This document shows, in pieces, positions 1 to 64,000 of a stretch of DNA of 64,000 bases. The notes beneath the pieces were generated by a model, which made no database searches, was not told the DNA's origin, and saw only the letters and a program-made list of their open reading frames with translations. Source of the stretch: Ulva prolifera (lineage: Eukaryota; Chlorophyta; Ulvophyceae; Ulvales; Ulvaceae). The stretch spans positions 1,383,481 to 1,447,480 of the forward strand of contig CM041203.1 of the NCBI GenBank assembly GCA_023078555.1, in the 5' to 3' direction. The position numbers and the translations under genes are program-made. Within the stretch, counting starts at the first letter, position 1. Each line of letters opens with the position of its first letter.

Positions 1-551
1 CACAGCATGCCGTCACATCCACCCCTTGCATATCACTGCTGCCGAAGACCCAGCGCCAGGCTGTGGAGCTGTGGGGTGGGGCGCGGCTGCAACGGCACTA
101 CGGCGTGCGATCCACCGGGGCGGGGGACACGGTGGCGCATGTCCCGACCGCCCGAGCGGCGCCGGGCGTCTCTCCACAACCACTCCTGCAGGGCTGCGAG
201 CTGCCGCTGCGGAAGCATCTGAGCCGGGGAGCCAGGCATAGGGGCGAGCGCCTGCAGCAGCCGCGACGCTTCAGGCGCCCGCGCCGGCTGCCTCCGGTAC
301 CTCCAAGGTGCCGCCGCCGACTTCCGGCAACCCACTGTTGCAGTTTCCTATAGTTTGCCAATCAGCAGCCGAACACCATCACCACCCAAATCCTCACTGC
401 GTCTAAAGCACTCGCGTGGTGCCGACCCACGCGCAGGTTGCGATACAGCCTTCGGCCACGCGCCACAGCCACAACGTTTCCGTCCACCCTGCCTCGCTCT
501 GCGAACAGCCATGCACACGTGTCCAGGGGTGCATGCATGCGGGGGGCGCAC
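1..551. other. Downstream flank of EF-hand gene, possible last exon
   Basis: No independent gene is recognised. On the minus strand an open frame from about 185 down to a stop near 33 follows a plausible acceptor (CTGCAG before GAG) and is in phase 0 with the donor at 551-550. It could be the last exon of the EF-hand gene, but its Arg/Pro-rich translation matches nothing I recognise. Confidence 0.3.
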
Positions 552-1817
552 CGTCTGCACGACCAGGTCGGCGTGAGCGTGGCGCAGCCCCCGCAGGCGC
601 GGGAACCCGAAGCGCGTGAGCTGCTCGAGGTCGCGGGTGTCCTGCGCCAGCTCCGCAGGCGGCAGCGCCAGCGCCATCTTCTTCACGACTGCTCGCTCCG
701 CGGGGCCGAACCCGGCCTCTGCTAGCTGGGCCTGCAGCGACTTGGCCTTGGCGCCACGCTGGCGCTCCCCCGGCACGCGGCGGCTCGCCGCGGCGGCCGC
801 CTCGGCCTCCTGCAGCTGGCTGGTGGCCATGGTGAGGATCTGGTTCTGGGCCTCGCGGTCGCCCGACATGAGGCCCTCCATGAGGCGCTTGCGGCGGTAT
901 GCGGTGGCCATGAGGTCGAAGGATATGTCAGGGCCCTGCTTGTCACCACTGCGCTGCTGCTCCTCCCGGATCCTTGACAAGCTCTTCTGCACATGGATGG
1001 CATGCTCAGGGGCCCCAGCTGCTGTGGGGCATCTGCATCATGGCAGCCCATCAGACCATGGGATCTGCATCACGGTGCCTGTGGCAGCTGCAGGAGCTCC
1101 ACTACTGTGAGGCTGGGAGCGCTGTGGGCTGGTGAACCTGGAAGGATTTCGACGGGTGATCTGGGTCAAGTAGCTGCGGTGGTGCAAGAGCTATGAGTCA
1201 TTTTTCCAGGCACAGATGACTAGTGTGCACCGGATGCTCAACACCGGTGCACACATTGCGCATGGATTTTACAGGTCACGGGCTGCATCAGCTGGAATGG
1301 CCATACTGTCATGATCTCCACATACTCGATGTACTCGCAACTCCCGCTTCCATCCCTGTCAACTTCGTCCAACAGATCCTGCATGCACGTCACCGGCGGC
1401 ACCATTAGATGTGCTCTCGACGCCACTGTTTGCTACTGATGGCCGACGTATTTACCTGAATTTCGGCTCTGGAAAGGTTCATCCCAAGGAGTTCGAATGC
1501 ATCTGACAGCTCGTCCGCGTCGATGGAGCCGGACCCGTCTGCATCCATCAGGTCGAAGCAGACCTTCAGCTGCGCTTTCTGCTCATCCGTGAGCTTCGGT
1601 CTCGTATTCTGTAAGACAGCATCGCCGTTTCCAGACAGTCCCAGCCATCGAATACCTGTTGTGCCAACAACGCTCTGTCAGCCTGCTGCTGTACCTTTCC
1701 GTGCGTCCGAAGCCATTGCTGCACAGCGAGAAACAGTTCCATGTTCACGTTCTCCATCTCCTTGCGTAAGTTTGGGCATCTCGCCGCGTTCGCACACTTG
1801 TCCAATATGCGATTCAT
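552..1817 (-). CDS. EF-hand calcium-binding protein (calmodulin/centrin-like pair plus C-terminal helical domain)
   Basis: Four exons fit with every intron in phase 0: 1817-1656 (ATG at 1817), 1608-1456, 1378-1307 and 986-552. Exon 2 carries a canonical EF-hand loop (D-A-D-G-S-G-S-I-D-A-D-E) after a KLTDEQ-type helix. Exon 3 carries a second loop (D-R-D-G-S-G-S-C-E-Y-I-E). Exon 4 has the segment FDLMATAYRRKRLMEGLM, the kind of tail I associate with algal EF-hand proteins, then an Ala/Glu-rich helix. Two loops rather than four suggest a small calcium sensor; its partner cannot be told. The splice after EIMT into KSLSRI restores the usual helix after EF-hand 2. The 3' end is uncertain, because the frame runs on past 552 into non-conserved sequence and a further exon may lie between 185 and 33. 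Confidence 0.75.
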
Positions 1818-2432
1818 AGTGTGCTTGCACTGCGGGAGACGCAGGATGCTCGAGGGCCCGTCAGCGACAGCTTTGCAACTGTAAATGGGGACGACTCTCT
1901 GGCTAGGGACGGGACAATTCTGCGACGGAAGGTGGTGCAGGTTTTGCCGTCATCTGGGTAGGACGCTGTACGGGCTACCGAAAGGTAGGAGGATCGATCT
2001 ACGTCTGCTTACACACAACAAGGTCTGCGTCTGCTTAAGTGGCGTAGACAGATTCAACACTACGGCTGAGTGGCCACGAGAGTCTTGAAAGAAGGCGTGT
2101 CGGGACAGGCATGCGCGCGGGTCTCCGGCGGAATCGCGCATGGGATCGGACCGGGCAATTCAAATCAATTGCGAATTTCACGAAATATGACGCTCTTGCA
2201 CCTCTGGCACACATGTCAGGACAGAGCTTTCTGTGATGGCGCATCTGGCTCGGTCTGAACACACCAAGGAAAACACACCACAACTGCCTACCACCTCTCA
2301 AGCTAACCGTGTAATTGCAATCTCAGTCATAGCCTCATCTTGCCTCAGAAGCAACAATCTTCCGGGTACTGAAAACTCGGGCATCAACTTCAACCATATG
2401 CGTGTACGCAGCCACCCCCCCCCTCAGGCTTG
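1818..2432. other. Intergenic, no gene seen
   Basis: This lies between the EF-hand start and the phosphatase stop, both minus strand. Only short open frames without motifs occur. It should contain the EF-hand promoter and the phosphatase 3' UTR; no obvious TATA box or TGTAA signal on the minus strand was found. Confidence 0.4.
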
Positions 2433-3803
2433 TCAGCTCGCATCATCCTCAGGCCCCTCAATCTGAGCAACTATCACAGAGATGTCATCTACCTTCCCGC
2501 CCTTCGGGAACAGCTTCTTAAACAGGCCCACGTCCTTATTCTTGGCACAAGCCACACTCCAGGGCGTCCGGAGCTCCGAGTTCTTGCTGTTCTCTGCTGC
2601 AGCCTCAGCCAGCTTCTCTGCCATGTGCTCCACACAGTTCTCCTCCTCATAGCCCTCAAACAGGCACGAGTGCTTAACCAGCCGCTCGAGGTCCTTGTCC
2701 CACACATTATCAAAGAAGCCGTCCGAGGCCATCACCACCACGTCCCCCGCCTGCACCGGCAGCACTGTCCGCAGGGCGCTGTCAGGGACGTCGGTGTGGG
2801 GGATGATCTCCCGGCTCCCGAGCTGGAACGGCATGTTGAAGCCGTGCTGCAGGGCCTCGGTCGCAAACACGATCTCGCCGTCGCGGATGACGCGGAGGCC
2901 ACTGTCGCCGAGGTTCGCGACCTCGAGGTGCGTCTGGTCCAGCAGCCTGCAGCACACACACAGAGCTGTAGTCCGTAGCCCACCCGGCTGATCACCCGCC
3001 TGCACTCGCCGTACCCCTCGAAGCCACCATCACCCCTCGAAACCACCATCGGGGCGCTGCAGACGCTGTCATCAGCACCGAGTCTGCGAAGCCTTCTGTC
3101 TGATTGGGACGACAGCCTAGCACACGGCACCCGCTGGCGCTGAAACCAGGGCCGCAGGCTCGGCCATCGCCACGAGCAGAGGCCGCACCTCGCCACGATC
3201 GCCGTCGACGTGCCCGGGATGTTGACGGCGTCGTGCGCGACCGTCAGCGCGTCCACGCAGGACATGCGCCGCCGGCCGTCGCGCCGCAGCGCCTGCGCCG
3301 TCTGCCGCATCAGCTCCCGCGAGTACTCCCCGGGGTCAATGCCGTTCTTCGACCACCCCCCCACGCCGTCGGCCACCCCGATCGCGTACGAGCCGAGGAT
3401 GAAGTGCGCATCCTCGCCGCCACGGTCCGCCTTGGCCGGGTGCGGGATGCAGTGCCCTGAGGCCTGCAGCCGCAACACCTCTGGCTTCGCGGCGGGCCGC
3501 GCCCGCGGCTCTGCCACGACCGCGGCCGGGCTGGCGGCCGAGCCGGACGGCCATGCGTCCGACGCCCCCCCTGGCCCCCGCTCGGCCTGCACCGCGGCAG
3601 ATTCTGCGACCGCTGTGCTGTCCCCTGGCACGGTCCCTGCACAGGATCTGTCCTTGATGCACACACACTGCAGCACTGCATGGGCGAGCTGAGACTCTGC
3701 CGTTCCGGCCAGCAGTAGCGCAGCCCGGGAAGCTGACAAGGGGTCCCTCAGACTCACGCAGCTGTGTCAACGTTGACCTATATCTGTCAACTAGCGACGA
3801 CAT
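2433..3803 (-). CDS. PPTC7-like protein phosphatase 2C
   Basis: Three exons, 3803-3758, 3636-3189 and 2946-2433, give 335 residues with matching phases (1 then 2). The metal-binding signatures of the PPTC7/SpoIIE-type PP2C family are present in order: GGEDAHF, VADGVGGW followed by GIDPGEYSRELM, NLGDSG, HGFNMPFQLG, MASDGFFDNVWD and a final DDISVIVAQ. All acidic metal ligands expected for an active serine/threonine phosphatase are retained. Family members act in mitochondria or plastids, including dephosphorylation of organelle proteins; the short N-terminus here does not clearly show a targeting peptide, so location is open. The start was chosen because this ATG is followed by a strong GTGAGT donor in the right phase. 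It lies inside the last exon of the upstream coiled-coil gene, overlapping its stop by 13 bases. Confidence 0.85.
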
Positions 3804-6800
3804 CCCAGCAGGATTCCTGCGGGCGCCCGGGAGCGCGTGCCGACCATGCGCCCGCACAGCACACACCTGCACCCACCACCCGCGCCGCACCTGCGTCAGC
3901 CTCCTCCGACAGTTTCGTCACCAGCTGCGACGCCCATGTCGAAACGTCTTCCACGCTCGAGGCCCCCTGAAGCGGCACCGCTGCCGGCGCGGCCGCAGCT
4001 GCGGCGGCGGGCGCCGCCGCCGCGCCCTCTGCGGCCTCGGCGAGCTCCCGCCGCAGCCGCCGCACGCGGCCCTCCGACTCGTCGAGCTTCTGCTTGTAGT
4101 CGATGAACTGCCGCGAGTAGCGGTCCTTGAGTGTGAAGAGCTCCCGCTCGAGGCTCGCGACGCGGTCGCGCAGCATGGCCTGCGCCTCCGCGTCCTCCTG
4201 CTCCTGCTCGGCCCGCGCCGCCTGCAGCTGCTGCTTCAGCGTGCTTGCCTCCGCGGCCGCTGCGTCGCGTACGCTCCGGATCTGCAGGCACAGGGAGAGG
4301 GTGTGGCACCCACTGTGGTTTCCCCCTAACACGCATCGCCACTCAGCACCACCCCGCCTGCCGACGTCGGAGCACCACGTCACACATCGCCACTCAGCAC
4401 CACCCCGCCTGCCGAAGCCGCAACACCACGTCCCGCCCGCTGCCGACGCGCCCCGCGCAGGCGCACGGAGGCCGCAGGCGCACGGAGGCCGCACCTGCCG
4501 CTCGGCGAGGGCGCGCGCGTCATCAAGCTGCTTGTTGACCCCCTGCAGTGCCGCCGTGGCGCGCTGCTCCTTGTCGACCGCCGCGGCCTCGCGCCCCGCG
4601 AGCTCTGCAAGGCGCGCCTCGGCGGACAGCTTCGCGGCGGAGGCCTGCGAGCGCGCGTCGGCGGTACGGGCGGCCTCTGCTGCTGCGTCAGCCGCTGCAG
4701 CCTGCGCCTGGAGCCCCAAGGCGTCCACCTGTAGCACACGCTGTATGACACATGTCCGCGTTACCGGCGCTGGATGTCACACACCTACAGTACCTGGAGA
4801 GAGGTCAGGGCAGGAACCGCGTGTCCAGAGTACCCACACAGAGTGCCGGCCTCTGCATGGTGATGAGAGCACCAGCTCACCACATGTGCGGGCATCATGG
4901 GGTTGATGGTTGACAGGCAATCTCGATCATGGCCAATTTCGTGCTTTTCTTATCATGTTATTTCATGCTGAGAGGTGCCTTATGGTCACTGCTACTCTGT
5001 TTCTGTTGGTATCATGCTAGCTCAGAGTGTGTGACAACGAGAGCACAGCATGGGATCAAGGGACATCTGCTAAAGTGCAGCAGCAGAGCCTGACTGGCTG
5101 ATGAATGGGCCACACCTCAGCCCGCTGTGATGCCAGCCGCTGCTCTTCTTCCTGCAGAGCAGCAGCTCTTGCCTCAGCCTCCCCATACTTTGCCTGCAGC
5201 GCCTGCAGCTCCTGCTGCAGCTGAGCCTGCTTTGCAGCCTGTTGCTGCAGCCCTCTGCGCTGCTCCTGGATGGCAGCCAGCTCCTGCTGCTGCGCCTCTG
5301 CCTTGGCTGTGAGGCCGTCTTCTTGCTCCTGCTTCCATGCCTCCAACTCAGTCTTCCTAGCCTGCATGCATGAATGCCTGTTGTATGTAGTCACAGAGGC
5401 AGGCAGCAGCACACAGGAACACAGCACAGGCAAGCCACATGAGTCTGCAGTCCTTTGCATGCCAGATGTAGTATGTATGTGTCATATACTGGCCTTTTAC
5501 TAGCCATGGCCCAGGCAGATGCAGCCAGCTCTGGATAGCCTGGGCCATGAGCCATGGTATGTCATCTGTTGCAAATGGTCCTATCTTGAATGTACACTTT
5601 TCAAACAAGGCTATGCAAGCATGCAGGTGCACAGCTAAATTTGCAGCTGCACAACTGAGCCAGTGTGACTCATGTCAACGTCACAGGCGGCTGTATGGGT
5701 ACCACTTGGGTCACATTGTATAATAAATGCCTGCCAGATTGCAAGTAATGTCACCTCAGCAGATGACAAAGCAACAGACAATGACAGAGAATCGCCTGTG
5801 AGAACCTGCTTTGAAAACATTAAACACAGGCCTCCCTAGGGGAGGGGGGGGCCCATGTGGCTGGGCTTGACATGGGGTTTGAGAGGAGTCACACAACGTT
5901 GCTCGCCTGGATGAAAGCCAGTCCACAGCACACCCAACTCAATGATCTGAAACCGGTCAAAATCTGCTCCTTGGCCAACCGCCATTGGTACAGGTGCAGG
6001 AGTGCGAGTCTATCCAGGTTTCACACACAAACATGCTGCATGTGATAGTTTAGACCAGTGCCAATCATGCATATATCACTTGACAGTGTATATATTTGTA
6101 TATTCTAACACACAGCACAAACTGTCTTCACTGCGCTCGCCATGCTGACAGATGGCCCTCAACAAGCTTGTGTGAGTTATCACCAAACTCACATCCCACA
6201 TCCCAAGGATGGTCAACTCTGCCAATGCATATCGCATATGTACATCCTGCCACAAAAATGCATGCCCCAGATGTGGTGTACATGCCACAAGGTTACTCAG
6301 GCATCCAGCCTCACACATATGGGCCAGATGCCTGAGTAGCCTCCTAGACAGAATTACGGTCTGCAGACAAATGACGCCATGTGGGAGATCTGTCTGCATG
6401 GGGCACTGAGGCCTGTGGTAGGTCATGGCCGTGATGCCTGGCTGTGAGAATGTCTGGGGTGAGGTAAGGATTGTGAGCATGCTGGGGGTGTGATGAGGAC
6501 TGTGAACATGACTGGGCTGTGATGAGCAGGCGCTCACCTGAGCATCAGCATCAGCTGCAGCGCGAGCCCGCTCCACACGAGCCCGCCCCTGCGCCTCCGC
6601 GGCAGCCACGCCCTCCAGCATTGCCTGCTTCGACCGCTGCGCAAATTGAGACAGCACGCCCGCGATGCGCTCCTGGAGGGTGGACTCCAGCGCTCGCTCC
6701 AGCGAGGCGGCCGCCTGCTCGCACTGCCGCGTCTCCCGCAGCAGCTGTGCATGTGCCTCGAGTTGCTCAGCAGGCAGCCGATCAGCCAGCAGGGCCTCCA

Positions 6801-9800
6801 CAGCCGCCCCGACCTCGGCCTGAACCCCCTGCATGGCTGCCCAGATGTCACAATCCCCCGGCTGGCTGGTCAGCCAGTCGCTGGCTGGTCAGCCAGACAC
6901 CGGCCAAACAGACACGGCACCTCTGCGTTTGTAAAGTAAAAGTAAATCTGCGTTTGTGATGCACTCCCACGCACCGACGCCAGCGCATGGCATGGCCGCT
7001 GTGTAGCATCAGGAGACCTACCAAACTAACGAGCACCTCACTATGGGCACATGAATGAGGTTGGGGCACCGGGAGATTGAATGACATCTATTTCTAGGAG
7101 CATGCAATTGGTCACTCACGTGGTCGGGCTTCTTGTTTGCACGTACACTCCGCCATGATTTCTGGCAACCGATGCGTCGCTGAACCCCAAGGCTCTCAAG
7201 GGCGCATGCCAGTCAGCCTCCAAGCAGGCGCATCTCACCATCGCAACCATACCGGCCCATCTGTGCCTGCGGTGCGGCCTGCCTCTCCAACCGCCTCCTT
7301 GTCCCACAAACACAGCTGCCACAGCAGTGTTGGGTCATCGGGCCCGATCACATAGAGCAATTCCGAATATTCAGGACTAATTCTGCGGTGGCAGTCCTGG
7401 AAATGCTGCAAAGCGGCCCACCACTGCCGTACACAGGGGGAGCGGCGGGCCCGCGAGCCCGCAGCGAGCGCCTGCACGCCAGCCGCAGCCGCAGGTGCTG
7501 CGAGCTGGCACTGGACAACCAGACAGGACAGCACGGGGCAGGACGCACCGGCGCTTGTGGCGATGCCAGCTGTGCCCGCAAGTCCTGGAGCTCGGCCCGC
7601 GCCTCCGGCGCCAGCCGCCCCTCGATCTCGGCCGTCCGTGCCGCCAGCTCCTGCAGCTGCTGGCGCTGCTGCTTGGCCCGCAGCCGCAGCTCGGAGTCCG
7701 GCAGGCCGCAGAGCGCCGGCGGCAGCGCGTCGGCAGTGCTGCCGTCCGCTGCGCCTGCGGCGCGTCCCTCTGCGGCTGCTCTCTCCGCGATGTTCCCGAC
7801 GGCATTGGACACCTCCTGCTGGACCTGCAGGCGGATTTGATCGGTCACATTTGAGGGGGGGGGGGGGGGATGCAGCTCATCGGCCCTCGGAGGCGCAGCA
7901 GAGCCGTATCGGTAGTTCGGCCTTGAGTTTGAAGCAGGCCCTTTTGGAGACCCAAGGCTGTTCCAAAAGTGATGACAAGGAAGTGCAGATGTGGTGGCAC
8001 AAGGCACAGCATGAGCGACTGTGCTGACCCCACCATGCAATGGCTGCAGGGCGAGCAGGGGGCTCTGTCAGAGGGCTCTGCACGCCCTGCGGCCATTGCA
8101 TGGTGTAGTGCAACAGTGGCTGACTGAAAAAGTGGCTGATGAGAAGGGCTTGCATGGTAGCCTGAGGTTGATTGCCTCCGCGTCAGGACGGTGCGCATGT
8201 CTCTTGACACTTTCGGACACATCGTGCACCTGCCTGCGTCAAGAAATGGCACACTGCTGCACGTGGCGTGGCTGGTCTGCCGCACGAAAGCAGCAGCAGC
8301 TAGCGAAACAAAGCAGACAGCGCCCCGCACTCAGCCCACCAGCAGCCGACATACCTGTTTCAGTTGTGCCGTCGCGGCAGACGCCTCTTGCAGGGCCGCC
8401 TGGCGGGACTCGTGCAGCTGCGCCATACCGCTGCGCAGCTGCCGCAGCTGCTCTGCGAGATCTGCGTCCTCCGCCGCCCGGTCCTGCAGCCTACCCACTT
8501 CACTCTTCTCCTCCCGCAGTTGCCCCTGCAACGCCCGGACTTCACTCTGTATGCTGGCTATACTCGCATCCCTTGCCGCGATGCTGGCCGCCGCATCGGA
8601 CACCTCAGCTTTTAACGCCCCGACTTGCGCGTCTAATGTGTCTCTTTGAGCCTGCAGACACTTCTCTGCTGCGGCTGCCTCTGTTCTCTGTGTACAAGCA
8701 GGTCAGGCAACAGAGCGAGGGTCACAAGCGCCTACCTCCACAGCTGAGAGCGCGGCTCGGGCCTGCTGCAGGGAGCTTTGGAGCGCTTCTGACTGGGCTT
8801 GCGCCTCGGACAGGGCTGCCTCGAGCTGCATCTTGCCTTCTGCAGCCTCCAGGAGAGTCTCCTCGGTTGACCGCTGCGCCTCACGGGCTCTCTGCAAATC
8901 CTGGAGGAGGGCTTGCTCGCGATCCTCGGCCGCGGAGATCGTGGTCTCGTTGATGTTGAGCTGTGTCTGCATAGCCTCGACTTCAGCGCGTAGGATGTCA
9001 GTACCGCTGTCTCGAGCTGCGTCAGCCCGCTCCAACCTCTCTGCTGACTGCCTTTCCTCAGAGAGAAGCAGTTGCCTCGCCTGCAAGCACCAGACATCGT
9101 GCTCAGGTGCAGCTGACACGAGGAATGGAGGCTGTGGGCAGTGGGAGTGATGATAGGCGCGATCCAGACCTGTTGCAGACTGCGGATCTCATTATTCGCA
9201 GAGGCGAGTGCCTCATTCTTCTCTTGCAGGTTTGCTTCAATGGCGCTGACTTGCTGCATCAGCTGCTGAACTCTATAGGCGTTGGTGTCGCGCTTTGACA
9301 CGACATTTGCCAGTGATGCGGCCTTATCCTGCAGCTTTCTGGCACTGAGAGCAGTGTCGACGTGTTGGGAACTGAGCCTGAGCAGCATTCAGTTTGAGCC
9401 CAGAATACATAGCGCCGCAGCAGGCGCTTCCACAATCCCGCAGAAAGTTCAGCACACCTCTGCATCACCTGCTCTTCTTTCTGCAAGCTTGACCTGGCTC
9501 TTAAGAACTGCCACGAGTTGCTCCAACGCTACCACCTTCTGGCTGGCCTGTTTCACCACACTCGACATCTCAGCCAGATGGGTTTCCTGTGATGCATCAT
9601 GACCCCCATCTTGCCTGCTGGACGTAGTGTGAGTCGCATCCTGCAGTGGCGATGGTTCTGATGAGCAGAGTGAGCTGATATTACTGCAGGACGGAGCACT
9701 GTCCGATCAGTGGACCTCACCTGTTCTCGAGTGCCCAGTCCGCCATCAGAATGGGGCTGCGATTCATCACTGCTTGGCAGCAGACCTGGCCAAACCTGGC

Positions 9801-10071
9801 CCCTTGGCCTGTGTTTCTTTCGGGGGAAGAGCAATTCCAGTATCGCCCTGAAGGGATTCGATCTCCCATCGTTTGAATGTGACTCTGAAGGAGCAGGCCA
9901 GTTCTGCCAGCCGAAGGTCCTCACAACTCGTTGAATCACGGTCAGAACAAAGACTGCCACCAGTGCACCCAAACCGAACAGCCCTGCGGGGTGCTTGGCA
10001 ACATGGCCAGCTGAGGTGGTTACTTGTTGCCAAGCGGTGCTGACATTCTGGCTCCAGCTCTGCAGAGACAT
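3791..10071 (-). CDS. N-terminally membrane-anchored long coiled-coil protein, function unknown
   Basis: Eleven exons were assembled: 10071-9721, 9640-9458, 9328-9170, 9080-8736, 8687-8355, 7824-7549, 6828-6538, 5361-5116, 4728-4495, 4281-3891 and 3816-3791, giving 944 residues. Nine of ten introns are phase 0; only the last is phase 1. Residues about 31-50 form one hydrophobic segment (GLFGLGALVAVFVLTVIQ). After a Ser/Pro-rich linker, almost the whole remainder is Ala/Glu/Gln/Arg heptad-type coiled coil (for example AEAQQQELAAIQEQRRGL), ending in an Ala-rich linker and a short helix. This architecture fits a golgin-like or organelle-tethering protein, but no family signature was recognised. 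Intron 6 contains an antisense copy of a dispersed repeat near 7309-7430. The stop overlaps the phosphatase start. Confidence 0.7.
7309..7430 (+). repeat. Dispersed repeat copy 1 (intronic, antisense to host gene)
   Basis: About 120 bases here align by eye with 18953-19042 (plus strand) and with the reverse complement of 44165-44285. Shared blocks include GATCACATAGA, a CGAATAT-type block and TGGAAATGCTGCAAAGCG (shared with copy 3). The plus-strand frame reads IGPDHIEQFRIFR without a stop, and the other copies read DHIDHLRISR and PDQIEQLRVFR, so the repeat may derive from a coding exon. Confidence 0.65.
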
Positions 10072-11533
10072 TCAGATATATATGAGCATAGCAAATCGTA
10101 GCAGTCAGGGCGGAAGATGGGTCTGTGGACTACGCGGAGTCCGGTGTACTGCTCTGAAATATGCGGAATGGACGAGTACAGCCGTGCCGTCCACGAGAGA
10201 GAATACTGCGTGATGCTAGCGGTATCACACCTGAGTTTCACCTGCTTTGTCTGGGTGTGGAGTATACTGGCGAGGAGCGCGTGCTGCATATCACAAGAGG
10301 CACGCTGAATGACAACGCAGTGCCGGGACACAAGACGACGGACGTCCGACACACAGCATATAAACCCCCACGTGCCTGCACGCTGGTTGGTTGATACTCG
10401 TAACTTACCTTGCTTGAAGATGTGCCGCCGTGGAATGGCGCACGTCGCGGGCCCGACAAAGAGCGCTCGCGCGTCCCGGAAACGCGGAGAGACCGCAGGC
10501 ATCCTCCCGATATTTACAGTCCTTGAGGGTGGATTGCTCCATGTTTAGTCACCATATTCAAGAAGACACTTGCGCGGCTTGCCGACGCCCTAACAACACT
10601 GCACCGATTTGATTCAGATTGCGTGTCACACAACACTTGACGTCTCTACCCAGGTGCAGTATGCGGGAACAGATTTGGCGGCGAGGTTGAATCAATGTCT
10701 GTTTCAGGCACAGGTTTGCACTTCTGTACGCCAGCAGCTTTCAAGGCTAGATACAACCTTGCTGCACTTGCGCGGCCTGACTTGTCGCGCTATCTCGTCG
10801 GCATGTTTGTATGCTGGCGCTCTAGCCGTTCACCGTTCATCGGTATGGTCAACAGGAAACGTGGGTACGGGCATCAGATTCCAAGGAATGTATGTTGACA
10901 GAGTACCGCTGTGACACGGTATGGGAGAGGCTGAAGTCAAAATGCCGTACTGACTGTCACAACCAGAGCATGCAGGATGGCGTTCACAGAAAACCAGCAG
11001 TGTTTCCGGCGACCTTGCTCAACCCGTTTGTGTAATATCGCAAGCACCATCACATAGATTCGTATGCGGACTGTGCATACTCCTCGACGTTGCGCAAAAG
11101 TGGGATGCCCATCCTACGCTACCGCTAGGTGGAAGAGTGCACTGCGGAGTCCGAGGACGTTTTCAGTGCGGATTGATTCTTCCGATTGAAGCGTGATCGT
11201 GCGTTGCGAGCGACATACGTTAAGTTCAGCCAAATCAGGAAATGCACAGCGCATGGTATGCAAGGCATTGTCATGATCCAGCCGTAGAAACTCGACAAGC
11301 ACTGCCTGCCGTGCATTGGCGGTGAACGTGGCCTCCATTGCTACATAAAGCAACGCGCTGAACACGACACATGGCACAAAGATGTGCACTGAGCCATGTC
11401 AAGCCATCTGGAACGCCTTTTTACAGTTGAGCCTGATCCGTTTGCCCAATTCACCACTGAGAGCACACTGCATTACTTAAAATACACCATATGCTTGGCC
11501 CAGCTTCAACTACAAGCCAGCAATATGCCGCTT
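10072..11533. other. Intergenic, no gene seen
   Basis: This 1.46 kb interval lies between two minus-strand genes and should hold the coiled-coil promoter. A minus-strand open frame at 11389-11114 and plus-strand frames around 10600-10900 show no motifs, no splice-linked continuation and no similarity I recognise. Confidence 0.4.
11421..11425 (-). terminator. Candidate polyadenylation signal TGTAA for aspartic protease
   Basis: TGTAA on the minus strand about 110 bases after the protease stop. TGTAA is the common nuclear polyadenylation signal of green algae; use here is inferred from position only. Confidence 0.4.
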
Positions 11534-14151
<2,618 letters not shown>

Positions 14152-14858
14152 TTTCAAAGCTCCAATTGTGTGTCTGTGGCAGTCAAAAAGGGGTTATCGT
14201 ATCCGCTGCCAAACACAGCGACTGTTCCGAGCAGCACGATTGTGTCACTGCGATCCCTTCCAGAAGTATGGGCTTCATAAACATCGGTGTGATCCCGATC
14301 GGTTTCGTTCTCACGCACTGATAGCGTCAAGTGTCTCGCTGCGCCCCGGTGGACACGAAAGCACACCGCGACGCATCGAAGGGTCCAAGCGCATTGCGGG
14401 ACAACGCATAGGCGAGGCACGATTTTGTACAACGTCAGATGATCCAAGATTATGGTGCACTGTGCATGCGTTGTCGTAAGTGCCAAACAGCCACACATTT
14501 GCACGGCTCGGTCCATACGAGCAGCTGCCTCGCTGGACCTTTCCAGCTCACAAATCCGTCGATGCAAGATTCTCCGGCTCGAAGTACGTGTCAACCTCAC
14601 CACCCACTTGACAATACATAGCGTCTTCATTCAATGGCGTACACCTGACACCGACATACACATGTCACCAAACAGGTGAATGCATCTCAGCTGATGCTGC
14701 CACCTCAGCTCAGGTGGCGACTGAGCCGAGAATCCGACAGGTACATCTAGACGGCGACCCCTTTGATCTGTTGAGATCAATGTGGTTGTGTATCAGATGC
14801 ATTACATTTTCCTTGGAGATATACAACTACAGCCTGACCGCAGCATGCTGGTCCACAC
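14152..14858. other. Intergenic, no gene seen
   Basis: Region between the proteasome gene stop and the protease start. Open frames on both strands (for example minus 14630-14154) have no recognisable motif. It should carry the protease promoter and proteasome 3' UTR. Confidence 0.4.
14802..14806 (-). terminator. Candidate polyadenylation signal TGTAA for proteasome beta-4 gene
   Basis: TGTAA on the minus strand about 53 bases beyond the proteasome stop codon. Confidence 0.45.
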
Positions 14859-16419
14859 TTACCAAGCACCGGTGCAAAAAGCTGTAGGATTCTGCATGAT
14901 CTTGTAATTCCACTCTGTCGCCACCGCGAATGGCTCAGAGAATGACACCCCTGCGCCACTGACGCGGCCCATGATAAATTTGTTCATTGAGGATTTGTCT
15001 CGGTAGTAGCAGACCTGCATGATATTCCGAGACTCACAATCAGGCACATTCAAGTCATCTGCAACAGGGCAGAGGCCATCCAACGATGCACACTGTGTCC
15101 GTCAGCAAGAGAATTTATTGCAACACATCCACATCAGCGAAGCTGGAGGAGCTGTTGGTTGGAAAAATTGACATGTCCAACAAACGGACTACGGACACAG
15201 GCTCAACCAAAACCTCCAACGATCATTTGTCCTGAGACAAAGCACGCTGCAAGTGAGACCATGGGCTTGCAAACCAGTTGCATGTCACCACACGAATGAT
15301 TGCCTTACCTTCAGACATGATTGTACAAGATCCACTGCCTCCTGTTCTGACAGGTCTGGTCGGTGCGCATCCCTTATCAAAGGCATCGCCAAATGACTAG
15401 CGAATCCTGTGCAGATGTATGCACCAGTGTAACTGACACCTATCATAGTCACATTGCCAACAAATGGTTGATCACCTTCCATTCCAGCAACCACCAAAGA
15501 GTTCCAGAAGGGATCAAACCTGCAGTGCAATAGCAGCGTTCAAAAGTGTTGCGACGCATACAGGCAGCATGTGCCTTGATGACAGTCTCAGGCAGGTGAA
15601 GAGTCCGCACTTATTCCTGCGATTATACATCACTCGACACAAGTACGCATGTATTTCACGAGGTGTCATCACGATGCCATCATCTGCTATGTAGTCTTCA
15701 GTGGCAAGCTCATCAAGTAGCTTTTGCAGCTCTTGGAAATCTGATATCTCCCCCGAGGCACCCACAACACAACTGTCGTTCACTTTGATCATCCGTTTGA
15801 CGTCTTTGTACCGCTTTGTTGATCCATAAGATCCTGCAAGGCATCTGGTGCTGCGGGCGTTGCCAGAGCACACATATGAACACGTTGTCAATCCGGCTGG
15901 GCTCAGGTCTCGGAAGTCAACAAGCTGCTCCGCACAGCTGCAGCACACATGCAATGTGGCCACAACGGCAAAACGATTCTAAGATAAGATCAATTATTTT
16001 TGGTCATCATCGCCCGTACACTTTCCAGGGATTGCCGCAGATTTGCCATGGCGACATACCCAATGTGTCTGACGCTATGAGCACCCCGCCTTTGTAAGAG
16101 ACCGCAATCACAGATGTGCCCGTCACATACGGATACCTGCGCGGGAGAAGAGATGTTATGCGTGTTGAAGTCTCCACGCACAGCGGTCACCCCGGATGTG
16201 CAGGTCCCTACTGGGAGAAGCGTACTGTGTATGCTTTCGTGGAGCAGCGTCCGCAGCTAGATCAGAAGGATCTGTTGCAAAAGGCTCAGCTCCTGACAGT
16301 GGCTGTTGCGCATGCTTGCCGTGGACAGTGTACACGGGCGCATGCTGGTCAATGTTGACCCATGACGAAATACAGCCGGGACCGATCGCAAGGCTATGCT
16401 TTGGCTGTATAGGATTCAT
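14859..16419 (-). CDS. PSMB4: 20S proteasome subunit beta type-4 (beta7, PBG-type)
   Basis: Five exons, 16419-16226, 16136-16060, 15833-15611, 15519-15309 and 15014-14859, join in consistent phases (2, 1, 2, 0) to give 286 residues, close to the usual length of this subunit plus a slightly long N-terminal extension. Diagnostic stretches are YPYVTGTSVIAVSYKGGVL, GSYGSTKRYKDVKR, GASGEISDFQELQKLLDEL, YLCRVMYNRRNKFDPFWNSL, VTMIGVSYTGAYICTGFASH and YYRDKSSMNKFIMG. This beta subunit is non-proteolytic and structural in the 20S core, completing the beta ring in the nucleus and cytosol. The first splice supplies the Gln preceding YPYVTG. Several junctions split codons, which makes the model well constrained. 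The ATG at 16419 opens an unconserved but continuous N-terminus. Confidence 0.95.
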
Positions 16420-17241
16420 CGCGTAGATTCGATCAAGATTTTCTCCGAATTCTTGGCTTTGCTGCTAAATTGTCGAGCAGGCCAACATAAAAGAACAGTG
16501 GGTCACAGTGCAGCAGCGCTACAGAGAGCAGCAGCAACAGCAGCCTACTTGTGAGTCTATCAGATCAGCTGCGTGATGGTCCGGGACAAGCGGCCGGGAC
16601 TTCTTGTGAATGCTTGCGCAAGAGCTTGGGCGCTCGGCTATGAGAGCGCGCCTGTAGACGCTCGTAACCACAATGCCGATTTCGATAGCCATCCTTGACG
16701 AAGCCAGTACGTACTCGGCTGTGAGTATGAGAGTGTGCTACTCGTGCGAAAACAACGCTGATGTAATGCCTGCCTCCGCTGTTCTGCCTTGTTGTGGTGG
16801 TGTCATGCCGCGCCGTGCCTCCCAGATGCTGGGGATTGTCTTTCCGGTTTGGCCTGTCCTCCATAAATATACTGGCTACTTGATGACGCCAGGCGGTGTC
16901 AATTTTAAGCTGTCCTCTGGCTGTCCATTGTTGTGAGACAAGTAATGCCATGTCCGTCACCCAGCCGGATGCTGATCGCGTAGCGCCAGGCCTTAGAGAA
17001 CCATCATCAAGCGACTCACGATTCAGCGAGAATGGCGCGGCTCTACGGTCATCATGGCCGGGCCATGGAATTGGAATATTAGACACACTCCAGGCCAGCA
17101 AGCTGAAGCTCCGCCAGGCTTCAGTGCGCGTCCGAAAATCTCTCAATCGGGTCGCAGGATATTCACTTCTAGCGATAGCTGGAGCCATTATTTCAGGCAA
17201 ACGCCCGGAAGGATGCTCAGCGGAGTAGGCATCTTCAAGAC
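16420..17241. other. Divergent promoter region, possible small ORF
   Basis: Proteasome (minus) and EF-hand (plus) genes diverge here, so this should hold both promoters. A plus-strand open frame 16950-17228 (92 codons from an ATG) ends in a hydrophobic stretch (YSLLAIAGAIISG) and could be a small gene or a leader; an overlapping minus-strand frame (17200-16565) makes it hard to decide. Neither is recognised. Confidence 0.3.
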
Positions 17242-19456
17242 ATGACAGGAATGATCCACCACATAGCCAGTATGCTAAGAATTGAGCTACCGCGGATCAG
17301 GCGCAGCCCTGCCAAATTCAGCACCCCCAAAGTAAGCGCATTCAAACCTTCAACATCCAACCCCTCATCATCAAGGCAAGCTTCGTGGCGGTCCGGCGGG
17401 TGTGAGGTCCGCTTCTCGAAGAGTTGAGCCTCATCGTCAATATCAGCTACCTGCCATGTTGCACATGCAGCGAAGTGTATCTGCAGGAGTCTGACTCACC
17501 AGATAATCAAGCCTGCGAGTTCATGACATGGGTCCATGCACATGACCTGCACACCGCCAGCCTCATATCTGTCCTCAGTATGGCCCTCCAGAGCTCCCCA
17601 CAAAGTGTGGTTGATGCATGGCACAGTGCTGTCCAAGACTCTACAACCAAACTCCCGCTGATTGGATCTCTTGTGTTCCAGCTGACAGGCTATATCCCGT
17701 CTGCAGCGCAGGTGTGTACCTCGTGCTGGCGACCATGGTCAACCTGCATGCGCATGACCGCTCCCAGGATGATGCCTGGACACTTGCAGGTTTATAATGC
17801 AGAGGTCCTGTTGCACCCCTTCCCTGTGGTGTCCAGACGTGTCGGCAACCTCTGCCTGGCCATCATGCAGCTATCGGCGGCAGGATGCAGCGATGTATGT
17901 AGCTCTCATCACCCCATCCGACCATGTGACATGTTGAGGAAGTGTGCCCAGTACGCTGCAGAGGCCGGGTTTTGTGCCGAGCAGCTATGGAAAACGATGG
18001 AGGAAGGCAGGCGACAACCTGGGTCGACGGACCTGAATGGAGTTGTCCACCTGTGCACAGAGGCACTCTCTTGCCTGTCAAAGAAAGAGCTCTCAAAGTC
18101 GGCCGCGCTGTTGCTGGTCGAGTCGGACTTTTGCAGCGCTTCAGGACAGGTGCCTAGCCCCGCCAGCCCCTCCGTGTGCACTCTCGTGGACCCCCATTGT
18201 GTCAGGAATGGCCGTGGACCGCCTGCCCACGTGACTCAGCACTGGCCGCAGCATACTGCCTGGACACGGCTGAGTGGCCTTGGGCTGCAGATTGACAGAC
18301 GGAAGTTCTTGGACCAGGTGGGGCAGTGGATCGCCACCATGCAGGCAGTGACTCTGCCCCCCTGCGTTGCCCAGGCTGACATGATGCTGGATGAGTCTGG
18401 CAGGCCCGCGCCACCATCTCCACGGCTTCGCAGCCTGTACGGCACATCGCCGGATCCCTCTGGCAGCGTCACGCCACCACATCCTCGGGCGTTGTCCCCC
18501 ATGTCCACTGCATCTCACACCCTGAGCCCAGCAGCAACCTGGGCACCCCGGCGGCCCAGCACAAAGATTGGTGACACAATGAATTTGGGCAGCCAGGCGT
18601 CAGCCTTCAATGCCTGGCTTGAAACCGTGGACTCGACCTCCGTCAGCTGCTTTGAAGTCTTCTGGCGGTGTTTCGACCTGGCTCCGCGGCTGCTGTGTCA
18701 CACCTTTGCGTCGGTGTCGGGCTCTCATTCGGAAGTTCCTGCCGAGGCGATCGCAAACGTGTTTGAGCGTCTGGTGACCCACCCGCCGCATGAGCACCAA
18801 GCAGCTCAGCTGATGATGTTCCTCGATGTCCAGGTGCGGGCAGTCAAGTGATACAGCCGAGTCAATGTGACCAGCCTGTGCTTGTCGTGCCGATGAACGC
18901 AAGAAAGTACTAGCACGTGCAGCCTTCTGGGGGTGTAACGGGCGGTCGGGCACAAGATCACATAGACCACTTGCGAATATCTAGGAATAATTTATGGATG
19001 GCAGCCCTGAATAATGTGCAAGGCGACCCAACACTGCTGCAGGGCGACAACCGAATCACGACGGACGAGATCAGGTACCTGCTGCCTGCCATCTGCTCCA
19101 CCGCTGCTCGGACGGGCCTGGGCTGTGGAGAGCCTCTTTGCCCTGACGACGTCCTGGATCGCGTTGCGCTGTGGTGCAGCTACTGCAACCACTCCCCAAG
19201 CCAGCTGTGCAAGAGCCTCGACATCTCCAGCAGCGGCCACCTGGGGCACAGGAACATCACGGCACTGCTTCAGAAGGCTGTCCGCGGGCCGCACGACCGG
19301 CCGCGCCTGGCGCAGCTGCTCGTTGCCCACCCGGAACTTGACGCAAATGCGGACGGGAGAATCAGCATCGAGGAGTTCTGCACGGCCATACGGCGCATAC
19401 AGAACCGGTGGCACAAGGCAAAGATCAGCCCGCATCGCGGCAGCTGGAAACCCTGA
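17242..19456 (+). CDS. EF-hand protein of unknown function (524 residues)
   Basis: Six exons fit, all introns phase 0: 17242-17331, 17487-17711, 17790-17894, 17952-18149, 18291-18833 and 19043-19456. The protein starts with a basic amphipathic stretch (IELPRIRRSPAKF), followed by helical domains without a family match, a Ser/Pro-rich linker (about residues 220-275), then two EF-hand loops near the C-terminus. One is D-V-Q-G-D-N-R-I-T-T-D-E, created exactly by the last splice. The other is D-A-N-A-D-G-R-I-S-I-E-E, canonical. A regulatory or scaffold protein sensing calcium is a fair guess, for instance a phosphatase regulatory subunit, but this is not shown. The last intron contains a dispersed repeat, and the 3' half of the last exon is duplicated as a fragment at 37145-37376. 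Internal exons without known homologues are the weakest part. Confidence 0.6.
18953..19042 (+). repeat. Dispersed repeat copy 2 (in last intron of EF-hand gene)
   Basis: Aligns by eye with 7309-7430 and with the reverse complement of 44165-44285. The sequence is open in the frame that runs into the following exon (DHIDHLRISRNN), so it might be an optional 5' extension of that exon. Skipping it gives a perfect EF-hand loop, so it is treated as intronic. Confidence 0.6.
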
Positions 19457-19875
19457 TGAGACCCTGATGAGACCCTGCCAGAGTCGTAAATCTGTGGATA
19501 GTGTACCCGAATTTAGCCTCAATCGGTCAACGGCGGTGCAGCGTAGAGGTAAGATGGTCTCTGTGAGCACGAATGAGATGTGTGTGCTGGAATGTATAGA
19601 ATCAAAGCCCCTGTAGCATGTGTGACACACGCGTACTGTGAGCTCCAGAGGCGGCTGCGTCGTGGTGTGTTTGATGCTCATGCGTAGACCCAGTCCACCG
19701 ACTTGGCTTGGATCTGGATCCAACGCTGCCAGGCATCTCCAGCATCAGGAGCAATGGTGATCGCCGACCGTGCCACATCGTATCGTCGACGATACGGGAT
19801 CCCGGTGGCAAATTGCAGTGATTGTCACACCTGCCTCAATCAACGCAACCACCATCGGCCCTGAAGTAATTATAA

Positions 19876-19907
<32 letters not shown>

Positions 19908-21501
19908 ATACTATAATATAAGTATACTCCCATTCTGTGCACACGTCATCAGACTGTTGACGTGCGCATGAGTGGCCAGTCGATTGCACACGTGCAATTT
20001 GACAGATGTAATTTACATCCTCCTGAGGATGCTTCACACGTGAGCTTAAGCACCTAGCTGCATGTGCATGGCTCATTTGATGACAAGGCCATGTGCTCAT
20101 TAGAGCAATTGCTCTGTACTGTCCGTTGACGACAATATTGTGCTGATCTGCTGCCTCATCGCATGAAATCGATGGCATGAAGTCAACAGTCATTGATCAC
20201 TTGTTGACGTCCGTGTGGAGAAACTGCAAATGCTTGCAATTGCAAGCCCCCCACGGGACCCCCTCTAGAGCTCTATGGTCCAGTACTGCAGAGGGCTGGT
20301 CGCAAGGGGCCTAAATTTATAAATGAAGGTGTTGCACAACATGACTAGATGCGTGAATTCAACCTGTGTTGGCAAGTACACATAGCTATGTAGCTGCATG
20401 TGTGTGTTTGGCTTTTGCAAATTAGTTCTTTTTACACGTATGATATTTTGCCACATGTTCCGTATGTACGGAATTTACATGGGAAACGTTGGAATATATG
20501 ATCCAATGTTGCGGAAACAATTGCTCCAAGATGTTCCGCAGAACCTGGCTCACATATATACACTCTTGCTCCAGAGCTTGCGTCGGTTTGTCCCACTTTT
20601 GCAAGCCAAATTCCCACATGGCCATGCATATCCGACAGAGTGAAATGCAAGCGGTGTATGCATGCATGGGCGATATGTACTAACTGAGGTAGAAAGTTCA
20701 CTGGTTGATGCTGTATTACATGAACATCACGGACCGGCATAACATGTTTCGGCCTTGCCAAAGGGCCTCATCAGACGCCTACGTGAGTCAAGCAACCAAC
20801 ACCGAACCAGCTCGCAAATTCCCTAATATTCAGTCCTCTAGAGCGAGACTGACTGAGACTGGAAGAAAAGTCCAGAACCCAGAAAGGGCGATATGGCCTT
20901 CGACGGCCTTCCGGGACTCCGTCGAGAGCTTGTACAGCATGCATACACCTGCTACACGCTGCGATGACGTGGAGGTGATGCCAAGATGCCGAACTTGTCC
21001 GTGACAGGGGCTTCCCTTCGTGAAGCTTCCAGCAGATATTGGGCCGATTCAGGCAGAGAATTCGGGGAATGCATACCTGCGACAAGAAATTCTGCAGTCG
21101 ACACCGCGGTGCACCGCCGCGGAGGTGCTCTGCAGCATGCAGGACATGGCCATGCATGGTAGACACAATCCCACATACCCCGCCGCATACAGCTAGTGTA
21201 CATGTGCTGTGTCGAATCCCATCACATCGCGGGAAGAAGCGCCAGGAGGCTCTTCACCAGACAACAGCGCCCGCGTGGTTTTTGCTGGCGCAACAGCTCG
21301 TTGAGATCACGCACAACCACAGCAAAGCGTATCGTGAAGGTTTCAGGCTGCTCGCTGCATCTCGCCAAGTTTGTGTGAAGGTTCCGCAGAGTGAAGTACG
21401 TTCGATGGCGCATGCTCGCCCAACAGGCTGCGTGCGCTCTCAGGCCAGGGCCGCCAGCAGATAGGAGATGGTAGATTGTATAGCAAGGTGACTGCAGTAA
21501 G
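19457..21501. other. Intergenic, AT-richer, no gene seen
   Basis: About 2 kb. It holds a degenerate TAATACTAC-type microsatellite and many short inverted words, but no frame with motifs or splice continuity. The last 100 bases form the 5' leader of glycosyltransferase A and resemble the leaders of copies B and D (GGCTGCGTGC block upstream of the ATG). Confidence 0.45.
19868..19920. repeat. ATACTA-type microsatellite
   Basis: Imperfect repeat of the units TAATAC and TAC/TAA, the most AT-rich stretch in the left half of the window. Confidence 0.75.
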
Positions 21502-24500
21502 ATGGCGCAAGGCTCAGCCGCATCCATTCTGGCTGCAGCAAACTCCGGGGCGGTGAGAGGAAACCGAGGCTACTCAGCTCCCGGCACGCTTGCACGCCAC
21601 AAGCCATGGGGAATATGTATCAATCTGTCCTGGCTGTGCTTGGGGTACATCATCGGCGTGTGCGTGACGATGTACATGTCGTTCAAGGCATACACGCCAG
21701 CGTGGATCGACCAGCCCGTGGGCCAACGCAGTAGCGCGCTCCCGCAAACCCTGTCAGAACATCGTACGCCCTCTTCTCATCGCATGCGTGGATGCGTGTG
21801 CGGTACCAGCGCCAGCAGTGCAGCGCGGACGGGCTTCTGCCACGGCGCATGTGCATGCAGGAAAAGGGCTGGCGAGCGAGACCTTGATCGTACGCCAGGA
21901 GGCAGCACAGGATGTCAGAACGTCCCTGGACAGCGACTCGGGCGATGTGGCCCGCGTTGCGGCTGCCCCCGACTCCGTGGCTATCCTGGACAGTGTCGTG
22001 AAAGCGACAGACATCGGCGGGGAGGCACAGCATGAGCAGGGAGCAGTTGCCGAGGCCGGGCTGCAAACGGACAGCGAGACAGACGCTGCAAACGCAGCGG
22101 CTACCAAGTCCTCCACAGACGGCAACACAGACCAAGAGGCAGCAGCGCAGCCGCCCCCCGAGGCCCCCACCCCTTCACCCGGCAGCAAGGAGGAGGACTT
22201 TGACGCAGACAAGGTGCCGCAACACACACACCTTGCATGCACACGCACACACCCACATGCATGTGCTAGCTGCTGAATTTGCGAGTGGATCCCGAGCACC
22301 GGTTGCGTGCCCGGCCTCGAGCTCTGTCGTCCGCAACCACATGCATGCGCTCGTTGTGCTGGATTGGTGGGCGTGTTTGCAGCGTTGCTGCTTCCGCAGC
22401 ACTGCTCGCCTCGCCGCATGTAACCATGTCACACACATCCATCTGTGTTTCAAACTCCAGGAAACACGCCAGCCTCCAGGGGTGCCTGCATCAGCACCCT
22501 CACGCCTGCGCCTGCACCCAACTGCAGCGGTATCTTGCCGCTAACTTAGCATAGTATTGAATCAAAAGTTTATTACACCTCCTACGTGCATGCTCTGCAG
22601 AGGGGAGTGGGCAGCACTGACGTGCCCTCACACCGTGTGCCGCTTGCTCAGGCCAGGCCTTTTTCGATCCACGGCTGCCACGAGCCCCGGGAGACACCGC
22701 ACCTAACACCAGTGTTAACACGCAAACACCCTGTGTGAATGCGATCGTCGCTGCAGCCTGTGAAGGGTCCGCCGATGCCACGGCTGGTGATTTATGAGGC
22801 GCAATGCCTGAGTTTCATAGTCTTGAGCGACCCCAGAGCTGCTAGGGTTTGATTTGCATGCATGCAGGTGAAGGAAGAGGCTGCCACGTTCATGGAGGTC
22901 ATGCATGCAGGTGAAGGAAGAGGCCGCACGCCTGAGCAAACTGGCATACGAGGAGACGATCGCCAAGTACCCAGAGGTGGAGTTTGACCCTCCGTCCGGG
23001 CCGGTGCCGAAGTTTGTGCCTGCGGTACTCGACGGCGACGTGATCCCAGACAAGTACCACGTCGTCGCGGTCGGTGACTGCCAGATCTACCAGGGCTGGC
23101 AGTTCCTGGTGTGCCCCTGTCACCACGTCTGCCCATGCATGCGCATTGCTGCGGCGCCACAACTTGGGAACAAGGTGCACAGCTTGTTTTTTATCACACT
23201 TTCCCAAGGGGAACGCCTCCACAGGGGGCTGATGCGCTGACTAACTAGAGGGGGGCAGAGGTGCTGGAAGGCCTGATCAGATACTTGCGCACACCTCTGG
23301 CCACCCGCAACCTGCCATGGACCCCACTTCATTCGTTTTTGACCCAATACCCCCCCCCCCCCCCCCCCACACGTGACTCCATTTCAGTGGCCTTGCAGGC
23401 AAACTACAATGAGTACAAGAAACTGAAGAAGGCGTACCCAGACAGCCCGATGGGTGGCTACACGCGGCTCATCCACTGCGACAAACCTGACAGCCTCATG
23501 CACCTCGTACCCAGCTTCCGCGTCAACTCGCTGCCGTGGGAGATCACGAAAGGCTATCCCCCCCAGCAGCGCTCCTGGGCGTTTGTGCAGTGGCTGATGC
23601 GCTACCCCGTGCGGGAGCAGTACATCCTGTCGGTCGACCCGGACACGCTGTTTGTCGTGCCGCCGCCGCTGCTCGCAACCCCGGACACCATCTTCGCGTA
23701 CCCCTACCACTACATCAACTGCCAAAACCCAGACATACGGCCGATGTGTGAGGTCCCTGAGTTCAACCCCAACGGAGTGCCTGTCGACCAAGTGCCACCG
23801 GTGCGGACCCGTCACTCTGAGTGTGTCTGTATCTGATGAGCCGGGTAGTGGCGCAGGGCACACCACCCCTGCCAGACTGCCGCTGACGTCACCGTTGTAG
23901 GCATGCCGGCCGTGTGCCCCATGACAACGCGGCGGCGCTCCCCCCCCCCCCCCCCCCCCCCGGTCTGTGCCGCACTGGCCGGCCTGGGCCACTGTCGCAC
24001 CTGCGCGCGCCTTTGCGCCATAGACCGCGTGATAGACCGGGTGCTAGACCGGGTGCTCCACCCAAACCCGCGGTTGCGCCTGTACCCTCACAGCGACCCT
24101 GACACACAGGCCGCCGTTGCATGCAGATCGGGGGAGCCCCGCTGATCATCAGCACCAAGATGATGCAAGAGGCGGCGCCCGGGTGGGACTCCCTCATGCG
24201 CACGATCCACGCCGACGAGGAGGCGACGAAGGTGTTCAACTGGGTGCTGGACATGTACGCGTTTGCACTCACCGTGGCAAAGCCCGACGTGAAAAACGTG
24301 AGGCTCAACCGCTGCCTCATGCAGCACCCCCCCTGGGACCGGGATATCGTCATCGACACTGCCGACGTGCGAGCCTTGCCCCTCTCCCCCCCCCTCCCCC
24401 CCCCCCCGCCAGGGCTCCGCCTACCTGCTGCATGATCGCCCCATTCAGCTTCTGTGTGGATAGACTGAGAATGGATGGCCTCTAGCAGCTGCTGTGAGAC

Positions 24501-24964
24501 CGCTGTGGATCCATTGCTGTGGGTGCCAGGCAAAGATGGGTGTCGTCCGCGCTGTATCTACGGGTTGGCCAGCATCTATGGGCATGCATGATGTGCATGC
24601 TATGTATGCTGTGCGTGCTGTGTATGCTGCTCCAGGCAGCACAGTAGGACGACTGTGTGTGCAGATGGGCGACAAGGAGAACTGCCAGATGGGGGGGGAC
24701 GAACGGTTCGTCGATGTGCCGATCATCCACTACACCCACGCACAGCCCCTGGGCGAAGACGGCAGTAAGGTCGACATCGAGGGGGCGTTCTGGAACTGGG
24801 ACAAGCGGAGGCACAAGGCACACTACCCGACGGTGCCGTTCGATCCGCCCCCGGAGGGGGCGCCGGAGACGATCAAGCAGATCGTCATGCGGATCAACGA
24901 GGCGGCCACGACCCCTGAATTTGCGGATTTCTGGCGGGCCCACACAGACCTCAGCGAGGAGTAG
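21502..24964 (+). CDS. HPAT/SGT-like glycosyltransferase, paralogue A
   Basis: Six exons, 21502-21763, 21861-22213, 22911-23108, 23399-23800, 24127-24366 and 24665-24964, give 584 residues. Residues about 38-59 are a signal anchor (LSWLCLGYIIGVCVTMYMSF), predicting a type II Golgi membrane protein. Exon 2 encodes an acidic, low-complexity stalk. Exons 3-6 encode the catalytic domain. Hallmarks of the hydroxyproline O-arabinosyltransferase / peptidyl-serine alpha-galactosyltransferase families are MGGYTRLIH, RSWAFVQWLM, YILSVDPDTLFVVPPP (DxD-like metal site), GGAPLIIS, FNWVLDMYAFA, HPPWDRD and VPIIHYTH, then a tail matching the family's PE(T/S)-containing C-terminus. Likely donor UDP-arabinofuranose or UDP-galactose, acceptor hydroxyproline- or serine-rich wall glycoproteins; which one is undecided. 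The exon 3 acceptor region is tandemly duplicated (22868-22910), but only the downstream site keeps frame. Confidence 0.85.
22843..22930 (+). repeat. Tandem duplication around exon 3 acceptor of copy A
   Basis: The block TGCATGCAGGTGAAGGAAGA occurs twice, 43 bases apart, at the 3' splice site. Using the upstream acceptor (after 22867) shifts the frame, so the site after 22910 is the productive one. Copy B keeps CTGCCACGTTCATGGAGGTC but has no intact upstream acceptor. Confidence 0.8.
23351..23370 (+). repeat. Poly-C tract, intron 3 of copy A
   Basis: A run of about 19 C on the sense strand, about 30 bases before the exon 4 acceptor. One of many intronic poly-C tracts that are C on the sense strand of the host gene. 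Confidence 0.85.
24384..24411 (+). repeat. Poly-C tract downstream of exon 5 donor, copy A
   Basis: C-rich tract starting about 18 bases after the exon 5 donor. Equivalent tracts follow the same donor in copies B (35460-35478), C (minus, 38850-38836) and D (48635-48664). Confidence 0.8.
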
Positions 24965-25495
24965 CACGCCCCGGGAGCCAGCAGGCTCCTGATGCAACAG
25001 CAGGGCTCATGTTTGCGTCGGCGGTGTTTTAGACACTTGAATGGCGCGTGATCAGCCTCTGGCATTTACAAAAATGCAGAAGAATGGCGTAGCGTCCAGA
25101 GGCTGCAGATGCCTGCCTCGAACGTGGCGAATTTTGTGTAAACCTGGTACAAGGCCGTCCTGATTCTACATGCTCTCAGTTATCTCAACAGTACGCCAAG
25201 CGCTACCTTTGACTGATTGCGACATCCACACGGCACCTCGGAACTATGGGCCCCACAGTCCTGCGTGATTGCAAACTAGGCGAGGCGCCTGCGCCGGGCA
25301 AGCACAGAGTGAAAGCAGCTGTCAAATGCAGCACGTGTGTGTTCTATGTGTATACAGTCGCATCTATGAGGTCAGCTGCGCGCCACTACCGAGGTCAAAG
25401 TTATTCCCAAACGCAGATGTAAATGTCCCGCGGGGGGGGGGGGGGGGAACGCCCTAGGCACGCATGCACACGGCCAACACACGGCCAACACAGCC
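24965..25495. other. Convergent 3' region, no gene
   Basis: The 3' ends of glycosyltransferase A (plus) and the ABC transporter (minus) face each other here. A G-run at 25432-25447 is poly-C in the sense of the transporter transcript. No coding signal. Confidence 0.5.
25137..25141 (+). terminator. Candidate polyadenylation signal TGTAA for copy A
   Basis: TGTAA about 173 bases after the stop codon of glycosyltransferase A. Confidence 0.4.
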
Positions 25496-28400
25496 TCAGC
25501 TCGGGTTGTGGTCCAGCTGCCAGCCGTCCCCAAACGCCGGGTCGAGCGTGAGCACGGACTCGGCCACCCGCGCCGTCTCCTCGCGGTGGCTGATCGCGAC
25601 GATCGTCACGCCCGCCTGCATCAGCGCATCCAGCAGCCGCAGCTCCACCTCCGCCGGCACCGCCCCGAGCGCCTCGTCGAGAATCGCGACCTCCGGCCGC
25701 GCCCTCAGCACACGCGCGACCGTCACGCACTGCAGCTCCCCGCGCGACAGCGCCATGCGCGCGTCCGCCCGCGCGCTGCATGCGTACCGCGCCGCCACCC
25801 CGTCGAGCCCCACCGCGCGCAGCAGCCGCACCACCTCCTCCGGCGAGCAGTCCTCCCCGTCAGGGTACGCGAGCTGCGCCGCTAGACTCCCCCCCGGCGC
25901 CTCGACAGGGTCCTGCGGCAGGAACATCGCCCGCACGCCGGGCCGCCACCGTACCTGCCCCGCCGCCAGCGGCACGAGCCCCCGCAGCGCGAGTGCGAGC
26001 GTCGATTTGCCGACCCCCGGCGGCCCCCGGATCATCAGGTGCTGCCCCGGCAGCAGCTCGAACGTCACAGCACGCGCAGCGCAGCGGCCGTACTCCGTCA
26101 GCAGCCCGCCGGACCGGCACGCGCTGTGCACCTCCGCCTCATACACCGACAGCAGCGGCGCGCTCCCGGACGCCGCTGGCGCGGCCGCCGCCTCCCGAGC
26201 GTCCAGCACGCACGCCTTGTGCATGGCCGCCATGACGTTGACGAACGGCGCCGTCGTGAACATCGTGACCGGGTACGTGGCGGAGCCGTGCTTAGGGTGC
26301 ATGATGAGGCCGACGCCGCCCGCGGACTTGACGGGGTAGCGCAGGCACACCTGCGCGCCGATCGCCTCCGAGTAGGCCGCGGCGGCGCCGGTGTGGCGGG
26401 CGAGGCCGGAGCGTGGGTCCACCGAGTCGCACCAGCCGCCGTGCGCAAGGAGGTTCGCCGACACGGTCGCCTCCCACGCGGCAAACGCCTCCGCCAGCTC
26501 GTCCATGCGCCTCTGCTTCGCCTGCACGCATCACGGTCGTCACCGGCTGCGATCTCGCGCAATGCACGCATGATCAGCCGCTGGCCCGCGGCGGTCCCTG
26601 TGCCGAATCAGGTGGACACGTGTGAGGTGCCGTTGTCTGGTTGGTCGAGGTGCGCCACACGTGATAATAAAAAATGGTGCATGCATTGCCTGAGGTGGGG
26701 GGCGGCGCACATGCTTTGGGAGCTTGCCGCGCGCGCCGCCAGGCATCAGCGGCTGGTACGTGCACAGAGCCAGCAGCGGCACGCCCGCCGGGCACGCCGG
26801 GAACACCGCCCGCACGATCTCCTGCAGTTCGAGCGACCCGAGGCGGTGCACCGACACCTCGAGCGCGCGGCCGCCGGGCAGCACCGCCGGCGCCGGCCCC
26901 AGCAGCGTCTCGACCTCCCGTGCCAGCTCCTCCGGGTCCGCGTTTCCAAACGCGTTGATCAGCTCCCCCGCGTCCGCCCTGCCGTGTACTGGCCGCATCT
27001 CCTGCCCGCCACTCCCCCGCCCACCCCCGACCTTCACCTCCACCGCCTCGGGGCCGCCGCCGGCCGCGCGCGCGCCCTCCGGGTGCTCAAACGCGGCGCC
27101 GGGCTTCCCCCCGTCCCGCGCCGCGGCCGCCGCGACCTGCGCGACGACCTCCGTGACGCGTGCTGTGTGCCCCGCGACCTCCCCGAGCTTCTGCGTCGCG
27201 TCGAGCAGGGACGTCAGGGAGTTGATGAGCATGAGGAGGTAGAAGGAGGCCTGGCTGATGTCCTTCGCAGCCGCGCCGTGGCTGCCAGCGTCGCTGGACA
27301 TCGTGCCGTAGAACACCGCGACGCCGATGGTCGCGTAGTTCATGACCATCGCGTAGTAGTCCCCGGCCTGCACGCGCACAACCACTTGCCGACAGCCCCA
27401 CACGCGGCGCTCTCCGGACAATCGACGGGCGCTGCCGGCCGCTACTGTCGCAGAAAAACCCGTGGGACACGCTCACGGGTCTGCGGACCCCGTGCCTTCC
27501 CCGCACGTTTGCAGCGGTGCGGTGCCGTGCGGCCGCTCCGCTCGGCCCCAGGACCCCGATGCATGCACAGTGCAGCTCCGGCACCCAGGGTCGAGCCCAG
27601 TCACAGCTACGCATGCCAGGGACACGCCGGCGGCAGTTCCGCAGCTCCCCAAAGAGGACACGTACGGCCCTCTGCGGGCAGGTGGGCGGCGCGCACCGTG
27701 GCCACGAGGCGCTGCGCGCTGTAGCACCACGCGAGCCAGGTCTGGCTGCGCAGGGCGGCCGCCAGGGCCGCGTCGGCGTGCCGCCGCTCGACCGCCGGCC
27801 CCCCGGCCGCGGCGATCGGCAGCGCGGCGCGGCAGACGCGCAGGTGCGCGGCGCGCAGGTCGCCCTCGCGCCGCTGGTTCGCGTACACCGCCGACGCGAG
27901 CGCGGCGACAACGATGCGGTGGATGAGGCCGAAGGTCACAAAAAAGGCGAGCGCGGCAAAGACGGGCAGGGCGCTGCGGAAGAGGGAGGTGCAGAGGTAG
28001 GTGTACATGACGAGGTTGAAGGGCGTCTTGGCCGTCTTGAGGATGAAGGTCTGGAGGGAGTTGGCAAAGTCGGTGATGTCCTGGGTGAGGCGTTGGTCTA
28101 GGTTGTCGAGGCGGTGGGGGTAGTGGCGCGGGGACGCGGCCGGGCTCCCGGGGAGGAGCAGGAGTGCGTCTTCGTCCGTGCCGCCGCTGAGGCCGAGTGT
28201 GAGGGCCGTGGCGTCTGTGCGGGGGCTGAGGGCAGCGCGTGGGCTGTACGGCGTGTGGCTGGAGGGCGGGACTGTGGCGGTGGTGTCTTCGGCTGGGATG
28301 GACTGGAGCGAGGCGAAGACGTTGTGCTTGAAGTAGGCGGCGTGGAGGTGATCTGTGATTCTCCGTCTCCAGTGGATGGCGAAGAATTGGCCGGCTGCGT

Positions 28401-28729
28401 AGCTGGCCGTGTTGGTGACGACGACGGCAGAGTAGAACAAGGCAGACTCGAGGAGCACGGTGCGGAACTGGGAGATGTTTCGGTCGACGTAGATGCTGTA
28501 GAACTGGCCGATGATGCTGCCAACTGCACTGTGTTGCGTCGCTTATTGCCGTTGTTGGCAGGAACGCTGGTGAAGGAGCGTCTGTTGTTCAAACTGTTTG
28601 CGTAGGCCAGGGCGTACCTCGCGAGACAGCCAGCACCTCGAGGATGGCAAGGACTAGCATGATTGATGCAGGCCAGATTTGCGCGACTCTGCAGAGGTTG
28701 AACAAAGAGCGCGCAAAATCCGCGTCCAT
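25496..28729 (-). CDS. ABCD-like ABC half-transporter with long insert
   Basis: Four exons, 28729-28618, 28523-27697, 27367-26711 and 26521-25496, give 873 residues with consistent phases (1, 0, 0). Exons 1-3 encode an ABC_membrane_2-type domain: an N-terminal hydrophobic helix, IIGQFYSIYVDRN, and the family-typical NLDQRLTQDITDFANSLQ followed by membrane helices and SFYLLMLINSLTSLLDATQ. The C-terminal ATPase has Walker A GPPGVGKST, Q-loop FLPQDP, signature LSRGELQ, Walker B VAILDEA and switch VAISHR. Relatives (ABCD1-4, BacA/SbmA type) move acyl-CoAs or cobalamin in peroxisomes or lysosomes; ABCD4-like is the closest impression. It is longer than usual because roughly 250 residues, Ala/Gly-rich, separate the membrane domain from the ATPase. 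The signature has Arg for the second Gly and Walker B continues LGAV instead of TSAL. The half-transporter should dimerise. Confidence 0.85.
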
Positions 28730-31700
28730 CCGCACTTTCGTGCTCTTGGGCCCCTTTTCAGCGTGCATTGCGCCTGATCCCTGATATTATTAGCTATAAA
28801 TTTACCTTAATACGGCATGCTACCTTTCACCGACCCCTACCGTTCATGCGACCTGATTCGCAAGTGCGAGATGGTGAGTGCTGCATACAGCGCGCACAGG
28901 GCCCAGCAAAAATTGAGCTAGGTAGATGCGAAGGCGCACGCTACAAAGATTTCATATGTACTTCACGATGGCATTGCCATATGGCGCGAACGCACGAACG
29001 CACAGCTCAGCAAGCAAGGCAGGCTGGGCTTGGCGCGGACCGCAGTTGGGATGCACGAAGCTACTACGCTGCCCTATGAAAGGCTAGTATAGCCATTTGC
29101 AGTTGAGTGAGTTCCGTATCGTTGGTATACTTGGCTGAGCTGCCAATGGCCTCGTCCTGCGTACAGCAAAGTGGTCACAAGTGGCAGCGCGGCGCATTCA
29201 TGGCATATTTGGATGTCGACGCGCCCTGCAGTGCGCTCCGCTGGAGGCTCTGTGCATCCACGCTTGCGCACAGGATGTGCGACCGCAGTTCCGTTGTCGT
29301 TTCTGTGGCGTTGGCGCCTACGTGGCTCGGGAAGCATGCCAACAGGGCTATGGCACTGTAGCCTCTGAAACGATGTTTGAGCAAGTCACGCATGCAATCG
29401 ATTGTTGTCACTACTGCTCAAACAGTGTTACAGGGCGCGGATTCGGGACAGTAGTCCCCAACGGCACTGATGTGTGATGTCTACGTGCAAGACGATGCAC
29501 CAAGGAGCCCCTTGTCGCACCACTATGGATGCCATGCGAAGGTAAACATGGAGCGAATCATCGCTGCTAGCCTGAAGCCTTCCGTATACACGGACTCTGG
29601 CGTGCGCAAGCCGTGGTAGTACGTCAATCGCCGCTGTATTCCCACGTCAAACCGGGCCACAGCAACCAACGAAGCAACCCTCGAGTGGCTGCGATGCATA
29701 GTGCACACGTGCGATACAATGTGTGCAGCGACAGCTAAGCTTGTCTGCCGATGTTGCCACAGATGTGTAGCATGCAGCAGGCGACTGCGTCTACATTGCA
29801 CCGTCGTCCGTGCAAGAGACATGCTCGTGTACTATCTCTAGCCGTTGAGTAATGGCGCCCTGCAGCTCAGTCACCATACCATAGACTGCTACCATTGCGT
29901 CATGGCACACAGCGCACTTTCTTTGTGCACCAGCTTCGACTGCAGCGGGACGTGTCCAGTGGAAACCTCACTCAGTTGACCCTGGCGTATAGGATGCAGT
30001 ATGTGGAGCACGTGGAACATATGGCGTCGGAACCCCCTCCCCCCCCTCTCGTCGGGCGTTCGATGCGATGTGCGTGGTCATTCACAGTTCAAGCGACCCG
30101 ATCGTGGCAGCTTGCTTCTGTCAAACGCGCTGTCCTTCCCGTTGGGTGTGATTAACGACCATATCGTAGGAGACCGAGTCAGGAGCGCTTCTGATCAGAG
30201 ACTGGATGTTGACACACTTCAGGTTGGTTACCACGTGGTCTGACAAAGAAAAGGATTTTACAAGCGAGAACCGGATCTCTGGAGACAAGAGACGAGGCTG
30301 GCAATCTGGGGAGACGTCGCCGTACGCTGGCCGTCCCCCCACCCACACAATCACCCGCAGTTGAACAGGGCCCGAGCCTACAACGGCCATGGTAGATAGG
30401 CAGATAGGTGTGCAGAACAGGTAGCACCCACAGGCAACAGCAGCTGCACAGATCTGGCAACATGGCTGTTCCTGCATTGAACCTGGGCAGCTGCTGTGGC
30501 TGCCTCCTGCATGCACAGGCTCTGTACTGCACATGCTGTGTAGACCCTGACCCTCAAGCGTGAGAATTCTGCACTCAGGTGAGATCTAGGAAGCTGCAGG
30601 TGAGATCTAGGAGTCTGGAGCTGACAGTTGATGAGCTCTTCAGCTCCAGCCGCTGATGAACACCTGTGAGCTGATGGGACAGGGGAATATTCCATCACCT
30701 GCCAATTCGTGATATTAAGCTGTCAAGCTTGATTGGCCCAATAATTCAGTTTGATCTCAGTGTTCTCTGGGCAGGGCAGAGGACATTCGCCAAACTCACT
30801 TGCACTACCTTCCCAGAGCTCCTTGCTCCAAGCAGAATGTAGACAGCAAAGCCTTGACGCCATAATGCCAGGTCTGTACGGCACTCCTGCATGGAGGCCG
30901 TTTGCTGCAGGCAGCAAGGCAGATGACGTTGCAGGAAATCCATGTCTGCAGATGTGGCCAGGCCCAGAACGCTGCCCTGCAGCAGGCTGGAAGCCCATAC
31001 ATGTGCCAGCACAGCAAGCCCGTTGACTGCTGCGATTCAGACGCAATACAGCACACGCTCTCTGCTGATTCAGTCCGTTTACACCCGTCTTGGTCCAAGA
31101 TCAGACGACCGTTCAATAAATGTAGTCTCGAACTGAGGATGTGCACGGAGGCAGCCGCAGTTGTCACAGCAGACAAGGCAGACAATTTCCGCAAGCTATG
31201 CTTGCACCACTCTTGTGTGGGTGATCCGCAGCGTGGTCACAAAGCCGGCGCCATCAGCATGCGGGCTGACTGGAAACGACTCGCCGCGTTCTGCAACCAG
31301 TCAGCCATTGCGACGGAGGCATGCTGCCACTTTTGAATGATTGCACTGACTTGACTCAATTCACAATCCGGTGCGCATCAGGCGCATGAGCTGCTTCAGC
31401 CGGCGACGTCCTGAGGTCGACACCGGCACGCCGTGTCAGCAGACGAACACAGACAAACATTAGATCTGTAACGGAGTCCAACCGGGGTGAAAATTGTTGG
31501 CGTGGGTGTAAACGCGCCTAACGCTGTGAGCAGTGGCATGAGGAATGCTCCAGCGCTGGCGACGTAGCGTCGATGCTGCGCAGCTATCTCGAGATACGGA
31601 TAGTCGCCGGGGCAGACCTGCGTTCAATTGCTGTGCGGGCTCGGATGAGAATCTCGAGGGCTGCCTTGAAAGTAAATTGCATGACTGATTGCTCGATTAA

Positions 31701-32725
31701 ACTGAGCTGAAGGTTGAGTATAGAGGCTGGTTGAGGTACTCCGCACGTGGATCCGAACTGTACGTATGAACTGTGAACTTTTAAATTTGCCTCCACTCAA
31801 GCACTGCCCGGTTTTCTGCTACACATTTCTCCCAATAGCTACAGTAGCTACAACAGATTGCATGGTACCGGGCCACGAACACGCTCCTGTGCTATCGCAT
31901 GCATTGTGCAGCAGCATATGGTGGCGCCGCACTGCCATCATGAAGCAACTACAACTACTGTTCTATCCCATGGCCACAAGCAGCTCCCGAAGTTGATGCC
32001 GCGGTGTCGTGAATCGATTGTTCGCGTATGAACGCGGCGCATGTCCATCGCGTGCATTGTCTGCGCCGTTTTCTCGACTGCCCGCAGCTGCTTGCGCAGT
32101 CCCCGCTGCATGCAAAACCTCAAGGCTGCGAGCCTAGGCTTGTCAGAGTCCTTCAAGTTTCTCAATGCTTGATCTCAGAGATACCGAGCCCCGTCGCGCC
32201 AGCGATTTCAACAGCATACATGTGTGAGATACCTGCGTTGTGTTGTCAGGGTCATGTTGTCTTCTGTACGACACATCGCCGACATGAAGGGCTAGCATCT
32301 GCGACGACGCGGCTATGACGCCGGTATGACGCGGCCAACTTAAGCTTGTTTGCTTTCGAAGCTTCTGAACCCCGCGTGAACGCGATTCACGACGCGTCGC
32401 GACGGAGAACGGCGCATGCATATCTGCGACACAAGTCGAGGTTGACCTTGCATGACCCGACGAGCCCATTTGGACACCAAGCTGCAGCGATCCGCAGGAC
32501 GGAATAGACAGGGAACTACCTGAAACCACCCGCAGTTATGGAATAGTGCAGCGAGAAGGCTTCTCCCTGTCCGTTGCGTCTCGCCCATTGCGTGCGACCG
32601 TGATATCATGAACCACCGACTGTGCCATAGCTAGCGCTCGCCGGAAAGGCTGCGTGCCTTCTCCACCCGGGGCCAGTTCCAGACAGAAGACAACATACAT
32701 TGGAGTTTAGAGTGTCTGTAGTGTG
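28730..32725. other. 4 kb gene-poor interval
   Basis: Both strands were read. Open frames (plus 30902-31336, minus 31194-30805, minus 30534-30121 and others) lack motifs, good splice partners or recognisable similarity. The 5' end should contain the ABC transporter promoter. The last 100 bases are the leader of glycosyltransferase B, which shares blocks such as CTCCACCCGGGGCCA and GAGTGTCTGTAGTGTG with the leader of copy D. GAGATCTAGGA-type words repeat near 30580-30615. Confidence 0.4.
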
Positions 32726-34971
32726 ATGGCGTATCGTTCAGCCGCGTCCATCCTGGCTGTAGCCAATGCGAGAACTGGAGCTGTGAAAGGCAACAGAGGC
32801 ACCGCGCGAGCGGCTCCCGGCGCACTTGCACGCCTAAGAACATGGACAGCTTGTTTGAGTCTCTCGTGCCTTTGCCTAGGGTACATCATCGGCATGAGCG
32901 TGACGACGTTCACGTCGTTCAAGGCCTACGCGCCAGCCTCGAGCGACCACTCCGCGGGCCTGCAGCGCAGCGCGCTGCCGCAAACTCTCACAGTGCATCG
33001 TACGGTCCTTTTCTGTCCCATGTGTGGATGATTTCGCGGGTCAGCGGCTGCAGTGCAGCGGCATAGCGGCTTCGGGATGCTGCCATTGCGCACGTACATC
33101 AAGCGCAGGCAGGCGCGTGATTTAAAAAAAAGCCTCATAGAAGAGCGAATGGACCTTAAACAGGAACATGCATGCACATGTAGGCAGATCGATGGCGAGG
33201 CAGGCGTTTGCGGTGCGCCAGGAGGCCGCACAGCAAATGAGCACCTCGGTGGACATGGACAGCGGCTCGGGTGATGTCGGCCACGTCGCTGCAGTCCCCG
33301 ACCTCGTGGCAAACTCTGCTCAACTTTCCGAGGCATCCCTGCGGAAGGACAGCCCAGCAGACAGGCACGACGACGACGAAGCCCCGTCGCGTCTCGAGAC
33401 TGCAACCACTGGCAACGCGGACCAGGAGTCGGCAGAGCAGCCGATTCCCGACATCGACACTCCCCCACCTGCACAAACCGGCGGGCATGATGACTTTGAT
33501 GCGGACAAGGTGCGATTGCACGCACGTGTGTGCACCATGCATACACACGCGCGCAGCACCAGCAGCGATATCGGTGCACAACTTGAAGCAAGCTGGTACG
33601 TAGGGCCCGGGGGGCTGTGCACATCCCCGTCCCGTCGGACACAAGAGGTCACGGGTCTGATCGAACAAACCCAGCACTATGGAGCTCCATGGAGTCTCTC
33701 CCGAAACAACACACACAGCCAGATGCAGCAGCGCCACCCGCACCTGAGCCCCCCCCCCCCCCCCCCCCCCCCCTCCTCCCGGCAGCACCAGCCACCGCAG
33801 CACCTGCATGCACAACCACGTCAGGCGGGGCATTAAGGGATTGCCGCAGCTGTGATCGGTGCTGGTGTTGGTCTGCGTGGGACTGGCTGTGGCTGGGGCG
33901 GATGGTGCTGAGTTTCTCAGAGCAGCCCGCTGGGGTTCTCCGGCGCAACCTGCGCCTAGCTGCCTGAGGCCATGGAGCTGCAATTCGCCCGGCAGGCTGC
34001 CACGTTCATGGAGGTCATGCATGCAGGTGAAGGAAGAGGCCGCGCGCCTGAGCAAGCTGGCATACGCGCTGACAATCTCAAACTACCCAGAGGTGGAGTT
34101 TGACCCCCCCCACGGGCCGGTGCCGAAGTTTGTGCCTGCGATACTCGACGGGGACGTCATCCCGGACAAGTACCACGTCGTCGCAGTCGGCGACTGCCAG
34201 ATCTACCAGGGCTGGCAGTTCCTGGTGTGCCCCTGTCACCACGTCTGTCCATGCATGCGAGGGTACGCGCTGTGCCACTTGCATGCACCTGCCCATTGTA
34301 TTGTAATGATTGTTATTCCACGGATTGTCACGCAGGCAAATTATCATGGGTACCAGAAGATGAAGAAGGAGTACCCGGACAGCCCGATGGGTGGCTACAC
34401 GCGGCTCATTCACTGCGATGAACCCGACAGCCTCATGCACCTCATCCCCAGCTTCCGCGTGAACGCGCTGCCCCCGGACGACATGAGAGGCTACCCCCCG
34501 AAGCAGCGCTCCTGGGCGTTTGTGCAGTGGCTGATGCGCTACCCCGTGCGGGAGGAGTACATCCTGTCGGTGGACCCGGACACGGTGTTTGTGGTGCCGC
34601 CGCCGCTGCTCGCAACCCCGGACACCATTTTCGCGCTGCCCTACCACTACATCGATTGCATGAACCCGGACGTGCGGCCGATGTGCGAGGACCCCCGGTT
34701 CAACCCTAACGGAGCGCCTGCAGATCAAGTGCCGGCGGTGTGCCCCCCCTCTGCGCACATTTGTGTGTGTGTGCCTACGACCGATTGTTTGCTGCGCTTA
34801 CTCTGCGTGTGTATGCGGCCGCGGCTGCCGGTCTCTGATACATCACAGGGATTGGCTTCGGGCGGCCAGGACCGCAGGCGCCGTCGCTGGGGTCCGATCA
34901 TCGGCGCATCGCACGCGGGCCACCCGTTGTCAGTTGTAGCGATGCCATGCCTGCATGCTAGCGGTGGGGCG

Positions 34972-35041
<70 letters not shown>

Positions 35042-36446
35042 CGGCCGCAGCGCCTGCGTCAGCACCCGGGGTGGGGCCTGATGTGTGGGGCCTAATGCCC
35101 GGCTTGTATTTCGTCAGTGCAAGCTGGGCATCAGGCCATTTGAGCCTCCGTAATAGGGTAATCACCCTTGCGGCACTGACACAGACTGACATGGCATGCA
35201 TCTGCAGATCGGGGGAGCCCCGCTGATCATCAGCACGAAGATGATGCTCGAGGCGGCGCCTCAGTGGGACGACAACATGCGTACGATCCATGCGAACGAA
35301 ACCGCGGCAAAGACGTTCGGGTGGGTGCTGGACATGTACGCGTTTGCGTTTGCCGTGACGAAGCCCAACGTGACGAACGTGAAGCTCAACCGCTGCCTCA
35401 TGCAGCACCCTCCGTGGGAGCGGGATGTGGTCATCGACACCAACAACGTGCGAGTCCTTGCCCCCCCCCCCCCCCCCCGCCCCAAATTAATTAGCCAAAT
35501 ACCTGCATGACCAGTCCATATGTAATATGTTGTGATGCCGGCGCTGCAGCCATCGCTAGCGTAGCCATGGTATACATGTGTGCGTATATGCATGTGCACA
35601 GTCCCGTGTGCGTTGGGACTGTGTATACGCGTATACATACACGTGTGTACATGCGTGCGTTGGGACTGAATGGTAGCTGCCGACTGTTGCGGCGGTCGGG
35701 ATCGTTGTGAGCGACATCTGGCAGCGGAGTTCTAGCACTTGCGGGTGTGGAACGTGGGGTGCTTGCTGCATCCTGCACAAAAGGTGCAGCGGTGAGCAGC
35801 TGATTGATCAGCAGCCGCCAGCGTGCATATGCATGCTGCTTGTATGTAGCCGTGAGGTGACAGGAAAGCTCACGTGGCTGGCAGCGCCCCGTGAATGGGT
35901 CATTGTAGCTTTCTAACAACTTGTTGAACAACACAAAGTCAACGGTTTCCGATTGGACTTGGTGTAGTGCACGGGGCCGCACTTGATCCAGAGCTTCCAT
36001 GGCATGGAGCCGATGGCTGAAGCGAGTGAATACGCTTGCGGCGCCATGGCCTGGAGCTCACGGCGAAGGCTGCCTGAGCATTGCTCCCAGGCGCACCCTC
36101 CATGCGTAGGGGCACATATACACACCAACGAGTGCGCGTCTTGGTGCAGATCGGCGACCCGGAGAACTGCCGGATGGAGAATCAACGGTTCACCAAGGTG
36201 CCGATCATTCACTACACGCATGGGCTGGCGCTGGGCGAAGACGGGAGGACGGCACCCATGGAGGGGGCAGTGTGGAGCTGGAACAAGCGGAGTTACATGG
36301 CACACTACCCGACGGTGCCGTTTGACCCGCCCCCGGAGAACGGGCCGGAGACGATAAAGCAGCTCATATCACAGATCAATGAGGCGGCCGCGAGCCCCGA
36401 GTTTGCGGATTGGTGGCGGGCGAATACGGACCTCAGCAAAGAGTAG
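32726..36446 (+). CDS. HPAT/SGT-like glycosyltransferase, paralogue B
   Basis: Exons 32726-32999, 33184-33509, 34027-34224, 34336-34737, 35208-35447 and 36150-36446 give 578 residues, with the same phases as copy A (1, 0, 0, 0, 0). The signal anchor is LSCLCLGYIIGMSVTTFTSF; the stalk exon keeps only the VRQEAAQ word and an acidic end DFDADK. Catalytic markers MGGYTRLIH, RSWAFVQWLM, LSVDPDTVFVVPPP, GGAPLIIS, GWVLDMYAFA, HPPWERD and IIHYTHG are intact, so the enzyme should be active. Intron 4 holds a 68-base TG microsatellite, intron 2 a long poly-C tract (33750-33773) and intron 5 another just after the donor. It is closest to copy D in its 5' leader. The start was chosen at the ATG just after the shared GTGTG leader. 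Confidence 0.85.
33750..33773 (+). repeat. Poly-C tract, intron 2 of copy B
   Basis: Long C homopolymer on the sense strand within the intron; part of the strand-biased poly-C pattern. Confidence 0.85.
34973..35040. repeat. (TG)n microsatellite, about 34 units
   Basis: A pure TG dinucleotide run within intron 4 of glycosyltransferase B. Long open frames reading alternating Cys and Val across it are artefacts. Confidence 0.98.
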
Positions 36447-36599
36447 CATGCACATCCAGTCAGCTGCGCACAAGGAGGGCGGTGACTGACGTGGGCGTGC
36501 TCGCTGCTGTGCCTAGGCAGCTGCTGGGGATGCAGGGGCGGCAGCCGTGCGCTGACCGCGCTGGCGGCGCGGCCGGCGCAAACCCTGACTGCTAAAGAG

Positions 36600-37060
36600 G
36601 CGCGGTGTGCAGCGCCCCTTGCATGAGCAGGCCCCTGCGGCAAACTCGGCTGCATGCTCGGCGGCTGCATGCCGGGTGAGTGCAGCATCATCTGCCGTAC
36701 ACAGAAGCCCCCCCTCCCCCCCCGCCCATCCATCATCCCCGCTGGGCACCCCGGCAGCGCCTCCGCCAGCGGCACGCCCGGCAGCCCTAGGCAGCTGCAA
36801 TGGTGAATACACACAGCGGCTACCCATTACCTGGCGGCCCGGCCGGCGCGCCCGGCTTCGCATGCAGCGGCTGGCTTGCGAAGCCACCCTGTGCGCCACC
36901 CTGTGCGCCGGCCTGTGCACTCCCCTGCACTCCAGGTGCATCCCCGGCGCTGAACCCCCACGCGGCGGCATGATCGTGGCCACAGGGGCCCAGCGCGAGG
37001 CCCCACGACAACGCTAGAAGCGGCATCAGGGCAATCGATAGGGACACAACGCGGCGCTGT
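36600..37060 (-). pseudogene. Decayed partial copy of the Ala/Pro-rich gene at 50.6-51.3 kb
   Basis: Plus-strand DNA here aligns with 50600-51200, best over 36893-37000 against 51070-51170 (GGCCTGTGCAC, CCTGCACTCCAGGT, CACGCGGCGGCA, GATCGTGGCCAC, GGGGCCCAGCGCGA). On the minus strand both translate to Met/Gln/Pro-rich words (HSPGMQPPSMQP here, HSMQPHSMQP there). Frames are broken and the fragment lacks both ends, so it is a dead duplicate. Confidence 0.7.
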
Positions 37061-37144
37061 GCTGCCGGCAGCCCCGAATGCAGCGCTGGTTGCACCTCCG
37101 CAGCCAGCAGCACGGCCTGCGCTGGGGGTGATGACGGCAGGCAT

Positions 37145-37376
37145 GGGGGTGGAAGAACATCATCGTGGTACTGCGTCAGAGGGCCGCCCGCGGGCTGCAC
37201 GACCGGCAGCACCTGCCCCCGCACCTGGCGCAGCTGCTCATTGCCCACCCGGCACTCGACGGCAACGCGGACGGGGGCATATCAGCACCGAGGAGTTCTG
37301 CATGATTATACCGCGCATACAGGACCATTGGCACAAGGCAAAGATCAACCCGCAGCGAGGCAGCCGCAGCTCGTGA
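37145..37376 (+). pseudogene. Partial copy of last exon of the 17.2-19.5 kb EF-hand gene
   Basis: Strongly similar to 19238-19456: GCACGACCGG, CTGGCGCAGCTGCTC, TTGCCCACCCGG, GAGGAGTTCTGCA, CATTGGCACAAGGCAAAGATCA all match or nearly match. A small deletion within the EF-hand loop shifts the frame (the source reads DANADGRISIEE), so the copy cannot encode the domain intact. The upstream exons are absent, showing a truncated genomic duplication. Confidence 0.85.
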
Positions 37377-38201
37377 TCACAGAGGGCGGGGCCTGTGTGC
37401 CCACATTGTTTGCGTAGTGCCTGATTCCTGCCCTGTGCCACAGCTTGTGGGTGTTGCAGAGGTGCTGTTTTGTAGTACCTCAGCCGCTCCCGCGGACAGG
37501 GTTTATGAGTGCAGCCGCTCTGAGCCCTCATCGTCATGCCGATACGTTCACCCCTCAACAACCGTGCCCCGATCACACAGGACAATTGATATTGATATGT
37601 GCACATGTACATGAGTTTCCATATGTAAATAGCATCTGACCGAACTCTTCGCCGGTCAACAAATGAAATTGGAAATCTGAGAAGCATTGTGTAAACTCGC
37701 CCTCGTGCGCTATCCTGGCAAGCCAGCCGAGTATATTGAAACCACCACGGCGCACACCTTTGTCTCATATGTATGTGTACATTCCCGTCTCATTCTACTG
37801 GCTCTGGGCTCGTGTGTCAGGCACGCGCCAACCAGCGTGGCGCCTCAGGTTGCATGGACGCTAGCTAGAGATCTGTAACCGGTGGAACAACCTGTTACTG
37901 TAGTGCAGAGCACTCGCACGGCACAGCACACTTTCGAACAATCTCTCCCCGTGTTTCATCATGGTCGGTGTCTACGGACACCCCCCGGGAGCTGCATTTT
38001 CCCATCATTCCTGTACATGCATACGTATACATAGATGTTTGGTAGACACCACTGGCCCTCCGCTGAAATGACTCTGTCCACCTAGCTCGCCTGCCCCGCA
38101 CACAGAGCCTCTCTGAAGCATTGCGATGGGTTTACCCACCCGACGATAACATAAATTTAATCGCGGTGTTGCGCCGGGCGCTGTCTGGCACCCAGTGCAT
38201 G

Positions 38202-41200
38202 CTACTCTTTGCTGAGGTCTGTGTGGGCCCGCCAGAATGCCGCAAACTCACGGCTCATGGCCGCCTCATTGATCTGTGAGATGATCTGCTTCACGGTCTC
38301 GGGCCCACCCTCCGGCGGCGGATCCAACGGCACTTTCGGGTAATGCATCATGTCGCTCCGCTTGTCCCAGTTCCAGAACGCGTCGGGTATCGGCACCGCC
38401 TGCCCGTCCTCGCCCAGCGCCTGAGCGTTTGTGTAGTGAATGATCGGCACGTGTGTGTACCTCTCATCCCCCATGCGGCAGTTCTCCGGATCACCAATCT
38501 GCAAACACACACACCCGGGTCTGGTGATGCTGAGAACGCCACACACATGCATGGCACACATGGCCCCACTGGTGGCAGCGACCACCACGGCAAGCCCACA
38601 CGTTTCGTTAGGCCCGCCTCGGGGGCTCGAAGCATGGAGGCAATCGGAGCCACGTTTAGCAGTCACCCCTTGCTCCAGGGGTGCTGCACGGTAGCCCCAC
38701 ACACGAAGAGACTCCCCCGCCGGCTGCAGCACTCTCTCACGGCAGCCCCTCTGCGGCGCGAACCGCCGCTGCTTGCCCCACATTCAGTCCGTCCACACAG
38801 CAGCTCAATGGCTCGGTCATGCGGCAGATGTTTGAGGGGGGGGGGGGGGGTTCGCACTTGGTCAGTGTCGATGACCAGATCCCGTTCTCGCGGAGGGTGC
38901 GCCATGAGGCAGCGGTTAAGCTTCACATTTTTCACGTTGGGCTTCGTCACGGCCAGTGCAAACGCGTACATATCCATGACCCACCCGAACTTGTCCGACG
39001 CGGCCACGTCGGCGTGGATCGTACGCATGAGGATGTCCCACCGCGGCGCCGCTGCATGCATCATCTTCGTGCTGATGATCAGCGGGGCTCCCCCGATCTG
39101 CACGACGCCACGGCTGCTGTGTCAGGCTTACGGGGTGGCTACAGGCAGCGGCCCTCGCAGCTGGCAGAGATCCCCAATCATGAGCCGCAGCTTAGGGGTG
39201 CATGGAGGCGTGGCACCGCGGGCCGGGACAGCCAGTGCGGCATATGTACACAGCGGTGGCCAGCGCAGCCTCCTCGTGGGAGGACACGCGCATCGATACA
39301 ATAATGCATATGATCGTGTGCCCGAGCGAGGGCGTCAGCCACAGGCACAGCACAATAGACGGCTGCGCTGGCGCTGGCGCGGACACCGGGAAGGGCGTCG
39401 GCGGCTCACGCCGCTGCCAGTGGGATCGTGCACGGGCCAAAGGGTTCGATGACACAGGCCCGCAGGCACCGCCCCCTTGACAGTCGAACACATCAGGGTT
39501 TGCCGGTGCGCGTCGGCTGCGGCGGAGCATCCGCACGAATAACCCTGCCGCAGCACAAGGCAGGTGCCGGTGGAGACATGCCGCGGCGGGGTCGTCACGG
39601 CTGCGGAGCAGCGCATGGACAGCCATCACCCCCGCACCAGCATACAGGCAGTGTCGGGCGTCGACTGGCATCGGGACAGTGGGGACGCGGTGGCGCTGGG
39701 ACTCGTGCGACATGCTGCAGCTGCCCGATACGATAGTATTGATATCGTGGCCTCTTGCTGGCGTACGACTCCCACTCGCTGGGACGCACCGCCGGCACTT
39801 CTTCTGCGGTCACTCCGTTGGGGTTGAAGCGGAGGTCCTCACACAACGGCTTCAGTTCTGGTTTCTTGCAGTTGATGTAGTTGTACGGCAGCGCGAAGAT
39901 GGTGTCCGGGGTTGCGAGCAGCGGCGGCGGCACCATGAACAGCGTGTCCGGGTCGACCGACAGGATGTACTCCTCCCGCACGGGGTAGCGCATCAGCCAC
40001 TGCACAAACGCCCAGGAGCGCTGCATGGGGGTGTACCACCGCATATACTCCATGGACAGCGCGTTGACGCGGAAGCTGGGGATGAGGTGCATGAGGCTGT
40101 CGGGTTTGTCGCAGTGGATGAGCCGCGTGTAGCCGCCCATCGGGCTGTCCGGGTACTCCTTCTTCATCTTCTGATACCCGTAGTAATTTGCCTGCATGGC
40201 CACGCGCGCGGTCATGTGTGGGGCCCGCGCTGGGACGCGGTCGGCTGGCCGTATGAGCCCGCATCTGGCCGGCGAGTCCCCGGCATCCCTTGGCAGCTTA
40301 TGCGATATCAGCTGCCGTTCACACGTGGACCATCGCCCTCGGCTGCGCATGCATGTGGCGCTGCAGTGGTGCGCTCGCACATGGGCCGAGGTGGTGAGAG
40401 GGGCGCACCAGGAACTGCCAGCCCTGGTACGCCTTGCAGTCGCCGACCGCGACGACGTGGTACTTGTTCGGGATGACGTCGCCGTCGAGCTTCGCGGGCA
40501 CAAAGTCGGGCACGGGCCCGTGCGGGGGGTCAAACTCCATCTCTGGGTACATCTTGATCGTCTCTTCGTATGCCAGCTGACTGATCATGGCTGCCTCTTC
40601 CTTCACCTGCATGCATGGCCGGCATGAACACGGCGGTACCCGGCCGGGGCGCGCTGTGGGTGCGGCAGCCAGGCCACACGCACGGGCGGCCACTGCTCTT
40701 GGTGGTACGCGGAGGCATATGTATGTACATATACATGTAGTTACAAAGGACAGAGGCCGGGAAGCGAGCCGTTGCCAAGAATACACACGCAAATCCACTC
40801 ACGCAGTCATGGCACTAGGCTGGGCACGAGCACGTACCACAGCTCGGCCAGGCACATGTATATGTACAAATGCATATATACAAGCGACTTGTATATATGC
40901 ATATATACAAGCGACAGGCCCCCCTTCGGGCGGCTCTTACGCTTTGATACTCGAAGCTGAAGCATGAAGCTCGATGCTGGCGGAGCGCTGCAGTTCGCGT
41001 GGCCAGAGGTGCAGCTGCGGCGCTCTGCTGCTCGCTGCGTGGTGCTTGAAGCTCTATATATAGAGTTCTCTCTGCGATTGCCAACACACCGCGGACCTCT
41101 CGGGGCACCGTGACTTGTTTGTGCGGATGCCATTCAGAAATGTGTTGGTGCTAGACTGGAATATTTCGAGTTGGGCGATGCGATCGGGCGCGGCGGCCGG

Positions 41201-42313
41201 GCAATGCCGCACGCATGTGCCGTGCTGTGCCATATTCTGTGTCGTGGGGGGGGGGGGGGGTGCGAGAGCTATGTACATCGACCCGGCGGTGCTGGAGGAC
41301 GTCACAGGCGCACATGCATGGATGCATGAGCTGTGCCAAGCACTCAGAAGGTATGATTTGCTTCCATGCTGGGCCACTAGCGCAGCCACCCGAGCCAGGC
41401 AGCGCCCGCTGCCTGGGGCCGGCCACATATTCTTGCAGGTGTATGTGCACAGCGTATGAAGTCTCACCAGGTCGGCATCGAATGCGAAGGTGTCTGCTAC
41501 AGCTGGGTCTGTGTTGTCAGCTGTGGTCATCTCGGGAGGCGACTGTGCTGTGTCATCACCTTGGCTGTCCTGTTGCAAGGCTGCCTGGGAAGCTTGTCCC
41601 TCACGCTCATGCGCGTGAGACCTCTCATCGATGTCTGCCGTTTCATCGACACTTTCGAGGACAGCCACGGCACCTGGGGCATCCGCGACTCGGGCCACAT
41701 CACCCAAGTCACTCCCTTCTGATGTACTGATAGCCTGTGCTGCCTCCTGGCGCGCCGTAACGGCTTGGCTCGCCATCGATCTGCCTGCATTTGGATGTGA
41801 TCGATTACAGAAGAGTAAACGGGAATAGACAAACGCAACAAAGAACCTCTTCCGAATCAACCGCCACACAGACACGGCAACACTACATCAGCGCACATGC
41901 TTCAGTCCGTCAGCACTGGGACCTCCAGACGTACGGACGTGCATGCAAATACGGACGCAGCTGCGCGCTGTGGAGCCCTTCCCCGCTGCACTGCTGGCGC
42001 CAGAACAGCGCAAGGAGCCACGCATGCAGCGAGCAGGTATCGCACGATGCTCCGAGAACGTTAGCGGGTCGTTGATCCGTTGTCCGCCCACGTATTGGTG
42101 GCTCCAGGCTGGCGTGTGCTGCTTGAACGAAGTGAACATCGTGAGAAACACGCCGATGATGTACCCCAGGCAGAGCCATAACATACTGGTGCAATTTAGC
42201 CACGGCTTCAGGCGTGCAAGCGCGCCGGGAGCTGAGTTGCCTCGAGTTCCTCTCACGCGCACGGCCCCAGCGTTTCCTGCAGCCACGATAGACGCAGCTG
42301 ATCTACGCCCCAT
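38202..42313 (-). CDS. HPAT/SGT-like glycosyltransferase, paralogue C (inverted)
   Basis: Exons 42313-42046, 41784-41468, 40606-40409, 40191-39790, 39097-38858 and 38498-38202 give 573 residues with the same phases, and exons 3-5 have exactly the lengths of the other copies (198, 402 and 240). The signal anchor is LWLCLGYIIGVFLTMFTSF. Motifs MGGYTRLIH, RSWAFVQWLM, LSVDPDTLFMVPPP, GGAPLIIS, GWVMDMYAFA and IIHYTN are present. Two departures set it apart: HPPW is HPPR, losing a Trp kept by A, B and D and by the HPAT family, and the segment before RSWAF is more divergent (MEYMRWYTPMQ). It is the only copy on the minus strand and has the most diverged leader. Activity or substrate may differ. Confidence 0.85.
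38836..38850 (-). repeat. Poly-C tract after exon 5 donor, copy C
   Basis: Run of G on the plus strand, C on the sense strand, starting right after the GTGCGAA donor; equivalent to those in copies A, B and D. Confidence 0.85.
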
Positions 42314-42690
42314 TATACTGCACCAGCTCTGACTTCTATCGCCATCTGGCCATTCCTGAGCTGCTTCTGGCTCGGGGATGAGGATGGCCACAGCCTGGTT
42401 CAGCGCTGTGGTAGTTCACGTTGCGAAACGGTCTATCGCGTGTAGGTGGCAAGACGCAACGGGCAGCTTGAAAGGTTCAACCTGCGCTGTGCTATGCATA
42501 TGTTTGCTGAAAAGATCACGGAGCTCGGTCGCCAGCAGAAGGTTCGCAGGAGCATTGCGAGTGTATAATGCGTGGACATATGTAATGTTGTCCGTGCCCA
42601 ATGTCGCAACATGCGGGCTATGCATACATCTCTGAAGTGTAAACGGGAGAGAGCAGACATGGTACAAGCGTCTTGTCCGATGCAGCAGTG

Positions 42691-42691
<1 letters not shown>

Positions 42692-42786
<95 letters not shown>
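42692..42786. repeat. (CA)n microsatellite, about 47 units
   Basis: A pure CA run of 95 bases. It lies upstream of copy C's start, complementary in type to the TG run in copy B's intron. Confidence 0.98.
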
Positions 42787-42788
<2 letters not shown>

Positions 42789-43298
42789 CCACGCTGCAGC
42801 AATTGAGAATCGCAGTTCGGAGCGTGTGACCGCGTCCGGTGCTTCGTCCGGAGTCATGTCGCGAGCTTACGAACCGCTGTACATGTGAGTGGCTAGCGAT
42901 AGGAGCGCGGACACACGAGAGATACACGAGCTGAGCTACCTTGTCGCAGAGCCAAAGCAGCATTCAGAGTGTGTGGAACACGGATATGATCGACCAGCAG
43001 GATGCGGTATGGCGCACATGCGGGACGATGTGCTTGTGGAAGATGTGCGGATGTCGATGGTCGCATGCTAGCCGGTAAAACCCAGCTGGTGAGGCCTTTG
43101 AGGGGGCTCACATAGAAAGTCTTTCGTTGTTTATCATATGCTTTATATGTACCTTGTGAGCTGACAGTGTGCATGTACAAATGAGCGAATAGCCGAAGGA
43201 ATTCTCGCGCGCAGCCAACTGGATGCTGCGGGCAACTGGGTGCCATCCTGTCATATCCTGCAGAGCTCAGTGTGGGCCGCACAGTGATCAGCTGCAAG

Positions 43299-43460
43299 AT
43301 GTCAAGGGCAGCGAGCGCTCTCCGCAGTCGGATTAATGCCGCATCAAGGCCCCAACGACTCATGTCGAGACAATGGCACGGACCGCATATCCGATCACCT
43401 GATGAACGAGATCATATTGTATATTTGTCCAATGGTCCATGGTTTGGCGTGGATGACGTG
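43299..43460 (+). CDS. Candidate first exon of a mitochondrial-type protein (partial model)
   Basis: An ATG opens 54 codons that start with a basic, Ser/Ala-rich, acid-free presequence-like stretch (MSRAASALRSRINAASRPQR), then LMSRQWHGPHIRSPDERDH and a strong GTGAGC donor in phase 0. A 24-base segment at 43503-43526 flanked by AG and GTGAAC would continue in frame, but no further exon was found. It could be a real small organellar protein or chance. Confidence 0.3.
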
Positions 43461-44164
43461 GTGAGCAGACGAAGCACAACACCCGTACACGCCCAGCTAC
43501 AGGTTGTCAAAGCCCACAGCGGACAGGTGAACACGGCTTTCTGGTTCACGTGAGCCACGACGTATGACTTTGGGGGCTTCTATTCGCGCAGTGTGATCTC
43601 TGGAGTCCCCCCTCCCCACACCTGGCTCTAGTGAGCCTGCAAAGACAGTGACACCCACGATTGGTTGGGTAACCACTGCTCCTTCAGGCAGGCAGCACCA
43701 CACAGGTAGCACCTTAGCGCTGGCTGAGGCGGATATACGTGCGTGACAGCTCGAAAGGACGGGTTCCCTTCTGCAGACTGCGCTTTGAGGGGCATCCTCC
43801 GCTGCAGCTTGTGCTACAAGAACAGCGTCAGAGACGCAGGCTGCAGCACACTGCCCTAGGCATCACACTGCAATGCATGCCCTAGGCAGCACACTGCAAA
43901 CTCGTGGGCTTGCGATGCTTCCTGATTTTGCAGTGCTGCCTGCCACGCCCGCCTCTCGACATATCTCAGCTGACCTTAACGTCAATTGAAGAACACCATA
44001 CAGCAACAGCATAGGCCGCACAGCCACACCACGTCAGCACCGGCAAACGCAGAACGTTGTCAAGTCACCCCCGCTACTCCACCGCAGTTCAACATCGCAG
44101 TTTCTAGCCCACAAACACCACCTCCCCGGGGCCGCTGCAGCTTGATGCCTGGGTACAGATGTGC

Positions 44165-44285
44165 TGTGGCACAGTGTTTGGTCGCTTTGCAGCATTTCCA
44201 GGACTGCTCGACCTGAATACTCGGAGCTGTTCTATTTGATCGGGCCAGATGACCCAACACTGCTGTGGCAGCTGGTCTAATGGTG
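44165..44285 (-). repeat. Dispersed repeat copy 3
   Basis: The reverse complement matches 7309-7430 closely (CTGCCACAGCAGTGTTGGGTCA, GGCCCGATCA, GTCCTGGAAATGCTGCAAAGCG split by a small deletion). It lies outside any modelled gene. Confidence 0.7.
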
Positions 44286-45320
44286 GTCATTGGGGTTTTG
44301 CCACATGTTAACCATGTGAATTCAGCTGCTAGCAGCTGCTCTGTTGCAGGGGTGTGGCAAGTGCATGCAGTCGCACTTTCGATAAGCAAGCAGAGTTTCA
44401 ACCTCCATGTGAGCACCCAACAGGTGGCGTAGTGACGCAAACTCTGTGGCGCGTATGTGGAGGTTCTTACACATCAGTTCACATGTGAACGCATGGCCAG
44501 ATTTCCCTGGGAGGCTGGCCAGTTCCATCATACACATGACCTGTGCACAGGTGTAGCGCCAGGCAAGCTGTGTACAACTTAAGCCAAGGACTGCCACAAC
44601 CCATCAGCTTCGTAAATAAGCCCATAAGCAATTTTGATGTTTGTAGAGTAATCCCGGCAGGTACATCAAAGTTTCTTTCCTGTGATGCAGCCGGCCTGAG
44701 CTATGTTCGTGTCCATGCATGCCATCGCTGTCGCAGCTCCCGTGGATCCCCATGGGGCCCCATGCATTTGTGCGCATTATATCCAACGCAGCTGCGCGCA
44801 GAGATGATATGGAGTAATCGCTAATCATCGGGATTGTGAGGCGGCGCATGCATATCGAAGACACCGATTATTCGGGAGCTTGTACGCCCGTTATGCACAC
44901 TTCAACACAGTCGCGGTGCAGGCTTGGGCTGCTGCACAATTCTACAGGAGACGTCACGTGGGCTCCTACTTGCTTGACATCAGTCAGAGCATTCTGAGGG
45001 ACGTGAAATCTGCTGTGTGGATCGCGAACACTCTTCGGAGATCATCGGGCAAGCTTAGGGATTGCCTTCCGAGTAGGCGCTGTGCTGCTGACACCCGATC
45101 GCGGTGGTGTTATCTGTAGACATTTACAAGCCCAGCGTGACCATTTCAAGTTGCTCCTTGCGTCTTGACAGCTGCGTGTGACCGCCCAGCGTCGTGAACA
45201 GCTCGCCCATGCTGGCTACGTATACTGCGCTCGCCAGATAGGCTGCGTGCCTGCTCCACCCGGGGCCATCACCAGACACAAGATAGCAGATATCAGAGGA
45301 GATAGAGTGTCTGTAGTGTG

Positions 45321-48300
45321 ATGGCGCATGGCTCAGCCGCGTCCATCCTGGCTGCAGCGAATGCGAGAACCGGAGCTGTGAAAGGCAACCGGGGCACCGC
45401 GCGAGCGCCTCCCGGCGCACTTGCACGCTCTAGAGCCTGGGGAACATGTACCACACTGTCGTGGCTGTGTTTGGGATACATCATCGGCGTGTGCGTGACG
45501 ATGTTGATGTCGTTCAAGGCATACACGCCAGCGTGGAGCGACCGCACCATGGGGCGTCAGCGGATACTCCACCCACGGACCCTTTCGGAACATCGTATGA
45601 TCTCTATCTGTTGCATGTGCGGATGTGTTTGCAGGTCAGCGGCAGCGGTACAGCGGCGATGTCAGCTGGTGCCACTGCGCGTATGTGCATGCAGGAAAAG
45701 GCATGGTGAGCCAGACCTCTGCTGTGCGGCAGGAGGCAGCGCAGAATATCGTAACAACAGTGGACGGTGGTTCGGATGGTGTGGCCCACGTCGCGGCAGC
45801 TCCCGGCTCCATGGCTGTCCTGGAGAGTGCTGAAGGAACGGACGATCGCGGGGCACAAGGAGAGGAAGCGCAAGGCTCCGAGGCAGCTTTGCAAACACAC
45901 AGCCATGATGGCGACACGACCTCATCGCTTCCCGAGGCGTCCACCGCTAACTTCCTGGTCCCAGCACCAGCCGAGCAGATGCGCACCGGGACGCTGCCAC
46001 CCGCAGGAAGTGCCAAGGAGGAGGCCAAGCAGGATGGCTTCGATGCGGATGTGGTGCGCTGTCATAAACCATGCAGACGAACCCACACATGCATGTGGCT
46101 GTGGCCGGCGCAGCTGCTGACGTTGCGTGGGTGTGTGGGTGTGTGCTGCGTGTGGCTTGTTGCGTGGTGTGCGGTTCCCCTGGTTGCTCGCGGTGCTACC
46201 TGCCTTGCTTGCTCTGTCCTTGTAACACATGCATGTGGCCCCTCCACAATCACAGGGATGGGCTGCACATGCATTCAACCCCCGCCCCCTCCCCCTCCCC
46301 CACATGGGATGCAGATATCGCGTCGAAGCCGCCCGCCCCGCACAGTGTCTCTGCTGAGTATCTTTTTGCTGAGCACATACAAAGCACCTCGCCGCAAACG
46401 CATGTCTCTACGATACACCTGCCCCGCACCTGGCGCAACACACGCAACCACCCGGCCTCTGCTAGCCTTCCCCTAGACTTGTTATCGCCGTCTTGATAGC
46501 CCCGACCACGCGGCTTGCACAGCACGACACCGCGCGCAGCACACTTGTTCGTGCGCTTCCTCGTTGTCCTGGCGGTGCTACCTGCCCCTCCGGCTTTGTC
46601 CTTGTAACAGCGCGCAGCACAGCGCACCGCGGCGTGGATGAAGGCACGTGTGGTAACTCCGCTCCTCCACACGTGTGATCGGCCCTAGCTGTCCGCCTTC
46701 CAGCTGATGCGCCGTGCCGCCGACGCCGCAGCTGGCAAACACGTTTGCAACTGGTGAGGTGCCACTCCTGGCCTCGAGGGCGCCTCGGGGCTGCTCCCTG
46801 AGTCGCTAGAGGCCCAGGCTGCCACATGCATGTCGGCCATGCATGCAGGTGAAGGAAGAGGCCGCCATGATGAGTAAGCTGGCGTACGAGGGGACGATCG
46901 CAAAGTACCCAGAGGTGGATTTCGACCCGCCGTACGGGCCGGTGCCGGAGTTTGTGCCCGCGAAGCGAGACGGCGACATGATCCCGAACAAGTATCATGT
47001 CCTTGCGGTCGGCGACTGCCAGGCCTACCAGGGCTGGCAGTTCCTGGTGTGCCCCTCTCCCCACATCTGCCCATGCATGCGCAACGCGCGGCGGCGCCTC
47101 GTGCATGCGCCTTTGCTGTAAACCGGCAGTGCACGCTTCAGTGTGGGCTGCTGCGGTGACGAGAGTTCGCGGACGGGCCGACCAGATGCTTGCTCATACG
47201 TCCAGCACTAGTCATCGGCAACCCACCGCGAATCACACACATGACTCAGCTTGCTGCTGCGCATGCGCATGACTCAGCTTGCTGCAGGCAAACTACCACG
47301 GGTATCAGAAGATGAAGAAGGAGTACCCAGACAGCCCGATGGGTGGCTACACGCGGCTCATCCACTGCGATGAACCCGACAGCCTCATGCACCTCGTACC
47401 CAGCTTCCGCGTCAACGCCCTGCCGTGGGAGGTCACGCAAGGCTATGCCCCGAAGCAGCGCTCCTGGGCGTTGGTGCAGTGGCTGATGCGCTACCCCGTG
47501 CGGGAGCAGTACATCCTGTCGATTGACCCGGACACCCTGTTCATGGTGCCGCCGCCGCTGCTCGCAACACCGGACACCATCTTCGCGTACCCCTACCACT
47601 ACATCGACTGCACAAACAAGGACGTCAAGTCGACGTGCGAGGATCCTCGGTTCAACCCCAACGGCGCGCCCGCAGACAAAGTGCCGCCGGTGCGCCCCCC
47701 TGACCCTGCGTGAGCATATGCGCGGCCACGGTGGCCTGTCTGTGTTGGTCTCAGGGAGTGGCCAAGGGCACCCCGGCACCCCTCGACCCTGAGCATGGAT
47801 CAGCTCAGCCGTACACCGCAGCAGGCCCCCAGTGCACCAACCATATTGAACACTCTCACAGATTACCCGCTGCGTGTGCTGTGATCACCCCGTGTGCTGC
47901 CCCAACGGCCTGAGTCCGCGTTGGTAGGACCCTGGGCGCGTGTGTGCGATGAGGAAACCAAACACAGGGCACACCGCACTGCATGCAATAACGCCCGCCG
48001 CAACGACCACCTTCCAGCTGTCGCCGCCAATGCATGCGCCGCGTTGCAGAACGGGACTGCGTGGGTGTTTGCACAGTTCACCGGCTGCCGTCGCGCAGCC
48101 ATGCGGGGACGATTCCACTTCTTGGCTTTAGAGTTTTCGATTGGTATTTTTCAATGAGCCGGTGGACACGCCGTGAGGGCCCGGCTCTTGCCCGCTGGCG
48201 GCACCAACGGCAGTGTTGCAGGGTAGGCAGCCAGTGAGGTGTGTGTGTGGGCTGCGGACAGATGTGCACGGCATCGCGGCAAATCGCGGCACCGCTGTAG

Positions 48301-49389
48301 CCGGGGCGGCCTGCGGGGGTGCCTGGGCGCGGCTCCTGCCTCCCTGCAAACCCTGACACACAGGCCGCCGTGGCATGCAGATCGGGGGAGCCCCGTTGAT
48401 CATCAGCACCGAGATGATGCTTGAGGCGGCACCGCGGTGGGACGACCTCATGCGCACGATGCACGCCGACGAGGAGACGGCGGCGCTGATGAACTGGGTG
48501 CTGGACATGTACGCGTTCTCGCTGGCCGTCGCGAAGCCCGACGTGATGAGTGTGAGGCTCAGCCGCTGCCTGATGGTACACCCGCCGTGGGACCACGATG
48601 TGGTCATCACTGCCGACAATGTGCGAGCCGCTTGACCCCCCCCCCCCCCCCCCCCCCCCCCCCCGCTTGCGTCCACACCCCGCAGCATAATCGGCCCTGG
48701 TGCAGCTGTGTGATATCATATGAATGTTGGGTTGAGATCGGCTTGCCAGAGCTCTGGCTTTGGCAGGGCTGCTGTGAATTGGAGCTGCTGGCTGGAGCGT
48801 GGAATGCTTGATGCATATAGCTGGATGTGCCCACCGATGGGGCACAGTGCCGGATCGTGGGCTCAGCAGCGTCGGTTGGTGTACATGCTGCTGCTGCTGT
48901 TCGCCGAGTATTGACCAGCAGCTGCGGACGGGCAGGGTGCCGCTGTGTCAAGTAGAGTACGTCTAGGTCTACTGAGCCGACTGTCCTCTTGGGGCATTGA
49001 TAACTCCGGTTGACCGGGACCGCATGTGCCGTCTGGGATGAGCGCGAGACATGCAGGAAGCCTTTCTGAGTGTATTTGTGGCCGTGGTGCAGATTCGCGA
49101 CGATGACAACTGCCGGATGGGTGATGAACAAGACGTCACGGTGCCGATCATCCACTACACGCATGGACTGGCGCTCGCGGAGGACGGGCACGCTGTGTCG
49201 ATGGAGGATGCGTTCTGGAGCTGGGACAAGCGGAGGCACATGGCACACTACCCGAAAGTGCCGTTTGACCCGCCCCCGGAGGATGGGCCCGAGACGATCA
49301 AGCAGATTGTCTTGCGGATCAACGAGGCGGCTGCAAGCCCCGAGTTCGCAGCTTTCTGGCGGGCCAACACGGACCTCGGCGAACAGTAG
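45321..49389 (+). CDS. HPAT/SGT-like glycosyltransferase, paralogue D
   Basis: Exons 45321-45594, 45695-46053, 46849-47046, 47288-47689, 48381-48620 and 49093-49389 give 589 residues, phases as in A-C. The signal anchor is LSWLCLGYIIGVCVTMLMSF; the stalk is the longest of the four and Glu/Ala/Thr-rich. Catalytic motifs MGGYTRLIH, RSWALVQWLM, LSIDPDTLFMVPPP, GGAPLIIS, NWVLDMYAFS, HPPWDHD and IIHYTHG are intact. A poly-C tract of about 28 bases follows the exon 5 donor. The leader shares long blocks with copy B, pointing to a recent common origin of B and D. Predicted Golgi type II membrane enzyme glycosylating Hyp- or Ser-rich secreted proteins. Confidence 0.85.
48635..48664 (+). repeat. Poly-C tract after exon 5 donor, copy D
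   Basis: Long C run beginning about 16 bases after the donor, the longest of the four equivalent tracts. Confidence 0.9.
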
Positions 49390-50561
49390 CATGCACCGGC
49401 GCGTTTCAGCACGAGGAATTGTTCAATTCATCATGAGTCCTTATTGCCGTTGGCTGTATAAGCTCTGAGGAGTTAGGGGATATGTAGATATTGCCGTGAG
49501 GGGTGAGGAACAGCGCCTGGCGTGAAGCATGAATGGTGCAGCACGCAGGGGTGATCGTCGGTGCCCAGCTTGTTCATGCTGTAACCATACGTAAACCCTG
49601 CTGACAGGCTGCCCTACGACGGCTCATGCCCACCTCACCAGCATCCCCACACAGCGCGTGGCGACCAGGTGCGCTGCTCTATTTTGCGTGCCAGTGGTTG
49701 CGCGCGTGCGGGGTGCCCCTACCTCGGTCCTGCGGTGCTTCCTGCCTCTCTGGCTTGATCCTTGTAACACAGCGCGAGGCAGACTGTGGACGCCTGGTGC
49801 CGCCCCTGGACACCGGCGGATCAGACAGAACACACAGCAGCTCCGCCGATGTCCACCGACCGCACCTCCCCCAGCTGCGCCGACCACTGCATCGATTTAC
49901 GCTCCTGACCCTGATGTACAATGCCTGTTTCACTCTTGACCCCCTCTCAACTCAACGCACCTGCAGAGGCTAAGCTCCGCCAGGGTACAGGACTCACATC
50001 GTACATACATCCATGCCTCTACCCTCCGCCGTAACGCAACGCATCTGCCGCAAACAAAGCCGCCTGCCAGGCAGTCGGCACCCGCTCTCAGCTGCCAGCG
50101 CACAGCCTCCCTCACGACCCGCATTCACGGCCCGCTGCTGCGGGTGCCCCTCTAGACACTACACCCCACTGCCGACATACACGCCTCCAATCCGGCCTCA
50201 ACTCAGCCTTTGCCGCAACGGCAAATGCACTAGGTGCCTGGGCAGTGCACACGCATGTATGGCATGCACGCCACAGGCACGCGGCTCCGCCCCGCCGCGC
50301 AACACCCCCATACGAATTGCCGTCGGCCCTTGCATGCATGTGTGGCCTCGAGCGGCGCTCAGACAGGCCGCCTCAGAGGCGATCTGGCACGTATGTAGCC
50401 GCCCGGCCACGCATGATGTCATCCTTCTGGCGTTTGGCATTCTCTGCTTTGATCGTGTCTGGCCGGAAGCCCTTCTGCAACCCTCCAGACAGGCAAGGGG
50501 CTCGTTCCGCATGAGCCACCGCCCCAAGCGGCAGCAGGTGCACGTGTGCGGCGCCGTTCCC
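49390..50561. other. Convergent 3' region, no gene seen
   Basis: Between the stop of copy D (plus) and the stop of the Ala/Pro-rich gene (minus). Open frames here are Arg/Pro-rich on both strands and look like shadows of GC-rich sequence. No motif found. Confidence 0.4.
49580..49584 (+). terminator. Candidate polyadenylation signal TGTAA for copy D
   Basis: TGTAA about 190 bases after the copy D stop codon. Confidence 0.4.
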
Positions 50562-51563
50562 TTATTGCGACCCGCCCGTGTGTTCTCTAGACTCCTCCTC
50601 TTCCGCCGCCGCCCCTTCCCGATCGCCGCTCACAAAGAGGGGCGCCACCGACAGCGGCGTGCCCGCGGCCGCGCCTGCTGGAGGCATGGGGGGGCGGCCG
50701 TGCGTCGGCGCTGCCGGCCACGCGGGCGGTGCGGCAGACACAAAACCCTGAAGCAGCCCCGGCGGCAGCGCGCCCTGCAGCGCCAGGCCGTGCGGGAGCC
50801 CCTGTGGAAGCCCCTGTGGAGCACCCGGCTGCATGCTGTGCGGCTGCATGCTGTGAACCTGCGGCATCAGCTGCGGCGGCAGCGCGTGTGGCAAACCCGG
50901 GCCCAGCGCGGCCCCCCCCATCATGCCTGCTGGAAACCCTGGCTGCGCCTCCGCCAGCCCCACACCCGGCGGCCTTGCCACGGGAAACGCAAACGGCGGC
51001 TGCGCATGAGCTGGCGACCCCGCCGGCACATGCATGTGCGCGTGCAGCGGCTGGCTTCCGGCGGCGCCGGCCTGTGCACCCCCCTGCACTCCAGGTAAAG
51101 CCCCGCTGCTGAACCTCCACGCGGCGGCAAGATCGTGGCCACCGGGGCCCAGCGCGAAGCCCTGCGATAACGCCAGTGGCGCGATCGGGGCAATCGGCAG
51201 GGTTCCGGCGGGGCCGTGCGCCGCCGGTGCCGCGGGCGCCGAAGCCGGTGCGGCGGGCACCACGGGGGCCATCGCGGCGGGTGAGGGCGTTCCAGGTGCA
51301 GTTGCAAGGGCCACCGCAGGCGCGGACGCGCTCCCGGCGGGCGCCAGCACCGCTGCGCTGAAGGCTCCAGGCACCGGCGGCACCGGCTGGACGTCTGCTG
51401 CATCCGCGAAGTCCGCCGCGGCGGGGGGGAGGCTGTGCGTCGGGTCACTGACGGCCGGGAGGCGCGCTGCCGCGGCGTCGCCGGACGCGAGCGCATGAGC
51501 AAACTCAAGCAGCGCCTTCACCACCTGCACCTTGCAGCAGCACCTGACGCTGCACGCGTGCAT
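50562..51563 (-). CDS. Ala/Pro/Gly-rich protein of unknown function
   Basis: A single open frame of 333 codons from an ATG. After a short helical start (VVKALLEFAHALASGD) it is low complexity: Ala/Pro runs, then Met/Gln/Pro/Leu repeats (HSMQPHSMQPGAPQ, GLPQGLPHGLALQG) and an acidic tail. An acceptor-like CTGCAAGGTGCAG before VVKALLEF suggests that an upstream exon may exist and the ATG may not be the true start. A decayed copy at 36600-37060 indicates a real duplicated unit. No domain is recognised; a disordered RNA-binding or transcription-related protein is conceivable. The overlapping plus-strand frames have equally biased composition, so coding status rests mainly on length and the paralogous fragment. 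Confidence 0.5.
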   Translation of the reverse strand: MHACSVRCCCKVQVVKALLEFAHALASGDAAAARLPAVSDPTHSLPPAAADFADAADVQPVPPVPGAFSAAVLAPAGSASAPAVALATAPGTPSPAAMAPVVPAAPASAPAAPAAHGPAGTLPIAPIAPLALSQGFALGPGGHDLAAAWRFSSGALPGVQGGAQAGAAGSQPLHAHMHVPAGSPAHAQPPFAFPVARPPGVGLAEAQPGFPAGMMGGAALGPGLPHALPPQLMPQVHSMQPHSMQPGAPQGLPQGLPHGLALQGALPPGLLQGFVSAAPPAWPAAPTHGRPPMPPAGAAAGTPLSVAPLFVSGDREGAAAEEEESREHTGGSQ

Positions 51564-51742
51564 TGCGGTGCGCGCGGCCTGGAGCTTCCCGCCGCGGTGG
51601 CCTGCCGTGCGGCATCGTTGAAGAGGCTACATGCTGGTAGGGTGGGCGGGCATTGCGTAGTGCGCTATCACATTTGTCTCGAAAACACAGGCATGCGATT
51701 CTGGTGATTGTGTTTTATAACAACAATCACAATAAAACACGT

Positions 51743-52826
51743 TCAAGGTTGAGCCAGGCGGCGATTGAACTCTCCAGTATCATGGGATCGGGGCCGCACG
51801 GTGGTGCAGCATGAGGCCGCGGTGCGCTCATCTCCGGCGTCGAGGGACTGGTTGACCCCGGGGACCACCAGTAGCCGCGGCGCCGGCGTGTGCGTGATGC
51901 TGTCCCGCAGGAACGCCTGCACGGCAGCCGCCGCGCACCGGGAGTCCTCCGCCCCATGCACGGCGAGCAGCGGCACCGTCAGCTTCACGAGCTGCGGCTG
52001 GCTCGTCGGGTGGCCCGCACCCTTGCCAGCGGGGGGCGTGGGCTCATTCAGGGGGTACGAGAGGACAGCCACGCCGGCGACGGGGGCCTTGGTGCGGCCG
52101 GCGATGGTGGCGGCGACGCGGGCGCCGTTGCCGAGGCCGACGAGCAGCCACGCCTCGACGCCGGTGGCGTAGGGGCACGTCACGGCGGTGTCGAGGGCCT
52201 TGTCGAACATACGCAGGCGACGCAGCTCCTTGAGGTTGCAGTAGTTGCGGACGACGAGGAAGTTGTGCTTGGCCATGCACTGCAGGCGTGTGGGCGTGAG
52301 GGGGGGCGGGGGGGGGGCTTGTGCGGACCTCGGTGCGCCCAAACTGCGCAGCTGTTGGCTGCGCGAGAGGTGCTTGCCCGCCGGGGCAAAGGATACCTGT
52401 GTTTTGTCTTGCGCGCTGCTCGCATGGGCGGATGAGGGGGACAGTGATGCAGGATTGGGCGCTCTGTGGTTCTTTGTGTGGGCAGGAATGTCAGCGGAAG
52501 CGTGCGAAGGCGTGTTCGTTTTCGGAGGAAGATCGGATTCTGCGCGCAAGCGAGCGTGGTCGCACCTTCGCGATGGAGCGCATAAGGCGGTTCTGCCATG
52601 TCGAGGCATCATTGTCGTGTGCTATGACCACTCCGATCTTTTGTAGTGGCGGGGATGTGCCGTCTTCGTTGCAGGGCGGAAGAGACAGCATTGCAGTTGC
52701 GCTTCCTGCCACGCCGGGGGCACTGATCTCGACGGTGAGGCACCGAGTGTCCCCATCGAATGAGTATCCATTGACGGGGACATGCGCAGAACAGCCGTCG
52801 TCAACGTGCCAGAAGAATCGAACCAT
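51743..52826 (-). CDS. TEX30/KANL3-like alpha/beta hydrolase, probably catalytically inactive
   Basis: Two exons, 52826-52566 and 52279-51743, join in phase 0 to 265 residues. The fold order resembles the TEX30/KANL3 group: strand and oxyanion region (KIGVVIAHDND), a second strand NFLVVRNYCNLKELRR, nucleophile elbow LLVGLGNGARVAATIAG, then VAVLSYPLNEP, LTVPLLAVHGAEDSRC and a final RLLVVPGVNQSL. At the elbow the usual G-x-S-x-G has Asn in place of Ser, and the expected His before SL is replaced by Asn-Gln. The HG oxyanion motif is HD. Together these argue for a pseudoenzyme or a scaffold role. The C-terminal tail is basic and unconserved. A G-rich tract in the intron is poly-C in the sense strand. 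Confidence 0.65.
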
Positions 52827-53458
52827 AGTCCGGGCAATCTCGGGAGCACCAAGCCCGCCCGGCGTGCACTCAATTGCGCAGCAACATATGCGTCACAGAC
52901 GTCTACATGATAGCATTAAACGGCACCAGACTACTAGAATGCGCTAGTTGGATAGCGCGCGCTATTACTACCTCGGTCAGAGATGTGACTTGCCAGCAGG
53001 TCGAAGGTCGAGTCGGAAATCGAAAGAAGATTACAGGGGACTGGTGCACTATTCCATGCAGCCCCCCAACAAGCATCAAGCATGTTGGCCAACACCCTAG
53101 GAGCTGCAAGGGCGCTGATGGGCTGCGCGGCAGCAAAGCGGTCTCCTCTGGTGCCATTGGCAAGTGCTGATTGTGTACAATCACATCTGTGGCATGCGGA
53201 TCTCATGTCCACTGCCATCACTACCTGCAGCGTCACGGCGCTGTCCGCAGCGTCTCCTCTGAACGCCTCTTGCATCATGGCATTGGATTGTTCAAGCCAC
53301 ACCCAGGTCGCCGTCTGCACGTCTCCGAATCGGGCTTCCCCAGGGATCCTGAATGAGTGGCCACTCGTTGACACGCGAGGAGTGACCTGAACAATTCTGG
53401 AACGTCCATTTGCTCGCGTATTGTTCCTTTGATCATTCTGTGTATTGTCGCTGAATCC
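52827..53458. other. Divergent promoter region
   Basis: The TEX30-like (minus) and DUF1499 (plus) genes are transcribed away from this 632-base interval. Open frames on both strands cross it but lack motifs. No TATA box stands out. Confidence 0.45.
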
Positions 53459-54780
53459 ATGGCAGCCAATTCTGCGAGTCGAAGCGCGCATAGCGTCCGT
53501 GCCTGCTGGAACCCGCGGGAGCGGCAATGTAGACGAACCAACGCAGCTCCTGCAGTACAGAGAGACGTTGATGTATGCTCCAGTCGAAGAATATCTCCTA
53601 GTGATGGCGTCAGAGTGGTCAGTGCCGGTATCGCTGCCGCGATGTTGCTTCATCTTCACGCCAGCCCAGCAGAGGCTGGTCCTGTGTCCACTCCGTTCAC
53701 TGAGGCCAAGAGCATTCCATATGGGCTTCAACAGGGGTAGGTCTACCGCAAAGCTTGGCGCAGTCGCTGTGTTTGGTATTCAAATACCGCCCCACGCATG
53801 CTGATTTGTTTGACAGTAGCCATTTCTAAAGCCTGCCCGGCCTGAAAAAAATCTCAGCATACCGCTTAAAACTATATTTATATGAGTGTGCAGGCGCATT
53901 CCAGCCTGCCCTGGCGCAGTCAACCCGAACTGCGTCAGCACATCCTCCACCAACACAATGTATGCTCCGGCCTGGCGTGCCGAGGTGTCCTCGCTAGAGG
54001 CGGCATTGCAAGATCTAGATGCCGCTGTCCTGGGAGGATTCAAGGGATCGTTCAAACTGTCTGAGCAGCAGACGCCCGTTGGATACTATGTCGCCTACTC
54101 AGTACCAGGAAAGTTTCGGGAGAAGCCTGACACCGTGGAGCTCCTAATCAAGCCCGAAGGAGTCCAGAACCGCCAGTGGGAAGGCGACAGAGAAGGTGCA
54201 GCGGTGTTCTACCGTTCACTGGCAGGTATGCATGTGCAACAGCTCAGCTCTCAACAGCTCAGGCAACATTGATGCTGCATGCTGTCAGCACACCAAGGCT
54301 TGTGCAATGCATCGATGAAGGTCATCACCTTCGCCACCAGCACATCTGTTGATTGTCCTTGTTTCACTCCTGGCTGTTGCCAGGGCTCACGCGTCACAGG
54401 CTGGCCACTGCCCTGTGTGCACACTCAAGACATCGATGTACGATCAACACTACTTGGATTTTGGCGAGCCCATGAATGCGAAGCAGCCCGTAGTTGCAGT
54501 TCATATGACGTTTCGTACATCGTTCCACCTTGCCAGACCGGGGTCTGAACCATGGCTGTGCACTAGTACAGCTGGCCCACTCTATCTGGCCTGCGTGCAA
54601 CTCAATGGTCTTCAATACCGATGTAGAGCTGCATGTGGTGCAGGGGACGTGAAGTACATCTGGCCTCTGACGCAGCCCGTGACCGACCTGGACACACAGA
54701 AGAAGCGCATGCAGCAGATCAGGCAGACGCTGGGATGGCCTCTGATTGGCTGCGAGCTCATAGAATGCTACTCTGACTGA
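53459..54780 (+). CDS. DUF1499 protein, thylakoid-lumen targeted
   Basis: Three exons, 53459-53736, 53894-54225 and 54644-54780, join in phases 2 and 1 to 248 residues. The N-terminus is a bipartite targeting peptide: a Ser/Arg/Ala-rich transit region, then SRRISPSDGVRVVSAGIAAA, a hydrophobic stretch and an A-x-A site (SPAEA), as for Tat-type lumenal import. The mature part begins with the DUF1499 hallmark YGLQQGRIPACPGAVNPNCV (the Gly-Arg formed by the splice) and ends with DVKYIWPLTQPVTDLDTQKK followed by RMQQIRQTLGW, matching the conserved C-terminus in plastid homologues. The biochemical role is unknown; relatives are found in cyanobacteria and chloroplasts. The ATG lies in a good context (ATCCATGG). 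The long second intron shows open frames, but the spliced protein is exactly family-like. Confidence 0.85.
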
Positions 54781-55725
54781 CCACAGGCCGGTCTGTTCCT
54801 CTGGGTAGTCAGGTGATGGTTTGTGCTTCATTCGCTAGAAATTCGATGGCAAGTGTAGCGACACGGTAGAGTTAGTAGTCGCATGGAGAATCGCGTCCTT
54901 CTGCGGGACTTCTTTTACTCATTGCCGGACGATCAGGATGAGGCATGTCAAATAACAGCAACACCTACACATGATTGTCTGCTGATCGCATGGCCCAGGA
55001 TGCGTCCAGGTCCACGATCGTGAAGTGGTATCGTTTCTTGATCATAGAGCGAGAATCTCGGCTGTACAGGCTTTGGAATGAGCTAAGAGCTGCTTGATGA
55101 CAAGTGTGTATGCATCATGTATGTGTAACTGTTTATATGTTGCACGGGCGCTTCGTAAACTGCCAAGAACAATGATACAAAGAGCTTCACGAGACCCTGC
55201 CTGGAGACTACATTGAACTCATTTGTCCGACGTGAACTGGCGGGTCTGTCTCAATTTCTGTGCGCTGCTGGCCCGTACATGTCATCACAGTCAAGCTGGT
55301 CCCCGCGGGGAGGATGTTTCACGATCCCATGTTGCCGCGGCAGGCTGATCGCTGCCGGCTCGATGATAATCTGCTGTACAGGAGCTGTTCGCCAGAGTTG
55401 GTTCGGTCAGAGGACGCGACTTCATGCCGGTTTCGAAGTGCAAAGCTAGTGGCCAAGGTGCAGCAACATGGTCACAGGGGCCTGACCTGGTTGCATCGCG
55501 ATGCCTGGCCATATCCGCACATCTACGGCATCTTACCCCTGAACACGGGCAAACAGCGTAAGGCAATCTGCTTGGCCTTGGCAGCAGATGCATCTGCACC
55601 GCCTTGGCACTGCCGATCAGATCGGTGCTCATTTTCGGTATTCTCGGGGCCGATCATGCAGTTTCTCCGGGTGTAATTGTTCCCTAGTGTGAGTAGATTG
55701 CTCGTAGAGCATTGAATAGTTAGTA
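54781..55725. other. Intergenic, no gene seen
   Basis: About 0.95 kb between two plus-strand genes. A TGTAA at 55134-55138 could end the DUF1499 transcript. A plus-strand frame at 55260-55676 has no motif. Confidence 0.4.
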
Positions 55726-58700
55726 ATGTCATCGAGGAATCGGTATCTCCTTGCGCCATGGATGCCCATCGACGTGCGTTTGCCAGCCCTCGCCGGGGTC
55801 CTGGGCATGGGCACGTACCTGTACTTGGAGAGGGTCGGGAGAATCGATGAGGCGAAAGAATGGGCAGACAAAGTTCGCACGGACGCTGAGGCGAACCTGC
55901 AGACCGCCCGGACCAGCATCACATCCGCATGGCAATCTGCTCAGCTAGACAAGTGGCTGCCCAATCGGCGCGGCACAAGCTCCAGCATCGATGCTGATAA
56001 CGAAATTAAGCCTGATTCTCCACTGGAAGGTGCGCAGCGTGACTGCTTGCGGGCCCTCGACGCTGGCACATCTCGGCTGAGCATCATTTGCAGGTGTTCC
56101 CATCACAAGCCTGCAGGTGTGCATGCTGCAGAGACCGCCTCGCAGAGCCCCGATGCGCATCATGAGGCAGCGACTTCATCAGACGAAGCCACCACTGTCA
56201 CGGAACAGGATGTCAGGAGAATCGACAACCTGATGCAAGAGGCGATTCTAGGCCGCACCATCCCCGATCCCAGTGACGAAGACTCCACCGACGCTGCAGC
56301 CAACGTCATGCCTGACAAGATCGTCACAGCAGAGGAGGTGCTCCAGGAGCCCCCGGGTCCACTGCAGGCCCTGCAGGACATCACCGCCCAGATTGACCAG
56401 GCCGTCAAAGCTACAGCCGGAGCCATGCTGCCCAGCCCCTCCCGTCCTGAGGCAAGTCCATCCCGCCTGTACACTGCATGCACCTAGTTCCCTGCAGCTC
56501 AATACTATCGAGCCGTGACACCGCCCAGTCCTGCAACCACCACACTAACGGACTCAACCAGGCGCCCCGCTCGTGGCGCCGTCTGGCCACGAGCTGACAG
56601 CCAGGCCTTTGACGCTGCTCTCATTCCGGACGGCACGGCCTGGCACAGAGCCCTATTCCGCAGCATCACAGTCGCCGGCCGCCGGTCGGAAGTGCCACAC
56701 GCATTGCATGTGGTCGAAGCAAACGACACCTCCAGGCGGGACTGCGGCACAGTCAGGCCACCGCGACCGCACGGACTTCACCCCACGCCGCCTGCTGCAG
56801 GTCACGATCCGGGCAAGCCACGAGGACTTCGAGGCCGGGCTGCCCACGGAGCTGCAGAACCGGGTGCTGCACACTGCGGGCGTGCTCGGCGTCACCGCCG
56901 ACGTCTCCGCCGCCACGCTCCTCGCCAACGCGAAGCGCTTTGGTCTCGGGTCGCACGGCCAAGCCCGCGGGGCCGCCGCGCAGCAGGCAGTGGCGGACAT
57001 CGAGGCCCTCCACAGCACCCTCGACCAGGCACGCCCCTCCCCCCTTTCTCATTCCCCAGCATGGGGCCCCTCTCATCTGGAGCTGTCAATGTTGTCAGCG
57101 ATGCGGACAAGGCTCGCAGATACACATCGACTGACGTAACTAGCTACGTGACTCACTATGGCTCCGTGCTGGGCCTGCCTGCGGGACATGCGCCGCCGAG
57201 CGCGGCTGCCGACTGCGGTGTGGGGCCGAGGCTGTGCGAGCCCGGCGGCAAATGCAGCGGCCCGTAGCTCTGACATGCCGCCGCTGCCAGCACAGAAATA
57301 GCCCCCTGCTTCAGGCAACCCGAGCAGCCAAGTAAGCCAATCACTCAACCCAACACTGCCGTCGGACAGCGCTGGCAGACTCCGGCTGACTGGGTGCATA
57401 TCACCGCGCTGCCGAGCCGTGGGGCTATTGCCGAGGGGTGAGGCGGAATGGCGCGCACGCCGCGCTGCTGCCCCAGGGGCCGTGGCTGTGCGCGGCAGCC
57501 GGCCACAGGCGTGCGTCAGAGCCAGGCATGCGTGTGGCCGAGGGTGTGCACTGCAACGTGCAGCTCCACGTCGGTTACGTAGATCCAGACTTACTCTACG
57601 TTGCTTTACGTACGCATGCATGCCATGCAGATGGCGCAGTACCACACCGCGACGATGACACAGGCGGCGGCCGCGGCGGCGCACTGGGAGAAGCGGGCGC
57701 GGCTGAGCGAGCAGCTCGCGCAGGAGGTGGCTAAGGGCACGCAGGCTGTCCTCGAGCAGCAGTTCACGGACCACGAGGCTGCGATGAAGGAGGCCTCGCG
57801 GTCGCAGGCGCAGCAGCTCGCGGCGCGTTTCGCGGAGGAGCTCACCGCGGAGCGCAAGGAGCGCCACCAGGCGCTGTCAGAGGTGCGCGCGCTGTGCGCT
57901 GTGCGCTGACCGTTTCCAGAAGGCCCCCTGCGGCCTGAGTGGGCAGCCGCCGTGTGCTGGGAGGGGCACGAACCACAATAGCTCAGGCGATTCTATGGCA
58001 GAGCACTAGCACACACTACAACACATTGCGACCACCAACATCGGCGCAAGGATTAAGCAGAGTACACAGCCAGACCACCCGCTGCGACTCCCCTCGGCAC
58101 GTCTACAATCGCCGTGTGCTGGGAGGGGCCAGCCACCCTGTGCTGTGTGCGGTGTGGTGCTGTGGGGCACAGGCCCACGGTCTCCCGGTGGTGCTCGTGC
58201 GGCACAGAGAGGGGCCTGAGGCTGTCTTGTTTTTGTTTTGGAGCTGTGAGATATATCGCTCGTCAATGGCAAGTCCAGGCGGTAAGGAGCCTGCGGCCGC
58301 GCTGAAGCTGCGCTGTCGTGCGGGCCGCTGTCAGGACGAGGCTTGTCTGTGCGGCGAACATCCTGTGCGCAGCAGGCAGTTGGTGTGCGTGGTCGCGCGT
58401 CAGGTGCATGCGTCAGGTGCATGCGTGCGGCGGCTGCGCACTGAGCTTCAGCTGAGCGGCTGCAGATCCCCTTGCGATCACACTCCTGTGGTTGCCTTGA
58501 GCGCTGCTTGCTGTGAGCGTCTCACACATGTCGTGTGTGGGAATGCGCTTGGGGAGCCGCTATGAACGCACAGCGTGCTCACAGTCGCGATGGCGCTGTC
58601 TCGAGCGATCGGCGATAAACTACCCCACTGACGCTGGCATGTGTGCTGTGCAGTTGGGCCTGAGCGTGTCTCGAGCGCGTGAGGGCCTCGGCAAGCGAGC

Positions 58701-59274
58701 GGAGGAGGTCGGCCGGTCCGACGCGGCATATGTGGTCACAGGGGCCGTGTCAGCGGCCAGGAGCGTAATGGCCGCGGGGTGCCGGACGGACGAAGTGGTG
58801 CAGGTGCTGAGCTGCGCTGACAAGGATGACGCGGTTGTGCACGCCGCGCGCGAGAGCTTAGCCGGCACGTCCGCCCCGCGGGTTGCAACGGTGCCGGAGC
58901 TGCAGACGCGCTGGCCCGCGGTGCGGCGGAGTGTTCAGACGAAGGCTGCGTTGCGGCGCGACGCGCATGCCGGGATCCTGTCGACGCTGCTGGCGGGGGC
59001 GGCTGCGCGGCTGAAAGTGAGTGAGTGGGCGTCGCTCAGGGTTGCGGGGGACATGCCGGGGCGGACAGTGGACGCGCAGCTCGCCGCGATTGATGAGTGC
59101 ATGGCGGAGGGGAGGCTGCAGGACGTGGCGGTGCTGCTCGACGAGCTGCAGGCTGTCCTGCACGTGGACCACGTCGCGGATAGCTTCTCTGGGGCGGTTA
59201 AGACGAAAGCCCTGGCGGACCAGGCGCTCGAGTTGTTGCAGGCTCATGCACGCGCCACGGGCATGCATACATGA
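55726..59274 (+). CDS. MIC60: MIC60/mitofilin-like mitochondrial inner-membrane organiser
   Basis: Five exons, 55726-56029, 56117-56451, 56801-57028, 57631-57882 and 58654-59274, give 579 residues with phases 1, 0, 0, 0. A hydrophobic segment at about residues 18-33 (LPALAGVLGMGTYLYLERV) is followed by a helical/coiled-coil body (HWEKRARLSEQLAQEV, EELTAERKERHQALSE) and a C-terminal mitofilin-type domain (AAIDECMAEGRLQDVAVLLD, KTKALADQALELLQAHA). MIC60 shapes cristae junctions in the MICOS complex with its body in the intermembrane space. The N-terminal presequence is short. Introns 2 and 3 both appear to have GC donors (GAG|GCAAGT and CAG|GCACGC); no GT site keeps the frame. Exon 3 is the least family-like part. 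Confidence 0.75.
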
Positions 59275-59723
59275 GGCAACCGGAATGGCCGAAAGCTGCC
59301 GTTTGTAATCGATCCGCTTCAGCTTCGACAGCTGCCTGTCGTCATCACGAACATGTTGCGTGATCATCGACATCCTGTGATGCATTTTCTCGTTCACACG
59401 CCGGAAAATGTAATATCTGGTTGTTCTGACAGCAGAGCGCTGGTCGCATGCAGCCACACATGTGCTGCCGACTTGGATGCGAGGGCTGCGTTCTGTACGC
59501 TTCGCCCACATAGGAATGAGCTAGAAAGATTGTTATCCGAGGCGCTTTAGGTTGGCTCGATGTAGTGTGGACTGTAGACGTGGTTTTGTGCACCCAGGTG
59601 CACGGCATCGAACGGTCGTGCTCCCTGTTCACGTTTCAGTACAGGAGCACGCTTTGCCAGTGAAGCCCCTTCCAGTGGGAGCCACGAAACATTGGAGATA
59701 GTTAGGGGGGGGGGAGGCACGGC
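59275..59723. other. Intergenic between MIC60-like and kinase genes
   Basis: 449 bases. Apart from TGTAA and a G-run (59704-59712) just before the kinase start, nothing is seen. It should contain the kinase promoter. Confidence 0.45.
59304..59308 (+). terminator. Candidate polyadenylation signal TGTAA for MIC60-like gene
   Basis: TGTAA 30 bases after the stop codon. Confidence 0.45.
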
Positions 59724-61668
59724 ATGACGGTGACATCTCATGGCCAGATTTCGACGCCCCTTGCTACGAAACAGGACGATCTCCACATCAGCGTGGCGCA
59801 GAAGCCATTAGACGCGAAGTCAAGATATCATGTGCTCGAAAGCATCGGACGAGGTTCATTTGGGGAGGCAAGGCACCACGAAAGTCAATTGCATGAAAGT
59901 TTGCAGGCCTGCATTTTTCAAAGCGCGCGTCCCAGGGCGTAGACACCAGTCACACCAGTCCTCCTCGCAGGTTTTCAAGGCAGTCGACAGACTATCAGGG
60001 CAAGAGGTGGCATTGAAACGAATCTTTCTGCGTCAGCCAGAGCTGGGCATCCCCAGCAATGTCCTCCGCGAGTATAAGGCCCTGCAACTGTTACACGACG
60101 ACAGACTGGTCAAGCTGCTGGATGTCTTTCCTTCGGTATGCTTGCCTGGCAGTACAGCACCCAAAGCAACCAGTGTGGCCTGGTCACCACGTGCCGGTCC
60201 TTAGCCCCTCACTCGGTGCAGGGCTCAAATATCGTCACTGCCATGGAGTTATGCTGCACGAGCCTGGACACAGTTTTGCAGCAGCATGACTGTCCACTTC
60301 TTCCAAGCATCATCAAGCGGCTTGTGTCAGACTTGCTCAAGGGATTGCATGCAATGCATTCGCATGGTATGCACTGACCACCACAGCTGGCATGTCCACC
60401 TCAGCACTGCACCTTGCGCTCGTCCACACGAGGTCGGCCAAACCTGGCAGTCATGTGGGAAGTCTGGCGGCTTTCCCTGCTGCGCACGTCTTTCAGGCTG
60501 TCTCCAGTTGGCCTCCTGATCTGAAGCTTGATCCGCAGGCATCATCCACCGGGATCTCAAGCCAAGCAACCTACTACTGACTGCAGAAGGCCAGCTGAAG
60601 ATCACAGATTTCGGCCTCTGCAGAGTGGTTCAACAGGAAGGACGTACTTACAGCTTCACCATGCCGAGCCAATCTTACAGAGCTCCAGAGCTGCTGTTCA
60701 ACTGCAAACGGTACAATGGCCAAGCTGTGGACATGTGGTCTGTAGGCTGCATCGTGGCAGAGCTGATACGTGCGGTCTCATCTGAACTTCAGCACACTAC
60801 GGGCGCACATGCGGGTGCACATGTAGTTCCATGTGGCGTGCACGCCGCATTGAAGCTTGCAGCTGGCGCGACACCACGCACCAGGCTGAATCCACTGCAG
60901 ATGCGCCTTGCGCACTGGCTGTGGCTGCACTTTGAGCAGGCCAGCACAGAGCGGTTTCAGCACCATGAACCCCCGATTCTAGCAGTGGATAGTGTGAACA
61001 TCATCGGCGTGTACTCCTGGGCTCTGAGGCCGATGCACATGCAACGCCCCAATTGGCTGGGCCAACATGCCCACGCAGGGTAGTCATTTCACGAATCCCA
61101 AGTTCTGCTTTGTGTGGCATGTCCAGCATACGTACCAGCAGGGCTGGTGTCTGCAGGACAAGCCCCGCTGTTCAGGGCAGACTGCGAGCTGCAGCAGCTG
61201 ACGTGTGTCATGGCTATGCTGGGAACATACTCCCCAGAGACGTGGGGGGGAGAGCACCTGCTGCCAGACTACGGCAAGATCGTCCTCGGCGAGAGCGCTC
61301 CCGTGCCGATGGCAGAGCTGTTTCCGGATGCAACCCCAGCAGCCCGTGACCTGATTGCCAGCATGCTCTCGTACGCCCCCCCGTTCGAAACTCGTGACCG
61401 GCACTGTATGCTGCATCCAGTGGCCTGCGGTGAATGATCTTGAGGGGCGTGGCGCCGTCCGCATGTGGGTGTGGCGCAGGATCTCCAGATGCACGGTTTG
61501 TGCTGCTGCGAGCTGCAGGAGTTGGGTTTCTGCAGGTATGACCCAGGCTCCAGGCCAGGCGCACTGGATGCGCTGGCAGCGCCTTACTTTTTTGAGGAGC
61601 CCGAGCCGGCGGATGACCGCACGATGTCGGAGTTCATGAAGGTGAACCGCTCACTGCAGGACTCGTAG
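59724..61668 (+). CDS. CDK20: CDK20/CCRK-like cyclin-dependent protein kinase
   Basis: Six exons, 59724-59867, 59971-60135, 60222-60366, 60539-60769, 61157-61370 and 61536-61668, join in phases 0, 0, 1, 1, 2 to 343 residues. Kinase motifs in order: glycine loop GRGSFGEVFKAVD (completed by the first splice), VALKRIFLR with the catalytic Lys, [37 protein letters not shown] and [14 protein letters not shown]. The C-lobe ([27 protein letters not shown]) is characteristic of CDK20/CCRK, whose Chlamydomonas member LF2 controls flagellar length. The activation segment before YRAPE reads TMPSQS where CDK20 proteins usually have an ATRW-type sequence, so activation may differ. Intron 1 has a GC donor (GAG|GCAAGG). 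Presence of this kinase suggests a ciliated life stage. Confidence 0.85.
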
Positions 61669-62506
61669 TGTGCTGCAGATGAGGCATGGCATGATCAGCA
61701 GCCGTCACGCCTGGCAGGATCTGCTGTTCATGGGTATGGATGTGTTGGAAGAGGACTCCGTCGAGTTGTCTGTATGAGTGCCAGTGCAGCTTGAGGTCCG
61801 GCAAAGAGGGCCAGCGACCAGGTGTGCAGCACGATGATGAAGTAATGTGTGATCTGTGAGAGATGCTCGTCAAGCATAGGTATAGGAGCAGGTGGACCCG
61901 TTGACCAGAGCTGCTAATGTGTTATGTGAGCCTGCCAGATGGCAGGGGCCGAGAGAGCTGTGCCTTGCGATGTGGCAGGGAAAGAGTTGTTGGTACGCCT
62001 TGCGGGCGACCTTGCACGATCTAAAATGATGAGATACAAAAATATTGCAATAGGCGAGTTTCTCAGGAGTGATGCAACGGTGGTTTGAGGTCTGTCATTA
62101 CATGGCAGGTGGCGCTGACCCTAGTAGCGGAGAGCCCGACCATCCCCGATCACGTACATGGCATCATGGGTAATAGTTATATGTCCATCCACTATACTCG
62201 CGCCTTTGTAAGGTAATTTTACAGTGTTGCCAAGCAGCCATGATGGGCGCCCGTGCAGCTGTGACATGCCTTCGTACTGAGTGGTCGTACCAGTCGGAGG
62301 GGTGTTCCCCCTGTAGACATGTCAAGTTTCCAGCCCTCTGATTGCGGAGGGCATACTGACAGCTGCCATCCTGCACCAGAGCATTACCAAGTTCTCACCA
62401 GAGCATTGCCAAGTTCTCCGCGTGGAAATCTTGCGGTGGTGACTGTTAGGAAGGCCAGCTTGGCCGACAATGTGATCTTGTTTTTAGAGTGCAAGTAACC
62501 TTAGAT
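61669..62506. other. Intergenic, no gene seen
   Basis: About 0.84 kb. CACCAGAGCATT(A/G)CCAAGTTCT is repeated in tandem near 62375-62420, and a TGTAA lies near 62208. An upstream exon of the following gene may lie here but was not found. Confidence 0.4.
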
Positions 62507-63749
62507 ATGGACCCATCATCTAAGCAAATCACGTTTGACGTGGCTGAGCATGTGCGACTGGATCGATTCCGGCGGAGGTGCTCCGCAGCCATTGCAGCTG
62601 CTGAGAACACTGTGGGCTCGAAGATACCGCAAATGGTGCTGTCTGCCCGTGTCACGACGCACGGTCGGAGGGGGGACAAGTCCAAAGGTATTACTTGTTT
62701 CATAGTCACTGGCGAGTGTCTATCTTGCTGCAGCGCTTCCTAGCTGATTGACCTTCCGGCTCCTTGGTTTCAGTGCCTTTAGTGCGGTGACGTTCGCAGG
62801 GGGCACATCGACACCACACGTACCACCTCACATGCGCGGGGCATGGAAACCGGATCAACTTCTTAAGCTGCGGCAGACGGTAAGCGCGCGTGACACGACG
62901 CCTCAGCTGCAAACTTCAGCAAGGGTATGGCGCTGCCGAAACATACCATCTTGTGGTCATGCCATCATTCATCTGTGGCCAAACCCACTTGACGATGTTT
63001 CCAGTCGCGTTCATAGGAAGTCTTTGTCAGCCCTTAGTGCACCGTAGCTTACTGGAATCATTGACGAGTAGATGATTCAGGCACAAGGAGACAACAAGGC
63101 CAAACCCATCCATTCCTCACGCACAAAGCGAACGACTCACAGACCCCACAGCGCCGCCGTCCAACTGGAACATGGTAGTGCTGATTCACTTCGTGTGCTC
63201 CACCTGACTCATACTTGCGGAACACGCCAGCCTGATGCACCTAACCTGTTGTGGACCCACACGAAATGTGTTGGTTCCAGGAGCAGGGGGCGCTGTTGCA
63301 TGTGACCGGATGGCGCCTGTTCCAATCCGGACCAAAGGATGGGCAACAATGTCACCACCTCAACACCAAAGCAAACACGTGACCAGCTCGTCAGGCAGCT
63401 TCAAATCCGACCTGTTAGCGTCTAGGACCCCAGACACCACAGCCGCATACCCGTTGCAGCCCCTGCCAGCGAGCTCAATCAGGCTCGATGTATGGAAACA
63501 GGCCAGGACACATCATGAGGCCGAGCAGACAAAGCAGACCTCAGACTTCAAGCTCAAGGTGTGCACAGCAAGACGTCATTACAAGCAGTGCATTGTCATC
63601 CCACGTGGACAGTGGCATCACTGCAGGAGCACCACATGCAGGAGATCGCCCGAGTGTACCCCCGGGCCGTTCCCCCTCCATCTCACCTGCCCCAAGACAC
63701 GGCCTTCACTGCAGACTTTGGCAATTGGGATTGCCTGGGGGCTGACTGA
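62507..63749 (+). CDS. Unknown protein, five-exon model
   Basis: Exons 62507-62687, 62800-62879, 63081-63174, 63281-63558 and 63627-63749 join in phases 1, 0, 1, 0 to 251 residues. The chain of matching phases and good donors (GTATTA, GTAAGC, GTAGTG, GTGTGC) is the main support. The product is basic and Ser/Thr/Pro-rich, with GAWKPDQLLKLRQT, SGSFKSDLLASRTPDT, SIRLDVWKQARTHHEAEQT and a C-terminus TAFTADFGNWDCLGAD. No family is recognised. Its composition would suit a microtubule- or axoneme-associated protein beside the kinase, but this is a guess. The true start may be upstream, since the frame is open back to an acceptor-like TTTTTAG at 62487. It converges with the next gene, 85 bases apart. 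Confidence 0.5.
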
Positions 63750-63834
63750 CACTACAAATCAACACAACATCTGGCGGACCACACTGGCCCGTGTTATTTG
63801 CCCAGGCTGCAAGCTACTCCTCGGGCACTGACGG

Positions 63835-64000
63835 TCACAAGGGCGCCATCAGGTCCTGGCTCCGCTTGGCTTTAGGGAATGAGTACCCAAACTTGCCCGC
63901 AACGCCCTGGAAGGCGTCCGGGAGCATCCGCAACACGCCGTCCAGGCCGAACGCCCTCCGGCCTTGCGCCGCATCTGGAGAGCAGCTCGTCGGGGTGGTG
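63835..64000 (-). CDS. C-terminal end of an unidentified gene (cut by window edge)
   Basis: The minus strand is open from the window edge to a TGA at 63837-63835, ending RSQDLMAPL. The stretch FGLDGVLRMLPDAFQGVAGK followed by FGYSFPKAKRSQ looks coding, with balanced composition and amphipathic helix character, but no family is recognised from about 54 residues. Most of the gene lies beyond 64000. Confidence 0.45.
   Translation of the reverse strand, partial: TTPTSCSPDAAQGRRAFGLDGVLRMLPDAFQGVAGKFGYSFPKAKRSQDLMAPL

Follow-up and report, generated by a model that had tools for sequence, protein, structure and literature searches.

We identified four six-exon genes in an array at positions 21502 to 49389 of the window, by which we mean the whole 64,000-nucleotide stretch of Ulva prolifera DNA analyzed here; these bounds, set in an earlier note on the sequence, proved correct. 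Gene A (21502..24964, plus strand; exons 21502-21763, 21861-22213, 22911-23108, 23399-23800, 24127-24366, and 24665-24964) encodes 584 residues, and gene B (32726..36446, plus strand; exons 32726-32999, 33184-33509, 34027-34224, 34336-34737, 35208-35447, and 36150-36446) encodes 578. Gene C is on the minus strand (38202..42313; exons 42313-42046, 41784-41468, 40606-40409, 40191-39790, 39097-38858, and 38498-38202) and encodes 573 residues, while gene D (45321..49389, plus strand; exons 45321-45594, 45695-46053, 46849-47046, 47288-47689, 48381-48620, and 49093-49389) encodes 589. Joining the exons yields products of these lengths with no internal stops in any copy, bearing out the earlier claim of four intact genes on these strands. 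The common exon structure described there was likewise recovered, with exons 3-5 measuring 198, 402, and 240 bp and intron phases of 1,0,0,0,0 in all four genes, and all 20 introns have GT...AG ends. The products share 66-70% pairwise identity, a similarity well beyond chance, and a tblastn search of the window with the four proteins as queries (E <= 1) returned just three matches off the 24 exons (E 0.50, 0.55, and 0.85).

The intact status of these genes depends on which splice acceptors are chosen. For exon 2 of B and C, the frames are open with an acceptor lying four bases upstream and broken with the alternative downstream one. In gene A, the sequence at 22856..22924 (plus strand) reads as a doubled exon 3 acceptor string (GCATGCATGCAG/GTGAAGGAAGAGGC or nearly so), with two occurrences 43 bases apart; the frame is kept only with the second, and the first shifts it. 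An ABC transporter gene also breaks the array, sitting between A and B (25499..28542, approximately 25.5-28.5 kb, minus strand); it is placed by Pfam matches rather than modeled exons, with ABC_tran in the ORF at 25499-26530 and ABC_membrane_2 in the ORF at 27610-28542. The transporter does not belong to the HPAT family.

All four products score 213.6-218.2 bits on the Pfam HPAT model (PF23452), whose curated cut-off is 23.9 (E 5.4e-63 to 2.3e-64), covering 300-302 of 307 profile positions. The domain spans residues 254-567 in A, 249-562 in B, 244-555 in C, and 260-572 in D. A family-model search of each translation, which the earlier note had proposed, thus placed HPAT above cut-off in every case, and the HPAT half of its "HPAT/SGT-like" label stands. 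The SGT half is less apt, as the array shares sequence blocks with an HPAT-like gene on contig C6, whose MGGFTRILH resembles the array's MGGYTRLIH. A locus on contig C3 carrying IIDADMVM and QPGPITRIL, which we take to be SGT1-like, barely attains the HPAT cut-off in a frame that includes its neighbors. This putatively SGT-like locus stands apart from the array (SGT1 is peptidyl serine alpha-galactosyltransferase, GT96), and among the in-genome loci compared the array's blocks resemble those of the C6 gene. The available text of the literature treats GT96 as a relative of GT95. The near-full-profile match is shared with plant HPAT1-3, RDN1, and PLENTY (CAZy GT95, PF23452). Plant HPATs are also described, in the text available, as having a Golgi type II layout, and A-D have an N-terminal hydrophobic stretch of the kind expected for it: hydropathy over 20 residues peaks in a segment that begins at residue 38 in A, 43 in B, 44 in C, and 46 in D. 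The signal anchor that had been reported in each product would correspond to this stretch, as judged by a hydropathy scan rather than a transmembrane predictor. Searches for solved-structure relatives gave one chance-level match (E 0.34), and a profile search gave none.

Elsewhere in the genome, HPAT-domain loci are not confined to the array. We counted at least eight, one of them borderline and four within the array; these counts are lower bounds, and they confirm the clustered expansion that had been suggested. A broken array-type relic on contig C1 comes in addition to these loci. The nearest paralog of the array, also on C1 (exons 3-6 at G000:C1:5152465-5155764), has exons of 198, 402, 246, and 303 bp, the first two equal to array exons 3 and 4 and with the same phase-0 breaks, a domain identity of 41-44% to the array, and a possible anchor exon upstream. 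It differs in being a single gene, in the lengths of its last two exons (246 and 303 bp), and in carrying an EPDHIM motif. This C1 paralog is nearer to the C6 gene (35.5%) than A-D are (28.6-32.1%).

The presumed metal site described earlier as of DPDTLF type does read DPDTLF at residues 351, 341, and 357 of A, C, and D, but B has DPDTVF at residue 346. It is also not typical in the sense then implied. Plant HPATs generally carry EPDH, and so do both the C1 paralog and the HPAT-like C6 gene, the two nearest in-genome paralogs, so DPDT is a departure within this genome. The EPDH-type motif is absent from A-D, all four having DPDT with both acids kept at equivalent places; we know of no established status for this acidic motif as a defining GT95/HPAT feature. 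Two other HPAT-model loci in the genome have ETDY and DADM at the motif, which indicates that it varies within the Pfam HPAT family. The array further differs from plant HPATs in its DMYA and HPP blocks and in its four clustered copies. Across the domain, 24 aligned columns hold one residue throughout A-D and another common to C1 and C6, a comparison that involves two outside sequences only, with columns placed by sequence and not on a structure. In D numbering, the array changes include E357D and H360T (EPDH to DPDT), E453D (EMYA or EMFA to DMYA), Q478H (QPP to HPP), and Y519L. Common to all four copies and placed near the likely active site, these changes may have altered enzyme function.

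In a tree with the C1 and C6 paralogs, A-D form one clade (support 100/98) with unresolved branching inside it. The stem branch of the array measures 1.11 versus 0.42 for the C1 paralog, and the C6 row is long; all comparison rows are in-genome paralogs. The array expanded locally and long ago from a gene of the GT95/HPAT kind, and its catalytic exons are under constraint, with dN/dS over exons 3-6 of 0.30-0.38 in all six pairs and of 0.44-0.67 in exon 2. By a crude count, copy-specific ratios are 0.21-0.40 in exons 3-6 of every gene and 0.37-1.11 in exons 1-2, where constraint is weak and copy C is highest at 1.11. At the nucleotide level, blastn aligned A and B at 92% identity over a 266-base stretch at exon 3 that takes in flanking intron sequence, and the exon 3 dS of this pair (0.29) is the lowest of the six; together these hint at a local A-B exchange. 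B and D match at 83% identity along 326 bases, starting about 99 bases ahead of the start codon. Intron 1 aligns between A and D and partly between other copies, and the remaining introns are entered only shortly by blastn matches. We do not claim gene conversion, because a low-power run test, made on 106 silent codons, was significant for none of the six pairs (lowest p 0.12).

We also searched the surroundings of the array with Pfam, using 30 chosen neighboring ORFs, mostly longer ones outside the array and a minority of the 180 ORFs in the window that reach 105 aa and lie outside the array genes. Clear matches were an aspartyl protease with a saposin-like region, an ABC transporter, and a protein kinase. 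Models that scored under their cut-off were alpha/beta hydrolase (24.6 of 27 bits) and Mitofilin (26.5 of 27.4), along with MDMPI_N, Het-C, and a small set of overlapping P-loop or kinase-like models. None of the 30 matched a wall-protein or hydroxylase model, and we set aside the idea of a functional gene cluster around the array on this result. The specialized glycosylation of Hyp/Ser-rich wall proteins suggested in the earlier note is no more than a possible role. A Pherophorin-type domain gave no match in a search that cannot prove absence. Short exact peptide patterns, whose silence does not imply absence, found no viral relatives in viral_contigs and no prokaryotic ones in genome_contigs or 14 control genomes. 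The genome does encode a UDP-arabinopyranose mutase (PF03214, E 2.4e-140; best solved relative 8cid, E 1.2e-82) and has seven Nucleotid_trans matches, and the presence of both makes an arabinosylation route plausible.

The array enzymes very probably glycosylate secreted proteins. On balance, we think it likely that A-D descend from a single Golgi-type GT95/HPAT-like glycosyltransferase by an old expansion at this locus. Judging by analogy to plant HPATs, metal-aided transfer of L-Araf to hydroxyproline is the most likely activity. Each product would be a type II membrane protein whose short N-terminal segment is basic and is followed by a signal anchor, a stem that changes fast (mainly exon 2), and a catalytic part encoded by exons 3-6. 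The donor would be a UDP-sugar, the unit moved L-arabinofuranosyl or a related sugar, and the acceptor hydroxyproline in secreted proteins; the acids of DPDT would stand in for those of EPDH at what is presumably the metal/nucleotide site. For the plant HPAT PLENTY, the available text of the published work describes an assay with MnCl2 and UDP-beta-L-Araf. The gene probably arose from a C1-like paralog, changed much along the stem branch, and was then duplicated, with all four copies retained under constraint and perhaps dividing labor among themselves.

The 24 uniform differences from both EPDH paralogs mean that donor or acceptor may differ. The coordinated changes of EPDH to DPDT, EMYA to DMYA, and QPP to HPP could mark a new functional branch that kept the HPAT fold but took another donor or acceptor (such as Ser/Thr or a glycan end), with acceptor preferences split among copies spread over different secreted proteins. 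The long stem branch and the closer similarity of C1 to C6 are consistent with such a shift; however, just two comparison sequences define the columns, the sites are located by alignment, and the acidic residues D and E may be interchangeable; we consider this reading less probable. Less probable still is a dosage array, in which four redundant copies of equal activity are retained to give one modification at high output. Catalytic-exon constraint and the B/D and A/B nucleotide similarities would fit it, but protein identity is only 66-70%, the blastn matches outside intron 1 reach only shortly into introns, and the low-power run test found no significant run in any pair. Such redundancy is compatible with the arabinosyl-transfer chemistry proposed above. 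It is very improbable that some copies are dead or mis-modeled, with frames open by luck and no expression. The frame-shifting acceptor string in gene A, the broken relic on C1, and the lack of constraint that the crude count gives for exons 1-2 of copy C might be read in this way, yet six-exon frames are open in all four genes, and copy-specific changes in exons 3-6 show a silent bias in each.

In the literature consulted, accounts of how protein O-arabinosylation is initiated come chiefly from land plants and Chlamydomonas. The earlier note held that this family normally has few members in plants, which agrees with the three in Arabidopsis given in the source text available, but an expansion in a green alga is on record. 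In Auxenochlorella UTEX 250-A, the available text of a preprint (PMC12633428) places HPAT, RRA, and xyloglucanase-113 among expanded orthogroups; the HPAT expansion is a likeness to our array, and clustering and DPDT status are not given in that text. With family expansion already reported in another green alga, at least in that text, the novelty of the array is modest. Its value would lie in a clustered branch with altered motifs beside EPDH paralogs in one genome, a natural set for mapping the residues that determine donor and acceptor in a family for which our structure searches found no solved relative.

Four intact glycosyltransferase genes of one family, A, B and D on the plus strand and C on the minus strand, lie at 21502-49389, as the earlier note had proposed, and scripted exon joining re-derived the identical four proteins, which have 584 (A), 578 (B), 573 (C) and 589 (D) residues. 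Their common gene structure was also borne out: every gene has six exons, of which exons 3-5 measure 198, 402 and 240 bp, the intron phases are 1,0,0,0,0, and all 20 introns have a GT start and AG end. The frames of B and C are open with the chosen exon 2 acceptor, and an acceptor 4 bases downstream breaks the frame. Gene A has two copies of its exon 3 acceptor string at 22856-22924, spaced by 43 bases; the frame is preserved with the second alone and would shift if the first were used. Pairwise protein identity is 66-70%, and the most hydrophobic 20-residue window of each protein, which may not be the sole such stretch, starts near the N-terminus at residues 38-46. The observation of a four-gene array is sound.

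The family proposed for these genes held when checked against the HPAT model (PF23452, CAZy GT95), which matches all four products at 213.6-218.2 bits (cut-off 23.9) and over 300-302 of its 307 profile positions. Judged from sequence, the HPAT assignment is sound at the domain level, and the part in wall-protein glycosylation that the earlier note suggested is a putative one. Among solved structures, a single-sequence search gave one match (E 0.34), not convincing as a relative, and a profile search gave none.

The window lies at C8:1383481-1447480 of the assembly (88.9 Mb, 44 contigs). Searching this assembly with the HPAT model at E <= 10 returned 23 matches, which group into at least eight loci, these counts being lower bounds: 12 of the matches fall in the four array genes and the others in one locus each on contigs C1 (3), C2 (3), C3 (2) and C6 (3). 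The C3 locus (G000:C3:8866500-8874500) is borderline, with E values of 0.02 and 0.16, and reaches the cut-off only together with in-frame neighbours. All but one of the 32 genomic matches to protein A fall within HPAT loci, none of them on C3; the exception, on C1 near 2990952-2991134, is a broken exon 4 piece of an array-type gene, with D as the closest of the four. The acidic motif is EPDH, typical of plant HPATs, at the C1 and C6 loci, ETDY on C2 (G000:C2:2417500-2426000), DADM on C3, which we take to be SGT1-like, and DPDT in the array.

Identity to the array is 41-44% for the C1 paralog (exons 3-6 at G000:C1:5152465-5155764) versus 29-32% for the C6 gene. In place of array exons 3-6 the C1 paralog has exons of 198, 402, 246 and 303 bp, with a possible anchor exon upstream, so that in gene structure, as in sequence, it is the closest kin of the array. 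In a six-row tree, with a long C6 row and a midpoint root for drawing only, A-D group together (support 100/98), the branching order within them not being settled, and their stem measures 1.11 changes per column versus 0.42 for C1. Nei-Gojobori point estimates with Jukes-Cantor correction place whole-gene dS at 0.46-0.61 and dN/dS at 0.35-0.46 in all six pairs, with dN/dS of 0.30-0.38 for exons 3-6 and 0.44-0.67 for exon 2. A crude count of copy-private changes gave ratios of 0.21-0.40 in all four copies for exons 3-6 and, from few changes, 0.37-1.11 for exons 1-2, C having the value of 1.11. Testing shared silent codons for runs yielded no evidence of gene conversion among A-D, though by blastn A and B are unusually similar around exon 3. 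The blastn matches cover intron 1 between A and D, and partially between other copies, and in the remaining introns extend only short distances inward.

Among 30 chosen ORFs scanned with Pfam, a minority of those in the window, there was no indication of a wall-glycoprotein cluster. The clear matches comprised an aspartyl protease, presumably phytepsin-like, that has a saposin-like region (12053-13195, minus strand), an ABC transporter (ABC_membrane_2, ABC_tran; 25499-28542, minus strand) that sits within the array, between genes A and B, and, at about 60-61 kb, a protein kinase; an alpha/beta hydrolase (about 52 kb), Mitofilin (about 58.5-59.3 kb) and some further matches fell below cut-off. 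A dispersed repeat of about 145 bases, 85% identical, occurs outside the HPAT genes at 19301-19444 and 37219-37364.

The genome also has a UDP-arabinopyranose mutase gene, genes with Nucleotid_trans (PF03407, seven matches), a domain carried by GT77, and RuBisCO small subunit genes (four matches at two places), which fits a photosynthetic organism capable of making UDP-L-Araf. The PLENTY assay is reported to have used Mn and UDP-Araf (PMC6322572). HPAT1-3 are described as the founding members of GT95 and as Golgi type II proteins, with GT96 and GT95 related (PMC8012813), and the predicted folds as GT-A-like for GT95 and novel for GT96 (PMC8476585). Chlamydomonas has a predicted HPAT, with reported homologs in Volvox, Botryococcus and Chlorella (PMC7773692), and an Auxenochlorella genome preprint lists HPAT, RRA and xyloglucanase-113 among expanded orthogroups (PMC12633428). 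In the accessible portions of the open-access literature, through a search not directed at the DPDT motif, we found no description of a clustered HPAT array with DPDT.

In the corrected alignment there are 24 columns where A-D all have one residue and C1 and C6 have another in common, a descriptive count because the comparison sequences are only two. They include (D numbering) two positions of the acidic motif (E357D, H360T), one of the EMYA/EMFA block (E453D), Q478H, which precedes PP, and Y519L, which follows HYT; conservation suggests that these changed columns would lie in the active site. As a local expansion of a gene family, the array itself is nothing out of the ordinary, and it is the shared motif change that makes it more interesting.
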